Part shown: one piece after another, positions 1-64,000 of the stretch | Numbering within the stretch: the stretch's first letter is position 1 | Layout: each line of letters opens with the position of its first letter | NCBI GenBank assembly: GCA_009192285.1 | Contig: CM018604.1 | Span: forward strand, 620,001-684,000 | DNA length: 64,000 nt | Direction of reading: 5' to 3' | Source: Morchella semilibera | Lineage: Eukaryota; Ascomycota; Pezizomycetes; Pezizales; Morchellaceae | The notes under the pieces: generated by a model | The model's database searches: none | Told to the model about the DNA's origin: nothing | The model's input: the letters and a program-made list of their open reading frames with translations, nothing else | Translations under genes and position numbers: made by a program

Positions 1-15
1 CAAATCTATTTAAAG

Positions 16-1604
16 TCAGGTTTTGCCAGCCAGAGGGGACAGGGAATTAAACATGCGTACCCAATGCTGCAGGACCTCGTATCTGCTCAGTCGTTCGTGG
101 AAGCGGGCGGTCATCATCCTCTCTCCGAAGATCTCCCACCACGTGTTCTAAACGTGCCTACAGAACTGATTTAGTACTTTAAGCTCCCAAAGATATCAAT
201 CAATGCAAACAAAAGATGAGCCTAGATTGATTTCGAAACCTTTACCAAAGGCGCAGGTACGAAATGGACTAAATACGGATAGAAGAAAAAAGTGCCCACC
301 TCAAAGGTCATTGCAGCAATGTTAATACCACAGTAGGGACAAACAGGATTTTGCATAACATAAGAAACCTCTGTGTTGTGCGCCATAGTATCCAGCATTT
401 CCGCGAAAGCCTCATAGCGGGCATCTTCACGTTCAATTTGTGCCAGACGCAATCTATCCTCAGCACTTGGCGGTGGAGGGGTCCTTATCCGAGGGGGGGC
501 ATCGTCATCAGTTAAATCGTTGGCGGCGGGTTCCTTCTCTTTATTTCGCCGGTCCGCTTCTTCTCTGTCTCTGCGCTCTCTTTCCAACCTATCCAACCTG
601 TCCAACCTGTCCTGTTCTTCCCTCGCCCTGCGCTCCCTCTCCAGTCTGTCCGCCTCGTCTTGTTTTTCCTTCGCCCTACGCTCTCTCTCTAGTCTGTCCG
701 CCTCGCCCTGTTTCTCCTTCGCCTTGCGCCCTCTTTCCAGTCTGTCCAGCCTGTCCTGTCTGTCCACCTCGTCCTGTTTTTCCTTCGCCCTGCGCTCCCT
801 CTCTTCTCTTGCCAGTCTGTCCACCTCGTCCTGTTTTTCCTTCGCCCTGCGCTCCCTCTCTTCTCTTTCTAGTCTGTCTACCTCGTCCTGTTTTTCCTTC
901 GCCCTACGCTCTTCTTCTGCCAATTCTTCAGGGGTTTTTTGCCCCTTTTCCCTGTAGGTGCGTCGCCTTAGCCTGTCCGCCGCTTCTGCATTCTCACTTG
1001 CTATGCGTGCCTTTTCAGCTATAACTGCCAATTCTTTTAGCCTTGCTTCCTCGCGTACAAACTCCGCCTTTTGTTTTGCTTTGGTTGCCTTTGTCTTCGC
1101 CCGATTAGCTGCAAGCGCTCTCTTCTGCGCGGCCGTTAACCACGTAGTGTCCGAAGTCGAAGAGGAGAGATGGGGGACTTCATCCGCATGGGGAATCGGG
1201 GGGTCTTTTTGGGCATCTTTCCTTTTCGCCAACGCAGCTGCCGCCGCCGCCGCCGCCGCCGCCGACCGCCTTTTCTCTAACTCCTGTGCCTCCAACAGGG
1301 CTTCATGTTCTTCTGCCGTGAGGGTAGTTTTCTTGTTCCTTCGTGTTATTACCTCCTGCATCCTCTCCGCGAATTTTTGCTTCTCCGCCGCGATCTGCTT
1401 GGGTGTCAGCACCTGCTTCGGCACATCGGGGAATTCGGGGGCCGGGGGCAGTGGTGCTTTGAATTGGGCTTTGGGCCGAGGCGGGGGGTCGGCCTTCGCC
1501 GGGGGAGGGACGAGAATCCCGATCCTGGGAGGGCCAGGAACGGAGCCTTTCCCTACCGCTGGCCGGGGGACCGAAGGGTCAAAGACGATCCTTTCAGCCG
1601 CCAT
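16..1604 (-). CDS. Charged coiled-coil protein with C-terminal CxxC motif, function unknown
   Basis: I read this as two exons, 1604-300 and 147-16, about 478 residues. A 152-nt intron (299-148, GTGGGC...TTTAG) joins them in phase 0. Reading through the donor instead gives a 460-residue product with an unlikely tail. The N-terminus is Pro/Ala-rich. Residues roughly 85-130 and 160-370 are highly charged (Lys/Glu/Arg) and predict a long coiled coil. The core contains a tandemly repeated block of the type RRAKEKQDEVDRLE. After a Pro-rich acidic spacer comes a small conserved-looking end with CPYCG, then an exon-2 segment beginning NTWWEIFGERM. Nothing identifies a catalytic function; a scaffold or cytoskeletal-type role is only a guess. 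Open frames on the opposite strand here are mirror images of the repeat. The second exon rests on frame and splice signals only. Confidence 0.7.
580..945 (-). repeat. Coding minisatellite inside the coiled-coil gene
   Basis: Imperfect tandem units of about 40-60 nt encode the repeated RRAKEKQDE(V/A)DRLE(R)E peptide on the minus strand. Unit length stays a multiple of three. The + strand reads as a repeated tcctgtttttccttcgccct pattern. Copy number is likely to vary between strains. Confidence 0.7.
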
Positions 1605-3056
1605 ATGGGGACTAGAATAGTCTGATTCCCGTTAAATTTCTTTTCTTGATATATTTATTAAATGTAGTCTCCCCAGGAACGAAGCTGAGGTTTTTCAATC
1701 GGCCAATATCTCTTGCTGTGTCCGAAGAAGAGTAGGCTTAGGAGACAAAATAGATATCTTGGGGAGGCACTGGGGGGCCTTTGAGCAATTATGAAGCGTA
1801 TGGAGGTCGTAGACATATTCTTTGTTTGCAACAATGCTACCTCCAGTGGAAAGTTTATCCTTGGGGGCCGCACCAATTAACCAAGAACTCACAACAGGGA
1901 AAGTTTGCTCACCTTGTTTGTGCTCTTTGTTTGGTCTGGAGGAAATTTCATTGTTTTGATTGTGCAGTAACAATGGAGAAAGTACAAGTGCCCAATGGTT
2001 ACCCCAGCCAGCATCGGGGCGCCGAGGTCACGACACGATATACCTAGTGCACACACATTGGTATGAGATTGCGCGGGAGCTTGTTTGATCGGTCAATTGG
2101 ATTGTTTGGCGGTTTACGATCTGACCTACACCCTTACTGGCTTTGAGTTATCGTAACATGATGATGTCTGGAGTCTGGGTATGTACCTAGCTTATCAACC
2201 CCCAACAAAGCTGCCTAGTAGGGAGGATCAAAACCGGTACTCGATGACATGGAATTGCTGACGGAGAATCTCCCAAGCTCATACTGGCCGTATAGGTGGG
2301 TTTGTGAGATGGGGCCATTTCATGGAGTACGCCTTGAGGGTATTAACGATTAAGTGTGCGCGAGGCCAGTCTTGGGCGGTTTAGAGCTGGGTCATAGTAT
2401 AAATGTAAGTATCAAGGGACGATAGGTACATACATGTAAGTACTAACTGACCCTTGGGCGTCAGGATGGGGATAGGTAGATTATTATATATATAGTATGT
2501 AAGTATGAAGTATTCTCTTGTCGTTTATCCTGCACCCTAAATTCACATTCCGGGACGGCCGGGGAAGCGGAACTGCCCATGTAGGCATACCAAGTATATA
2601 TGTGTGATTAGATACCATCGGCACACTGTCCGTGGATTTCGGGTTTTATTTTGAATATATTGAATTCTCAGGTCTGTAGGTCCTCTAGAAACGGTTGTGG
2701 TTGCGGATGAAGCTACTTTGGGTTTTGTTGTTCGACCGACCGGGATGTAGATGTAAGCACGGGAGTTACCGGGAAGGAAAAGAAAAAAAAAAAGAAAAAA
2801 AAAAAAAGAAAAAAAAAGAAAAAAAAAAAGAAAAAAAAAGGATGAGATGAATAATCGAACCGCCGCAGTGCTGCGATTCTTCAGAGCCTTTTCCTTACTC
2901 TCCGACCCAGCCAGACAGGCCCTCTCTACCCTTCCCAAACACCACCACCACCACCTACCTATTCACGACGGCCCTAAAATTGAGGAGCTCCAGAAAAACA
3001 AAAGAAAAGAAAATCTATATACCTAATACCTACCTCTAATATCAACTCAACTCACT
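1605..3056. other. Intergenic region between the coiled-coil gene and CYC3
   Basis: No supported gene is visible. It serves as divergent upstream DNA for the minus-strand coiled-coil gene and the plus-strand CYC3 gene. The one strong feature is a 72-nt pure purine run on the + strand at 2771-2842, mostly A with single G interruptions, about 215 bp upstream of the CYC3 start codon. It is followed by a C/A-rich leader, which is typical of fungal promoters. Confidence 0.6.
2771..2842. promoter_or_regulatory. Homopurine tract in the CYC3 upstream region
   Basis: An uninterrupted 72-nt purine run (A-rich, GA-punctuated). Poly(dA:dT)-type tracts commonly exclude nucleosomes in fungal promoters; assigning that role here is inference from position alone. 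Confidence 0.4.
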
Positions 3057-4193
3057 ATGGGCTGGTTCTGGGCAGACCCCGTCGAATCCACCTCTGCCGC
3101 AGCAGCTCCGCGAACCCTTCCCCCAAATCATCCCACAAGTGGCGAACCTCCTGTAAGTCCCTCCCAGCTCTAGTATTCACTTACAGCAATAGACACTAAT
3201 CTCCGCAGGCCTCCTGCCCAATGCACAAGAAGCCCGAAGCCGCCGCTGCGGCACCCCCCGTGAGCCCTCTCCTTCCAGCTCCAACACCTACATACTGCAC
3301 CAGAAACTAACCCCCACCCCCGTAGGCCTCTTGCCCCATGCACAACAACCCCGCCGCCGCCGCCGAGAAGGAGCCCTCAGACTCCGGCATGAACCCGCTC
3401 AACTTTATGTTCTCCAACCTCCCGCAAACGCGCGCGCCGGGCCAGAAGGTAGTGCTCCCCACCGAGCGCGAGATCTCGTCGATCCCGCGCGGGGCCGACA
3501 AGTCCGAGGGAAACTGGGAGTACCCGTCGCCGCAGCAGATGTACAACGCAATGAGGCGCAAGAGCAGCGACCACATCCCCGAGGACGCGGTCGAGAGCAT
3601 GGTGGCTGTGCACAACTTCCTCAACGAGGGTGCATGGGGAGAGATTGTGGAGTGGGAGCGGCAATTTGGCGGCGGTGTGATTAATGCGCTGCGGGAGAAG
3701 GCGGCGGAGGACGCAGAGGTAGAGGGAGGAGAAGGCAGCAGCAGGAGGAGCAGGGGCCAATGCCGTGGCCTAGGTTGTTGAGGTTTCAGGGAAAGAGTAA
3801 GGAGTTGACGCCGAAGGCAAAGGTCTTACAGATGTTGGGGAGAGTGTATCCAGAGAAGTATGGGTAGGTTATTCCCCTTCCATCTTGTTTTTGTACCCTT
3901 TTGAGATGATTGAGGGCTGTGCTGATGAGACAAGACCTCCGCCGTTTGATAGGCACGACTGGTACGTTCTTCGCGAGGACGGCCAGGAGGTCCGCTACGT
4001 CATCGACTACTACTCCGGCGCCCCCGAACCGACCGGCGAGCCAGTCTTCTATCTCGATGTCCGTCCAGCCATTGACAGGCCCTCCGCCATCGCCGAGCGC
4101 GCCATCAAGTGGGGCGGCAACGTATGGGAGAAGGCAAGTGGTGCAGACGTCAGAAGGGCTGCGGCGGAGGAGGCGAAGCGGAAGAAGTACTAA
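3057..4193 (+). CDS. CYC3: Holocytochrome c synthase (cytochrome c heme lyase)
   Basis: Attaches heme covalently to the CXXCH of apocytochrome c in the mitochondrial intermembrane space. Exons: 3057-3152, 3209-3259, from 3326, to 3863, and 3935-4193. Introns 3153-3208, 3260-3325 and 3864-3934 have good GT-AG ends and CTAAT/CTAAC/CTGAT branch sites. The N-terminus reads MGWFWAD. Each of the two short N-terminal junctions leads into a CPMH heme-regulatory motif (CPMHKK, CPMHNN). Then follow MNPLNFM, the ISSIPRG and [13 protein letters not shown] blocks, and [10 protein letters not shown], which contains the conserved heme-binding-domain His. The C-terminal part has [23 protein letters not shown] and EVRYVIDYY, all hallmarks of the family. 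One junction is unclear: the frame changes between 3677 and 3753, through a 62-nt intron (3677-3738) or a 35-nt one (3719-3753). The product is about 293 or 302 residues. Confidence 0.95.
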
Positions 4194-6867
4194 TTCACCA
4201 TTTTTTATTTTAATCTATGTCTCCAGTAGTTTGGGGTTTAAAAGAAGAGAGAGATGGGGAAGGGAAAAAAAAAAAAGTCTGGTTCAGTTCAGTTCGGTTC
4301 AATGAAGCAATGTTTTTCTTGGGGCGCTTGGGCCTGGCTTGGCTTGTATTCGTATATATATATCTTTTTTTCCTTGTTTGTACGGATGGCTATGGGCAGT
4401 GGGGTTAGTGGGTCTTTTTTTTTCTCTTTTCTCTTCGTGTAAATGTGTGTGTGGTAGTAGAAGTTTTACTGGAATCTCAACTCGCTATATCATATTCTGT
4501 GTGCTGGCCGCTGCGAACTAGAATGTTCTTTGTTCCTCATGCCCCGCCTGAATCATGATGTATCACTCGCCAAGGCGCTTTTCTGTCAAAACGATCATTT
4601 CCATTCTGCGACTCGCGATAAATATATGTAATCAGCGATGACGTGGGTATCGAGAATAGAGCACTGAAGTGAATTTACGTTTACGGAGACGCATATCTCG
4701 TTTCCCCCCGCATGTCGGTTTAACAAAAATATCTAATCCGGTAACCTTTGCAAGTGTCTCCCACATTGTGATCGTGTGGCGGGCCTAGCCGCCGTTTTGA
4801 GGACCGCCTTGGACGGTACGGGGCATTGGAAATTGTCATTTTCCTGTTAACAGGTCGCCGCTTATGGCGCCTCTCCCCTGGCGACCCCCTTTCCGGCAGC
4901 CATAATATTGTTTCTGGCCGGGGATGGCGGATATTTATGTGAACCTGATATGAGCAGGGGATATATGTTAGTTGATTACCGGATAGTCTAAAGACGGTTC
5001 TGTTAATGCGGGGGTGTAATGTAGCCACGGCAATAAGCCTTCGTTGGTGAGGTTGTTGTATTTTAATTAATTAGAGATGTGATTTTGTCAATCATCTTAT
5101 GGGCTGGAGGTGTTTTCTGATTCCCTCCGTTTGACTTTCGTCTTTCATATATCTTATTAATGGGGCCGGTAAACTGTATGAGTGCGACATCCCCGTGCGT
5201 GCGGCCGGCCGCGCGGACCGCCTACTAATGTGAGCTAATCTGGCGGCCCAGGTACTGGGCAGCCCTAGGTCAAGTTAGCCATCGGGAGGCTACAAATCCA
5301 ATAACCCAACCCGAACCCTCCTTCCAAAACCCCACCCGACACAACATCGCAAGCAAACCGGAACAATCATCATCTATCACTCGTCAACATAATCCGCAAG
5401 AAACGGTGTTTCTCCATGTATCTTCTGCAGCTTATAATGTTTAAGGACTTTCATTGCGTCCCATTTTTCCCTTCCCCATAATTTCGCTTTCCTTCATCCC
5501 TAGCCAGGCCTTCCTTGTATTTGCATGCTATGCCGCACTTCCGATCCGTCGGCCGGCACCGCAGCAAAGTAAACCATCGTGGGAACTAAGAACCTAGCTA
5601 GAGTTCTGACATGTGGGCCGTGCTGGGTGAACGTTGTCGCGGGGGACAAGCCCTCGCGGGCTGGCTTTGGGGGTAACCATGAGCTGGAGGGTAGAATCGG
5701 TCCCCATTATACCCATCTTTCTGGACAGGCCCAGCGTCAAGGCTGAAGCCGGTCTCACGCGATGGGCAGCTACGCACCGTGCGTGCGCTTTAGATACCAC
5801 TACTAATTTGGTACCATCCAGCTCGTAGCTGACTCTTTCGCCCTCCAGCAGCCGGATCAACATCTTGGCAACGACCATCAGGATTATGCCGCGTGGGGTG
5901 TGTGTGTAGAAGTGGGGGCGATTTGGGACGATCAGGTACTTATCCCGCCCCTCTCCTGGTACGGTAGTTGACAGGAGCAGACACAATACACCTGAAACTG
6001 CTCGGACCATAGCCTCCTAACTCAAGCAACCAAAAGAAAGGGCAGGGCTTCGGCAACCCGGAGGCAGGTGTTCCTGTAATGGTGAGACACAGGAAGGTCC
6101 CCCAGCTTCATGAGTCCAATCCCTGGTAGATCATCCCTCTCAGCAGGGGTGCCGCGTGTTCTGTAGGGTATGGAGTGAAGAAGCTTCGTTCTTTGTGTAG
6201 TGGATTGCGTTGATTTCGTGCTTTAGAATTATGTAGAAATAGTGTGCGAGAAAGATATATCGACTTGGCTAGGAGTGTCATTGTGATAGATCATGATCAC
6301 TTGTGGTGAGATGAGTCCAGGCTTTCGAGACGGTCTCCATGCAGGTAAGGGAATATGTAGCCTAAAGGACGATCTGAATACCGGAACTTGCCGCCCCACT
6401 TCTCCATGTCAGGGACCAAATTCGATATTGACAGGGGTGAGTACATGATCATGAGTGGGGTGGGTGTGGAGTAGGTACCGTGCCGTGTAACAACGCTTCC
6501 ATTATCAAGGTTTTCTATAGGGGGTCAGGTCTATAGAACTACATGTACGCCTCCCTACGACCAGCATGGAAGGGTCGAAGCAAGCATACATACATGTACT
6601 TAGCATATAAAGTACTACATGTATTTACGGTACGATCCGCATCAAACCTGGTCACCCCAGACCCCAGACCCCGGATCCCAGTCAACTGCTAAACATCAAC
6701 CGAAACTGTAATGAAACCGCGCTCTTCTACACTTAACCTACTCTATATAACGTTAAGTGGGAGAGCTATATGTAGTATGTACATGTAGTACGTAGCTTGA
6801 GGGACGGCCGAGAAAATGATACAAATAGCTCTTATATCCGCATGCATGTGGGGATGTGGGGAAGCTA
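4194..6867. other. Intergenic region, no confident gene
   Basis: About 2.7 kb with no recognisable domain in any frame. A 138-codon minus-strand open frame (5594-6010) begins with a hydrophobic signal-like segment (MVRAVSGVLCLLLS) but has no family resemblance, introns or repeats to support it. Scattered TACATGTA octamers appear from 6540 onward. 4200-4450 downstream of CYC3 is T-rich and probably holds its 3' UTR. Confidence 0.55.
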
Positions 6868-7798
6868 ATGATGCTGCTGGCCATGCTGAATGCATACCAT
6901 TTTACTCGCCTCGTCATTCTTTTACAGCTGCTGGGCGCTTGTTGTTGCAATGGCCAGAAGACGTGGGTGGTTATGGTTGGGAGAGAGGGGGACGATTTGA
7001 AGTTGAGGTTCACCCCGGGACAGGTGTTTGCGGGTGTGGGTGATAGGGTACAGTTCCAGTTCTATCCGCTGGTATGTTGATTTTTCTTCCCCTTTGTGCA
7101 TGTGCTTTTGTATAAAGGTGGTATTTATTGATGCTTCCGAGTAGAATCACTCAGCAGTGCAAGCGGACTTTGATAGCCCATGCGTACCGATAAACAATTC
7201 AACAGGGACGGGTTTCTTTTCCGGTTTTCACCCTCTTCCTCTCAATACAGAGATAGTTGAGTGTCCCTATGTGTCTGTACTTATTGTCATCCATCCTAAC
7301 ATCAAGCCTATAATCTAGTTGACCACGTTTACTATCAACGTTACCAGTACTGATCCCATATTTTTCTACTGTTCCCAAGGCCGCCACTGTCAGCAAGGCT
7401 TTGTTGGTGCTATCAATCCGTGAGTTATGATTGGCTTCTTTAAGCCCCTCCTCCTCCTAACATTTTCTAGAACTGCCGATAAATCGCTCGAAAAGTTTCG
7501 CGATGCGGCCTCAAAGGCACCTGAGAGTCTCTCGCCGGGCGAAGTCTCTTCCCCGCGCGCTGTCGAGAGCGCACCCCCACAGCGGGATTTCAACTTCACC
7601 ACCGCTGACCACGATAAAACCATCACAAATGTAGGCGCTATTGTTGGTGGGGTCCTTGGCGGCGTAGCTTTCTTTGTCATTCTGGTCACGTTTGGGGTGT
7701 TTTTAATTGCGAGGAACAATGGAAGTGAACCCCCGGTGGGGAAGGTTAAATATAAAATTAGTAAGCCCGAGATAGTGCAGAGTAGTATTAATATATAA
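6868..7798 (+). CDS. Cupredoxin-domain surface protein with C-terminal membrane span
   Basis: Proposed exons: 6868-7071, 7145-7255 (or to 7270), 7319-7419 and 7471-7798, about 247 residues. The introns 7072-7144 and 7420-7470 have clear signals. The middle donor (GTTGAG at 7256 or GTGTCT at 7271) is uncertain. Order: hydrophobic signal peptide (MMLLAM...LLQLLGACCC), then KTWVVMVG, a beta-rich cupredoxin block (LRFTPGQVFAGVGDRVQFQF) and NHS with the first copper His. FDSPCVPI and GTGFFSGF follow, then TTFTINV and FYCSQGRHCQQGF with the Cys and second His, a Ser/Pro spacer and one membrane helix near GAIVGGVLGGVAFFVI. This is the layout of fungal extracellular serine-rich cupredoxin-like proteins. 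The position usually held by the axial Met looks like Phe (GFVGAI). Start codon: the first in-frame ATG pair at 6868/6871. Confidence 0.85.
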
Positions 7799-10700
7799 TG
7801 GGAGTTATGGTAGGCTTACATTTTGATGCCATATAGCTTGGTTCTCACCAGCGTAGATCTCTAAAGATTTAATTGGGATAACCTTGTCTGTACAGGATTT
7901 ATGGATGTATAAAAGGGGCAGTTGCCGCATATAAAAATGAATTTATATATTTGCATTAGTTATAAGATCCTAGAGTGGTATGGATTTAAATACATACTTA
8001 CGAGCTCAGAGCGCGTTTTCTGTGGAGCATATTGTACTTCATATACATAATATCTGGATTTGTGACCCCCCCCCCCCCCAAAGGATGGCGCTCTCTTTCA
8101 ATATTTCCAATAGCTTTGTTCGGTAACCAATACGTCCAGATTGAGGCTCGAACTCTGATCGAGTGATTGATTATGATTGTCGAACGCCTACATCATATAC
8201 AGTCACTCGTTATCTTCTGTCTATGTTGATAGCACGGGGTTGACTATGAGATAGGATTATAAGGATGCATATTGATTGAAAGGCGGGGCTCATCTGACTC
8301 TATACATAGCTGCGGATCGGACAGCTAGGATAAGTTAGAGCGCTTACACGACAACTGGATATGTGGCGGATAGTTGGGTAGGGCAATTGAGGTGAAGTAA
8401 TGAAGGTGATTGAACGAAAGGTTGGTTGATGGACATTTCGTTGATGAATGTTTAGGTGATGAAGGGAGCGAAGGGCAAGCTTTTTATCAGGTGGGTGGTG
8501 GACTATGATGGAACATGTACAAACGAGCTCGCGAGGAAAAGACAACTAACCTACATGTAATCTAGGTCGCCAGCCCGGTATGGTCTGGCGCGGGGCACGT
8601 TGTCCAGGCACGGCTTGGAAGGGAATGTATCTGACAGGTTTTTAAATTTACTGCAGCAGACACAACTGAACTCCTCAGATGACAGGTATTGTAAATATAC
8701 AGTAATCGTGCGAGTGAGTACGAGTATTACATATATTCTGGTTTTCAGTAAAAATATTTATATATATCAATTAGGGTTCCTGTAGTTACTGTGTAGAGAA
8801 TCTGAAGCTCACGGACATGCAATCGAGCAGCCGAGGATATTCCAGTACTTTGTATCTAAATTGTAAGGTAAATGTGCCAAAAGTAATTTTACCAACGGTA
8901 GTAAATTATTTACCACTGGTGGTATAAGTACTAAATTTCAGTCCTTGTGCTAGTATAAACACTGAATTTTAGTCTTCATGCTTCACTACATGTATACGTA
9001 TACTACATAACTGGATGTTCAGTCATTAATGTCAACACTTATGAAAGTTCCCCACTGGTATATATATACATACATGTAGGCATTATATAGCCCCTTTTGG
9101 CCGAAAGGTCTGTGCTTTTATCATAGAAGTTGACATTATAAGGTATAAATGATGATATTATCTTCACCACGGTGTTTACTACGGTTGGTAAAATTACTTT
9201 TGACACATTTGCCGTTCCATACTTACATGTAATTTACCGCTCCATCACCGGCCATACCCTACTTAAATTATAAAACTACATGTGCTCTTAACTGTCACGC
9301 AAAAACTTAAAAATTCATAATCTGTGCCGCTCACCCCTGGCGCAGGTGCGTACATGCATATACATGTAAATATACATACATACATCCCGGCCCGGAATAC
9401 TCGCTCCTGTCGGTGCTGATGAGATAGGTACTACATATAGTCCGCGCCGTCGACGTTTCAATCACCGATCTCCTGCATTGATATATATTAAAGAACCCGC
9501 GTATATGTACCCCTCAATTTAATCAATATGTGTGCGCATTTAAGCCTCAACCATGAGCGAATGGGCGAATGCGGTCGTCGTGCTTCGATAAATAGAGGAG
9601 ATACATGTATGTTTCCAGTGGTGGGAGGGGTGAGTAGGAGGAAGGCCTAGGGGTAAAAGGTGGAACAGGATGTAGTAATTTAATTATAAACGTGTACTAC
9701 AATGTGTGCGCATGTACCCCACATTGGCACCGGACCCGTAAATGATTCGGCTTAGGTCTCCGGTATTCCCTGTTGCTATGCTTACATAGTCAATTCAGTG
9801 TTAGCTAAATGTAAGAACAATAGACCCCTGACCCTAGCCTTGGATACAGACGTACTTGATGCTCGAGAAATATCAATGCAGGTACCACCTGTGCTTTTGC
9901 ACATCACAACTGTGGGTCCCTGGGGAAAATAAGGTTGAGGAATGTTTGGACCATGGAATGAGATCGCTACAGGGTTTTTCTAGAGATATTGGTGTTGCTT
10001 ATGGTAGAACGCATATATGGGCCAACCAGAAGCTCTTATATATAATTAGAAATATATGTAGATTCTGCGTTAACCTTCGAGGTGGCATTATATTATAATT
10101 TGGATCATGGAAACTCACTCGGTATTAGCTAACCTCAAAAGCGCTAGTGTGCATACCTCGTGCTTGGTGTTCTCAGTAGATGTAGCCAATAAATACATGT
10201 ATTTTTTTTAATTCTGTGAACGTTAGCCTCATGTGGGAGTTACCTAAGGGTGCACGCTGGGGGATTTGTATGTGTTTTTGTATGTGTAGTGTTTTACCCC
10301 GGCATTCATGGTAAACGTGATCAGAGCTCAATTAATCTCGTAATACGGCTGCAGCTGGATTAAGAAATGGATAGGACACCTGCCAGATACGTCATTAATA
10401 TACATGTAAAAGTAAAGTGCTTATATACATGTAGTCCTTGTGGAATCGAAGTGGTTTGATGGCTTTACTGAAGATAGTTAGGCTGAGTGCATATCATACG
10501 TGTAGCTTGTATGTAGCTACGGAATCTCTGGCCGTTAGGAATCAAAGACTGTACTATTGACGTAGTACAAGAGCCCCCCTTCAATCATCGTACAGGGTAT
10601 CAGACGTTTCCTACATGTAGCTCTGCCCTAAACGCGCACATGATTAGCGCTTGCTCTTTGGGAAGCATACGACGACGACGACCACGCCGAATGACCCAGC

Positions 10701-12838
10701 CCGAGAAACCAGCACTCGTACGTCCGTCTGGAATCACCAAAAATACTCACCCTATAGCTAAGAATATTCAACCGAGGTATTCGCTGCACCCACCCCAAAG
10801 CCATCACGTATTGATAACCTGGCTAAGGGTCTACGAGTTGTATCATCTGTGGGCAGTTGATCTCTATATGCTGTGAGTTCAACATGATAAAGAAAAATGA
10901 GACACGCCACAATGCAGCATGAAATAAACGTATCTGAATGTTCAGAAGGCATCCGTGCACACTATGGAGGCGGCAGAAAGCACTCAAGGGCGCCACTAGG
11001 AGGCATTAAATGCACCAGATATCAGATCATCCGCCTATCGATACTCTATCACCACCTTATTTGCCACTAGCTCGACGGATTCCTTTATATTCACGATAGA
11101 AGAGGATTTAACCACATACGGGAGTTCCTAATCGGTGAATTCTGGTGACTTCACCGATATTGTGTCTAGCCCAGCTCATCTAAGAAATTGACGCGAACTC
11201 CAATTTTACTGCAGGCGCAAGCCAGGTCGTCGGGGGCAGGGGTTATCACATGCACCTATATTCCAAATACAATCTTATGAGAGGTTCAGACTCGTGATAG
11301 CCGAGATATCCAGAGAAGCTTAGCCTTCAACGTCCCTCAAATACGGCGGGAGGTGTGAATTACAGTGTCACGATCGCGAGATCACAAGCTCAAATGCATA
11401 AAACCTGATACCAGGAACCAAAGTCAGAATAGGCAACCGATCAAAATACTGATATTAAAGGAACCCCGCTCGCGAAGAAACTAGGTCCCAGGAACTCGAT
11501 TCCTCAAGAGTTTGGGCCCCCAAATCTTTGGCGCCAACTACACCATCAGAATATATTTTCTTTTCACACTTTAGCCGAAACTGGAAAAACCCCAATATAA
11601 TTTGCATAGTCGTACCGTATCCATGGCACAACTGGAAACACATGATTACTCTACTTACACGTATGGTTGTTGACCAATCTTTCTTTCAGAGAGTATACCA
11701 TGTAGGTACTTTTGCTAGTGCTTAGTCGCCTCTGCAATATTTTTGGCGAATTCCGCGGGGAAAGACTAATCACTCTTCAAACTCTATTCTCTCCACAACC
11801 CCAGCTTTCCCCACCAAGTAATTAGTGATTCTGGTACTCTCTATGGTGGAACGGGCACGATATTAAACTTCAACTGGTCCAACAACGCTTTTTGGGATAT
11901 ATATATTACATTTCATTGACCTTGGACGATTTATACAATAAAGGAAACATCTATGATTAGGTTGCATAAATCCCACTATTCAACGCCAATATCAACGCAA
12001 TCAAACCTTTAAAACTTTTCCAGCGAATGCTTATCTTTAGGGGCGAAAAAAAAATATGAGACGGCCCTAGAGATTGGATATGATCATACTAGAAATACGT
12101 GCTTGTATGGCCTGATCGATAAATTACGGCGAATGAATTCATACCCAAACCTTGATACCTAGTGTCTGGGGGCAAAAGTCGGTTGCTACAACGCATAATG
12201 TATATATGCTCAATACAATTATTGGCGTCAAAGTCAATTATGACTGGTTAACCTAAATATGCACCTACATGGTACATAAATGTGTGCATTCTAGAAAGAA
12301 AAGAAAAGAAAAACTTCTCGGCTTCGAGGCCCGCAAAAATGGACCCCACAAAATCATAAAGCAATTCAAGCCACACAAGTGCCCGATTTTGTGCAACATT
12401 TAGCCTCAGTAAGCGGCTCAAAAACAAGGGAAACCACCTAACCTGGAAATAAACTTGGAGGCTAATTCTTCCGGTACCTTGCTGTAACAGCTGCCTTGCA
12501 TTATGGACGGAATTACGGGCCTCAATCCCGACGGACCGTCGATGTACGATGTGGACTGGCCTATGGTAACATACCAAACCCCACGAAGGTAGTAACCCCC
12601 GCGCGGAGAAACCTGACACTGGCCGTGCAAGCGATATTTTTTCTGGGATTGGGTTGGGCGCCCCAGGAACATGGTTAGAGTGTAATTTTTTTTTTAAATA
12701 TAGTGGAGTTATACAAACTCGGTGACAATTGGGAGTACATATAGGACGCTTCCCCAGCTCATGGTAGTAACTCTTGTTCATTCACCACCTTTCTCTAGAT
12801 CTTTCAAACGATCAATTTAAGGGAATCAGACAGTCAAC
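7799..12838. other. Long gene-poor intergenic region
   Basis: About 5 kb without a supported coding gene. It contains the foldback element at 8867-9213, a poly-C run near 8068-8079, many TA-rich microsatellite patches, and more than ten copies of the palindromic octamer TACATGTA (for example near 8551, 9072, 9232, 9602, 10194, 10402, 10430 and 10611). Short open frames (8300-8545 -, 10640-10876 +, 12248-12781 -) show no domain, conserved pattern or splice logic, so I do not call them. Confidence 0.6.
8867..9213. mobile_element. Foldback MITE, about 347 bp
   Basis: The two ends are inverted copies over about 40 bp. The left end reads GGTAAATGTGCCAAAAGTAA and continues into TTTTACCAACGGTAGTAAA. 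The right end is its reverse complement with a few substitutions (TTTACTACGGTTGGTAAAA, then TTACTTTTGACACATTTGCC). The interior has no open frame and carries two more TACATGTA copies. The exact ends and target duplication are not certain. No autonomous partner is visible in this window. Confidence 0.7.
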
Positions 12839-14596
12839 ATGGTTCCTAATCCTAATCAAAAAAGTCTCCAAGCCCAGATCGAGGCACCAAAGTTCGCAGA
12901 GGTTACCTGGTACAAAGATGCAGGTCTACGAAAGCTCTATGGTCTCTGTGCAATTATTATCCTGAGCTCTGCAACAACTGGTTTCGATGGGTACGTTTTG
13001 ACTACCATGTCAATATTGTGAATTATATTAATTGCGTATTTAGATCTATGATGAACGGTTTACAGATGGTCCCCGCCTGGCAGACCTTTTTCAACCATCC
13101 TAGTGGATCAATTCTAGGCCTTTTCAATGCTATCATGGGTATTGGGTCTATCTGCGGTCTCCCATTTGCGTAGGGTTTCCCTCAACATCATATAATTAAT
13201 TTTATAACTAAGAATTATCATAGGCCCTATATTTCCGACTTTCTAGGCCGTCGTCTTGCCATCTGCACCGGTATCTTTTTCATGATGCTCGGTATTGCCA
13301 TTCAAACTGCTTCCCAGAACTTTGGCATGTTCGTTTGTTCCAGATTTTTCATTGGATTCGGCTGCTCTATCTCCCAGGCATCTGCTCCCCTTCTCCTCAC
13401 AGAGATCTGCCATCCCCAACACAGAGGCAGAGTCACTGCTGTCTACAATACAACGTGGCATATTGGAGCTATTATTGCGACCTGGGTAACCTACGGTACC
13501 TTCAAGATGGAGAGCGATTGGTCATGGAGATCCCCGTCTATTATGCAAGCACTTCCTTCAGTGATCCAGCTCACCTGTCTATGGATGGTCCCTGAGTCAC
13601 CACGTTGGCTCTTGTCTAAGGATAAGCCCGAACAGGCCCTGAATGTCCTAGCTAGATATCATGCAAACGGCGACACCCAGGACCCACTTGTCCAATTCCA
13701 GTACCAGGAGATTAAGCATACAATTGAGATGGAGCAGAGTGTTAGCAGGAACACCGGATGGGGCGAGCTCTTTGCCACCAAGGGTAACCGCCACAGGATG
13801 ATTCTTATCATGACTGCAGGTCTTTTCTCCCAATGGTCTGGTAATGGTCTTGTCTCGTACTACTTTGGTGTTGTCATGAACACTATCGGTATCACAGACT
13901 CAGACACACAATTCAAAATCAACGGAGGTCTGTCTATTTGGAACTGGGTTGTTGCCATTTCCTTTGCGTTCTCCGTCGATAAGTTCGGGCGTCGCCCCCT
14001 ATTCCTGGCATCTACGGCTGGTATGCTGGTTGCATTCATTGTTTGGACCATCTGCTCTGCCCAGTACGCACTTCATGAGTCCAAGGCTGCAGGTCAGGCA
14101 GTTGTTGCTATGATCTTTATCTATAACACCACTTATAACTTTGCCTGGTCTGGGTTGTTGGTTGCCTACTCGGTCGAGATTCTTCCATACAGCATCCGTG
14201 CCAAGGGTCTCATGTAAGTTCTAATTCTTCAGTCTCTGTGCCCAAAAATCAAATCCTAACAGAAAAACTAGGTTGATGAATCTCTGTGTCCAAATCGCTC
14301 TTGTATTCAACCAGTACGTCAACCCTGTCGCTCTGGAAAAAATTGGCTGGAAATACTACATCTTCTACTGCGTCTGGATCGGATTTGAGTTGGTCGTAGT
14401 CTACTTATACTACGTCGAGACCAAGGGGCCAACCCTCGAGGAGATTGCAAAGATTTTCGACGGCGATGATGCCAAAGTTGCAAGGGTCCATGTCAAGGAG
14501 ACTGGCGATGTTGTTGCAGATCTGACCCCAGTTCAAAGTTATTCGGGTGAGAAGGGAACCGCCCAAGTGATTGAAAGGCCAGATGCGCATGTTTAG
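12839..14596 (+). CDS. MFS sugar transporter (lactose permease/hexose transporter type)
   Basis: Four exons, 12839-12990, 13044-13169, 13224-14213 and 14272-14596, give 530 residues. All three introns (53, 54 and 58 nt) are GT-AG and keep frame. The protein is a typical 12-span sugar porter (TC 2.A.1.1) of plasma membrane type. Visible hallmarks are the DFLGRR loop between spans 2 and 3, HRGRV, PESPRWLL after span 6, DKFGRRP between spans 8 and 9, and VETKGPTLEEI after span 12. A hydrophilic cytosolic tail follows. The overall pattern (NGLQMVPAWQTFFNHP, WSGNGLVSYYF, NTTYNFAWSGLLVAY) is that of the fungal lactose permease-like branch. Substrate cannot be assigned from sequence. It stands alone, not in a visible sugar-utilisation cluster. 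It appears intact. Confidence 0.95.
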
Positions 14597-15608
14597 GCGT
14601 GAATATTTTAGTACATAGGGTTGTATTTCATTTGTTGGTTACACTGGGGGCGGGAAATGTTTTTAATTACTGAAGATTAATCTTTTATTGATTTGTCGTC
14701 CATATATCTTGAGTTTGAACTCTGCTAGGCTAGGCTTGACGGCCAAGAAAAAGGAGAAAAAGCAAAAGAATTTTTATTTAGCTATATGTTAGTCTCGTGC
14801 CCAGCCTGTGGTGATGCTCTGCACACAGCACAACAAAACAACAGTCTGGGAACGAGACTAGCCTTTTGTAATACGGGATAAGACAAGCATATGACAGGCA
14901 TACCCCAAAGAAATAATTTTTCCGTGTGGTTTGCGGGGTGAATTATAATCAAAACTTGCCTCGTATAAAGTAGGTACAAGTACGACATAGCTTGTGGGAC
15001 CCTGGATAAAGTTAACCTAACCCCAAGATAGAAACCCTGGCAACCGTTATAGCGTTTTTTCAATGACCCCGCCAGTGGGAGGGGTTCCCGGGCACGCGCT
15101 GGAGCTAAAGTGCTGTTAGCGTTAACTAAATGTAAAATGTAACGGGAACGAGTAGGTACATGCATTCACTAATAGGCTAAATGCGAAAGCTTGTCCGGTC
15201 AGACTTTTGACATTTGTGCTCTGGCTCATGATCACTACTCTTGAAAAACGACATGAAATTGTAATTAATACTTGTAAGTACAGAGTAGGGTAGGAAACTC
15301 TGCTAGGAGAAAAAAATTGAAAACGTGACCCCGCGGGATGGGTGGATATATATATATATGTGAGCTAAACCTTTGAAAACCTGGCAATCTGGAATTTCGA
15401 TTTCACATATATACCGCGTGTTGTGACGTAATATAGGGTATCTAAGCTAGCTTTTAATCTAGATCTATGCAAAGAGGCAGACACGGTTAGATCTGTCCGA
15501 ACTATTGGCCTACATGTAGCTACATGGATCAGATTAGATGCACTAACTGCCCTTTCCCACCATTTAGGTTTGATTCCTCGCTATATATATGAGCTATCCC
15601 ACTAACTA
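14597..15608. other. Intergenic DNA with a small foldback
   Basis: No gene is visible. At 14790-14804 and 14846-14860 there are 15-bp inverted arms (TAGTCTCGTGCCCAG and its complement, one mismatch) around a 41-nt loop. Near 15348 there is a (TA)n patch. Confidence 0.6.
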
Positions 15609-15649
15609 CAGTTTCCGGTAGAATTATTGCGAAAACAGGGGTTAGCGAG
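15609..15649 (+). repeat. Left TIR of the Tc1/mariner element
   Basis: Starts CAGTTTCCGGTAGAATTATT, 41 bp. The exact reverse complement is at 17131-17171. The TA target duplication lies immediately outside. Confidence 0.95.
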
Positions 15650-15783
15650 TGCGCTAAAAAAGCCTAGCGAGTATCAAAATCTATGGTGACTCCAAATGGA
15701 CTGAGAGACGTGAGTGTCAAGTATATCTGATTTACTCTATATACAGCTATAGTTCCTGCCTGTTCAAACCCGATCCCAACCAG

Positions 15784-16885
15784 CTACCATCTAGTGTGAC
15801 CACCATTGGCAGTGATCACTGCCTCAATGCGTTCAGGCATGTTGTCTATACATCTGGTGATATCCTCGGCAGTGATGAGATTCCATTCCTCCAGGATTGC
15901 TGCTCTCACTTCTGCTCTTCCTCTGGGTCTAGGTCTTCTTTCATTAAGACGGGTTTTAAGAAGACTCCAGATATTTTCAATAGGGTTAAGATCAGGTGAG
16001 GAGGTAGGCCAATCAAGAGAAGGAATTCTAAAGTGGTTACGGACATTCTGTTTTATTATTAGTAAATATTTTATGGAAAAAAAAGAAAAAAAAACATACT
16101 TGAGTTGAAATTGCCCGATGAGCTGGAGCATGATCTTCCATAACCGGAAGCCATTGATTATTGTTTTGACATTCTTGGAACCAGAAGGGTTGTAGGATAG
16201 GAATAAGGATATGGTTGATATACGTATGGGCTGTAATTGTCCCCCAATCATCTTTTTCCCATAGTACGATGATTTTCTTACCACCTGCTCCTAAAATACC
16301 CCCCCAAACCATAATTGAATCCTCTTTAGCAAACTTTGGAACCAAACAATCATCAAGAAATTCTTCAGCAATTGCTCGGGTAACATATATCTTCCTTCGT
16401 GATCCCCCTAACCAAATATAACATTCATCTGTCCAGATAACCTTCCTCCAATCCTGAACTGTCCAATGACGGTGTTCAAGAGCAAATCGTAGTCGTCTAT
16501 CTCTCTTAACCTGGTTCAAAAATGGCTTTTTTCTTGCAACACGGCGGTGATAACCTTCTTTGGCAAAGGCAATTCGTAGGGTCTTGTCTGAGGCTTCGAT
16601 ACCTTGTTCCTGTGCTATTTCAGAGAGCGGTTTCCGTCTGTTTTCAGCTGTAGAAGTTGCAGTAAAAACCAGGATACGGCGGGTAGGTGTATCAATCTTG
16701 ATTTTGCGTCCGCATCGACCATTTCTTTGTGGTGTAGCTGGCGAATTGCATATTTGCCAAACAGTAGAAACTGCTAAACCTTGATCTTCAGCAATTCGCT
16801 GGATGGTCCAACCGGCTTTATGTCGAAGTGCCTGGATATAACACCTTTTCTTATAGCTGACGTCCTCTGTCCTGACCGTTACCAT
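15784..16885 (-). CDS. Tc1-like DD34E transposase
   Basis: Exon 1 is 16885-16100 and exon 2 is 16047-15784, with a 52-nt intron (16048-16099, GTATGT...CTG-side CAG acceptor); 349 residues. The N-terminal half contains helix-turn-helix-like segments (RIAEDQGLAVSTVWQI and the following Arg-rich linker). The catalytic half reads WTDECYIW (first Asp), VMEDHAPAHRA (second Asp) and PDLNPIENIW (Glu), the last two separated by 34 residues, as in Tc1. The intron lies between the second Asp and the Glu, so unspliced mRNA would give an inactive protein. The reaction is cut-and-paste transposition at TA. The gene lies entirely between the TIRs and looks undamaged. Confidence 0.93.
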
Positions 16886-17130
16886 GGTGATTCAATTGCA
16901 AATACTGATAATCGATTACTGAAGAGAAGGAAAAAATATCTGAACCGTGGCTCAGTAACCCTTCTTAAACACCGGGTTTTTCATAAATTTTTACCACTGC
17001 CCGTGAACCTCTGCAAATTTTTCACCTTGACCGTGAACCTCTGCAAATTTTTCACCTGTACCGTGAACCGTGACCTGAGGTTCTCTGTCCACCAATAAAA
17101 CCATTCGCCACCTCTGAAGCCCCACAGCAC

Positions 17131-17171
17131 CTCGCTAACCCCTGTTTTCGCAATAATTCTACCGGAAACTG
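17131..17171 (-). repeat. Right TIR of the Tc1/mariner element
   Basis: Exact inverted copy of 15609-15649. The element ends with G at 17171, followed by TA. Confidence 0.95.
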
Positions 17172-17344
17172 TACATGTAATGATCAATCAAGCTTACAAG
17201 TTAGCTAGATAGTCCAGCTAACTTCTATCTAGTCCAAATGATAGAATTTAGTTCTAATTACTATTACTATAGTTTGATCATGATCACCTATCTTCAACGA
17301 CCCTGTTAGGATCCCACCTTGGATCTTTTAAACGGTTTATTTGA

Positions 17345-17368
17345 CTCTACCAGCCATGTAAATGAATC
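17345..17368 (+). repeat. Left TIR of element A
   Basis: Begins CTCTACCAGCC, the same 11 bp as the left end of element B. Immediately inside (17360-17381) is a palindrome AAATGAATC-TTTT-GATTCATTT. Confidence 0.8.
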
Positions 17369-17499
17369 TTTTGATTCATTTCCTCAGCAAACGAGTTTTT
17401 CGAAATGAATCTTTTGATTCCTTTTCGGGCTAGGCTTTTGTAAAAGGCACTCGGATTCATTTATTCATAGATAAATTTAAGGTTTCGTCGGGTATATAC

Positions 17500-20260
17500 C
17501 CTGTCTTTTCCCTATTTCGTGCTAGTGCGCGTCGTCATCTTATATTTGACATTATTTGATATTTTAAAATGCACATTTCCTATCTTCCGCGTCGTGGTGT
17601 AAATTATTTGTTGCGTTACTTGTTCCTTTATGTTTTTATGTGTCGATATATGTGTGTATTAAATGGATGATCGTGGTCATTTAGATTTCATTGAGTATGC
17701 AACACGGGTTTTTGTTGTATATGTGTTATGAAATGTGTTTATTTAATGGTAGTCTCTCTTTGTCCATTTGTCTCTCTTTTTTATCTAGTGTTTAAGCTAC
17801 TAATTCCCTGTTTTGTTGGCTCGTTGAGGTTAACGTCTGTTTTTCTGATGCATTAATGTATTCTATTCTTCATATACACTGTTCTCTGATTTATTGTTTT
17901 TGCCATTTCTTGTGTCATTTGCTCGTATATACCGTTTTTTGATATTTTGATGTGCACTTTATGCCGTGTATCCTTTTTTTGTTCCGTATTGTGATATTTT
18001 GATGTATGCTTTATATCGTGTATCCTTTTTCTGTCCCGTTTTTTGATATTTTGATGTGCATTTTATGCCGTATATCCTTTTTTTGTGTATTTTATTATCC
18101 TTTTTATTGTTTCTATTTGCTTGGCTCTCTGCCATTTGCCTTCTATCTCGTGTTGTCTGCTAGTGTGTTACATTTTTTGATGCTTTACTTTATGTTTTAC
18201 ATTGAGTACCATTTATATATTATATTTATTTGATCCTTTTTTCGTTTCGTTTCGTTTTTTTGTTGCGATTTTCTATATTGTGTCGTTTTATCTGATACTT
18301 CAATGGGTATTTTACACGATGTTACATTCTTTTACATTTTTCGTGTGTTTTTTCATATTATATACCCTCTTCGTAATGATATTTGATACCTTGCGATCTA
18401 TTTTGATTCCTTATTTGAGTATTTATTTGGTGTATACTTTTTTGGTGCATTTAGTCTCTCTTTTTTCTATGTCAATTATTTGATTATATATTAACGCACT
18501 GTAACATGCGGTGTGATTTGCTTTATTTGATGTTTTAATGTATTCTTTATTTAATGTACGCATTCTTTGATGTGTTTAATCACCCTCTTTTCTGTGTCGA
18601 TTATTTGATTATATATTATCGTATTTTATTTGATGTGTTAATGTATCCTTTATTTGATGTACGCTTTTTTTGATGTGTTTCGTCTCTTCATTTTGTGTGT
18701 CGGTTATTTGATTATATATTTTTACGTTGTCTTGCCGTAGTGCATGACAATGTGTTACTTTATATGATCTTTTGATCTACCCTTTTGTCTTTATCTGATA
18801 TGTTATTTCTGCCTTTTCGTGTTCTGGCCGTTCGTATTGGGTTTCGTCCATTTATTTGATTCGTTGATTTATCCTTTATGTTGTATATCATTTTTTTGTG
18901 TTATTCATCTATACATTTTATGTGTATTATTTCCGGCTATCCTTATTATGACTTAATATCACGCATTCTTTGATTTTTTGATTCACATTTTCTATTGTCT
19001 ATCAATTGTTTGTGTGTTTTAAATATCTTTTATTGTACTCTTTAAAGCTTTTGATAGCCCATACCGTATATAATCGTGCCCTTAACACATTATTATACAT
19101 TTTAGTTGTGTTTTTTATTTATTATTTTTTATCTGTCATTTTTTATCCTATTGATTTGCACTTTCGGATATAGCCTTCTGGTGGTACCGTTGTGTTTGTT
19201 CGTGCTGTTTCATTTATTGATACTTTATATACCTATTTTTTTTATATCATTTTACCTGTATATAGTTTTGCTTCCCGAGATCTCCTTATTCTATCCACAT
19301 ACCTTGCTAGTCCTACCGCATTGTATACCTATGTGTCCCTTTCTATTACACATTATCTGTGTACTATTTTATCTTGGTGCCTCGCGCGAGCTCGTTCGCG
19401 TCTTGCATGCACTCTTGCCGTATTTTTTGAGCGCATTGTTCGCGCATGGTATACGTATCAATTTATTGATACTTTATCATGCGATTGAATGTACCAGTGT
19501 TGTTGCATGAGATGGTTGCTGCTAGTGCTTCTTGGAGCTCAGTTAACGCATGAGTACTACATGTATATCCAATTTTATATGTATCATAATGTACACATAT
19601 ATTGTGACATTATGTATCTATTTTTATGAAACAATGTTCTTGCATTTTTCTTTGATATTTTAGTGTGGAATTTCCATGTCACCTGTTTAGTAGGTTATGG
19701 TCCGTGTTGTATGCGTATATGTGCCTATATGAATGTATTTAAAATACCGTTTACCTGATTCATTTTTATGCGTATATATTGCATACTTTTTTGGTGGTAA
19801 TTACTATTGTCTTAATTTGTCCATTTATCGACTCTATGCCATGTGATCTCTTAAGTGTTGTCTTAAGTGTTGTCTTCACAATCGTATTGGTGTACTATAT
19901 GCATTTACATATGTCATATTGTGTCCAATTATACGATCAATATTACCTATCCTTTTTTTATATTCATTTACGTTTCACTGTTGGCCGCTGAGTTATTTCT
20001 ACGTTACAAATACCATATTCAAATTATGTGTATTTTCTTGTCCATTATATTTACTCTTATTTGGCTATCCTTAAATTACAAATTTTGTTATTCATTTCTC
20101 TTCAGCATTGATTCACGTATTTCCATCTCTTACCAGTTGTGTATGCGCCTGGTACATGTACACGGCTTAGATGAAAAGTGTCATATAATGGCGGTGGTAT
20201 ATTGGTTAATTATATTACATGCTAAAACGAATACCAAATGTGTTATTTAATATGTGTTTA
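17500..20260. repeat. T-rich left subterminal region of element A
   Basis: About 2.8 kb with extreme T excess on the + strand and loosely repeated motifs such as TTTTGATATTTTGATGTG and (C/T)GTGTATCCTTTTT. Open frames here (for example 18006-18483 and 19106-19510) consist of hydrophobic low-complexity translation of T-rich DNA and are not genes. The opposite flank (26.9-28.1 kb) is purine-rich, so both flanks are pyrimidine-rich when read inward. Confidence 0.7.
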
Positions 20261-20535
20261 AAATAAATAATTAAATACTCCCAGCCGAATACTAGGTGTG
20301 AAGCCTATGTACCTATAGTATATATTAAACAGGTATAAAAATGGCTATATTAAATGACAACGTTAAATGTGTATATAAATGGGTATACAAATAAATGGAT
20401 ATATAAACGAGTACAAAAATGAGTATATATATACACATTTAATATAGGTCACTTCTTCGTTTCAATAGTCTCGCCGTTAATATTACGTGTTCAGAATGAA
20501 GAAAGACTCGTTGTACTATATTCATTGATGACTAA

Positions 20536-23500
20536 TCAAATAGTGACTATACTGGCATTATCAACTACCTCCTCCCAAGCGAATAGCTTCTTTGGCCAAA
20601 AACATGATGTTTTGGACACGTAAAACAATCTATTACGTGATTCCACAAATCCAACCAGCTCTTGTATATCCCTCAAATCAATGAACTCCTTGATAGAGTC
20701 TTTGATCTTATATGCCAGCTTTCTCTTCCGGATCCTACCAAACAAATGGCGCTGTACATATACAAGCAATTGTGTGGATTCTTCGCCAGGCACTTTATGG
20801 TTTAAATATAACAGTACTCTTCCGAAGTATGATATGTCTTGGTTAGTCTCTTCCCGTATAGTGTATCTGATATGAGAGTCATCCCGTTTTAACTGACTTG
20901 CATTCCCTCCGTCACGTCGGCAGTCCATATTAGACATCTTGGAACCTACGAGTTCGTACTCGAACTGATTATTGAACCCAATACCTGCCACTGCACGCCC
21001 CCATGTAGTGAAAACGGTATCAGGAGTCAATAGGCTTTTTATATCTTCATATCGGTGGTTCTCGATATAATAGACACGCAGATGAGCCCTTTCGTACTGC
21101 GTAAACCTTCGGTTCTTTCTGGGACGCATAAGGAGATAGTTTGGATATGTGTATATCTCAAATCTATCGCCTTCATCTAGATCGAACAAGAGTCTGCCGT
21201 GTGCATCTAGGGTATTATTCCTCTGCTTCATATTGTCTGGGATATTCGCAATATATGGAAGGAAGCGCATCCTCTCAGCTTCTAATATACCCAATGATAT
21301 ATTGCGATTGGGTGAAGACCGGCTGTGGACCATCGCCTTGATGAACCCGCACATCCTCTCCATAGCGTACTGATGGTATATCACAGTGGGGCCACACAAT
21401 CGCATCGACGTAGCCAGATGGAGCAAACCATGCACTTGTGTAGTGCAGCAAGATAGACGTTCCCTTTCATATCGATAGTACAGACGCTCATACTCTTTCA
21501 CAGCATGTATCATATCCCTCTCCATCTCTTGGATCTCGTGAGGATATAGAGAATACTGGCGCGCTTTCTCTGTGGCCAATGCTAGGTGGTGCCATTGCTG
21601 GTATTCCTCTTCCGGCAAGCGTCTGTTGAGCACGACGGGGGATATAATATGCATGAAATTCAATAACTCTGTGGCTTTATAACTGCCGTGATATTTACTA
21701 ATATCGCGTAGGGCCTTGCCAAATTGACTAGGTATCATTTTCCGTGATGATGAGATCTCCTTTCCGATCGCCGTCCATGTCTTTGTGGATAGCACATACC
21801 CTTCCCCACCAAACCCGCCGGCAGCTCTATCCCCTGGTCTGTTCTGCCTTTGTTCAAATATATTCATCCAATGGGCTATATATAACCGCGGTGTGTTCTC
21901 ATCCAATAGATGCATCACGTCTGGCGTGAAACACCATGGATATACGATGGATTTCAATTTAGAGAAAACAGGCTCCCCATTGGTCCCGATTATTTTTCCC
22001 CATGCGTAGTTCCCTCCCCTCTCCACCGCTTTGTGGTTGTCCCGTAGCTCTGAGTCCCTATAAACTGGGAGCCGATATGGGTCCCATTCACGTTCGGGAT
22101 AGTACATCTCTTTTTTTGATTGGCGCCTTCGTGTAGCTTGACTAGGCTGACTAGCATGTTCATCTTCTGGTAGGGGTGGAGGCGGCGGACGTAAAGGGCA
22201 GTAAACATGACCTGCGCTGACCCCATGAATCGAACAGAACCTACAACACCGATATGAATTGGGCCCTGCCAAGTTATCAGTCTCTCTATCGTTCACATGG
22301 AATTGGTAATGAAGAGAGTATCCACGTACCAGTCCATTTCATAAGCTTCGCCATCGCCATAGTATCGCCTGATACCAGCGCAATATGAGCCTTCAAAGTG
22401 AATACCTCTTTATTTAGCCCGTCCCATGCATCCACGCCTCGCTGCAACTCCGCAAACTCTTTCATCAGAGGTAACAAAAAGGATCCTATGTCCTTTGGGT
22501 TATTCGGTCCTGGAATTATACCAGATAGCATCATATGTTTTTTTAAAACACGCAGGTTTGGAGGCAGGTTGAGGTTAATCAATAAAAAAGGCCAGATATC
22601 AAAAACACCTATTTTGAAGAGTGAGAAGCCATCCGTAGTGAAAATGAACCCAACATCTCTTGGATCACGCCAAAGTCCTCGCTGTGTATACAGTTGCCGA
22701 CATATCTCACCACCCCAATAATCTGTAATCTTGCTGGGTCCTGGAGGCGTGCCGTCTGAGCCCTCGGGACTTCCAGACGCAGTCCAAGGAGCGTTGAGAT
22801 CAGCAGATTGCTTGTAATCCATGGTTTGCCGTACATACTCTGGGTCAGAATACAATAGGCGCAGACGATGAATCAACGGTATATAATCGAACGTTTTCCA
22901 CGGCTGTCCTTTGGGATTCAGGCGCGATGTTTCGCAAACAGGACATTTATCCATCTCCGGGAACGCAGCAAAGCAGACGCAGTTATTAGCACACACATCA
23001 TATCGGACATGGTATATCTGCGTGATATTTGCGATAACCCTACGGGTTCTACGTTCACGACATATATATTCCGACTTATCAACGCCTTCATTATCCATAA
23101 CAGCAAACTCCTTTATTGCTTCGATATAACGTTTGTGACTTTCATCCGAAACATTGCCCAACAGGCGTATTTGTAGCAGACGTGCCTGCCGTAATATACC
23201 TGGATCTATGTCGACATTGGGTATACTGGGATAAGGGAAGTTTTCATAGTCTGGTATAGCCCCATCGTTATCCTCAAAGTCGCTAAAACCATCGTCTTCG
23301 TATTCAGATTCTTCATCTTCTGCTACCGCTATATCTGAGAGAGAGTCGTTGGATCTAGTTTCGAACAGCGCTATTTCCTCAAAAGGATCAACCTGAGAAT
23401 CGTAATAGCTTTCACGATCAGACCCGACAGGTTCCATTTCTTGCTCCTCGTATTGATTTGGAAATGATGAATTTGATTGGACGCTTGATTGTACTCCGAT

Positions 23501-23998
23501 CATATCAGAGTTTAGATATTCCCAACTAGCATGTTCATTCCCATTTTGGGTATCATCGTATTGTAAGCTATCACCGTGGTTATTATATTCCTCTTCTAGT
23601 TCCTCTTCTTCTCCTCCTTCTTCTTCCTCTTCATTTTCTTGAATATCCCCATATTCCACTTGTGAAATGTCGGAATTATACTGAGACGGTTCTCTGCTGC
23701 GATATTCCACTTCTGACTCTCCGGAATCATACGGCCCCTATTAAAAAATATCAGCATGAGATAGTACATGTGCCGACATATATAATAATACATATGTACC
23801 CCCCCCCTCGTCCATATCAAATGGAGGAACAGAACTCGAAGTGATAGCATTCCTGCGATTCAACCAAGCCTGCTCCCTCTGATGTCTATACCATGTTTGC
23901 CGCTTCAAGTAATGCACTTGACCATTGTATTTGTCGCATCGACACTCCCTCTCCTCCCCTTTCTTCCATTTATTGTCGTTATTGCGTCGGCGTGGCAT
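20536..23998 (-). CDS. Tnp2/Transposase_21-like transposase of element A
   Basis: Three exons: 23998-23792, 23737-22330 and 22265-20536; 1114 residues, open throughout. The 54-nt intron has a GCTGAT branch; the 64-nt intron lies at WTG^PNSY. The N-terminus has a Cys motif (CRCDKYNGQVHYL then QTWYRHQREQAW). A long acidic region follows, then a second Cys cluster (VCANNCVCF...CPVC). The transposase core contains TDGFSLFKIGVFDIWPFLL, LSGIIPGPNNPKDIGSFL, MAKLMKWTG, RFCSIHG, YPWCFTPDVMHLLDENTPRL, TQVHGLLHL and YHQYAMERMCGFIK. This is the order seen in the Tnp2/TnpD family of CACTA-like elements with its following DUF4218-type region. The likely role is DDE cut-and-paste excision and integration at the CTCTACC ends. 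It starts 356 bp from the divergent accessory gene. Confidence 0.88.
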
Positions 23999-24354
23999 TA
24001 TTGGACCAAATTGATCGCGTACTATGTGATATACCGGTGCCGCACTAGTATATCTTGTTTGGGTCTAGATGCCAAGACTACAATAAACGAGCCCCACTGC
24101 GCTAATAATAATTGAGCCTCATTCTACTTATACGAAGGACACCGTTTCCAATCAACAGCCACCCCACCATCCAAATACTTATACTTATCAGATATCTACA
24201 ATACTCAATTATCAATACTATATCATTCAGAATCGAACCCGATAAAGGAAATAATAATCGTGACAATTGTATTCATCTCTGTGAATTCAAAACCTATCAT
24301 TTTCAATATACTGACGTTGGACACAAAAGAAAGAGACACAGTTCAAGAGCCGAA
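23999..24354. promoter_or_regulatory. Divergent intergenic promoter of element A
   Basis: 356 bp between the two start codons, AT-rich, with no open frame. The corresponding gap in element B is about 329 bp once its inserted retrotransposon is subtracted, so head-to-head spacing is conserved. Shared regulation is inferred from position. Confidence 0.6.
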
Positions 24355-26845
24355 ATGGCCAGCTTTCTGAAGAATTTGACCGATGAGCAAAGGAAAATTA
24401 TCAATGAATACAATAAGCTCAAACAATCAAATGTTAGTATCAAATGTTTATAATTGATAATATACGAAACAGAATCTGATGAATCGTAGGATGGAAATCA
24501 AAAGAAGAAAACTGCTGCATTTATGAGCAGTCCCAATACCATGCGTGCTGATTCTGAGGAAGGGATCTCTTCTGATGAAGGATCTGACCACGAGTCTGAC
24601 GATGACGATGATTCTGACGATGATGATCAAGAAGAAGATGATGATGACGATGGAATTGCCAGCGATGGAGAGAGCAAAACAATTGCTGAAGAAAATGTGG
24701 CTGAACTACTCGATGTTGCTGATCGTAGGCCTGTTTGGCGTCAATTGGGCTTCACTTCATACAGCAACCCAAAGCAAAAGGCCGAGTATTTGAAACTGCG
24801 TGCCCTGGCTCGTGCTGCATTGGCTGAGAAGCCATTCCCTTTTAAAGTGAGCATGAGATGGAGTAGCGTCAAAAACAAGTCCACTAGGGCGGCCTTAATA
24901 AAAAAGGTGCAGGTTGCCTTAAAGCCAAGAGAAATATCCGAAGAGGTAGCCCTAGCAATCATCCTATCTCTAACACACAACCGCCGAAGGAATCGGAACC
25001 GTCGAAAGAATAAAGAAATCAAGGATAATGGTGGGGTAGTCAAGAGAGGTCGGCCCAGGACCCACAGCAAATATACCAGCCACAGCAATACAAACACCAG
25101 AAACAGAGCTAAGAAAGTCCAGCCTCATCAGCAAACTCAACTTGTGACTGTAGTCTCCCAACAGTCTCCCAGGTCTCCTGAGAGTCTCCTGAGACCCCTG
25201 GATATTTTCTGAGTCTCCTGAGGCTCAGGAGACATTAGGAGACAAATGAAGTCTTGCTGATGCTGTTCAAGCAGATAGCCCATCCCCATCCCCATCCCCA
25301 TCCCTACGTCCACCTCCAGCTCCAGCTCCTAAACCAATAACAAAAAAACCCCCCCAGCTGGCTGTCACCCCTAGGCCAACGACTTCTGGAAAGACCGTCC
25401 CTACAAGGGCTGTACCCGATAGGCCCACTCAGAAAAGGACTATTCCAGCTAATGCCGCTACTAATAAACTAACTGCCGGTCCTCCAGGGACTAGAAAAAC
25501 CAGAAAGAATGTCGGAACGGTAGTCAATGTGGACCCTACACAAAACAGTCAGGAGCTCGAAACACAGGGTGATGACTATAGACAATACATAACACCATCA
25601 ATCCCATGGGAACCTACTCCACCATGTAACCAAGCAGGGAACTATAGCCCTTCAGGGTTCACACCCCAGATAGCCCAAAACTACTCTGTTTTTGAACATG
25701 CGACTGCACCTCCACCAACGCAAACCCAGGAGAGTGTAGCCACCCAAGAAGCTCCACCTGGTCCTATCTCATCAATTATCAGCAAAATCAAAGCAAAGGA
25801 CAGGTATAATATTAAGCGGGGTGGTAAAACAGTTGCCATGTCGAAAATTTGGACATATGCTGAATTCAGAAAGGTATAGGATGATTGCGATGTTTGGTAC
25901 CAATTCCCAAAAGGTCCCAAGAACCTACTAGATGACAAAGACAAATATACGAGGTTCTTGCAAATGTGCAAAGACAGTCCAAAGAGGGTATTGGCTACGG
26001 TGTGGAAGCATACAGATGACGACTTTATTGAATCGTCAGATGAACAACCACCTCTCAATAACCCCGTCAAGGCCAAGTTACAGAAGCAAAAAGGTGCCAA
26101 GGTTTCATCAACAGAGACGTCCAAAGTTATACCCTTCAAGGCTGCAGATAAATCCACCATGCGCGAGGAGTTGGTCTTAGAGGAATTCCCTAATAGAATG
26201 TTCTCGCAATTTGGTGACTTGAGCTCACAATACCCAGGGTCGGAATTCAGGACAATTATTGAGCCTGAAATACCAATTGTAGCAGAACCTCCGGTGCCCA
26301 AAACACCTCACAAGAAAGCTACATCGACATTGCAGTCAACTAGGCCAATGAGTGGAGCCAGAGGGGCACCAAAGATACAAATACCAATGGTGCCTGAGCG
26401 CCCTCAGCATGTCAATATGAGCCTTTCCGAGCTAATGGGGGTTACTTCGAGGCCACTCCGTGGTAATCCTACACAACCACAGGTCCAGAAACAGACAAAG
26501 GTCTCTAGCAGTGTTGGAGCACGTCAAATGCTCCCACCCCCGCGTCCTGTACACAACAATGCTACCGCCGCGCCGGTCTTGGGCAGGGTAGTGACTAGAA
26601 AGAGAGCTAGGGCGGAAAGCGAAAGCCAAAGCCAAAACGAACCACAGGGGCCACAACCACAGATGGCGCCAAAGTCTTCATCGGCACCACAGCGTCCGGT
26701 CATACAGGTTCCAGCAACCGTTCCTCGTAAAACTGGTAGAATGGATAACGGAAGGGCCAGGAAGGCACCGGGAATAGGAACGATCATTGAAGAAGAAGAG
26801 GACAGCAACGGGAAGAACAAGCGTCAAAGAGGCTACAGGGCTTGA
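24355..26845 (+). pseudogene. Accessory (AT-hook-like, TnpA-analogue candidate) gene of element A, broken
   Basis: Exon 1 is 24355-24432 (MASFLKNLTDEQRKII), intron 24433-24489, exon 2 from 24490. After a very acidic stretch comes a domain shared with the element B protein: LLDVADRRPVWRQLGF, then MRWSSVKNKSTRAALI and ALAIILSLTHNRRRNRNRRK, ending in an AT-hook core (KRGRPRT). A 137-bp MITE (25126-25262) plus a 2-bp duplication shifts the frame. Subtracting it on paper puts both sides in one frame. A second break is a TAG at 25877-25879 where element B has Trp, just before CDVWYQFPKG. The remainder to 26845 is open, Pro/Gln/basic-rich, and ends in an acidic/basic tail. As it stands only the N-terminal portion (to a stop at 25212) would be made. 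No known family; a DNA-binding role is inferred. Confidence 0.75.
25126..25262 (-). mobile_element. 137-bp MITE, copy 1
   Basis: Termini CATCAGCAAACT and AGTCTTGCTGATG form short TIRs. Target duplication CT/CT. Internally it is built of (A)GTCTCCTGAG and inverted CTCAGGAGAC motifs. It is inverted relative to copies 2 and 3 and differs from each at only a few positions. Confidence 0.9.
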
Positions 26846-28101
26846 TATACAGCTACAGTAAGTATTACACACGTGTGCTCTAAAAACGATACGTGGCTAA
26901 CAACTGAATGAACAGATGGATAGCTTAATATACAGCTACAAATTCACAAATAATGCGGTAAAGAAATGGAGGACTATTGAAGATGGAATTCAATATTTAA
27001 ATGGCAGGAAAAAAGATACTCGAAAACGGATTATAGCTACGAAGATATAATTGATCCAAATCATGATCAATTATATGATATGAAAATTGCAGATAAATGA
27101 AGTAAGGGAAATGGATCACGTTAAGTAAATAATGTAATTTAATTGGCTATTAAAAAGAGAGCGGAAAAATGACGGAAAAGTTGATAAAAAAAGGTATGAC
27201 GGAAAAGGGACTAGAAAAAAGGTCAGAAGAAAGGACTAGAGAAAGGGCTAGAAAAAGGACCAGGAAAAGTACTGGAAAAAGGATCAGAAAAGAGGATCAG
27301 AAAAAAGGGCTAGAAAAAAGCTCAATTTTAATAGCATAATAAAGAAAGGCTTCTACCTATTAACAGACGTGCAAATACCCCGATACATTTAAAACATACG
27401 CTATACTGATACATAAATTTACTTATAATTAATACCCACATCCATATTGAACCCATTGATCAACAGCTTTTTTAATGAATTAAGTCGACTATTAATTACT
27501 ACATTTTACATAACCAAAACCCGCTATATGGGAAACATGAATGAACAATACATATGTTCGATATAAAACCAAATCAACAAATGTCATTAACTATGTGTTT
27601 TCTCAACCATATTAATAAACATTAAACAATAACAATATACGACACATTTACAAAGACATACATGTAGTAGTAAAACTTCTCATTAAATGTACGTACCTGT
27701 AGATGTACTATCCTTTACCTACAAGAAAGACAAACATACAATAAAAGCGTGAATACATTACACATAATAATAATCAATAAATATGGTCACGTAATTACAC
27801 ACCTAGATATACCCATATACAGATATACAGATACAGATGTAATACCACGAATATATAAAAGGACCAATTAAAAAATATCAAAAAAAAAGGAACATACGAG
27901 TGAATACGCATATATATGTATAATTAACGCGATAGGGAAAAAGCACCATAAATGTTTCAAATGGAACTAAGGATTCATTTTTTGATTCGTTTACCCATAG
28001 AAAAAGGTGCCTTTTCCATCGGTTTTTGATCCCTTTAGAGAGCACCTTAAAAGTGATTCATTTCACATAGAAATATAATAAGCGAAAATGATGCTTTTTT
28101 T
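26846..28101. other. Right subterminal region of element A
   Basis: No gene. 27160-27330 is purine-rich with repeated GGACTAGAAAA/GGATCAGAAAA-like units. 27960-28110 holds several (G)GATTC(A/G)TTT motifs, echoing the left end. Confidence 0.6.
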
Positions 28102-28125
28102 GATTCGTTTATATAGTTGGTAGAG
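28102..28125 (-). repeat. Right TIR of element A
   Basis: Read on the minus strand it begins CTCTACCAACTATATAAACG. It differs from the left TIR at four of 24 positions, all transitions. GATTCATTT/GATTCGTTT motifs recur in the adjoining 170 bp. Confidence 0.8.
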
Positions 28126-28741
28126 AGAGTGAGCGCTCTAGCTTTGCATAGGTGCTAGATGGTTGGGTACTGTGATCCCGTATAAGTTGCATCACGCCCC
28201 ATAGGAGTAGGGAAATTAAAAACTACCGTTCACTTCGTGGCCTTGTGGTCCGATATATCGATAGTGAGTAGGACAGCTGCCGAAACCAATAATTACAGAG
28301 AACTGGAAAGGTCAACCTTTGAGTGAAGAAGCCTGACCGATAGTGGAGAGCAGACATTTTCCAAGGGGCTTACTTTTGTGACCAGTAGTGTAGAAAGAAT
28401 GTGTGATTATGGGTGTGAGATTGTACGGGCAGGTTGAAAAAACCACGCGCTGTACATGTTGAGATCATAAAATATCACTTGCTTCAATTGGGCTTATTCT
28501 GACCGGATTCCAAGTATCATAAGAGTCAAAGCACAAGCCTTAAATTTCTTTTATCCAACTCCAAATACCCGCCCAGACATAGTTTCTTTCCAAAAACGTT
28601 CAAATGGGTCTAAACCTCTCAATTGATCAACCCCAGCCGTTCCTAAAAAGTCCATTCTATCAACCGGCCTGTGTTACCAAGGCCTCACCACACACACATA
28701 GTCTCTGTATATAGCTTTCTTTACCTGTACAAGTCACGGAA
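28126..28741. other. Intergenic DNA right of element A
   Basis: No gene or RNA is recognised. It probably contains the 3' region of the small minus-strand gene that follows. Confidence 0.5.
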
Positions 28742-29005
28742 TTAAATTTTGTGTCCTACATTCGCTGTCTCTCTCTTACCATTCGCCGGCACAGTCGCTG
28801 GCCCCCAGGCCCACCAGATGAATAACTTGAACAGATCGTAAGTTATGGCCACAGATAAGATAACCGCCAATATAGTGAGAGCTAATGTCTTAAAGTAGTC
28901 CGGAGAACCTTTGACGACGAGTGATATTTCGGCGGCGAGTTGGGTCAAGAGGGGGTAGGGGTTGACCTTTTTGGCTTCGAAGAAGTATTCGTAGTAGGGG
29001 GGCAT
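28742..29005 (-). CDS. Small single-span membrane protein, copy 1
   Basis: 87 residues, single exon, start MPPYYEYFFEAKKV. One strongly hydrophobic segment around residues 40-68 (TLALTILAVILSVAITYDLF) continues into KLFIWWAWG and a short polar tail. The minus-strand leader just upstream is a C/A-rich fungal-type 5' region. A second 87-residue protein with the same layout lies 1.1 kb away on the same strand. Shared features are PP-Y near the start, the single span, a D-(L/V)-x-x-L element after it, and a W-G...PA tail. No family is recognised. Paralogy and the similar upstream DNA argue that it is real. Confidence 0.55.
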   Translation of the reverse strand: MPPYYEYFFEAKKVNPYPLLTQLAAEISLVVKGSPDYFKTLALTILAVILSVAITYDLFKLFIWWAWGPATVPANGKRETANVGHKI

Positions 29006-29177
29006 TGTCAGTGGTATGTTTGGAAGTGGATCTTGGTGGCTGTTGGTTTTTTGTAGCTGCGGATGTGGGATGTGTGTGCAGATGGAGATGGATGTTTGGT
29101 GTTTGATAGAAATAGGCGTGGCCCGGCCCTGTGTTTATATTACGGGTTACAGAAAATACGAGGATCAAGGAACAAAT

Positions 29178-29285
29178 GTTGATACATGATACTTGATATT
29201 CTGATTATTCGCTTTTGGATTTCAAGTGAAACGCGCGGCAAATATCAAAATCTAGTCATGAGATATCACTCGAACTCCCATCTTA
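29178..29285. repeat. Duplicated upstream block, copy 1
   Basis: Shares TTGATA, CTTGATATTCT, GATTATT(C/G)GCTTT and GGATTTCAAG(T/C)GAA, then ATATCACTCGA, in the same order with 30238-30350. Both blocks lie just upstream (minus strand) of one small membrane protein gene, about 1.06 kb apart. Confidence 0.7.
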
Positions 29286-29837
29286 GGCCTTTCGATCTCA
29301 GCGCCAATTTCGACCTATTACCAAACGAACGCTCGCCGCGACTGCACTTTTGTGCAAAATTCATTGGCTGCAACTCTCGGCATATCGATCATGCCCGTAT
29401 CAAACAGGAGAAACTTTTAACTTACCGGGCGATGAAATTTCTTACTTATAATTAGTCTCCATATAAACGATAGATATGGGGGCTATATAGCTACACACGC
29501 CCAAAGTATATATACCAATGAATGGAGATATTAAAAGTGTTAGATCAACGTGGTACCTGCTGCCGCATAGGTTTTCCTAGGCACCAAGGTTAATTAATTG
29601 TAAGTTCATGTATCCTCACGAATCTGAAGGCTTCCTTGCAAGTAGCAGAAATCTCTAATTCAAAGTCATTCTATTCAGCTACTAAGCGTAGTCATAACAA
29701 TCTATTAATTTTCAAACCAGTCTAAAATTCATGAAACACCCCCCAACGACCCCAAAACCCCCCTACCGGCCGCACCACCCAAAGCCATCAGGGCCTGGCC
29801 AGGTACACTCCAAGCGTTCGTTATAGCATAAGCTCAA

Positions 29838-30101
29838 TTAATCCTCCTCAGTTGAGGATAAACTGACATCTGTGTAGGCAGGGGCCGTCTGTCTGGATCC
29901 CCACGTAGACCGTTGTACTAGGAGCTGTAAAACATCACCAAGCACCATCAGGGAGATCATAGCCATGAGGAGAAGCCATATCAAAGTGAATATTGTCAAT
30001 ATGAAGAATTCAATTAGCCGATAGGACCAGATGGTGCACATTACTTTACCAAAGATACTAACGAAGGGGGAGTAAGTAGGAGGGTTCTCGCCAAGATCCA
30101 T
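29838..30101 (-). CDS. Small single-span membrane protein, copy 2
   Basis: 87 residues, start MDLGENPPTYSPFVSIFGKV. The hydrophobic span is around residues 28-58 (FFILTIFTLIWLLLMAM), followed by DVLQLLVQ, TWG and an acidic C-terminus. It has the same length, strand and domain order as copy 1, but sequence identity is low, so the duplication is old or fast-evolving. Function unknown; endomembrane or cell-surface location is inferred only from the span. Confidence 0.55.
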   Translation of the reverse strand: MDLGENPPTYSPFVSIFGKVMCTIWSYRLIEFFILTIFTLIWLLLMAMISLMVLGDVLQLLVQRSTWGSRQTAPAYTDVSLSSTEED

Positions 30102-30237
30102 TATATTGCTCTGGGTAAGTTTTGCGGTTATTGGAAACAGTTTATAGATAGCTGCGCCTATAGTAAGAGGATGTGAGGTGTCAGTAAGGGATAAAGGTAT
30201 TTCTAATGCAGGCTACGGTGAACATATATAGTAAGTA

Positions 30238-30350
30238 ACAATTGATACTTGATACCAGTCACTTGATATTCTATCTCGATTATTGGCTTTAGGATTTCAA
30301 GCGAAGCGTGGGTAATTCCGTCATGATATATCACTCGATTACACGAACTC
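30238..30350. repeat. Duplicated upstream block, copy 2
   Basis: Collinear with 29178-29285 (see that entry). The conserved upstream DNA and matched gene layout indicate tandem duplication of a gene with its promoter. Confidence 0.7.
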
Positions 30351-31586
30351 GAGGAACTTGTCATCGCGGTAGATCGAGATAAATTACACCATATGGTGGC
30401 CCAGCGACTCTGGTTTGCGTTTGAACTTATTTAATTCTTACTACATTAAACTACATGTACGTACGCGTAGTATATCTATTGTGGCGCCCTGTAACTTTCA
30501 AAGGAGACTTTTGAGGGATATGAACATTTTTGTCTAGAAAGAATGAGAACACCACACCATACAAGTATCTACTCAGTCAATTGCAAGGCACTGGCGATAG
30601 GGAAATTGGGATCATCATGTCGAGCCTTTAGATAGAAAATCTTTGTCCCCATTTATAACCCCTTAACCTACAGAGAATTTAATAAAACCCTTCGTTGGTC
30701 ACCTTCGATCCGGAATACAATTAATGAATTAAATAAACACTTTCGATCCGAACCCGAGAATTGAGGCGGGTGTAGTAGTACATGTATGCAGGGTGATATG
30801 ACCGTTCAATAAGTCATGATCATAACATGGCCGGCTAAGCATTCAGGTTTAAATAATCATTTCTTCACCCTAGGCCTAAAACGATTTTCTACTTTGATTA
30901 TACATAGTTCCAAATAGACCTAGCCCATAAGTACTTTCTAGAAAGCTCTGTTATTCGAGAAGGCCTTGGTGGTCACGGAAGGGATCGGATTTCTCGAACA
31001 ATGATAGCGCTTCCTTGGGTTGTCGATCGCACCTATTATCACCATGATCGGGTGGATCGATTTCCCCAGCCCTGTCTATTACGTAGAACTTGAGGTCTCA
31101 TACGCCTCGCTTAGCAACAGATCTACTACTCGCGCGGCCGAATTCTAACTAAATCACGTGGTAGAGCGGGGTTGATCGGCTTGGTCCGATGCCGCCGAGA
31201 CATCGTCTGGAAGGCCGCTGACAGAACCTAGAGTATGTCCACACACAGTCCAGGACCCGGGCGCACCAGTACTGCGAAATCTCTCTTATGCATTAGTGTT
31301 GCCTATGAGGAAACGATCGACCGAAATAAAGCAGACTTTTAGCCACGGGTGTAAAAAGGCAACAAACAAAAATTATTAATTCCCAAGACCATGCATGCGT
31401 TTGCCCCCTGGCCCGCATAGGGACTCACAAGTACTCTGAGAAGGAAATCATAGGCATAAGGATTGAATATATCTCCATGCGTATGTTTAAGTCCTGTACT
31501 TGAAAATATTATATCACATCCTACTTGCATCCAACTTGCATGTCTTGGAAGTCTTGGGAATAAATAATTTTTTGTTCGTTGATGGC
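30351..31586. other. Intergenic DNA left of element B
   Basis: No supported coding or RNA gene. It ends at the TAA target trinucleotide (31587-31589) of element B. Confidence 0.5.
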
Positions 31587-31589
31587 TAA

Positions 31590-31625
31590 CTCTACCAGCC
31601 CAAAAAATGCATCACATGATGCATT
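31590..31625 (+). repeat. Left TIR and first palindrome of element B
   Basis: CTCTACCAGCCC followed by the 20-nt palindrome AATGCATCACATGATGCATT (31606-31625). A second, larger palindrome (14-bp arms, 31643-31672) lies just inside. Confidence 0.88.
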
Positions 31626-31642
31626 GCCCATACAAACGGCAC

Positions 31643-31672
31643 GCATTAATGCATCACTTGATGCATTAATGC
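31643..31672. repeat. Subterminal palindrome of element B
   Basis: Arms GCATTAATGCATCA and its exact reverse complement, separated by CT. It could extrude as a hairpin. Confidence 0.85.
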
Positions 31673-32537
31673 GTCGCGGGCTCTGTAAACTCGTTCGAGT
31701 GATGTATTATCCAACACCTTTACCGATGACTTACACCGCTTTCCGTAGCAGCAGCTTGTAGCTCCCACCCGCGTTGCGCTCGCTTGCCGTAGTGGTTTTA
31801 CCGACGACTTTCTTGATACATATGGCTTAACCGTCCACAGTCGAGACGACATTGCCAATGAGTATGTAGTCGCGCCAGTGGAACTTTTTAATGTTAGCCG
31901 CATTGTATATCCTATGACTTTGCCAACGAGTTAGTCAACAATTTTGCATTGCACGCCCTATGACTTTGCCAACGAGTTAGTCAACTTTGCGTTACTGCTG
32001 CCGCGCTTATGCGGTGATCAAGTTTCTATGTGGATGACTTTGCCGATTATTATGCCAATGAGTTTGCTGACACATTACTCACGTAGCGCGGGCTGCTAGG
32101 ATGATATTACCTACGAGCTTACCTGCGCTTTAGCAGTCCTCTCCATTGTTCAGGAAACGACTTTGCCGACTATTTTACCTATGATTTTACCTAAGCCGTT
32201 TGCTATGTTCTGTATCAACGAATTTGCTTATAATAAAGACGACGATTATACCAACAACTAAACCCATCGATCTATGTGTTTGTGAACGATTATATTAATG
32301 ACTATGTTGACGAGATTCCTCTCTGTTATTTTCTAGTATGATACATTTGCCAATAATTTTGTTGATACATTTCTCGGTAGACTTCACCTACCATTCAAAC
32401 TGTGGACCTTATTCGTTATACATGATACTGACGAGTTGGTATACGATATTGTCATAACCACAAACCATCGATAACTTTCCTGAGTATTATATTGATAACA
32501 TTACCGATACTTTATCTTCAAAACACTTCGCTTGTTT

Positions 32538-33625
32538 ACGAGTATCTTGATGCAATTGCCGATGGTATCACCAACGACATTACTCTTCTCTCAATTGCAA
32601 TAACGATTTTACTGATGCAATTGCCGATGGTATGCGTAACGACTTTGTCCTATCCTTTCAATCGCGACAACGAGTATCCTGATACTTTAACCAAGGATAT
32701 CATCAACGACTTTACAATTCTCTCAATCGCGACAACGATTATCCTGAAGCTTTAACCAACGATGTTACCAACGACTTGACGATTCTCTCGATCACGACAA
32801 CGAGTATCCTGATGCAATTACCGATAATATATCTAACGACTTTGTCTTATTCTCGATCACTACAACGATTTTACTGATGCAATTGCTGATAATATGTGTA
32901 ACGACTTTGTTTTATTCTCGATCACTACAACGAGTATCCTGATGCAATTGCTGATAATATATCTAACGACTTTGTCTTATTCTTGATCACTACAACGAGT
33001 ATCCTGATGCTGTAACCAACGATGTTACCAACGACTTTACTTTTCTCTCAATCACGACAATGAGTATCCTGATGTAATTGCTGATAATATGTGTAACGAC
33101 TTTGTCTTATTCTCGATCACTACAACGATTCTACTGATGCAATTACTGATAATATCACCAACAATTTTGTCTTTCCCTCAATCACAACAACGATTTTATT
33201 GGTGCAATTGCTGATGGTATATCTAACGACTTTACTATCCTTTCAATCGCGACAACGAGTATCCTGATGCAATTGCCGATGGTATCACCAACGACTTTAC
33301 CCTTCTCTCAATTGCAATAACGATTTTACTGATGCAATTGCCGATAATATGTGTAACGACTTTACTCTTCTCTTCATTACTATAACGAGTATCCTGATGC
33401 AATTACGGATAATATATCAAACGATTTAGTCTTATCTTCGATCACTACAACGAGTATCCTGATGCTTTAACCAAGGATATCACCGATAATTTTCCCCGTC
33501 ATTAATCACAATAACGAGTATCCTGATACAATTCCCGATGGTATATCTAACGATTTTGTCTTTCCTTTGGTCACTACAATGATTTTACTGATGCAATTGC
33601 TGATGGTATCACCAACGATTTTATC
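32538..33625 (+). repeat. Left subterminal tandem array of element B, 65-bp units
   Basis: About 17 imperfect direct repeats of 65 bp. The consensus starts ACGAGTATCCTGATGCAATT, continues (A/G)CCGATAATAT and TCTAACGACTTTGTCTTATT, then TCGATCACTACA. Each unit carries an AACGACTTT core. Earlier, more irregular copies of TTTGCCAACGAGTT occur at 31915-32080. No coding potential. Not a CRISPR: there are no unique spacers between conserved repeats, and units diverge along their whole length. Confidence 0.88.
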
Positions 33626-34214
33626 AAAAGATTTTCCATGAGTGGCTATGGTAGATACATTTGCATATACCATCACCAACAACATTACTTGTATGTCGAT
33701 CCCCTTTCGGTAGAGTGAACAACTTTACCGATGACAATGCTCATGATATTCCCGATACATTTTCTCTATGGTTCAATCATATGAACGATTTTATAGGCAA
33801 TATTACTGATACATTATCAAACAGATTTCCTTTATATTTCCTCTACAAGACCCATTAATGAATCCTGGACGAGTATGCTGACGGCTTTATCATTGAGTTG
33901 CAACAAATAGGGGGAACCTCTTATATCAAGACTATCACTTTACTGACAACTTTGCCAATGCATTTAACGATGATTTTTGTTGTTTGCCTCACCAATATTC
34001 ATGTTGTAACCCCAACGTAAGGCTATAATTTTACAAACTCGTTTGCCAACAACTTTATTATTCTTGTTATTGCGAATACCCTATTATTGTAAGCTGCTAT
34101 CTATTCTATTGCTACTAGCTTTTAAATCAATTCTAACTTTTTCGTAGGAACAACATTCCTGATCCCTTTCCTGCACTATCTGCTTTAATAAAACCCTTCA
34201 TAGCATATTTGTTA

Positions 34215-34705
34215 GCAACTATGCACACCCGTATCACGGCGTGGAACATGGTCTAGCGGTGTTGCGGGAAGAGGGATTAGTCAGGGATTCTTTAGGATTC
34301 TTTGGATTTCGGAAGCCGGAGTTTGGTTCGGTAATAAGGGTTCGGGATTAGGAGATAAGGCTGGGTTCGGGGTTACGGGTCTTGGGAGATTCTATGGGGT
34401 TATGTACAGGGTTACGTGGATGAGTCATTGTGTCGGCATGTGGTGTATATATAGGGGCCTTGTTCTCGCTTGTAGATAGTTCTTTTCCTTTCCTCTTCAC
34501 GCAACCTTCCTATCTTCAGGAGTTTGTAGTCCTTCAAGAATATACTCAGGTCTCGGGTTCCACCTCGCGTTTCGCTTCGCTCCATAGTCTCGTCCCGCCC
34601 GCCTCGAATATTACCGTTACGTTCCGCCTAGGTAGTGTACCTTGGCTCGCTTCGCCCTGTGCTTCGCTTCGCTCCGTGATAACCCGATTAAAATATCTTT
34701 CAATC
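34215..34705 (+). repeat. Possible diverged solo LTR
   Basis: A G-rich block, then a TATATATA box near 34443, then a CT-rich stretch, resembling the U3/R organisation of the LTRs in this window (shared snippets such as GGATTACG/GGGTTACG, GAGATTCTATG and GTGAGTCAT/GATGAGTCAT). No target duplication or clear ends were found. Low confidence. Confidence 0.25.
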
Positions 34706-34815
34706 ATCGTGTACCAAATCCGGAACAGTCTACAATATTAGCCACATATAAACCCCCATACCTGTATATACAAGACTTGTGTATTGCTCATCATAACAAC
34801 GAATTATCAATGCCT

Positions 34816-37643
34816 TCACATCTTGAGCGGCGTCTCTGGAACAATGTTTGCTCCATTATTGGCATGCTTTTTCACCGCTGCAAGCCTTATCTTCTTCTGT
34901 GCATTACTTAGTCTGCCAGAAGAGCCCCTCTTAGTTGGAGTCATTTGCCCATCACCATCAGTAGCCGCAGCTTTGTTGATCAGCTTCCTCGCCTTCTGAA
35001 AGCCACTCCCTATCCCTGGCGCACCCATCGACTTGGGCATCAGTTCCGAATGTCCATTGAGTTTGTGGTAGCTCGCCGGTTGAACATTATTAGACCCGGT
35101 GGAGCCTGTGACCGGAACAGATGGGGGTGGTTTGAGATTGGAGTTCAATTTAAGCATTTCATCCACAGCAACCCCTGTGGTCTCCTCACCCGCCATCGGC
35201 TGTGTAGAGCTCATGGCTCCATTAAAGGGATACCGGTTCTTTGATGCAAGTCTACGGGTCGGCTGCGCATATGTAGACGCCGGGACCCGGTAATTTGGCG
35301 TGTCCCATAACATGTGTGGAACCTGTGATTCCTGAGGCACCATAGTAGACGGGAGCCTTCCAGTCTGTTTCCTAACCCTCGAAGAGTCCATGTAGCTACT
35401 CATTGGAGGAGGCCCCCTCATCCGACGAGGCGGGGTGGGGCGGGGTTAGCAAAGATATCATCAAGACCCGTCAGCCGCGAAATGTCATATCCATCTTCTC
35501 CCACATAGTCCTGGGTTTGGGTAAACATCGTGGGTAGCACACGCGGTGGTGCAGTGCTTGTGAACGACTCTGAATTGTTAGCCTGAGTGGGCATAAATGA
35601 ACACTGTGTCGAACTCTGTGTCGATATGGATGACTGGGGCTGTGCACATGAGGGCGTAGGCTCTGGTGAATCCTGTTGGGTGGCTACACGAAGCAGTGGC
35701 TGCCCACAAGATGGCGGTGGCACTTGTGAAGGGCTTATATCATCCAATGGATGACTAGGCAAATTGGTACCTTTGTATTTACCGGCAGCCGCAGAGCTCT
35801 TTTTCAGTGGACGGGCAGCCGCAGAGCTGTCAACCTCAGCTGATTGATTCTGGTTCATGACACCGCTCATACTATCACTGGTATGTGTCAGTATTATCTG
35901 ATGATACACGTGTTATCTTGAGTTGAGAGGGGATAAATACATCTCTTGTGTCGCATTTTGACTCCGGTTTTTTATTATACCTTTCTTTGCCAGTGCCTTC
36001 TCTTTAGGGGCATTCTCTTTAATAGTCCCAGCTGTCTTGCGAACCGATGCCCTTCTGGGTTTCTCGTGCTCGGGCTTCTTCTTATTCAACGAGCCTTTGG
36101 GTCTTCCAGGTCTCCGTTTCTTTGGAGGCTCGGGCTCGACCTCAACTTCCTCGTTATTAATTACCGCCTTTTTACCTGTGGCATCAGAAGCATTGGTGCG
36201 TTGAGACTCCATATGAGCTGTCTGTGTACGAGTGGCGTTATTGCTCTCGACCTCTTTGTCTTTAGTCACAGAAGAATCAAAGCTAACTCTTCTAGTGGTA
36301 GGTATTGATGGAACATCTAGGACCGGTACTAGTGATTGTGGTTGTGGTAGTGGCCTTGAGTATAAACTAGCATCATCATCGTCGTCACGGTAGTCAGCAT
36401 CAGAATGCTCCCACATGGCGGGGGCCTCGTTACTCTCCTTGACTTTGGTCAGGAACTGGTGATATCGCTTTTCATCATCCAATAGTAGCTGCTGATTTCC
36501 CTGACCTGGGAAGCGGTACCATACATCTTTTCCATTCCATCTCTTACGGAACTCTTCATAGTTGAGTGAGAATTGGTAATAGACGTGCTTTTTGTTCACC
36601 AGTACGGAGTAAGTCTCAGGCGTCTTGGGGCCGTGGGGGTTAGTAGCAGACGGTTTTGGGGGTGGCACTTGTTTTGTTGGTATGTTCAGGGGGTGTACAA
36701 GATGATGTGCCGAAGTATCATCTACATGGGGAGCACCAATAGTCATAACATTGACTGGAACTCGACCATCGTTTGTGGTCCTGTCCTGGCCCGTTGGCTT
36801 CTTGCGTGGTGGCTTGCGGAGTGTGGTTGCTGCTGTTGTTGTAGCCTGTTGAGGGACAATAGGTGCAGGAACAGATGCCCTCGGTGCTGGTCTTGCTGTG
36901 GCAGGGGCAGGAGCAGACGCTTCTCCTGGCTCCTTTGTCTCTATATGGACAGAAGGCACACTCTTGCTGGTTGTAGTAATAGCACCCTGCGATGTTGTCC
37001 TTCGTCTGCCAACATAATGGCCAGTGGTGGGAGGTCTTCCCTTCCTAACGGTACCACCGGCTAGGTTAATGTCCATGTTTTTTTTCCTATTCTTATTTCT
37101 CCGTTTATTATTGGTTAAGGAGATTATAATTGCAAGACAAACACTGTCACTATAGTTGTACTCGGCAAGAGCACTTTTCACTTTGTCGATGAGTATTTGG
37201 CGAGTGGCTTTAGTCTTCACCGATTTCCATGCTGATCCGATTATGAATTGTACAGGTTTTGCTGAAAGTGCATCAGCGGCCATCTTCCTTCGTTTGTTGT
37301 ATTCTTCATGGTCTTCCTTGTAGGAACGGAAGCCCATTTGTTCTATCAACGGAGCTTTATTAGCAGTATCGAGGAGGTCCTCAATAGCCTGCTCACTGGG
37401 GAGAGTAAACTCTCCAATTGCTGACCCCTCACTGTCACTTCCGCTTGTGTCTTCGACAAGCATCTCGCCAAATGACTTGCTTTTCTGTTGCCGCTGCCTC
37501 GGCTGCTCCTGTTGCTCTCTCGGCTGCTTATGCCGCTCTTTCTCTTCTTTCTGCTTCTTGAACTCCTTCCATAGCTCGAACTCCTCCATTTCCTCCACTG
37601 TGATCGGAGTTATAGGCACTGTAAAGTCCGCCATACTCTGCAT
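34816..37643 (-). pseudogene. Accessory (AT-hook-like, TnpA-analogue candidate) gene of element B, probably one frameshift
   Basis: Homologue of the element A accessory gene. Exon 1 (37643-35941) encodes a charged start (MADFTVPITPITVEEMEEF) and the shared domain: LLDTANKAPLIEQMGF, SAWKSVKTKATRQILI, LAIIISLTNNKRRNKNRKKN. After KGRPP comes a long low-complexity linker, then the second shared block EEFRKRW...DVWYRFPGQ and an AT-hook (RRPGRPKGS). A 69-nt intron (35940-35872, GTATTT...GATAG with TACTGAC branch) leads to a Ser/Pro/Gln-rich part. At about 35418-35440 the frame changes within a C-rich run (CCCCGCCCCACCCCGCC on the minus strand). The last 200 residues are open in another frame to 34816, ending NIVPETPLKM. 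The break may be real or a sequencing slip. Start is either of two in-frame ATGs (37643, 37634). DNA binding is inferred from the AT-hooks and the pairing with the repeat arrays. Confidence 0.75.
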
Positions 37644-37709
37644 CTATACCATCATGTCCATCAGTATATAATCATCTACAATTTACATCTAGCTGCCTTG
37701 ATGCTCACC

Positions 37710-38343
37710 TGTCCCGGCGTCTTGGCATTTGTCCCGACAGTTCGGTAGGCGATGTACGGTTGTGGTTGTTAGGGAAATGTTAAGCGATAGCGGGGAGTGC
37801 GAGGTGGAGGCTGTCGTCATTAGATTCTGGGAGGTTCGATGGCGTGATGGATTGGTAATGTAGAATAGCGGAGATGGTGGGGAGGATTACGGGGTGTGGT
37901 AGTAACAGGTTTCTATGAGATTCTATGAGCGGAGGTGTGAGTCATATTGGACTAGTGGAGGAGGTGTGTTAAATAGTCGAGATAGATGTTTTCCTTAGTT
38001 CTTTCTTTCTTTCCTCTTTGTCTCGTCTTCCTGTTACCTCGGTACATGGGAATCTACTCCTATTTCTAAAGCCATAGCCTCTCGTACCAAAGACTCGCTC
38101 CTCTGACAAGAGGAAACCCATAGTACCTCTCACCGTTCCCGTTGAGGTCCCTTCGGTCCTCACTCTCCCTGTTCTGTGCTCTTGTGCCCTTGCTCTTGCC
38201 TTTGTCTTCGCCGGTGCCTGAGCTTGTGCCTGCCCGGCGTTGTCCCTGTCTTCATCGGCCCCCTCGTCGAGTACACTGTGCTCCTCGAGTTCCTCTGCGT
38301 CATCATTGTCATCTTCTTCTTTGCGCCGGGTTACTCCGTCACA
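37710..38343 (+). repeat. 5' LTR of chromovirus copy 1
   Basis: 634 bp. TATA-like TTAAATAG at 37969-37976. The presumed transcript start is near 38020, about 45 bp downstream, as marked by the self-priming match GTCTCGTCTT (38020-38029). Confidence 0.92.
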
Positions 38344-38345
38344 CT

Positions 38346-38355
38346 AAGACGAGAC
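38346..38355 (+). other. Self-priming primer-binding site, chromovirus copy 1
   Basis: AAGACGAGAC, two bases (CT) after the 5' LTR, is the exact complement of GTCTCGTCTT (38020-38029) in the LTR at the expected mRNA 5' end. I saw no match to a tRNA 3' end. This is the Tf1-type arrangement, in which the mRNA's own first bases prime minus-strand DNA. Confidence 0.7.
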
Positions 38356-38404
38356 CATCCTTACTCGACTAGCACAGTCCGAGTTTCTCGCACCATAGTT
38401 CACC

Positions 38405-39785
38405 ATGACCGCCCCTGCTACCAATGCATTTGATTATCAAAAGCTCCATACGGATCTCGAAGGGTTCTTTGTCGCTCACCCTGAAGTGGACCCCGCCGCA
38501 ACGGAAGAAGCAAAGCAAGCGTATGCCCTCCTCCAAAGAGCGCACGGAGGGGTCCAGCAATATGCGGTCGACATCACCACCCATCACTCCGAAACCGAAC
38601 AAGGCCGGGCCGAGTTCCGCAAAGAAATCCAGGGACTACGGGCTAAGATCAAGAAGCTGCAAGAAGGAGTCAAAGGAGGTTTAGAGGAGCTCCACGACGA
38701 CTTAACCGAGCCATCCAAATCCGAGAAGCTACCCGACCCGGAGAAATACCGGGGCGATCGCAAGACTCTCAGGACCTTCCAGAGACAACTTCAGATTAAG
38801 CTCACGGCTAATTTGGATCGCTTTCCTACCGTGGCTCAACAACTCGCGTATTCTATTTCTCGACTGGAAGGACCGGCGGCGGATCAATTTTTAGTTTATA
38901 TTACAGATGAAGGAATTGCTCTCGACTCCATGGCGGAGTTTTTTGAAATTTTGGATAATGCTTTTGGGGATCCAGACCGCGCCGCCACTGCTGCTCGAAA
39001 TCTGAGGGAGATTAGGCAGCGCCAACGCGCCTTTTCTGAGTACTTTGCAGAGTTTCAGCGATATGCTGCCGACTCTGAGTTTAACGAAGCGGCTAAGATT
39101 GAATGTTTGTTGGAAGGACTTAACCAGGACCTAATGGCCCTGATGATTCAGAATGAAACACCAGTTACGATTAAGGACTGCGGGCTGCTTCTTCAACGTC
39201 TTGATAATAAGCAACGGGCGCTTCAGGCCAGGATGGGGAGATTTCGTTTTCAGATTCCAAGTGCTCCTGCTCCGCGTCCCTTTGCTCCTCGTCCCCCCGT
39301 TGCACCAGCAACATCCCCAGTCGTACGAGGACCACCCCAACCACCACCGAAGAATGCTGCGCCAGCGGCCCACCCTTCCTATACTCCTGGGGGCATCAGC
39401 AAGACTTCATTTGTCTCCTAATGTCTCCTGAGCCTCAGGAGACTCAAAAAATATCCTGGAGTCTCAGGAGACTCTCAAGAGACCTGGGAGACTGTTGGGA
39501 GACTCCAGTCACAAGTTGAGTTTGCTGATGGGAGCTGTTCCTATGGATTTGTCTAATAGTTACCGTCGCCCGGATCCCAGAGAAAGGGAGGCACGTCGTG
39601 TGGAGAATCGTTGCTATTACTGCGGGGGGGTTGGACATTTGGTCAGAGACTGTAAGCTTTCGCCCTCGGGAAGGGCAGCACCTAGGATGAGGGGAGCGTT
39701 GTTGGAAGCAAGAAAGGAAAAGAAGGAAAAGGAAGAGGAGGTATTGTCGGATGAGGAGGAGTTAAAAGATTCGTCCCTGGCCTAG
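38405..39785 (+). pseudogene. Gag of chromovirus copy 1, interrupted by a MITE
   Basis: Starts ATG at 38405 (MTAPATNAFDYQKLHTDLEG). A coiled-coil-rich matrix/capsid region is followed by the retrotransposon gag block (FQRQLQIKLTANLDRF, FSEYFAEFQRYA, LLEGLNQDLMALM). The MITE at 39394-39530 plus a 2-bp duplication shifts the frame, so translation stops at 39421. Past the insertion the original frame continues with PMDLSNSYRRPDPRER, a CCHC zinc knuckle (CYYCGGVGHLVRDC) and an acidic end at DSSLA (39785). The break removes the nucleic-acid-binding end from the product. Confidence 0.88.
39394..39530 (+). mobile_element. 137-bp MITE, copy 2
   Basis: CATCAGCAAGACT...AGTTTGCTGATG inserted in Gag with GG/GG target duplication. 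The uninterrupted site can be read in chromovirus copy 2 (near 55040). Confidence 0.93.
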
Positions 39786-42700
39786 GCGGCATAGCCCAGG
39801 GACCTCCAAAGGTTTTCTCTCAGGTGTCTATTTCAACGTTTTCAGTATCAGAAGGGGAGATGGATGGGAATCAATTGATTGTAGTGTGTTCTATTTCACA
39901 AAATAAAAAATCCATGGTACCTACTTATGCCTTGATTGATACTGGAGCGTCGGGATATGCATTTATTGATGAAGACTTTGTGCGCCGCCATGAATTAAAG
40001 ATGAAAAATTTACGGACTGAGAGGGAGATTGATGTGATTGATGGAAGGCCTATTGAGTCTGGGAAGGTGACCAAGAAGGTGACGTTGGAATTGGAAATTA
40101 ATGGACATGTGGAGGAGTGTCCTTTCTTTGTTACAAAGTTGGGACATTACCCGATTGTGATGGGAATCCCTTGGCTGAGGAAGCATGGAGTTTTGATTGA
40201 TAGTGGAAGGAATGAGCTTCGCTTCCAGTCATCAGTGTGTCTTGAATATTGCATAGCCAACCACAAACCTATTGTTGCTCGAGGAATTTCAACTTCACCA
40301 CCCGAAAGGCCTGTTACAAATATTTCGGCAATTACTCCTCGATCGTTTAAGAAACTTTCGCAAGACCCTACTGTGCAAATTTATTCGACTACCCTCTATG
40401 CTATCAACAAAGTATTGGAGATGCCTGCCAACCCTGATGGAATGATTCCAATTGATTATCAGCGGTTCCGACAGCTGTTCGATGAGACCAATGCTTCTAG
40501 ACTACCACCACATCGTCCCTATGACCATGAGATCAAACTTCAGGAAGGAACAGTACCACCCTTTGGTCCCATGTATAGTATGTCACGGGAAGAGTTGAAG
40601 GCGTTGAGGGACTATTTGGCCGATAATTTGCAGAAAGGATTTCTTAGATCTAGTAATTCTCCAGCCGGCGCCCCGGTGCTATTTGTTAAAAAGGCCGATG
40701 GTTCCTTACGCTTGTGTGTCGATTATCGAAAGCTAAATGCTATTACGGTTAAGGATCGATACCCTCTTCCCCTTACACCAGAGACGATGGCCAACTTAGC
40801 CCGTGCTAATTATTTTACCAAGCTGGACCTACGATGGGGATATAATCAGATTAGGATTAAAGAAGGGGACGAGTGGAAAACGGCTTTTCGAACACGCTAT
40901 GGACATTGGGAATATTTGGTGATGCCTTTTGGTCTAACGAATGCTCCTGCTACCTTTCAACGTTGGATTAACGATATTCTTCGCCCCTTTCTGGATCGTT
41001 GCGCTACTGCTTATCTGGATGATATTCTTATTTATTCGGAAACCTTGGAACAACACCAACAGGATGTGCAACAAGTACTGGAAGCCTTGGAAGCTAATGA
41101 GGTCCATTTAAAACCAGAGAAATGCGAATTCAGCGTACAAGAGACAAAATATTTGGGCATGATCTTGACCCCTGGAGGAATGAAGATGGATCCTGCTAAG
41201 GTACAGACAATTGTGGACTGGGAACATCAGCAAGACTTCATTTGTCTCCTGATGTCTCCTGAGCCTCAGGAGACTCAAAAAATATCCAGGAGTCTCAGGA
41301 GACTCTCAGGAGACCTGGGAGACTGTTGGGAGACTCCAGTCACAAGTTGAGTTTGCTGATGAAGCGCCCAAGACAGTGAAGGAGGTTCAGGAATTTCTTG
41401 GGTTTGCCAATTTCTATCGACGCTTTATCTATGCTTATTCCCGAGTGGCTCGGCCATTGACTACTCTGACAAAAAAGCATGTACGGTTTGAGTGGACCCA
41501 AAAAGTTGAACAAGCCTTTCAGAAACTCAAGACTGCTTTTACCACCGCTCCCATATTGATGCACCCTGATCCCGAGAAAGAATTTATTGTGGAAACCGAT
41601 GCGTCAGATTATGTGTCGGCAGGGATATTATCACAACGAGATGATGAAGGAGTTCTGCACCCGGTCGCCTTTTTCTCCAAGACACACTCGCCAGCAGAAT
41701 GCAATTACGAAATTTATGATAAGGAGTTGTTAGCCATTATTCGTTGCTTCGAGGAATGGAGACCTCATTTGGAGACAGCTCAATTTCAAGTCAAAGTACT
41801 TACAGATCATCGCAATCTTGAGTACTTTATGTCGACTAAATTGCTGAATAGACGTCAAACCCGTTGGGCGGAGTTTTTGTCTCGGTTTAATTTTGTTATT
41901 CAATATAGGCCCGGGAAGCAGGGAAGGAAGGTTGATATTCTAACCAGGAGGCCTAAGGATTTACCAAAGGAAGGGGATGAGAGATTGGAACAACAAAGTC
42001 GAGTGGTTTTAAAGAGGGAGAATTTAGATGCAAAGATAAGTTTGTTAGCGGGCTCTTTGTCAAATGAACCCGCTGAAGGATCGTTTCCCGTACTTGATTT
42101 GTTTAACAAAGCTTACCAGAGTGATAGCTTTCCAAACAAAATTCTATCCATGCTTCGAAATGGCGTTCAACAATCGAAAGAGATCTCGTTGGCTGAGTGC
42201 AAGGAGAGCGAGGAGGGGCTATTGCTTTACCGGAATACTCTTTATGTCCCTGATTTTGATGAACTTAAGCTATACCTGCTACGGGAGTATCATGATAAAC
42301 CCTCTGCTGGACATCCTGGACGATCAAAGACTTTGGAACTTCTCAGCCGGGAATATTATTGGCCGACCATGCGGAAATATACAGACCGCTATGTCCAGAA
42401 TTGCCATACCTGTCGGCGAAGCAAGACGAACCATAATCCTCTACAAGGAGTTCTGCGTCCCCTATCGGTGCCCAAAGGACCCTGGACGGATGTCACGATG
42501 GATTTTGTAACGGGACTTCCGGAGAGTCATGGATTTAATGCCATTCTAGTAGTGGTGGATCGGCTGACAAAGATGAAGCATTTGATTCCTACGACGGAGA
42601 ATGTTAACGCCAGGGATCTGTCTCGTCTATACCTGGAACAGGTATGGAAGTTACATGGGCTACCAGAGACTATTGTTTCCGATCGAGGGACACAGTTTAC

Positions 42701-43559
42701 TGCTGAATTTTGGAGAGTTCTCTGTGAACGGCTGGAAATTGCCCCTCGTTATTCCACAGCATTTCATCCTCAGACCGATGGACAAACAGAAAGGACCAAT
42801 GCGATTATGGAACAGTACCTCCGAAGTTATGTATCATATCAACAGGATAACTGGGTGGATTTTTTACCTCTGGCTGAATTTGCTACCAATAATCACATTT
42901 CCGAAACTACTAATATGTCCCCCTTTCAGGCTAACTATGGGAGACACCCGAGGATGACATTCGGACCTTTACAGCACGGACAGACGGTAAACGAGGACCA
43001 GGCTAACGGGTTGGCACGGGAGATGTCCCAGGTGTTTGATTTCCTGAAAAGTGAAATGTTCAGGGCGCAGAAGATACAGGAGGAGATGGCCAACTTACAC
43101 CGGACTCCGGCACCCCGATATGCGGTTGGCGATTTTGTCTGGCTCTCGACTCGAAATATTGAGACAAAACGACCCTCGAAAAAACTTGACTGGAAACAAA
43201 TTGGTCCCTACCCGGTCAAACGAATTGTGAGCCCTTATGCCTACGAGGTGGAGTTACCTGCCTCTATGAAAATACATCCGGTATTTCATGTTTCGTTATT
43301 ATCGCCGATAGTTGGAGATCCTGTTCCCGGACAAATTGTTGAACCACCCACACCGGTGGAAGTTGAAGGAGAGACTGAATGGGAAGTAGCGGAGATATTG
43401 GATTCGCGGAAGAGAGGGCGAAGGGTGGAGTACTTGGTTAGATATGTTGGATATGAAGAACCATCCTGGCAACCTTCGGGTGATTTGGAGCATAGTCCTG
43501 ATATTAGGAAAGTATTCCACGACCAATATCCTTCGAAACCTCGGCCTATCAGGAGCTAG
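39755..43559 (+). pseudogene. Pol of chromovirus copy 1, interrupted by a MITE
   Basis: Open in the -1 frame relative to Gag from about 39755, overlapping the end of Gag by about 30 nt. That suggests -1 frameshifting or another recoding step; I see no canonical slippery heptamer. Domains in order: aspartic protease (LIDTGASGYAF), reverse transcriptase (VDYRKLNAITVKDRYPLPL, MPFGLTNAPATFQ, YLDDILIYS), RNase H (VETDASDYVSAG), integrase HHCC zinc motif (ending CHTCRRSKTNH) and integrase catalytic core (VTMDFVTGLP, VSDRGTQF). A C-terminal chromodomain follows (EWEVAEILDSRKR...YLVRYVGYEEPSWQP). The MITE at 41225-41361 splits it after the RT thumb, leaving a separate open stretch 41376-43559. The chromodomain places it among chromoviruses. 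Confidence 0.9.
41225..41361 (+). mobile_element. 137-bp MITE, copy 3
   Basis: Same length and ends as copy 2, inserted in Pol with AA/AA target duplication. The empty site is visible in chromovirus copy 2 (near 53345). Confidence 0.93.
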
Positions 43560-43580
43560 GCCCTTGGAGGGGACCTGATC

Positions 43581-44214
43581 TGTCCCGGCGTCTTGGCATT
43601 TGTCCCGACAGTTCGGTAGGCGATGTACGGTTGTGGTTGTTAGGGAAATGTTAAGCGAGAGCGGGGAGTGCGAGGTGGAGGCTGTCGTCATTAGATTCTG
43701 GGAGGTTCGATGGCGTGATGGATTGGTAATGTAGAATAGCGGAGATGGTGGGGAGGATTACGGGGTGTGGTAGTAACAGGTTTCTATGAGATTCTATGAG
43801 CGGAGGTGTGAGTCATATTGGACTAGTGGAGGAGGTGTGTTAAATAGTCGAGATAGATGTTTTCCTTAGTTCTTTCTTTCTTTCCTCTTTGTCTCGTCTT
43901 CCTGTTACCTCGGTACATAGGAATCTACTCCTATTTCTAAAGCCATAGCCTCTCGTACCAAAGACTCGCTCCTCTGACAAGAGGAAACCCATAGTACCTC
44001 TCACCGTTCCCGTTGAGGTCCCTTCGGTCCTCACTCTCCCTGTTCTGTGCTCTTGTGCCCTTGCTCTTGCCTTTGTCTTCGCCGGTGCCTGAGCTTGTGC
44101 CTGCCCGGCGTTGTCCCTGTCTTCATCGGCTCCCTCGTCGAGTACACTGTGCTCCTCGAGTTCCTCTGCGTCATCATTGTCATCTTCTTCTTTGCGCCGG
44201 GTTACTCCGTCACA
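43581..44214 (+). repeat. 3' LTR of chromovirus copy 1
   Basis: Same length as the 5' LTR; differences include T/G near 43658, G/A near 43919 and C/T near 44131. It is preceded by a purine-rich TTGGAGGGGA that may be the polypurine tract. Confidence 0.92.
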
Positions 44215-44482
44215 TCACCTTTGTCTCGATAAACAGTCTGGTGTAATGGAAAAAAAGAACAGATAGATGTTTCTACGACAAGAGAAGATGGGGAAGGATA
44301 GGTTTACTATGTGTAGATGTTGTTATATACCCCCACCCACCTCGGTGGTTCATCCGTAGATGTCAATCTGGCTTTTCATCTATGATCTCATATCACGCCA
44401 ACCTACCCCACCATCAACGTGTCACCTACCATACATATTCACTTCATACTTATAAAAAACTTTAAACATATCAATCACGATT

Positions 44483-47400
44483 ATGGCGGATGCAGCAAAC
44501 CCAGCACCATGGGCACATAAAGAGACACGACTCTGCCATTGTGGGATGTACAGAGGAGTGCCCCACCTTGTGACAAGAGCCGTCTGGTACAGACACAGGC
44601 GGCGACAAGCATGGCTTGAGCGACAAGCCACCCAGGAGCATATTCCACCAGTAGAGTTGGACGGGGAAATAGTAAGTACATCTACATTTGGTTAATGTAC
44701 TAGGGTGCAGGGGTAGATCTGTACTCGCTATCCACCATAAGAACCTGAAAATGCAAGTGACAAGGACAGGGATAATTTGTATGGAGAATCGTCTTGGCCA
44801 TACAAATGTTGGCGCCTGCGTTTTCAGGTTCTTATGGTGGATAGCGAGTAGATGCAACAGCAGGTGTCTACAGAGTTACCCCTGCAACCATGTTGCATCT
44901 ACATAATCCTAACTTTATACAGGTTGGTGCCTCCCATCCCGAAAGCGACCCCGATGCCTCCCGTCCCGAGAGCGAGCCCATGCCATCAGGAACCCCCACT
45001 TCTAATGATCAGGTATCTACATTACAATACATGTATAGTATGGTAGCTACTATAACACGATTAACTCTGTCCTGGTATAGGGAAACAGCCAAGGGCTAGG
45101 AGAAGCTTCACCCGTGTTTCACGACCCTGGACATATGGATTCACAAGATGCCTTTGTATACTACAACTTCGGGCATGTACAACAGCAAGTACAGGTTCAT
45201 GCCTCTCAGGAGCACCAACCCAGGCAGCCACCAAACCAGGAAACTGTGATAGCAGAGTCTGTTGTACCAGAGTCTGTTGTAGCAGAGTCTGTTGTACCAG
45301 AGTCTGTTGTACCAGAGTCGGTGGTCTCAGAGGGAGAATATACAATCAGTACATTGAACCACAGCCCCCACTACTCCATAATTAGGCAAGAGGAGGGGCA
45401 CGTGTCTTTGGGTGGGGAAGCACCGCCAGTTCATCAACGGACAGAACCGAGCAGATATGCCCTAAACATGGCATATATCAACCCAGTTCCTACAAACACG
45501 GCAGGCCAGAAGGAGAATGATAATTATAGTTCCCCTAGCAGCAGTGGGTCTAGTGCTCACGATATTCCTGATAACTCGCCTCTTGCATCCATTCATGGGG
45601 ATGTTGACGCTGATATATATACGTATAGAGATGACGACATTGATGCACTTTATGAGACTGTTAATGAGATTAACGAGCCTATCCAGAGTTCAAACTATTC
45701 CAATCCATACTATGAGGATGTCGAGGATGTCGAGGATGTCGAGGATGTCGAGGATATGCCCAGTTCTGATGATCCAGAGAGCAGCGGGGCGGAAGATGAG
45801 GTTGAGGATGACGAGGACCCACAAGTGCTGACAGAGTTCCCATACAGCATGATTCCGAATGTTGTTCTAGAACCTGCAATGATGAGACACCTCCGGTTAA
45901 TGAAGGTCAGAATGGATGGGAACGTGGCTCAGGACATACACATGAGATACATCCAAGCCGTCCAGGCCTTTGACAAGTCCGAGGTCTCAGTGACAGACGA
46001 GGCAGCAGCAAAGAGAGAGCTCGGCGTGATTACAGAGATATATCATGCTCGGTATGACGTGTGTCGAAACAATTGCATCTGCTACGTTGCCTTCCCAGAG
46101 GCTGATAGGTGCCACATATGCAATGCAGAGAGAAGAGATAGTAATGGAAAACCATACCGTACGTTTGACTATATACCCCTAATCCACAGGCTGCTGCTAC
46201 TCTATACAGACACTACATACATAAAGACTACAATGAGGTACAAGGAGTCTTTTGCAAACCAGGAGACCCCACACAACTCAGTGAGAGACTATTGGGACAG
46301 TGTCTTGTTCAACACGGTCAAGAATAACAGAGGCTTGTGGACCGATAACAGAGACGTCGGGTTCATATTCAGCACGGACGGCTTCTCTTTATTCAAGGCA
46401 CACGCCCATACTACTGCTTATTTTCAATTGAATCCATAACTGACCAGTATACTGCAACTAATAAATAGATTGGGCAATACGATGTCTGGCCACTGCTATT
46501 AATCAACTGCAACCTACCGCCGTCCGAGAGGGTCCTAAAAAAAAACTTAATTCTGTGCGGCATCATACCGGGGCCTGGTAATCCCAAGGACCTGGGGTCC
46601 TTCTTGAAGCCAATGATCGACGAATTCCTCATACTGCAAGTGGGGGTAAAGGCTTGGGACGGACTGCGAAAGGAGAAGTTTATACTGCGCGCTAATATAA
46701 CCTTAGTGGCAGGAGATACGGTTGCAATGGCTAAGTTGATGAAATGGACTGGTCCTAACAGCTTTCGATACTGTCGATTCTGTGCCATCTATGGTATCAG
46801 CGAGGGACACATATATTGTCCTCTGGAACCCCCATATGACCGTGAAGACGCTCTGGAGGCTAGGCGCAAGGGGAGAAGGACCCCAAAGAGGAATGCAAAC
46901 TTCCCCGAAAGGTCGTGGAACGCAGAGCATCTCCCGGTTTGGACCGACGCACAAGTGCGCGAGAACCAGAAAACAGTGGAAGAGACAATGGACATGCGAT
47001 GGGGCAAAATGATGGGGACCAATGGAGAGCCTGTCTTTAGCTCCCTCATGTCAGTGGTATACCCTTGGACGTTCACGCCAGACGTGATGCATCTGATGGA
47101 TGAAAACACACCTAGGTTATACCTGGCGCAATGGATGGGGGTGTTCCGGGACAAGGAACTAGCGCTCCGCGCAAAAATGGCCCAGGCGGATGTTGATGCT
47201 CTGCAAGTTGGGCCACCGCATACCCAATCGGAGGGTATGAGTCAGTCACAAGTGGAAGGACAGCAAGAGTCCCAACTTGAATCGCAATTTGAGTCTCAAC
47301 CCGATGGCCAGACAAACACACAGCAGGGTAGCACTCAGAGCCAGACCCAGGGTAAGCGGAGGAAACGTCGCAAAGGCATGCGGGTTAGCTTCAATGCTGA

Positions 47401-48783
47401 AATGGAAGGGGACTGCGCGCCATTGGAGGATGCGTTTATCTTGCCCAAGAGAGTATGGGACAAGATCGGAGAGGAAATTGTGGGCTCAAGGGTATCGATA
47501 CCAAGTGCGTTTGGCAAGGCTGTCCGAGATATCAAGTACCACGCAAGCTACAAAGCTGCAGAGCTGATGAACTTCATGCATCTGATATCGCCCATTGTAC
47601 TCAACCAACGGCTGCCTGATGAATACTACAACCACTGGCACCACTTTGTACTAGCCAGCGAGAAGACCCGGCGGTACCAGCTAAGCATGGAAGACATCGC
47701 TGAAATGGAACAAGATATGGTTCAGGCTGTGACTGAGTATGAGCGTCTATACTATCAGTACAAGCTCTCCAAGATCCGTAGCTGCACCACGCAAGTGCAT
47801 GGGCTGCTGCACCTGGGCATGGCAATGAGAGTCTGCGGCCCGAATCCGATATACCACCAGTACCCAATGGAGAGGACATGCGGAGCAATCAAGGCTATGT
47901 GCCACAGCCGATCGTCTACTAACCGTAATCTTTCGCTACAGCTGCTTGAGCGGGAGAGGCTTAGGTACCTGCCTTTGATTGCGTTGGTAGGTACATGTAT
48001 AAGGGTATGGGAACAGAATGGCTGTGCTTTTACTGACATGAATAGCTACCGCCTGGATTTAGTGAGACCGCCGAGAGACACCTGTTTGGACTGGGAGAGA
48101 AGGACAAGGTTGCCTACCCAGGAGAGTATCCGGACTGCCTCCTGATGGGCCCCAAGATCTCCCGGCGATTGAATCAGTACGAGCGGAACCACCTGAGGCA
48201 GTTCCACGCTGACGTGATAGGTCTACCAGTGAGGTCAAGAGAGATTGTGGAGAATCCATTGCTGTTTAGCGGTATTTTCAAGCTATGGGGTAGGGCAGTT
48301 GCGGGAAACGTGTTGAGCAATAGCAGCGAGTATGAAGTGGTAGGGTCGGCCATCTCCAACCCAAAGCCTGGTGTCTGCTCATCCCGCAGGAATGACTCAT
48401 GGGTTAGATACATATTAAGCGGCGATGAAGACAATGGCAGCGATGTCTCATACTTTGGCAAAGTAATTTTCTTCATGCCGTACGAGATACGGAATGACGA
48501 GAGACCTGAGGACGGGCCAGCGCGCTTCATGACGGCTTACATCCAGCGGGTGGAGGTGGGGAGAGTAAGGAAACTGAAGTTGATATACACAATCAGCAGA
48601 CAACAGCGGGTCCTCAAAGAGTTTATTGATCTGTCGGATGTGCAGGAATTGATAGGTCGCATTAGGTCGCGCGGGAGAGAGTTTTTAGTATCAAGAACGT
48701 CGTGCTTTTGGCCGAAGAAGGGTTTTGCTTGGCGGGAAATCATCGACAGCGAGAGACTTTTTAGTGGCTCTAACATGCAGTAA
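44483..48783 (+). CDS. Tnp2/Transposase_21-like transposase of element B
   Basis: Five exons (44483-44671, 44923-45012, 45081-46397, 46469-47986, 48046-48783), all in phase 0 and open; 1283 residues. The N-terminal Cys motif (CHCGMYRGVPHL, WYRHRRRQAW) matches element A, and the first intron lies at the corresponding place. Exon 3 has a PESVV/AESVV repeat, an acidic EDV repeat and the CRNNCICYVAF...CHIC cluster. The core then reads STDGFSLFK, YDVWPLLLINCNLPP, CGIIPGPGNPKDLGSFLKP, MAKLMKWTGPNSFRYCRFC, YPWTFTPDVMHLMDENTPRL, TQVHGLLHLGMAM and YHQYPMERTCGAIK, ending CFWPKKGFAW as in A. Intron 3 (46398-46468) begins GC rather than GT and is absent from A. Intron 1 carries a foldback insertion. The 3' LTR of a chromovirus ends 268 bp upstream in the same orientation and could influence its transcription. 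Confidence 0.88.
44704..44903. repeat. Nested foldback inside intron 1 of the element B transposase
   Basis: Inner arms 44724-44755 and 44817-44848 are 32 bp with one mismatch (containing CCATAAGAACCTGAAAA). Outer partial arms include GGTGCAGGGGTAG near 44705 and its inverted match near 44877, and GTAGATGCAAC at 44848-44858 with its complement at 44893-44903. The inner arms share AAGAACCTGAA and GTACTCG with the foldbacks at 63.3-63.6 kb. Confidence 0.8.
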
Positions 48784-49408
48784 CTCATAGTACTAATTAG
48801 GTACTAGCCGCGACTCCAAAGTTGTGGGCAATACTATAGGCAAAGTCGTAAGTAAAGTTATGTGATTTAGATTGTGTGTGGGATGGCGCAGGGCTAATAT
48901 ATCATAGCTAAAGTTGCAGATAAAATCGTAGCCAAAGTCGTAGAGAAGGTCGTTCCACACAAAAGCTATTATGCGAGTAGTTTGGCAAAAGAGGTTGTAA
49001 AATTGTATACTTAATCATAGATTTAATTGTCGAGGTTCAAACTAAACAAATCACAGCGAAAAAGAATATGTAATGTTGTCGACAAAAATGTTTGTAAAGT
49101 CGTTGGCATAGTCGTCGCGTATAAACCTGATTGTAGAATAAAGCCGTTAACAAAATCATCAGTAAACTCGTTATATTTATTTTAACTGTTTGCATATATA
49201 CTCGGTGGAGTTTTCATGTTTAATCGTTCATTAATGCGTTACTATAATCATTGCGAAAGTCGTTTAACGAACAAACGATACGGCTAAAGTATCGGATTGA
49301 CCATGGGTATACTCGTTGATTATTTCGCTTACAGAATCTTATGCCTGGCTAAGTAATCGCTGAAATCGTTGATCAAGTAATCAAGCAATTCGTTGACAAG
49401 AGGGCGGC

Positions 49409-50280
49409 GGTTTGACTAAGTTATCACTAAACTCGTTGACAAAGACATTGGGAATTTCGTTCTAGGCACTACGTAGTTTGACTAAGTTATCAATAAGCTC
49501 GTTGACAAAGACATAGGTAATTTCGTTCTAGGCACTACACGGTTTGACTAAGTTATCACTAAACTCGTTGACAAAGACATTGGGAATTTCGTTCTAGGCA
49601 CTACGCAGTTTGACTAAGTTATTAATAAGCTCGTTGACAAAGACGTGGGCAATATTGTTCATGGAACTGTATGGTTTGGCTTTCGTATTGAGAAAGTTGT
49701 CGAAAAAGACATAGGTAATTTCGTTCTAGGCACTACACAGTTTGGTTAAGTTATCACTAAACTCGTTGGTAAAGATATAGGCAATATCGTTCATGGAAAC
49801 ATACTATGTTGATAAACTCGTTGGCAAAGACATAGACAATTTCGTTCCAGGCACTACACTGTTTGGCTTTCGTGTTGATAAACTCATTGGCAAAGACATG
49901 GGCAATATCGTTCCAGGCACTACACTGTTTGGCTTTCGTGTTGATAAACTCGTTGGCAAAGACATAGGTAATTTCGTTCTAGGCACTACACAGTTTGGTT
50001 AAGTTATCACTAAACTCGTTGGCAAAGATATAGGCAATATCGTTCATGGAAACATACCGTGTTGATAAACTCGTTGGCAAAGACATAGGTAATTTCGTTC
50101 TAGGCACTACACAGTTTGGTTAAGTTATCACTAAACTCATTGGCAAAGACATGGGCAATATCGTTCATAGAACTGTACTGTTTGGCTTTAGTGTTAACAA
50201 AATCGTTGGTTATATAGTCAGATATTTCGTTCTAGGCACTATACAGTTTGGCTAAGTAATCACTAAACCGTTGGTAATGT
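49409..50280 (-). repeat. Right subterminal tandem array of element B, about 66-bp units
   Basis: About 14 direct repeats of 55-66 bp, for example GTTTGACTAAGTTATCACTA, AACTCGTTGACAAAGACAT, then TTTCGTTCTAGGCACTAC. On the minus strand each unit carries GCCAACGAGTTTA, which matches the ACCAACGACTTTA core of the left array in inverted orientation. Looser copies extend back to about 48830. No coding potential (the short frame at 49793-50002 is the repeat itself). Confidence 0.88.
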
Positions 50281-50496
50281 AACCAACTATTCCATTGAAT
50301 GAGAGGCAAACTCGTAGGCAATGTCGTTCCAGCGCCTATCGCGCGGTAAAGATACTAGGTGGGTAGCTGCTACACAAAGTGAGGGCTTGGCGAAATGAGA
50401 CTGCGATGCATTATGGATGCATTTCGGATGCAATAACCACCCGCTTATGGCAGGTTGCACGGATATGACGCATAATGCATCGCATAATGCATCACC

Positions 50497-51129
50497 TGTG
50501 ACGGAGTAACCTGACGCAAAGAAGAAGATGACAATGATGACGCAGAGGGACTCGAGGAGCACAGTGTACTCGACGAGGGGGCCGATGAAGACAGGGACAA
50601 CGTCAGGCAGGCACAAGCACAGGCACCGGCGAAGACAAAGGCAAGAGCAAGGGCACAAGAGCACAAAGCAGGGAGAGTGAGGACCGAAGGGACCTCAACG
50701 AGAACGATGAGGAATACTATGAGTTTCCTCTTGTCAGAGGATCGAGTCTTTGATACGAGAGGCTATGGCTTAGAAATAGGAGTAGATTCCTATGTACCGA
50801 GATAACAGGAAAACGAGACAGAGAGAAAAGAAAGAAAGAACTAAGGAAAACATCTATCTCGACTATTTAACACACCTCCTCCACTAGTCCCATATGACTC
50901 ACACCTCCGCTCATAGAACCTCATAGAAACCTGCTACTACCACACCCCGTAATCCTCCCCACCATCTCCGCTATTCTACATTACCAATCCATCACGCCAT
51001 CGAACCTCCCAGAATCTAATGACGACAGCCTCCACCTCGCACTCCCCGCTCTCGCTTAACATTTCCCTAACAACCACAACCGTACATCGCCTACCGAACT
51101 GTCGGGACAAATGCCAAGACGCCGGGACA
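50497..51129 (-). repeat. 3' LTR of chromovirus copy 2
   Basis: 633 bp; on the + strand it begins TGTGACGGAG and ends CGCCGGGACA. It appears identical to 56090-56722 by eye. Confidence 0.93.
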
Positions 51130-51150
51130 GATCAGGTCCCCCCCAAGGGC

Positions 51151-54100
51151 CTAGCTCCTGATAGGCCGAGGTTTCGAAGGATATTGGTCGTGGAATGCTT
51201 TCCTAATATTAGGACTATGCTCCAAATCACCCGAAGGTTGCCAGGATGGTTCTTCATATCCAACATATCTAACCAAGTACTCCACCCTTCGCCCTCTCTT
51301 CCGCGAATCCAATATCTCCGCTACTTCCCATTCAGTCTCTCCTTCAACTTCCACCGGTGGGGGTGGTTCAACAATTTGTCCGGGAACAGGATCTCCAACT
51401 GTCGGCGATAATAATGAAACATGAAATACCGGATGTATTTTCATAGAGGCAGGTAACTCCACCTCGTAGGCATAAGGGCTCACAATTCGTTTGATCGGGT
51501 AGGGACCAATTTGTTTCCAGTCAAGTTTTTTCGAGGGTCGTTTTGTCTCAATATTTCGAGTCGAGAGCCAGACAAAATCGCCAACCGCATATCGAGGTGC
51601 CGGGGTCCGGTGTAAGTTGGCCATCTCCTCCTGTATCTTCTGCGCCCTGAACATTTCACTTTTCAGAAAATCAAACACCTGGGACATCTCCCGTGCCAAC
51701 CCATTAGCCTGGTCCTCGTTTACCGTCTGTCCATGCTGTAAAGGTCCGAATGTCATCCTCGGGTGTCTCCCATAGTTAGCCTGAAAGGGGGACATATTAG
51801 TAGTTTCGGAGATGTGATTATTGGTAGCAAATTCAGCCAGAGGTAAAAAATCCACCCAGTTATCCTGTTGATATGATACATAACTTCGGAGGTACTGTTC
51901 CATAATCGCATTGGTCCTTTCTGTTTGTCCATCGGTCTGAGGATGAAATGCTGTGGAATAACGAGGGGCAATTTCCAGCCGTTCACAAAGAACTTTCCAA
52001 AATTCAGCAGTAAACTGTGTCCCTCGATCGGAAACAATAGTCTCCGGTAGCCCATGTAACTTCCATACCTGTTCCAGGTATAGACGAGACAGATCCCTGG
52101 CGTTAACATTCTCCATCGTAGGAATCAAATGCTTCATCTTTGTCAACCGATCCACCACTACTAGAATAGCATTAAATCCATGACTCTCCGGAAGTCCCGT
52201 TACAAAATCCATCGTGACATCCGTCCAGGGTCCTTTGGGCACCGATAGGGGGCGCAGTACTCCTTGTAGGGGATTATGATTCGTCTTACTTCGCCGACAG
52301 GTATGGCAATTCTGGACATAGCGGTCTGTATATTTCCGCATGGTCGGCCAATAATATTCCCGGCTGAGAAGTTCCAAAGTCTTTGATCGTCCAGGATGCC
52401 CAGCCGAAGGTTTATCGTGATACTCTCGTAGCAAATAGAGTTTGAGTTCGTTGAAATCAGGGACATAAAGCGTATTCCGATAAAGCAATAACCCCCCCTC
52501 GCTTTCCTTACACTCACCCAACGAAATCTCTTTCGATTGCCGAACGCCGTCCCGAAGCATGGATAAAATTTTGTTCGGAAAGCTATCGTACTGGTAAGCT
52601 TTGTTAAATAAATCAAGTACGGAAGACGATCCTTCAGCGGGTTCATTTAACAAAGAACCCGCTAACAAACTTATCTTTGTATCTAAATTTTCTTTCTTCA
52701 AAACCACCTGACTTTGTTGTTCCAATCTTTCGTCCCCTTCCTTCGGTAAATCTTTAGGCCTTCTGGTCAAGATATCGACCTTCCTTCCCTGTTTCCCGGG
52801 CCGATATTGAATAACAAAATTAAATCGAGACAAAAACTCCGCCCAACGAGTTTGCCGCCGATTCAGTAATTTGGTTGACATGAAGTATTCCAGATTACGA
52901 TGATCTGTGAGCACTTTGACTTGAAATTGAGCTGTCTCTAAGTGAGGTCTCCATTCCTCAAAACAGCGAATAATTGCCAGCAACTCTTTGTCGTAGATTT
53001 CATAATTACATTCCGCCGGCGAATGTGTCTTGGAAAAGAAAGCAACTGGGTGAAGTACTCCTTCATCATCCCGTTGTGACAATATTCCTGCCGACACATA
53101 GTCCGATGCGTCCGTCTCCACAATAAATTCCTTCTCAGGATCCGGGTGCATCAGCACTGGAGCGGTGGTAAAGGCAGTTTTGAGTTTTTGGAAAGCTTGC
53201 TCAACCCTCTGGGTCCACTCAAATCGTACATGTTTCTTCGTCAGGGCAGTCAAGGGCCGAGCCACTCGAGAGTAAGCATAGATAAAACGTCGATAAAAAT
53301 TAGCAAACCCAAGAAACTCTTGAACCTCCTTCACTGTCTTCGGCGCCTCCCAGTCCACAATTGTCTGTACCTTCGCAGGATCCATCTTCATTCCCCCAGG
53401 GGTCAAAATCATACCCAAATATTTTGTTTCTTGTACGCTAAATTCGCATTTCTCCGGTTTCAAATGAACCTCATTGGCTTCTAGGGCTTCCAGTACCTGT
53501 CGTACGTCCTGTTGATGTTGCTCCAGAGTTTCCGAATAAATAAGAATATCATCCAGATAAGCAGTAGCGCAACGGTCCAAAAAGGGGCGAAGGATATCAT
53601 TGATCCAACGTTGAAAGGTAGCAGGAGCATTGGTTAGACCAAAAGGCATCACCAAATATTCCCAATGTCCATAGCGAGTTCGGAAAGCCGTTTTCCACTC
53701 GTCCCCTTCTTTAATCCTAATCTGATTATAACCCCATCGTAGGTCTAGCTTGGTAAAATAATTAGCTCGGGCTAAGTTGGCCATTGTTTCTGGTGTAAGG
53801 GGAAGAGGATATCGATCCTTGACTGTAATAGCGTTTAGCTTTCGATAATCGACACACAAGCGTAAGGACCCATCGGCCTTCTTAACAAATAGCACCGGGG
53901 CACCAGCTGGAGAATTGCTAGACCTAAGGAATCCTTTCTGCAAATTATCGGCCAAATAATCCCTCAACGCCTTCAACTCTTCCCGTGACATGCTATACAT
54001 GGGACCAAAGGGTGGTACTGTTCCTTCCTGAAGTTTGATCTCATGGTCATAGGGGCGATGTGGTGGTAATCTAGAAGCATTGGTCTCATCAAACAGCTGT

Positions 54101-54788
54101 CGGAACCGCTGATAATCAATTGGAATCGTTCCATCAGGATTGGCCGGTATCTCCAATATTTTATTAACAGCATAGAGAGTGGTCGAATAAATTTGCACAG
54201 TGGGGTCTTGCGAAAGTTTCTTAAACGATCGAGGAGTAATTGCCGAAATATTTGTAACGGGCCTTTCTGGTGGTGAGGTTGAAATTCCTCGAGCAACAAT
54301 AGGTTTGCGGTTGGCTATACAATGTTCAAGGCACACTGACGATTGGAAGCGAATCTCGTTCCTCCCACTATCAATCAAAACTCCATGCTTCCTCAACCAA
54401 GGTATTCCCATCACAATCGGATAGTGTCCTAATTTCGTAACAAAAAAAGGACACTCCTCCACATGTCCATTAATCTCCAATTCCAACGTCACCTTCCTGG
54501 TCACCTTCCCAGACTCAATAGGCCTTCCATCAATCACATCAATCTCCCTCTCAGTTCTCAGATTTTTCATCTTTAATTCATGGCGGCGCACAAAGTCTTC
54601 ATCAATAAATGCATATCCCGACGCTCCAGTATCAATCAGGGCATAAGTGGGTACAATAGATTTTTATTTTTGTGAAATAGAACAAACTATAATCAATTGA
54701 TTCCCATCCATCTCCCCCTCTGATACTGAAAACGTTGAAATAGACACCTGAGAGAAAACCTTTGAAGGTCCCTGGGCTATGCCGCCTA
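51151..54788 (-). pseudogene. Pol of chromovirus copy 2, one premature stop
   Basis: A 1146-codon open stretch (54591-51151) carries RT (YLDDILIYS), RNase H (VETDASDYVSAG), integrase (HHCC, VSDRGTQF) and chromodomain without interruption. It shows what copy 1 looked like before its MITE. Upstream, in the protease region just before the DTGAS active-site block, a TAA stop lies at 54666-54664, within an A-rich run that differs from copy 1 by an A/T rearrangement (CAAAAATAAAAA versus CAAAATAAAAAA). The rest matches copy 1 closely. Confidence 0.88.
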
Positions 54789-56028
54789 GGCCAGGGACGA
54801 ATCTTTTAACTCCTCCTCTTCTGAAAACATCTCCTCCTCCTTTTCCTTCTTCTCCTTCTTCGCTTCCAGCAACGCTCCCCTCATTCTTGGTGCTGCCCTC
54901 CCTGAAGGCGAAAGCTTACAGTCTCTGACCAAATGTCCAACCCCCCCCGCAGTAATAGCAACGATTCTCCACACGACGTGCCTCCCTTTCTCTGGGGTCC
55001 GGGCGACGGTAACTATTAGACAAATCCATGGGAACAGCTCCCCCAGGAGTATAGGAAGGGTGGGCCGCTGGCGCAGCATTCTTCGGTGGTGGTTGGGGTG
55101 GTCCTCGTACGACTGGGGATGTTGCTGGTGCAACGGGGGGACGAGGAACAAAGGGACGCGGAACAGGAGCACTTGGAATCTGAAACCGAAATCTCCCCAT
55201 CCTGGCCTGTAGCGCCCGTTGCTTATTATCAAGACGTTGAAGAAGCAGCCCGCAGTCCTTAATCGTAGTTGGTGTTTCATTCTGAATCATCAGGGCCATT
55301 AGGTCCTGGTTAAGTCCTTCCAACAAACATTCAATCTTAGCCGCTTCGTTGAACTCAGAGTCGGCAGCATATCGCTGAAACTCTGCAAAGTACTCAGAAA
55401 AGGTGCGTTGGCGCTGCCTGATCTCTCTCAGATTTCGAGCAGCAGTGGCGGCGCGGTCTGGATCCCCAAAAGCATTATCCAAAATTTCAAAAAAACTCCG
55501 CCATGGAATCGAGAGCGATTCCTTCATCCGTAATATAAACTAAAAATTGATCCGCCGCCGGTCCTTCCAATCGAGAAATAGAATACGCAAGTTGTTGAGC
55601 CGCGGTAGGGAAGCGATCCAAATTAGCCGTGAGCTTAATCTGAAGTTGTCTCTGGAAAGTCCTGAGAGTCTTGCGATCGCCCCGGTATTTCTCTGGGTCG
55701 GGTAGCTTCTCGGATTTGGCTGACTTGGTTAAGTCGTCGTGGATCTCCTCTAAACCTCCTTTGACTCCTTCTTGCAGCTTCTTGATCTTAGTCCGTAGTC
55801 CCTGGATTTCTTTATGGAACTCGGCCCGGCCTTGTTCGGTTTCGGAGTGATAGGTGGTGATGTCGACCGCATATTGCTGGACCCCTCCGTGCGCTCTTTG
55901 GAGGAGGGCATACGCTTGCTTCGCTTCTTCCGTTGCGGCGGGGTCCACTTCAGGGTGAGCGACAAAGAACCCTTCGAGATCCGTATGGAGCTTTTGATAA
56001 TCAAATGCATTGGTAGCAGGGCGGTCAT
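54786..56028 (-). pseudogene. Gag of chromovirus copy 2, three single-base homopolymer breaks
   Basis: Relative to copy 1 there is one C fewer just after the start codon (near 56020), one T more at about 55495, where SMAEFF runs into a stop, and one G more in the zinc-knuckle region (near 54950). Each shifts frame within a homopolymer. Otherwise the Gag sequence is near identical, including the region that holds MITE copy 2 in the other element. The lesions may be genuine or artefacts of homopolymer miscalling. Confidence 0.85.
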
Positions 56029-56089
56029 GGTGAACTGTGGTGCGAGGAACTCGGACTGTGCTAGTCGAGTGAGGATGGTCTCGTTTTAG

Positions 56090-56722
56090 TGTGACGGAGT
56101 AACCTGACGCAAAGAAGAAGATGACAATGATGACGCAGAGGGACTCGAGGAGCACAGTGTACTCGACGAGGGGGCCGATGAAGACAGGGACAACGTCAGG
56201 CAGGCACAAGCACAGGCACCGGCGAAGACAAAGGCAAGAGCAAGGGCACAAGAGCACAAAGCAGGGAGAGTGAGGACCGAAGGGACCTCAACGAGAACGA
56301 TGAGGAATACTATGAGTTTCCTCTTGTCAGAGGATCGAGTCTTTGATACGAGAGGCTATGGCTTAGAAATAGGAGTAGATTCCTATGTACCGAGATAACA
56401 GGAAAACGAGACAGAGAGAAAAGAAAGAAAGAACTAAGGAAAACATCTATCTCGACTATTTAACACACCTCCTCCACTAGTCCCATATGACTCACACCTC
56501 CGCTCATAGAACCTCATAGAAACCTGCTACTACCACACCCCGTAATCCTCCCCACCATCTCCGCTATTCTACATTACCAATCCATCACGCCATCGAACCT
56601 CCCAGAATCTAATGACGACAGCCTCCACCTCGCACTCCCCGCTCTCGCTTAACATTTCCCTAACAACCACAACCGTACATCGCCTACCGAACTGTCGGGA
56701 CAAATGCCAAGACGCCGGGACA
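56090..56722 (-). repeat. 5' LTR of chromovirus copy 2
   Basis: 633 bp. It contains the presumed transcript-start decamer GTCTCGTTTT (minus strand, 56412-56403). The matching primer-binding site AAAACGAGAC is at 56087-56078, after a 2-nt CT spacer. Confidence 0.93.
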
Positions 56723-56728
56723 TCACCC

Positions 56729-56765
56729 TGATGCATTATGCGATGCATTTTCTGGGCTAGTAGAG
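56729..56765 (-). repeat. Right TIR of element B with half palindrome
   Basis: 56729-56749 is one 21-bp arm of a perfect palindrome; the other arm is at 50474-50494. Retrotransposon 2 sits between them. The terminal CTCTACTAGCCC (minus strand) ends at 56765, followed by TAA. Confidence 0.88.
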
Positions 56766-56768
56766 TAA

Positions 56769-59700
56769 AAGACTCTATTTATGGAATCTCTTCTAAAGAC
56801 GTTTTCTGTAATCTCATTTTCATACTCGTATGATATGACATGTGTAGTGTGTTACCACATGCACCATTAAGAAAAAGGATAAATCGGCATCGTCGCCTTG
56901 TAACATTATATTAGCACATAAGGAAATATCATAAATTTAATCTGGGGCATGTGGGCACATGGCTTATGTTAGGTGCGCGTCCTCGATATATATTCTGAAA
57001 CCAATTAATTGTATACATATATATTGTTACTGCAAGTGCAAGGCTAATCTTGTAGAACTTGAGAACCTTGGGATGCCTAGGGGGACGCTCGGAGATACAT
57101 GTAGGTACAGTTGTGGTGGGGTATTTTGATTAATATAAATGCGAGAAAGGGACGCTCCAGGATACAATAACAAGCAGCAGCTAGCCTCGAGGTTTAACAA
57201 CTGGCTCATGAGTCAATACTCTGGGGGACTGAGTTAGAGAGAATCATGTTGGAGTGAACGCCGAAGGATAGCCATGAGCTCGCTTTTTATACAAAATATG
57301 CGATGTACGGGCATCATTGTATGTGTATACTCCCCCTCCAGAGAATACATATATTTCTCATTTCTATTTTCTAGGTTATGAAGCAGTTAATATCCAACCA
57401 GCTGGAATCGCTTCCATTGCGTCGATTACACTCACATTGAAACTTGGACCTGACGAGTTCAGCAAAAACCTCCCGATTTCTCGTGGATTATATTGCAGCC
57501 ACAGAGTACCGTGCTGAGTTTGGTATTTTAGCTCTCAGCTCAAAGATCGAGAGTAGCCTTGTTCGCAGGAGGAGCGTCCTTTCCATGAGTTTTGCATAGC
57601 CGTGTACGTTTTATGAACATCTTCTATACCCGTATAATACATCAGCGTCCATTTCAAGTCGGGCTGAACTCCCAAGTTCTATGCTTTATAGACATACTAA
57701 AGCTTAAAGGTTTTTAGATAATGAGCCCTCTTAAGAAACGTTTAGGTGTAATAGACTGGTAGAGTCTAGCTTTCGCATTTATGACCCCTAATAGCAGGGA
57801 TTATGCTTTACTATGAGGCGATAAATCTCGTACAAGGAGGGAATAAGCCCCCCTCGATATTGGTAATAGATGCCCAAGTGTTCATTTATAGGTATTCGGC
57901 CTCTACTCACGATTGGCAGTAAGTTCGGGCCTACAATCCCCTTGCGTCAGAAAATGGACGCATCGATGCAATCGTCTGGACATTGATTCGGCTCGTTACC
58001 TAATTGATATATCCAATTAATGTGAGTACATAGTTCACCAAGTGGGGTTAGTTAAGGAACGTAGTCTGCCTTACAGTATTGATGAGTTATCGCCTAAAGG
58101 CAGAAATGCGCACAGTCCTCACCAGTCTGCCTCGAGGTTTAGCGGACCTGGCCGAGAAATCATATTAATCAGAAAAGCACACAATTTCAATACATGTAGG
58201 TACTTCATGTCGGCCGAGACCATGGGGATAAGATGGCCGTAGGACGTCTAGGTCGCATCTGGTTGGAAATCGGAGGTTAAAAGACAAAGACCCGTATAGT
58301 GCGGGCTGTGTGGGTATGTAATCAACAGATGACCTCCGACTTGGTGAACCAAGGACGCCAGTCTGAAGACATAAAGTTATCTTGCGGAATAGTTGGTAGA
58401 TATATGGCTAAAGCCGGAGATAGCTTGGTACACGTATGTGCACTCCGGAAGATTGGTTTGAGGACGTCTCATTTGAGATACGGCCGTCGATCTTGATGCC
58501 TTCTGGATAGAGTAATTACTCCGACCGGTTTAAGTTTTGTCTTTGGATGAACTGAGACGATACAATACTAACGCATCATCATCAGCATTGCATAGGTAGA
58601 CTGCTCTGGGAGCGATCGTACATGTACATGTACCTCTGTGTGTGGGGGTATATGTATACTTTGAGTCTCGGCGGCCTTCAGCATTACGCGTACATGCATA
58701 CACTGGGCGCCGAATATTTTTCAAGATGATTATAATATAGTGGACTAAGAGGAACGACTTTCGTTTCTGTGATAACGAACACTTTATCTACTACTTTCCA
58801 TCGGCCGGCGGGCATCTTGATGCTGGTGATCTTGTAATGCGGGAAGGCAGACAGAGAGGCATATTAGTCACGTGAGCCAACATAAAACATTTGGTGGCCA
58901 AGATAAGTGACTTCTTCTCACTTACCTTAACTCCACCCCCCGTATATTCCGGGCCGGGGTGTGCTTACATGTAGAAGAATGCTGACATATACACATATAT
59001 GAACCTAGGGATACATGTAGATGGCCTATTTATGGTTTATACGGTCAATACATGTAATATCGGGAAGTCTACAAGTAGACTTTAATTACCGGCTGCGGAT
59101 TTTTTCACTTGATATATATATATATATAAGCAATCGCAATTCCCGTCATGGCATAATTTCATTCCGGATTCCACCATTTGTCCTTCGAGCGCGCGAATTA
59201 TGAAACAATGAAACACGGCCACAGCCTCTTGGTGCATAAGTCAATGTTGGAATTGGAATTAACTTGGGTTCGCGATATAAATAAAATTACCAATTCCAAC
59301 CAAGCGACATTCCAAACAGGCGCCATTGATCCAAACGAGCGCCATTCCCAGCTGTGAGATACAGTAATACATGTAAGTTATAATAACCACAATCCGACTA
59401 ATAATAATAAGTACATCCCTAACTAATTTCAGTAGGCGCTCAGTAATTCTGGTATAATGTTTGGGCGTTCGCTGACATTCGGCGTAGCGAAACAAAACCC
59501 TAATAAAGACCCACGCCAACCAGAGCCAATCACAGTTACGCCACCGATAGTATCAATTTTGCACCAGGCATGGCCGTATGAAGTCAACAACTACCGGCAG
59601 CAGGGCGGGGTAATCAATCAAGCGAGTGATCCATGGCCTGTGTGCCCTTTACATTCGGCTACGTTTCCCCACCGCCACCGTACATGCAGTACCAATATCC

Positions 59701-60263
59701 GCTGTGGCCTACCCCGCGAGTCACCATCAAAAATCAAAAATCACAATTACAAATAACACTTGAACTCAGCTTTCCCCGGTCTCAACCCAGGTGCCGAGGT
59801 ACTAATGAGCCCTAGGCAAAGCTTAGCTATCCTAAACCCATAAGCTTAAGTTACTCCGCCACGCGGCGATACCCTGTTTCAGGTCTGGCAATCTCGAGAA
59901 TGAAATCTCAATTAACATCCAATACCATGGTTCGGCAGAACGGGTGATGCAGGTACTGTTTCATGTATCAGATCAGACCCAGGGAGATGGGGGTGGTGAG
60001 CGATGTGATATCGATAGGCGTGGAAGTGGGCTAATTGGTGGAGTTGGTAAACGTTTTTATAGACGTTTTTTGTTCAAATGGACTAAGCCAAGCAAATATA
60101 TTTAAAAAAAAAAAAGCTACGAGTGAATACTTTGTAAACCTGCGGCGCTGGGACAAGAATAGCTGTAGAGGACCTAAATTACAAAATAGAAAGAAAAAGA
60201 ATTAAAAGAGTGGACCGTCCTGAACTATCCGGCGTACAGCTATTGAGGCCCCTAAGAGCTTGC
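56769..60263. other. Intergenic region right of element B
   Basis: About 3.5 kb without a supported gene. It is rich in TACATGTA octamers (57099, 58191, two overlapping at 58619, then 58970, 59013, 59050 and 59369). Short open frames show no domain. Confidence 0.55.
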
Positions 60264-61340
60264 CTATTTCGCGCGTTGTGTTCTATCAAGCCTTTTATCC
60301 ACCGCTCCCATCACGGCCTTTAATATTCCATCCGCGCTCAGTCCTTTCCCCTCATTCATATTCTTCCAGCTAATTGTATCCACCATATCTCTCACATTCT
60401 CATCCTCCACCAATGAGTTATCCAGCTCCTCTAAACTTTCCGTCGCAGCCTCATCGTTCCCCACCTGGAAGAACTGAACACCGACTTGTCTATCTCTCGC
60501 GCCGAGCGCGTCCAGGTTCCTGGCACAGTCTATTATGGAGCGCTTCAGTTTCGCTGGGTCCGTGGGCTCGCCGTCTGTTATAACTATTATATTTAGCGGT
60601 TTTATACTACGGTCTGCGCGGAACGTTTGTAGATATAGTTCCAATATCTCCCCTAGTCTGCGGCCCGTAGGTGTCGCGCCGGAGGGACGCACAGCGGAAA
60701 ATATCTCGAGAACCTCGGCGGAAGAGCGGATGTGGGTATGGGCGCGGGGGCTGTTAAGGAAGTATATATCAACACCATCAGCATCGTGCGCTGTGCATAT
60801 AGGCACTATTGCTTCGAGAGCCGCTGACGTCTGGCGCCAATTTGGTCCCATCATTGACCCACTGTCGTCAATCAGAAAAACGGTGTCGAAGTGTCGTAGT
60901 GCCGCATAATGGTCAATGCCTACAGTTGCATTCTGGCGGAAGGAGAAACGTCGGGTAACTGGTTCTATAGGTGGGGATGGGTGCTGATAAGCCTGTGGCT
61001 GGTACTGCATGTGAGGTTGAGGGGTCTGTGGATATGTCTGTGGGGGTGGGTATGTCTGTGGGGGTTGGTAAGGATTCGGGTAAGGATTTTGAGATTGGTA
61101 AGGGATTTGAGACTGGTAAGACTGGAAAGGATGCGGGGGCTGATCTTGTGGAGGATGGAAAGCCTGGATTTCCGGAACTAAAGGTGATGAGTTCCCCGCA
61201 AATTGAGGATTATTATAAGGTGCCATTACCCCGGCGTACGGAGGAGGTGTCTCTTGCGGGGTTATAGGTAATGTAGGCTTTCCCCCTGATGGTTTCAACC
61301 GGCCCGTTGACACCTCGGGCGAGTGGGGTCGGTTTTTCAT
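60264..61340 (-). CDS. von Willebrand factor A domain protein with Pro/Gln/Tyr-rich N-terminus
   Basis: 358 residues, single exon. Residues about 30-135 are low complexity (repeated PYQ/PPQTYP segments). The vWA domain follows: FLIDDSGSM gives the MIDAS DxSxS (residues 158-162), SGATPTGRRL supplies the MIDAS Thr, and ITDGEPTD the Asp. It ends at about residue 320, followed by a short basic tail. This layout is common in uncharacterised fungal cytosolic vWA proteins. Metal-dependent ligand binding is the family role, but the partner is unknown. An upstream ATG in another frame (61389, reading MPCCGLFRSKKSRQ) would give a Cys-rich, possibly lipid-modified N-terminus. It is out of frame by one base, so I keep 61340, noting that the start could be misjudged. 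Confidence 0.88.
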   Translation of the reverse strand: MKNRPHSPEVSTGRLKPSGGKPTLPITPQETPPPYAGVMAPYNNPQFAGNSSPLVPEIQAFHPPQDQPPHPFQSYQSQIPYQSQNPYPNPYQPPQTYPPPQTYPQTPQPHMQYQPQAYQHPSPPIEPVTRRFSFRQNATVGIDHYAALRHFDTVFLIDDSGSMMGPNWRQTSAALEAIVPICTAHDADGVDIYFLNSPRAHTHIRSSAEVLEIFSAVRPSGATPTGRRLGEILELYLQTFRADRSIKPLNIIVITDGEPTDPAKLKRSIIDCARNLDALGARDRQVGVQFFQVGNDEAATESLEELDNSLVEDENVRDMVDTISWKNMNEGKGLSADGILKAVMGAVDKRLDRTQRAK

Positions 61341-61389
61341 GATCGAGCTGTCGCGACTTCTTTGATCGGAACAGACCGCAACAAGGCAT

Positions 61390-63169
61390 TTTCAGAGATG
61401 TTTTTCCTTTTTTGGTGTTTAAAGTGTTGTTGAGTGTGAGCCCAAATTCGGGGCGCGCTCCCTTATATATAAACGTCCCCTAATTTCAAGTGGCCACACA
61501 AATTGAATTGAAATGTGATACATGCATGAGAGCCCCTGTCTGGTGACTTCGGTAGTAATTCACTTCAGCATTCACTTATCCGGTTCTGATCATCATCATC
61601 GCCAAATATAGGAAGTACATGATGTATATCCTCTACCATATTATATTCCGCAGTAGTGAAATCTCAGATCAGTTAAGATAAATACATAAATCGGCTATTT
61701 AACTGACAAATGTTTACATAATCGATATCGGGGGTGGGCACACCTTGTAAGACCTGGCCATGATAGTCACCACACAACCAGAAACATACTGCGACTCACA
61801 AAAAACTGGTGCGGAGTTCTCCCTTGGTACATACATACTACATGCTGATTCACAAAGTTTTGCTGGTATCGAACCCAGGCAATTAGGTTAAAGAATACTA
61901 ACAACTTTCAGGAACGCTCATACATATCAACACCTGATCAAACAAAAGGACAGCGCCAGACTCTCTGCCAACTTACTCGTCCAGTTGAAGATATTCACCC
62001 AGCTGATGGGGTTTCAAGCACCCGAGAAAAAAACGCCTATATCTCTGTCTTCTGACACAATGGCGCAGGAAACTTTACTGACTTTTCCAAACCAGTACTC
62101 ACATGCGCCCTGCATACATTTAGCTATAATATTTCATGACTGGTCCCTCACAAGGTGGACAGAGGAACCCTACGTTGAAGCTACCCTTAAGGCTATGATA
62201 GTGCAGTACTATGTGAATCTGTGTTCACACGTGTTCACAAAAGTCCCACACCAATGACTCTAGGCATGTACGACCCTGTGGTTTGTACGCAGGAATATAT
62301 GGCTAACGGCGAGTCACAGGTTGTGGCTGTACAAGAGAGGCCGTTGGGGGCCCTCCCCCGGGGGGGGGGGACCTGCCACAGTTTTGCGAAAGTCGTGTTA
62401 AGTACACCAATACTTCATTCTTAACGGGCCCTCGCCCCCAGAGCGTTGCTGCGCTAAAGATTTTTCTATAGGAATTTTTACAGATGGAACTTTCTATGTT
62501 GCCACTATGACTCCTACAAATCTTTCACTCCACCGGAGTTTCATTTATGACAAACTATCTTAGTCTATCACCATTTTTCACTACCGTTTGCCGAAAGAAA
62601 TGGTGCGGTGATAGTCAATAAGCAGGGCGGTTTTGCACCGCCAACTACTGCGATATCTAGCAGTACTTTGATCTTTTATATGGCGAGCCATAACGATTTA
62701 TCGCCTCAGGCCCTGAATGCAGACGTAGGCTATGATTGAAAGCCCTTCCAAGGCCGCCACTTTCATCTCCCAGTCGGCTTCACTCTTCACTTAAGTTTCC
62801 CACCGTACTTCCTCTATAGGAACTTCTATATCCACAGCCCAACTTACTCTGATTCAATTACATCTGAAAAGCTGCTTAGAAATAGGAAATGATAAAGAAC
62901 CTTCTAGAATAGGTTACCTCGTGGCTTAGGCACACCCTCATGTAGTATGTATATTATGAACCGCTTATAATTATGTTAGCTGAACATTTCTTTCCCTTCA
63001 AGGTGCCCTGGGTGCCCTGGATTGCCCTGGGTGCATGCCACAGCTTGGTCTGGGCATCTCGGGAACCTACATACCGCTCCAGCTCCGATCTGGTTACATA
63101 GCCAATGATCCTATTTGACCAATCGTACAATATCTGGAGTCAGCTCTGTCGAAGCACACTATTACATGT
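61390..63169. other. Intergenic region, no gene recognised
   Basis: No domain or splice logic in any frame. A run of 10 G lies at 62361-62370. The 90-codon open frame at 61985-62257 is unsupported. Confidence 0.5.
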
Positions 63170-63246
63170 ACTCCGGTGTTAAGGGTAAGTGAGTAGAGCG
63201 CGGCGGTGTTGCTACGTTCTACTCACTTACCCTTGACACCGTAGTA
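63170..63246. repeat. Foldback 1
   Basis: Inverted arms of about 29 bp with two mismatches (left contains GGTGTTAAGGGTAAGTGAGT; right is its complement with GACACC), loop about 20 nt. Confidence 0.85.
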
Positions 63247-63276
63247 GGTACACTCCACATAGGCTTACCGGTATGT

Positions 63277-63392
63277 GTAGTACTCGGGTCAGGCAAGAAG
63301 AACCTGAACATAGAAACACGCTAGCGGGGGGTCAAATTAGTTACTACCAGAAAAACGATGTTCAGGTTCTTCTTGCCTGACCCGAGTACTAC
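63277..63392. repeat. Foldback 2
   Basis: Perfect 35-bp inverted arms 63277-63311 and 63358-63392 (starting GTAGTACTCGGGTCAGGCAA), loop 46 nt. The arms contain AGAACCTGAA, as in the element B intron foldback. Confidence 0.9.
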
Positions 63393-63584
63393 TTTACATG
63401 ATACTTACCCGGCGTTTTTACTTGTTAAGTAGTGTATACTTACTCCGACAGGTTTGATTGGTCACAACTCTAAGAACCCGGAACAGCCTCTGATTCGCGA
63501 CTAGTAGAAAACTTCACCAAATTTTACAGCTTGTATTTTCAGGTTCTTATTGCCTGCCCAAGTACTCGGGGCAGGCAAATACCT

Positions 63585-63715
63585 AGTACTCGTAGTTTTC
63601 TAACGTTTCCGAACTGGACTGGGTCTGCATACCACCAAAATCTAGTTGCCAAGCACGATTTACGCCCATATGCAGACCTAGTCTAGTTCGGAAACGTTAG
63701 AAAACTACGAGTACT
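63585..63715. repeat. Foldback 3
   Basis: 47-bp inverted arms 63585-63631 and 63669-63715 with two mismatches, both transitions (starting AGTACTCGTAGTTTTCTAAC), loop 37 nt. A small hairpin (TTGCCTGCCC arms) precedes it at about 63550-63578, beside another CAGGTTCTTA motif. Confidence 0.9.
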
Positions 63716-64000
63716 GGACCATGCAAGTTTTATGTCTGCAGCGGGTGAAATTATTGTAGAAATAGGAGTCTAAAAACCGGGTTTAGGTCGCGGGCAGACC
63801 AATAGGACTTTTCTCATGCTTCCGCAACAATCTTACCCATAACTGTAGACCTTTCTTTGCAGTAGCACTCGACTAGTAGATATTGGTGAACTAAAAACCT
63901 ATATTCTCCGGTACTTTAGTCTTGCCCCGAGTAGGTTTGATTGGCGGCTTCTTACTGGTCACTCGGCTTAATGACGTAGTTGCACAGATTAGGGGACGGA

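Follow-up and report, generated by a model that had tools for sequence, protein, structure and literature searches.

The 64,000-nt stretch of Morchella semilibera DNA analyzed here (the window; C2:620001–684000) contains two large transposons, A and B, each of which encodes a Tnp2-type transposase and, head to head with it, a second gene. The questions raised by this locus are whether the second gene, hereafter the partner, is a regular component of such elements, and whether it could have a role like that of TnpA in plant En/Spm, as the initial annotation proposed. To our knowledge, the two-protein mechanism of En/Spm has been worked out only in plants, and there a comparison of the second protein from one element to another is difficult. 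For maize, the available text of PMC2613891 states that TNPA recognizes subterminal repeats, that TNPA and TNPD are both required, and that there is little similarity between plant TNPA and TNP1. The genome-wide analysis confirmed the observation and showed that it extends wider than first stated: nearly every CACTA-type element found in the genome carries a second gene of an unnamed type.

Elements A and B and their partner genes

The features of the two elements, in window coordinates and with their short target duplications (TSDs), are as follows.

17345..28125, no strand: element A, CACTA/EnSpm-type transposon, 10,781 bp; CTCTACC ends; flanks TGA/AGA, imperfect TSD
20536..23998, minus strand: Tnp2 transposase gene of element A; PF02992 (E 7e-19) plus DUF4218; open reading frames; ATG at 23998
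24355..26845, plus strand: partner gene of element A, broken; match of partner B (43% over query residues 69–220); alignment; ATG read from sequence
25123..25262, no strand: MITE-like insert in partner A, about 137–140 bp, with CATCAGCAA..TTGCTGATG ends; repeat copies genome-wide
31590..56765, no strand: element B, CACTA/EnSpm-type transposon, 25,176 bp; CTCTACCAGCCC/CTCTACTAGCCC ends; TSD TAA/TAA
32538..33623, no strand: 65-bp subterminal array on the left side of B; Tandem Repeats Finder; AYGANTTT 27 inward and 2 outward across the whole left region
34816..37643, minus strand: partner gene of element B; open reading frames; homologues P0001–P0003; RKGRPP and RRPGRPKGSLNKKK cores
37710..44214, plus strand: Gypsy 1, an LTR retrotransposon inserted into B between its two genes; LTRs and open reading frames; TSD TCACC
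44483..48783, plus strand: Tnp2 transposase gene of element B; PF02992 (E 4e-16); genome match; ATG read from sequence
49410..50274, no strand: 66-bp subterminal array on the right side of B, opposite orientation; AYGANTTT 18 inward and 0 outward across the whole right region
50497..56722, minus strand: Gypsy 2, an LTR retrotransposon inserted into the right subterminal region of B; TSD TCACC

PF02992 was found in both A and B, in agreement with the proposal that each is a CACTA/EnSpm element with a Tnp2 and a partner gene. Element A begins with CTCTACCAGCC at 17345 and ends with CTCTACCAACT on the minus strand at 28125, and its flanks, TGA and AGA, agree at two of three positions. Element B shares the opening CTCTACCAGCC; its left end at 31590 and its right end, CTCTACTAGCC at 56765, are both flanked by TAA, as read directly, and without the two Gypsy insertions it would measure about 12.4 kb. 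The 11-mer end that had been noted as common to the two elements occurs by itself at chance level in the window (16 matches with up to two mismatches versus 12.3 expected). It is the longer matching ends, the TSDs (imperfect in A) and the additional copies described below, and not the 11-mer alone, that establish the common ends of A and B as real. The head-to-head arrangement also held: in A, the two ATG codons (23998 and 24355) are 356 bp apart, and in B, the distance is about 329 bp after discounting Gypsy 1.

Two features of partner A were absent from the initial annotation, namely an in-frame stop codon at 25877–25879 and the MITE-like insert, for which at least 41 matches were found in the genome, itself included (40 of 965 candidates scored). 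An interpretation of the 137-bp insert as an intron was rejected, because it has the inverted-repeat ends CATCAGCAA/TTGCTGATG, no terminal GT..AG, and is a high-copy repeat. In the partner of B, a long open reading frame (35913–37643, 576 aa) is followed by C-terminal frames; this C-terminal part switches frame near 35418–35445, through either a frameshift or an unrecognized intron. The frame switch and the two Gypsy insertions of B were likewise absent from the initial annotation.

Two conserved blocks characterize the partner proteins, the first of them (block 1) ending in basic residues, and most of the proteins also have an AT-hook core; the two blocks and the GRP cores were found in the partners of both A and B. 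Altogether, AT-hook-like cores (GRP in a basic context) are present in 13 of 17 partners, the E6 core lying in a short frame beyond the listed open reading frame. The pattern had matched 14 partners, from which L037 was dropped because its sole in-frame match is not AT-hook-like; the antisense control yielded 5 matches versus 49. In the other four partners no convincing core was found within the fetched stretch.

The initial statement that the partner matches no named family was borne out by searches of Pfam, NCBIfam and PDB sequences, none of which gave a family over the cut-off, with the exception of Pfam AT_hook in E8. Specifically, Pfam gave no family over the cut-off for partners A, B, C, D, E2, E6, E10 and P0003, in a scan that did not extend to L035–L043, and E8 was the one scanned partner with AT_hook over the cut-off. 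No NCBIfam match was obtained with the partners of B and C or with two of the E-type, and the best PDB profile matches had E values of 0.077 and 0.18, none of them significant. A few weak Pfam matches below the cut-off occur among the A–D partners. Three databank relatives were found, P0001, P0002 and P0003, of which P0002 is a Morchella importuna protein with 54% identity over 66% of the query, and a protein search with the E-type alignment A2 recovered 0 of 5691 candidates at E values up to 1. Our impression is that block 1 may be made up of helices, whereas the fold of block 2 might be ubiquitin-like or PB1-like.

Tnp2 and partner genes across the genome

A search of the genome (56.76 Mb, 23 contigs) with partner B gave matches at four places only, namely A, B and two further elements, C and D. 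In all four, the partner stands head to head with Tnp2.

C23:705110–716506: element C; TSD TGA/TGA, perfect; both genes inside
C4:339799–350012: element D; TSD ACG/ACG, perfect; both genes inside

Element D starts with CACTACC and has the minus-strand end CTCTACA, and the partner of C (L016:482–2383) is an open frame of 634 aa. Tnp2 (PF02992) itself was found at 25 places including these four, all over the cut-off, one of them only together with its in-frame neighbours. The TDG, CxxC, HxxxH and MER blocks are invariant in the eight Tnp2 sequences compared, the second acidic residue lying outside the blocks displayed; the motif names (DDE, C(2)C, H(3-4)H) follow the available text of PMC12730594, and their assignment to these Tnp2 blocks is ours.

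A profile of the A–D partners had no match among 58 open reading frames around seven other Tnp2 places. Therefore, the partners at these places, designated E-type, were first recognized by eye, as second genes laid out in a similar way: the first block has a basic end, the second contains a conserved W, and a GRP core often follows. With four E-type partners as queries, a partner-like gene was found beside 19 Tnp2 places besides A–D, so that a partner adjoins 23 of the 25 Tnp2 places; the two places without one have the lowest-scoring Tnp2 matches (29.5 and 28.4 bits). The 23 pairs comprise 14 head-to-head arrangements and nine in which the partner lies downstream on the same strand. The gaps between Tnp2 and partner range from 2.0 to 3.8 kb, the exception being B with 8.8 kb and Gypsy 1 in between. 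Conversely, 23 of 25 partner places in this genome lie beside a Tnp2, in line with the initial annotation, the two exceptions, at C17:93.6k and C17:530.6k, being short partner fragments separated by more than about 20 kb from any listed Tnp2. Regions within 9 kb of a Tnp2 place make up less than 1% of the genome. As Tnp2 genes occur at matching positions of C21 and C22 in three cases, of which one was checked by sequence and is 99.0–99.6% identical over 20 kb, the independent places number about 20 of 22.

This linkage bears on the possibility that the elements captured the partner from the host, or carry it as a passenger, and that it does not contribute to their movement: the function of the partner is deduced rather than proven, but Tnp2 adjoins 23 of 25 partner places, 17 diverged partners stay there and group like their Tnp2 where compared, and the family searches matched no host family, so that this explanation is highly improbable.

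Are the A–D and the E-type partners members of one family? The A–D partners were not found by any E-type query, nor the E-type genes by partner B, and most partners are too diverged from those of A–D for a genome search to link them. A whole-length profile comparison (B, C, D, P0001 and P0003 versus four E-type sequences) gave 83.7%, covering block 2 only, and with the blocks cut out and four E-type sequences neither block exceeded 100 shuffles. The comparison was also made with an alignment of 13 partners from the 19 E-type loci, excluding C17:483k as broken and five others as near-identical copies; both blocks are present in all 13. With these 13 sequences, both blocks exceeded 60 of 60 column shuffles (19.1 versus at most 15.9, and 22.1 versus at most 17.2), mismatched block pairs scored low (13.9 and 10.0), and the hhalign probabilities were low (3% and 14%).

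The Tnp2 tree of eight families separates A–D from E2, E6, E8 and E10 with support of 100/100 and contains the pairs B+C, E2+E6 and E8+E10, a grouping that leaves out the Tnp2 of nine E-type loci. Tnp2 identity is 68% for A/D, 71% for B/C and 53–59% for the cross pairs; for block 1 of the partner, the corresponding values are 65%, 65% and 44–51%. In the block-1 tree of the A–D partners, P0001 joins B and C in a clade supported at 99.8/100, and the A+D and B+C groupings are alike in Tnp2 and partner. The tree of the 13 E-type partners separates five head-to-head families from eight same-strand families (100/100), a division on which Tnp2 and partner also agree where compared. Because of this parallel grouping, the two genes and their arrangement seem to have travelled together. 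The shared layout, the parallel groupings and the modest profile scores suggest that the A–D and E-type partners are likely homologous and belong to one old family.

Ends, movement and subterminal repeats

CACTA-like ends with a TSD of about 3 bp are perfect in B, C, D and three copies of the E8 family and imperfect in A. The three E8-family copies (E7, E8 and E12) are 99.7–99.8% identical over 9.36 kb, lie at different sites with perfect 3-bp TSDs (ACT, ACT and AGG), and each contain both genes, the Tnp2 frame being broken in one of them. In E2, E6 and E10, 4-bp TSDs enclose both genes (TTGC, GTTG and AATA, respectively); a search for 3-bp TSDs found none for E2 and E6 and, for E10, only pairs within repeats. 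The 4-bp ends of E10 have tied alternatives inside its repeats.

Matches of up to 143 bp to the terminal stretch of B were found at 20 further places, and matches to the first 53 bp or less of C at 14, haplotype pairs uncollapsed in both counts. Among eight such places examined, five are bounded non-coding derivatives of 402–456 bp with perfect 3-bp TSDs, and three have no convincing right end. As the five derivatives lack both genes and yet are bounded by TSDs, they were apparently moved in trans by something.

For B and C, none of 200 shuffles attained the level of the top 7- and 8-mers that the two ends have in common. The motif AYGANTTT, which like the other motifs was chosen after inspection, in its case of B and C, points inward 45 times versus 2 outward in B and 45 versus 1 in C, often at a spacing of 65–66 bp. 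The motif ACTGTTTA is present in 34 copies, often as inverted pairs, in the 1.4 kb of subterminal DNA of E8 and in none in its genes or fetched flanks. DNA with TAAACAGT pairs is a putative target of the E8-type partner, which is encoded at C4:2664374–2665813 and in further exons. In the 3-kb flanks on both sides, GTGGTTTA occurs 30 times in E2, AGTGTTTA 40 times in E6 and TGTGTAAA 15 times in E10, each beyond 100 of 100 shuffles. Altogether, repeats on both sides beyond all shuffles are present in B, C, E2, E6, E8 and E10, six of eight families. The proposal that the partner is a candidate binder of subterminal repeats thus gained support from these six families, but not from the other two: the repeat of A is weak (8-mers reached by 9 and 7-mers by 65 of 200 shuffles), and D has no repeat beyond chance (174 and 20 of 200 shuffles, respectively).

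The motif ATGNATC is found near the tips of A–D and of all five bounded derivatives, which have kept it together with few or none of the long-array motifs. Therefore, the long arrays may be dispensable, and ATGNATC may be a minimal site.

Proposed role of the partner protein

Like maize En/Spm (TnpD plus TnpA) and snapdragon Tam1 (Tnp2 plus Tnp1), the fungal elements combine a Tnp2-family transposase, CACTA-like ends, a 3-bp TSD, subterminal repeats and a second protein encoded by the element. In contrast to these plant elements, in which the proteins are encoded by exons of one alternatively spliced transcript, the fungal partner, known from frames alone, is encoded by reading frames of its own that lie apart from Tnp2 and are often divergent from it. 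It also differs from the plant second proteins in that the partners scanned match no Pfam second-protein model over the cut-off, and from TNPA and TNP1 in that a similar layout recurs across families.

Fungal EnSpm, Plavaka and ESTA elements belong to the same broad clade, and fungal EnSpm families have CAC..GTG ends and 3-bp TSDs (Kojima, 2025; PMC12730594); the available text of that study describes a TET/JBP gene as cargo and no DNA-binding partner of fungal EnSpm. The SmTRC1/TRC elements likewise have a Transposase_21 domain outside plants, with fungal homologues named, but differ in their CCC ends, 2-bp repeats and several proteins produced by alternative splicing, the available part of the report describing no separate partner gene (PMC1636069). 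CNIRT6 of Cryptococcus is likewise an active fungal CACTA-type element, but the accessible portion of the paper describes one transposase gene and no partner (PMC12810828). Among open-access titles and the openings of abstracts, none was found to describe a gene for a DNA-binding partner in fungal CACTA elements; Repbase reports, subscription papers and supplements lie outside this range and may hold an earlier record.

The best reading is that the partner is a subterminal-repeat-binding accessory protein with a TnpA-like role, which does not imply kinship to TnpA. The gene pairing, the bounded and recent two-gene copies, their TSDs, the repeats in six of eight families and the parallel grouping all point to it. 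Tnp2, a DDE transposase judged by its family, would cut the CTCTACC/CACTA-like ends and leave a short target duplication. The partner would bind the many copies of the subterminal motif of its own element and, once bound, would bring the two ends together and/or recruit Tnp2, possibly as a requirement for transposition; it would thereby help to set which ends a transposase moves. We assign a probability of about two in three to this reading, that is, to two-gene CACTA/EnSpm transposons whose partner most likely binds the subterminal motif copies and pairs the ends and/or recruits Tnp2.

Alternatively, the partner might bind the subterminal repeats mainly to counteract silencing of the element and not as part of a cutting complex. 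The VANC proteins of plant VANDAL elements are anti-silencing factors. Linkage to Tnp2, family-specific motifs and AT-hook cores would be expected equally for such a protein, and Tuber melanosporum, a related truffle, heavily methylates its transposons, according to the available text of PMC12730594. However, a transposition factor would account at least equally well for the close pairing with the transposase and for the movement of derivatives without coding capacity, and no enzyme domain over the cut-off was found in the partner; we consider an anti-silencing role unlikely.

Binding of the repeats would not be involved at all if the partner were an adaptor of the transposase, acting in nuclear import or protein contact, with Tnp2 reading the ends and the arrays serving as spacers or promoter repeats. 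The Myb-like second protein of Harbinger elements has an adaptor role. Such a function would accommodate the bounded derivatives of 402–456 bp with few or no long-array motifs and the array of D, which does not exceed shuffles, and in the Harbinger superfamily, Nuwa elements encode a Myb/SANT DNA-binding protein alongside their transposase (PMC12730594, available text). Nevertheless, the arrays vary by family, and the motifs that point inward in B and C, like the inverted pairs of E8, resemble protein binding sites; we consider an adaptor role quite unlikely.

For a repeat-binding, TnpA-like partner, one fungal genome offers 17 diverged partners and a candidate binding site in six of the eight families examined, so that this function and its co-evolution with the ends become testable outside plants. 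The partner layout is also a recognizable mark for annotators of fungal genes that are currently unnamed. A more far-reaching version, which we regard as tentative and on balance doubtful, is that the partner family is ancient and, as a companion of Tnp2, predates the divergence of this genome's two deep Tnp2 clades. Its members might read a composite site made of a near-constant TTTA half, perhaps contacted by the AT-hook, and a variable, family-specific half (ACTG, AGTG, GTGG or AYGAN), with protein and site co-evolving as a readable specificity code. Several of the motifs end in TTTA, and an AT-hook-like core would suit such an AT-rich half-site.

MITE-like repeat and nested Gypsy elements

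A MITE-like repeat of 137-140 bp (ends CATCAGCAA..TTGCTGATG) is present in partner A, the broken second gene of transposon A, and twice in Gypsy 1, an LTR retrotransposon nested in transposon B; Gypsy 2, also nested there, has none.

25123-25262, repeat in partner A
39387-39530, repeat in Gypsy 1
41218-41361, repeat in Gypsy 1

Because at least 41 matches were listed genome-wide (40 of 965 candidates scored), several of them at 100%, the repeat looks young and abundant. The two Gypsy elements lie in opposite orientations and have an identical 5-bp target, TCACC.

37705-37709 and 44215-44219, TCACC flanking Gypsy 1
50492-50496 and 56723-56727, TCACC flanking Gypsy 2

Hairpins and a Tc1/mariner-like element

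44722-44850, hairpin MITE-like insert with a 42-nt inverted repeat, in the 5' part of the Tnp2 transposase gene of B, apparently in an intron
63277-63392, further hairpin
63585-63715, further hairpin
15607-17173, Tc1/mariner-like element, identified by eye, whose inverted ends match perfectly over 43 bp

The transposase frames of the last element overlap and appear disrupted.

Partner-like fragments and possible haplotype pairs

The genome searches with partner genes from other Tnp2 loci also returned two short partner-like fragments, with no Tnp2 among the matches listed within about 20 kb around each.

C17:93612-93911, partner-like fragment
C17:530652-530876, partner-like fragment

Matches at near-equal coordinates on the contig pairs C21/C22, C9/C10 and C12/C13, together with 99.0-99.6% identity between C21 and C22 (20 kb compared), suggest that some chromosomes are present in the assembly as both haplotypes.
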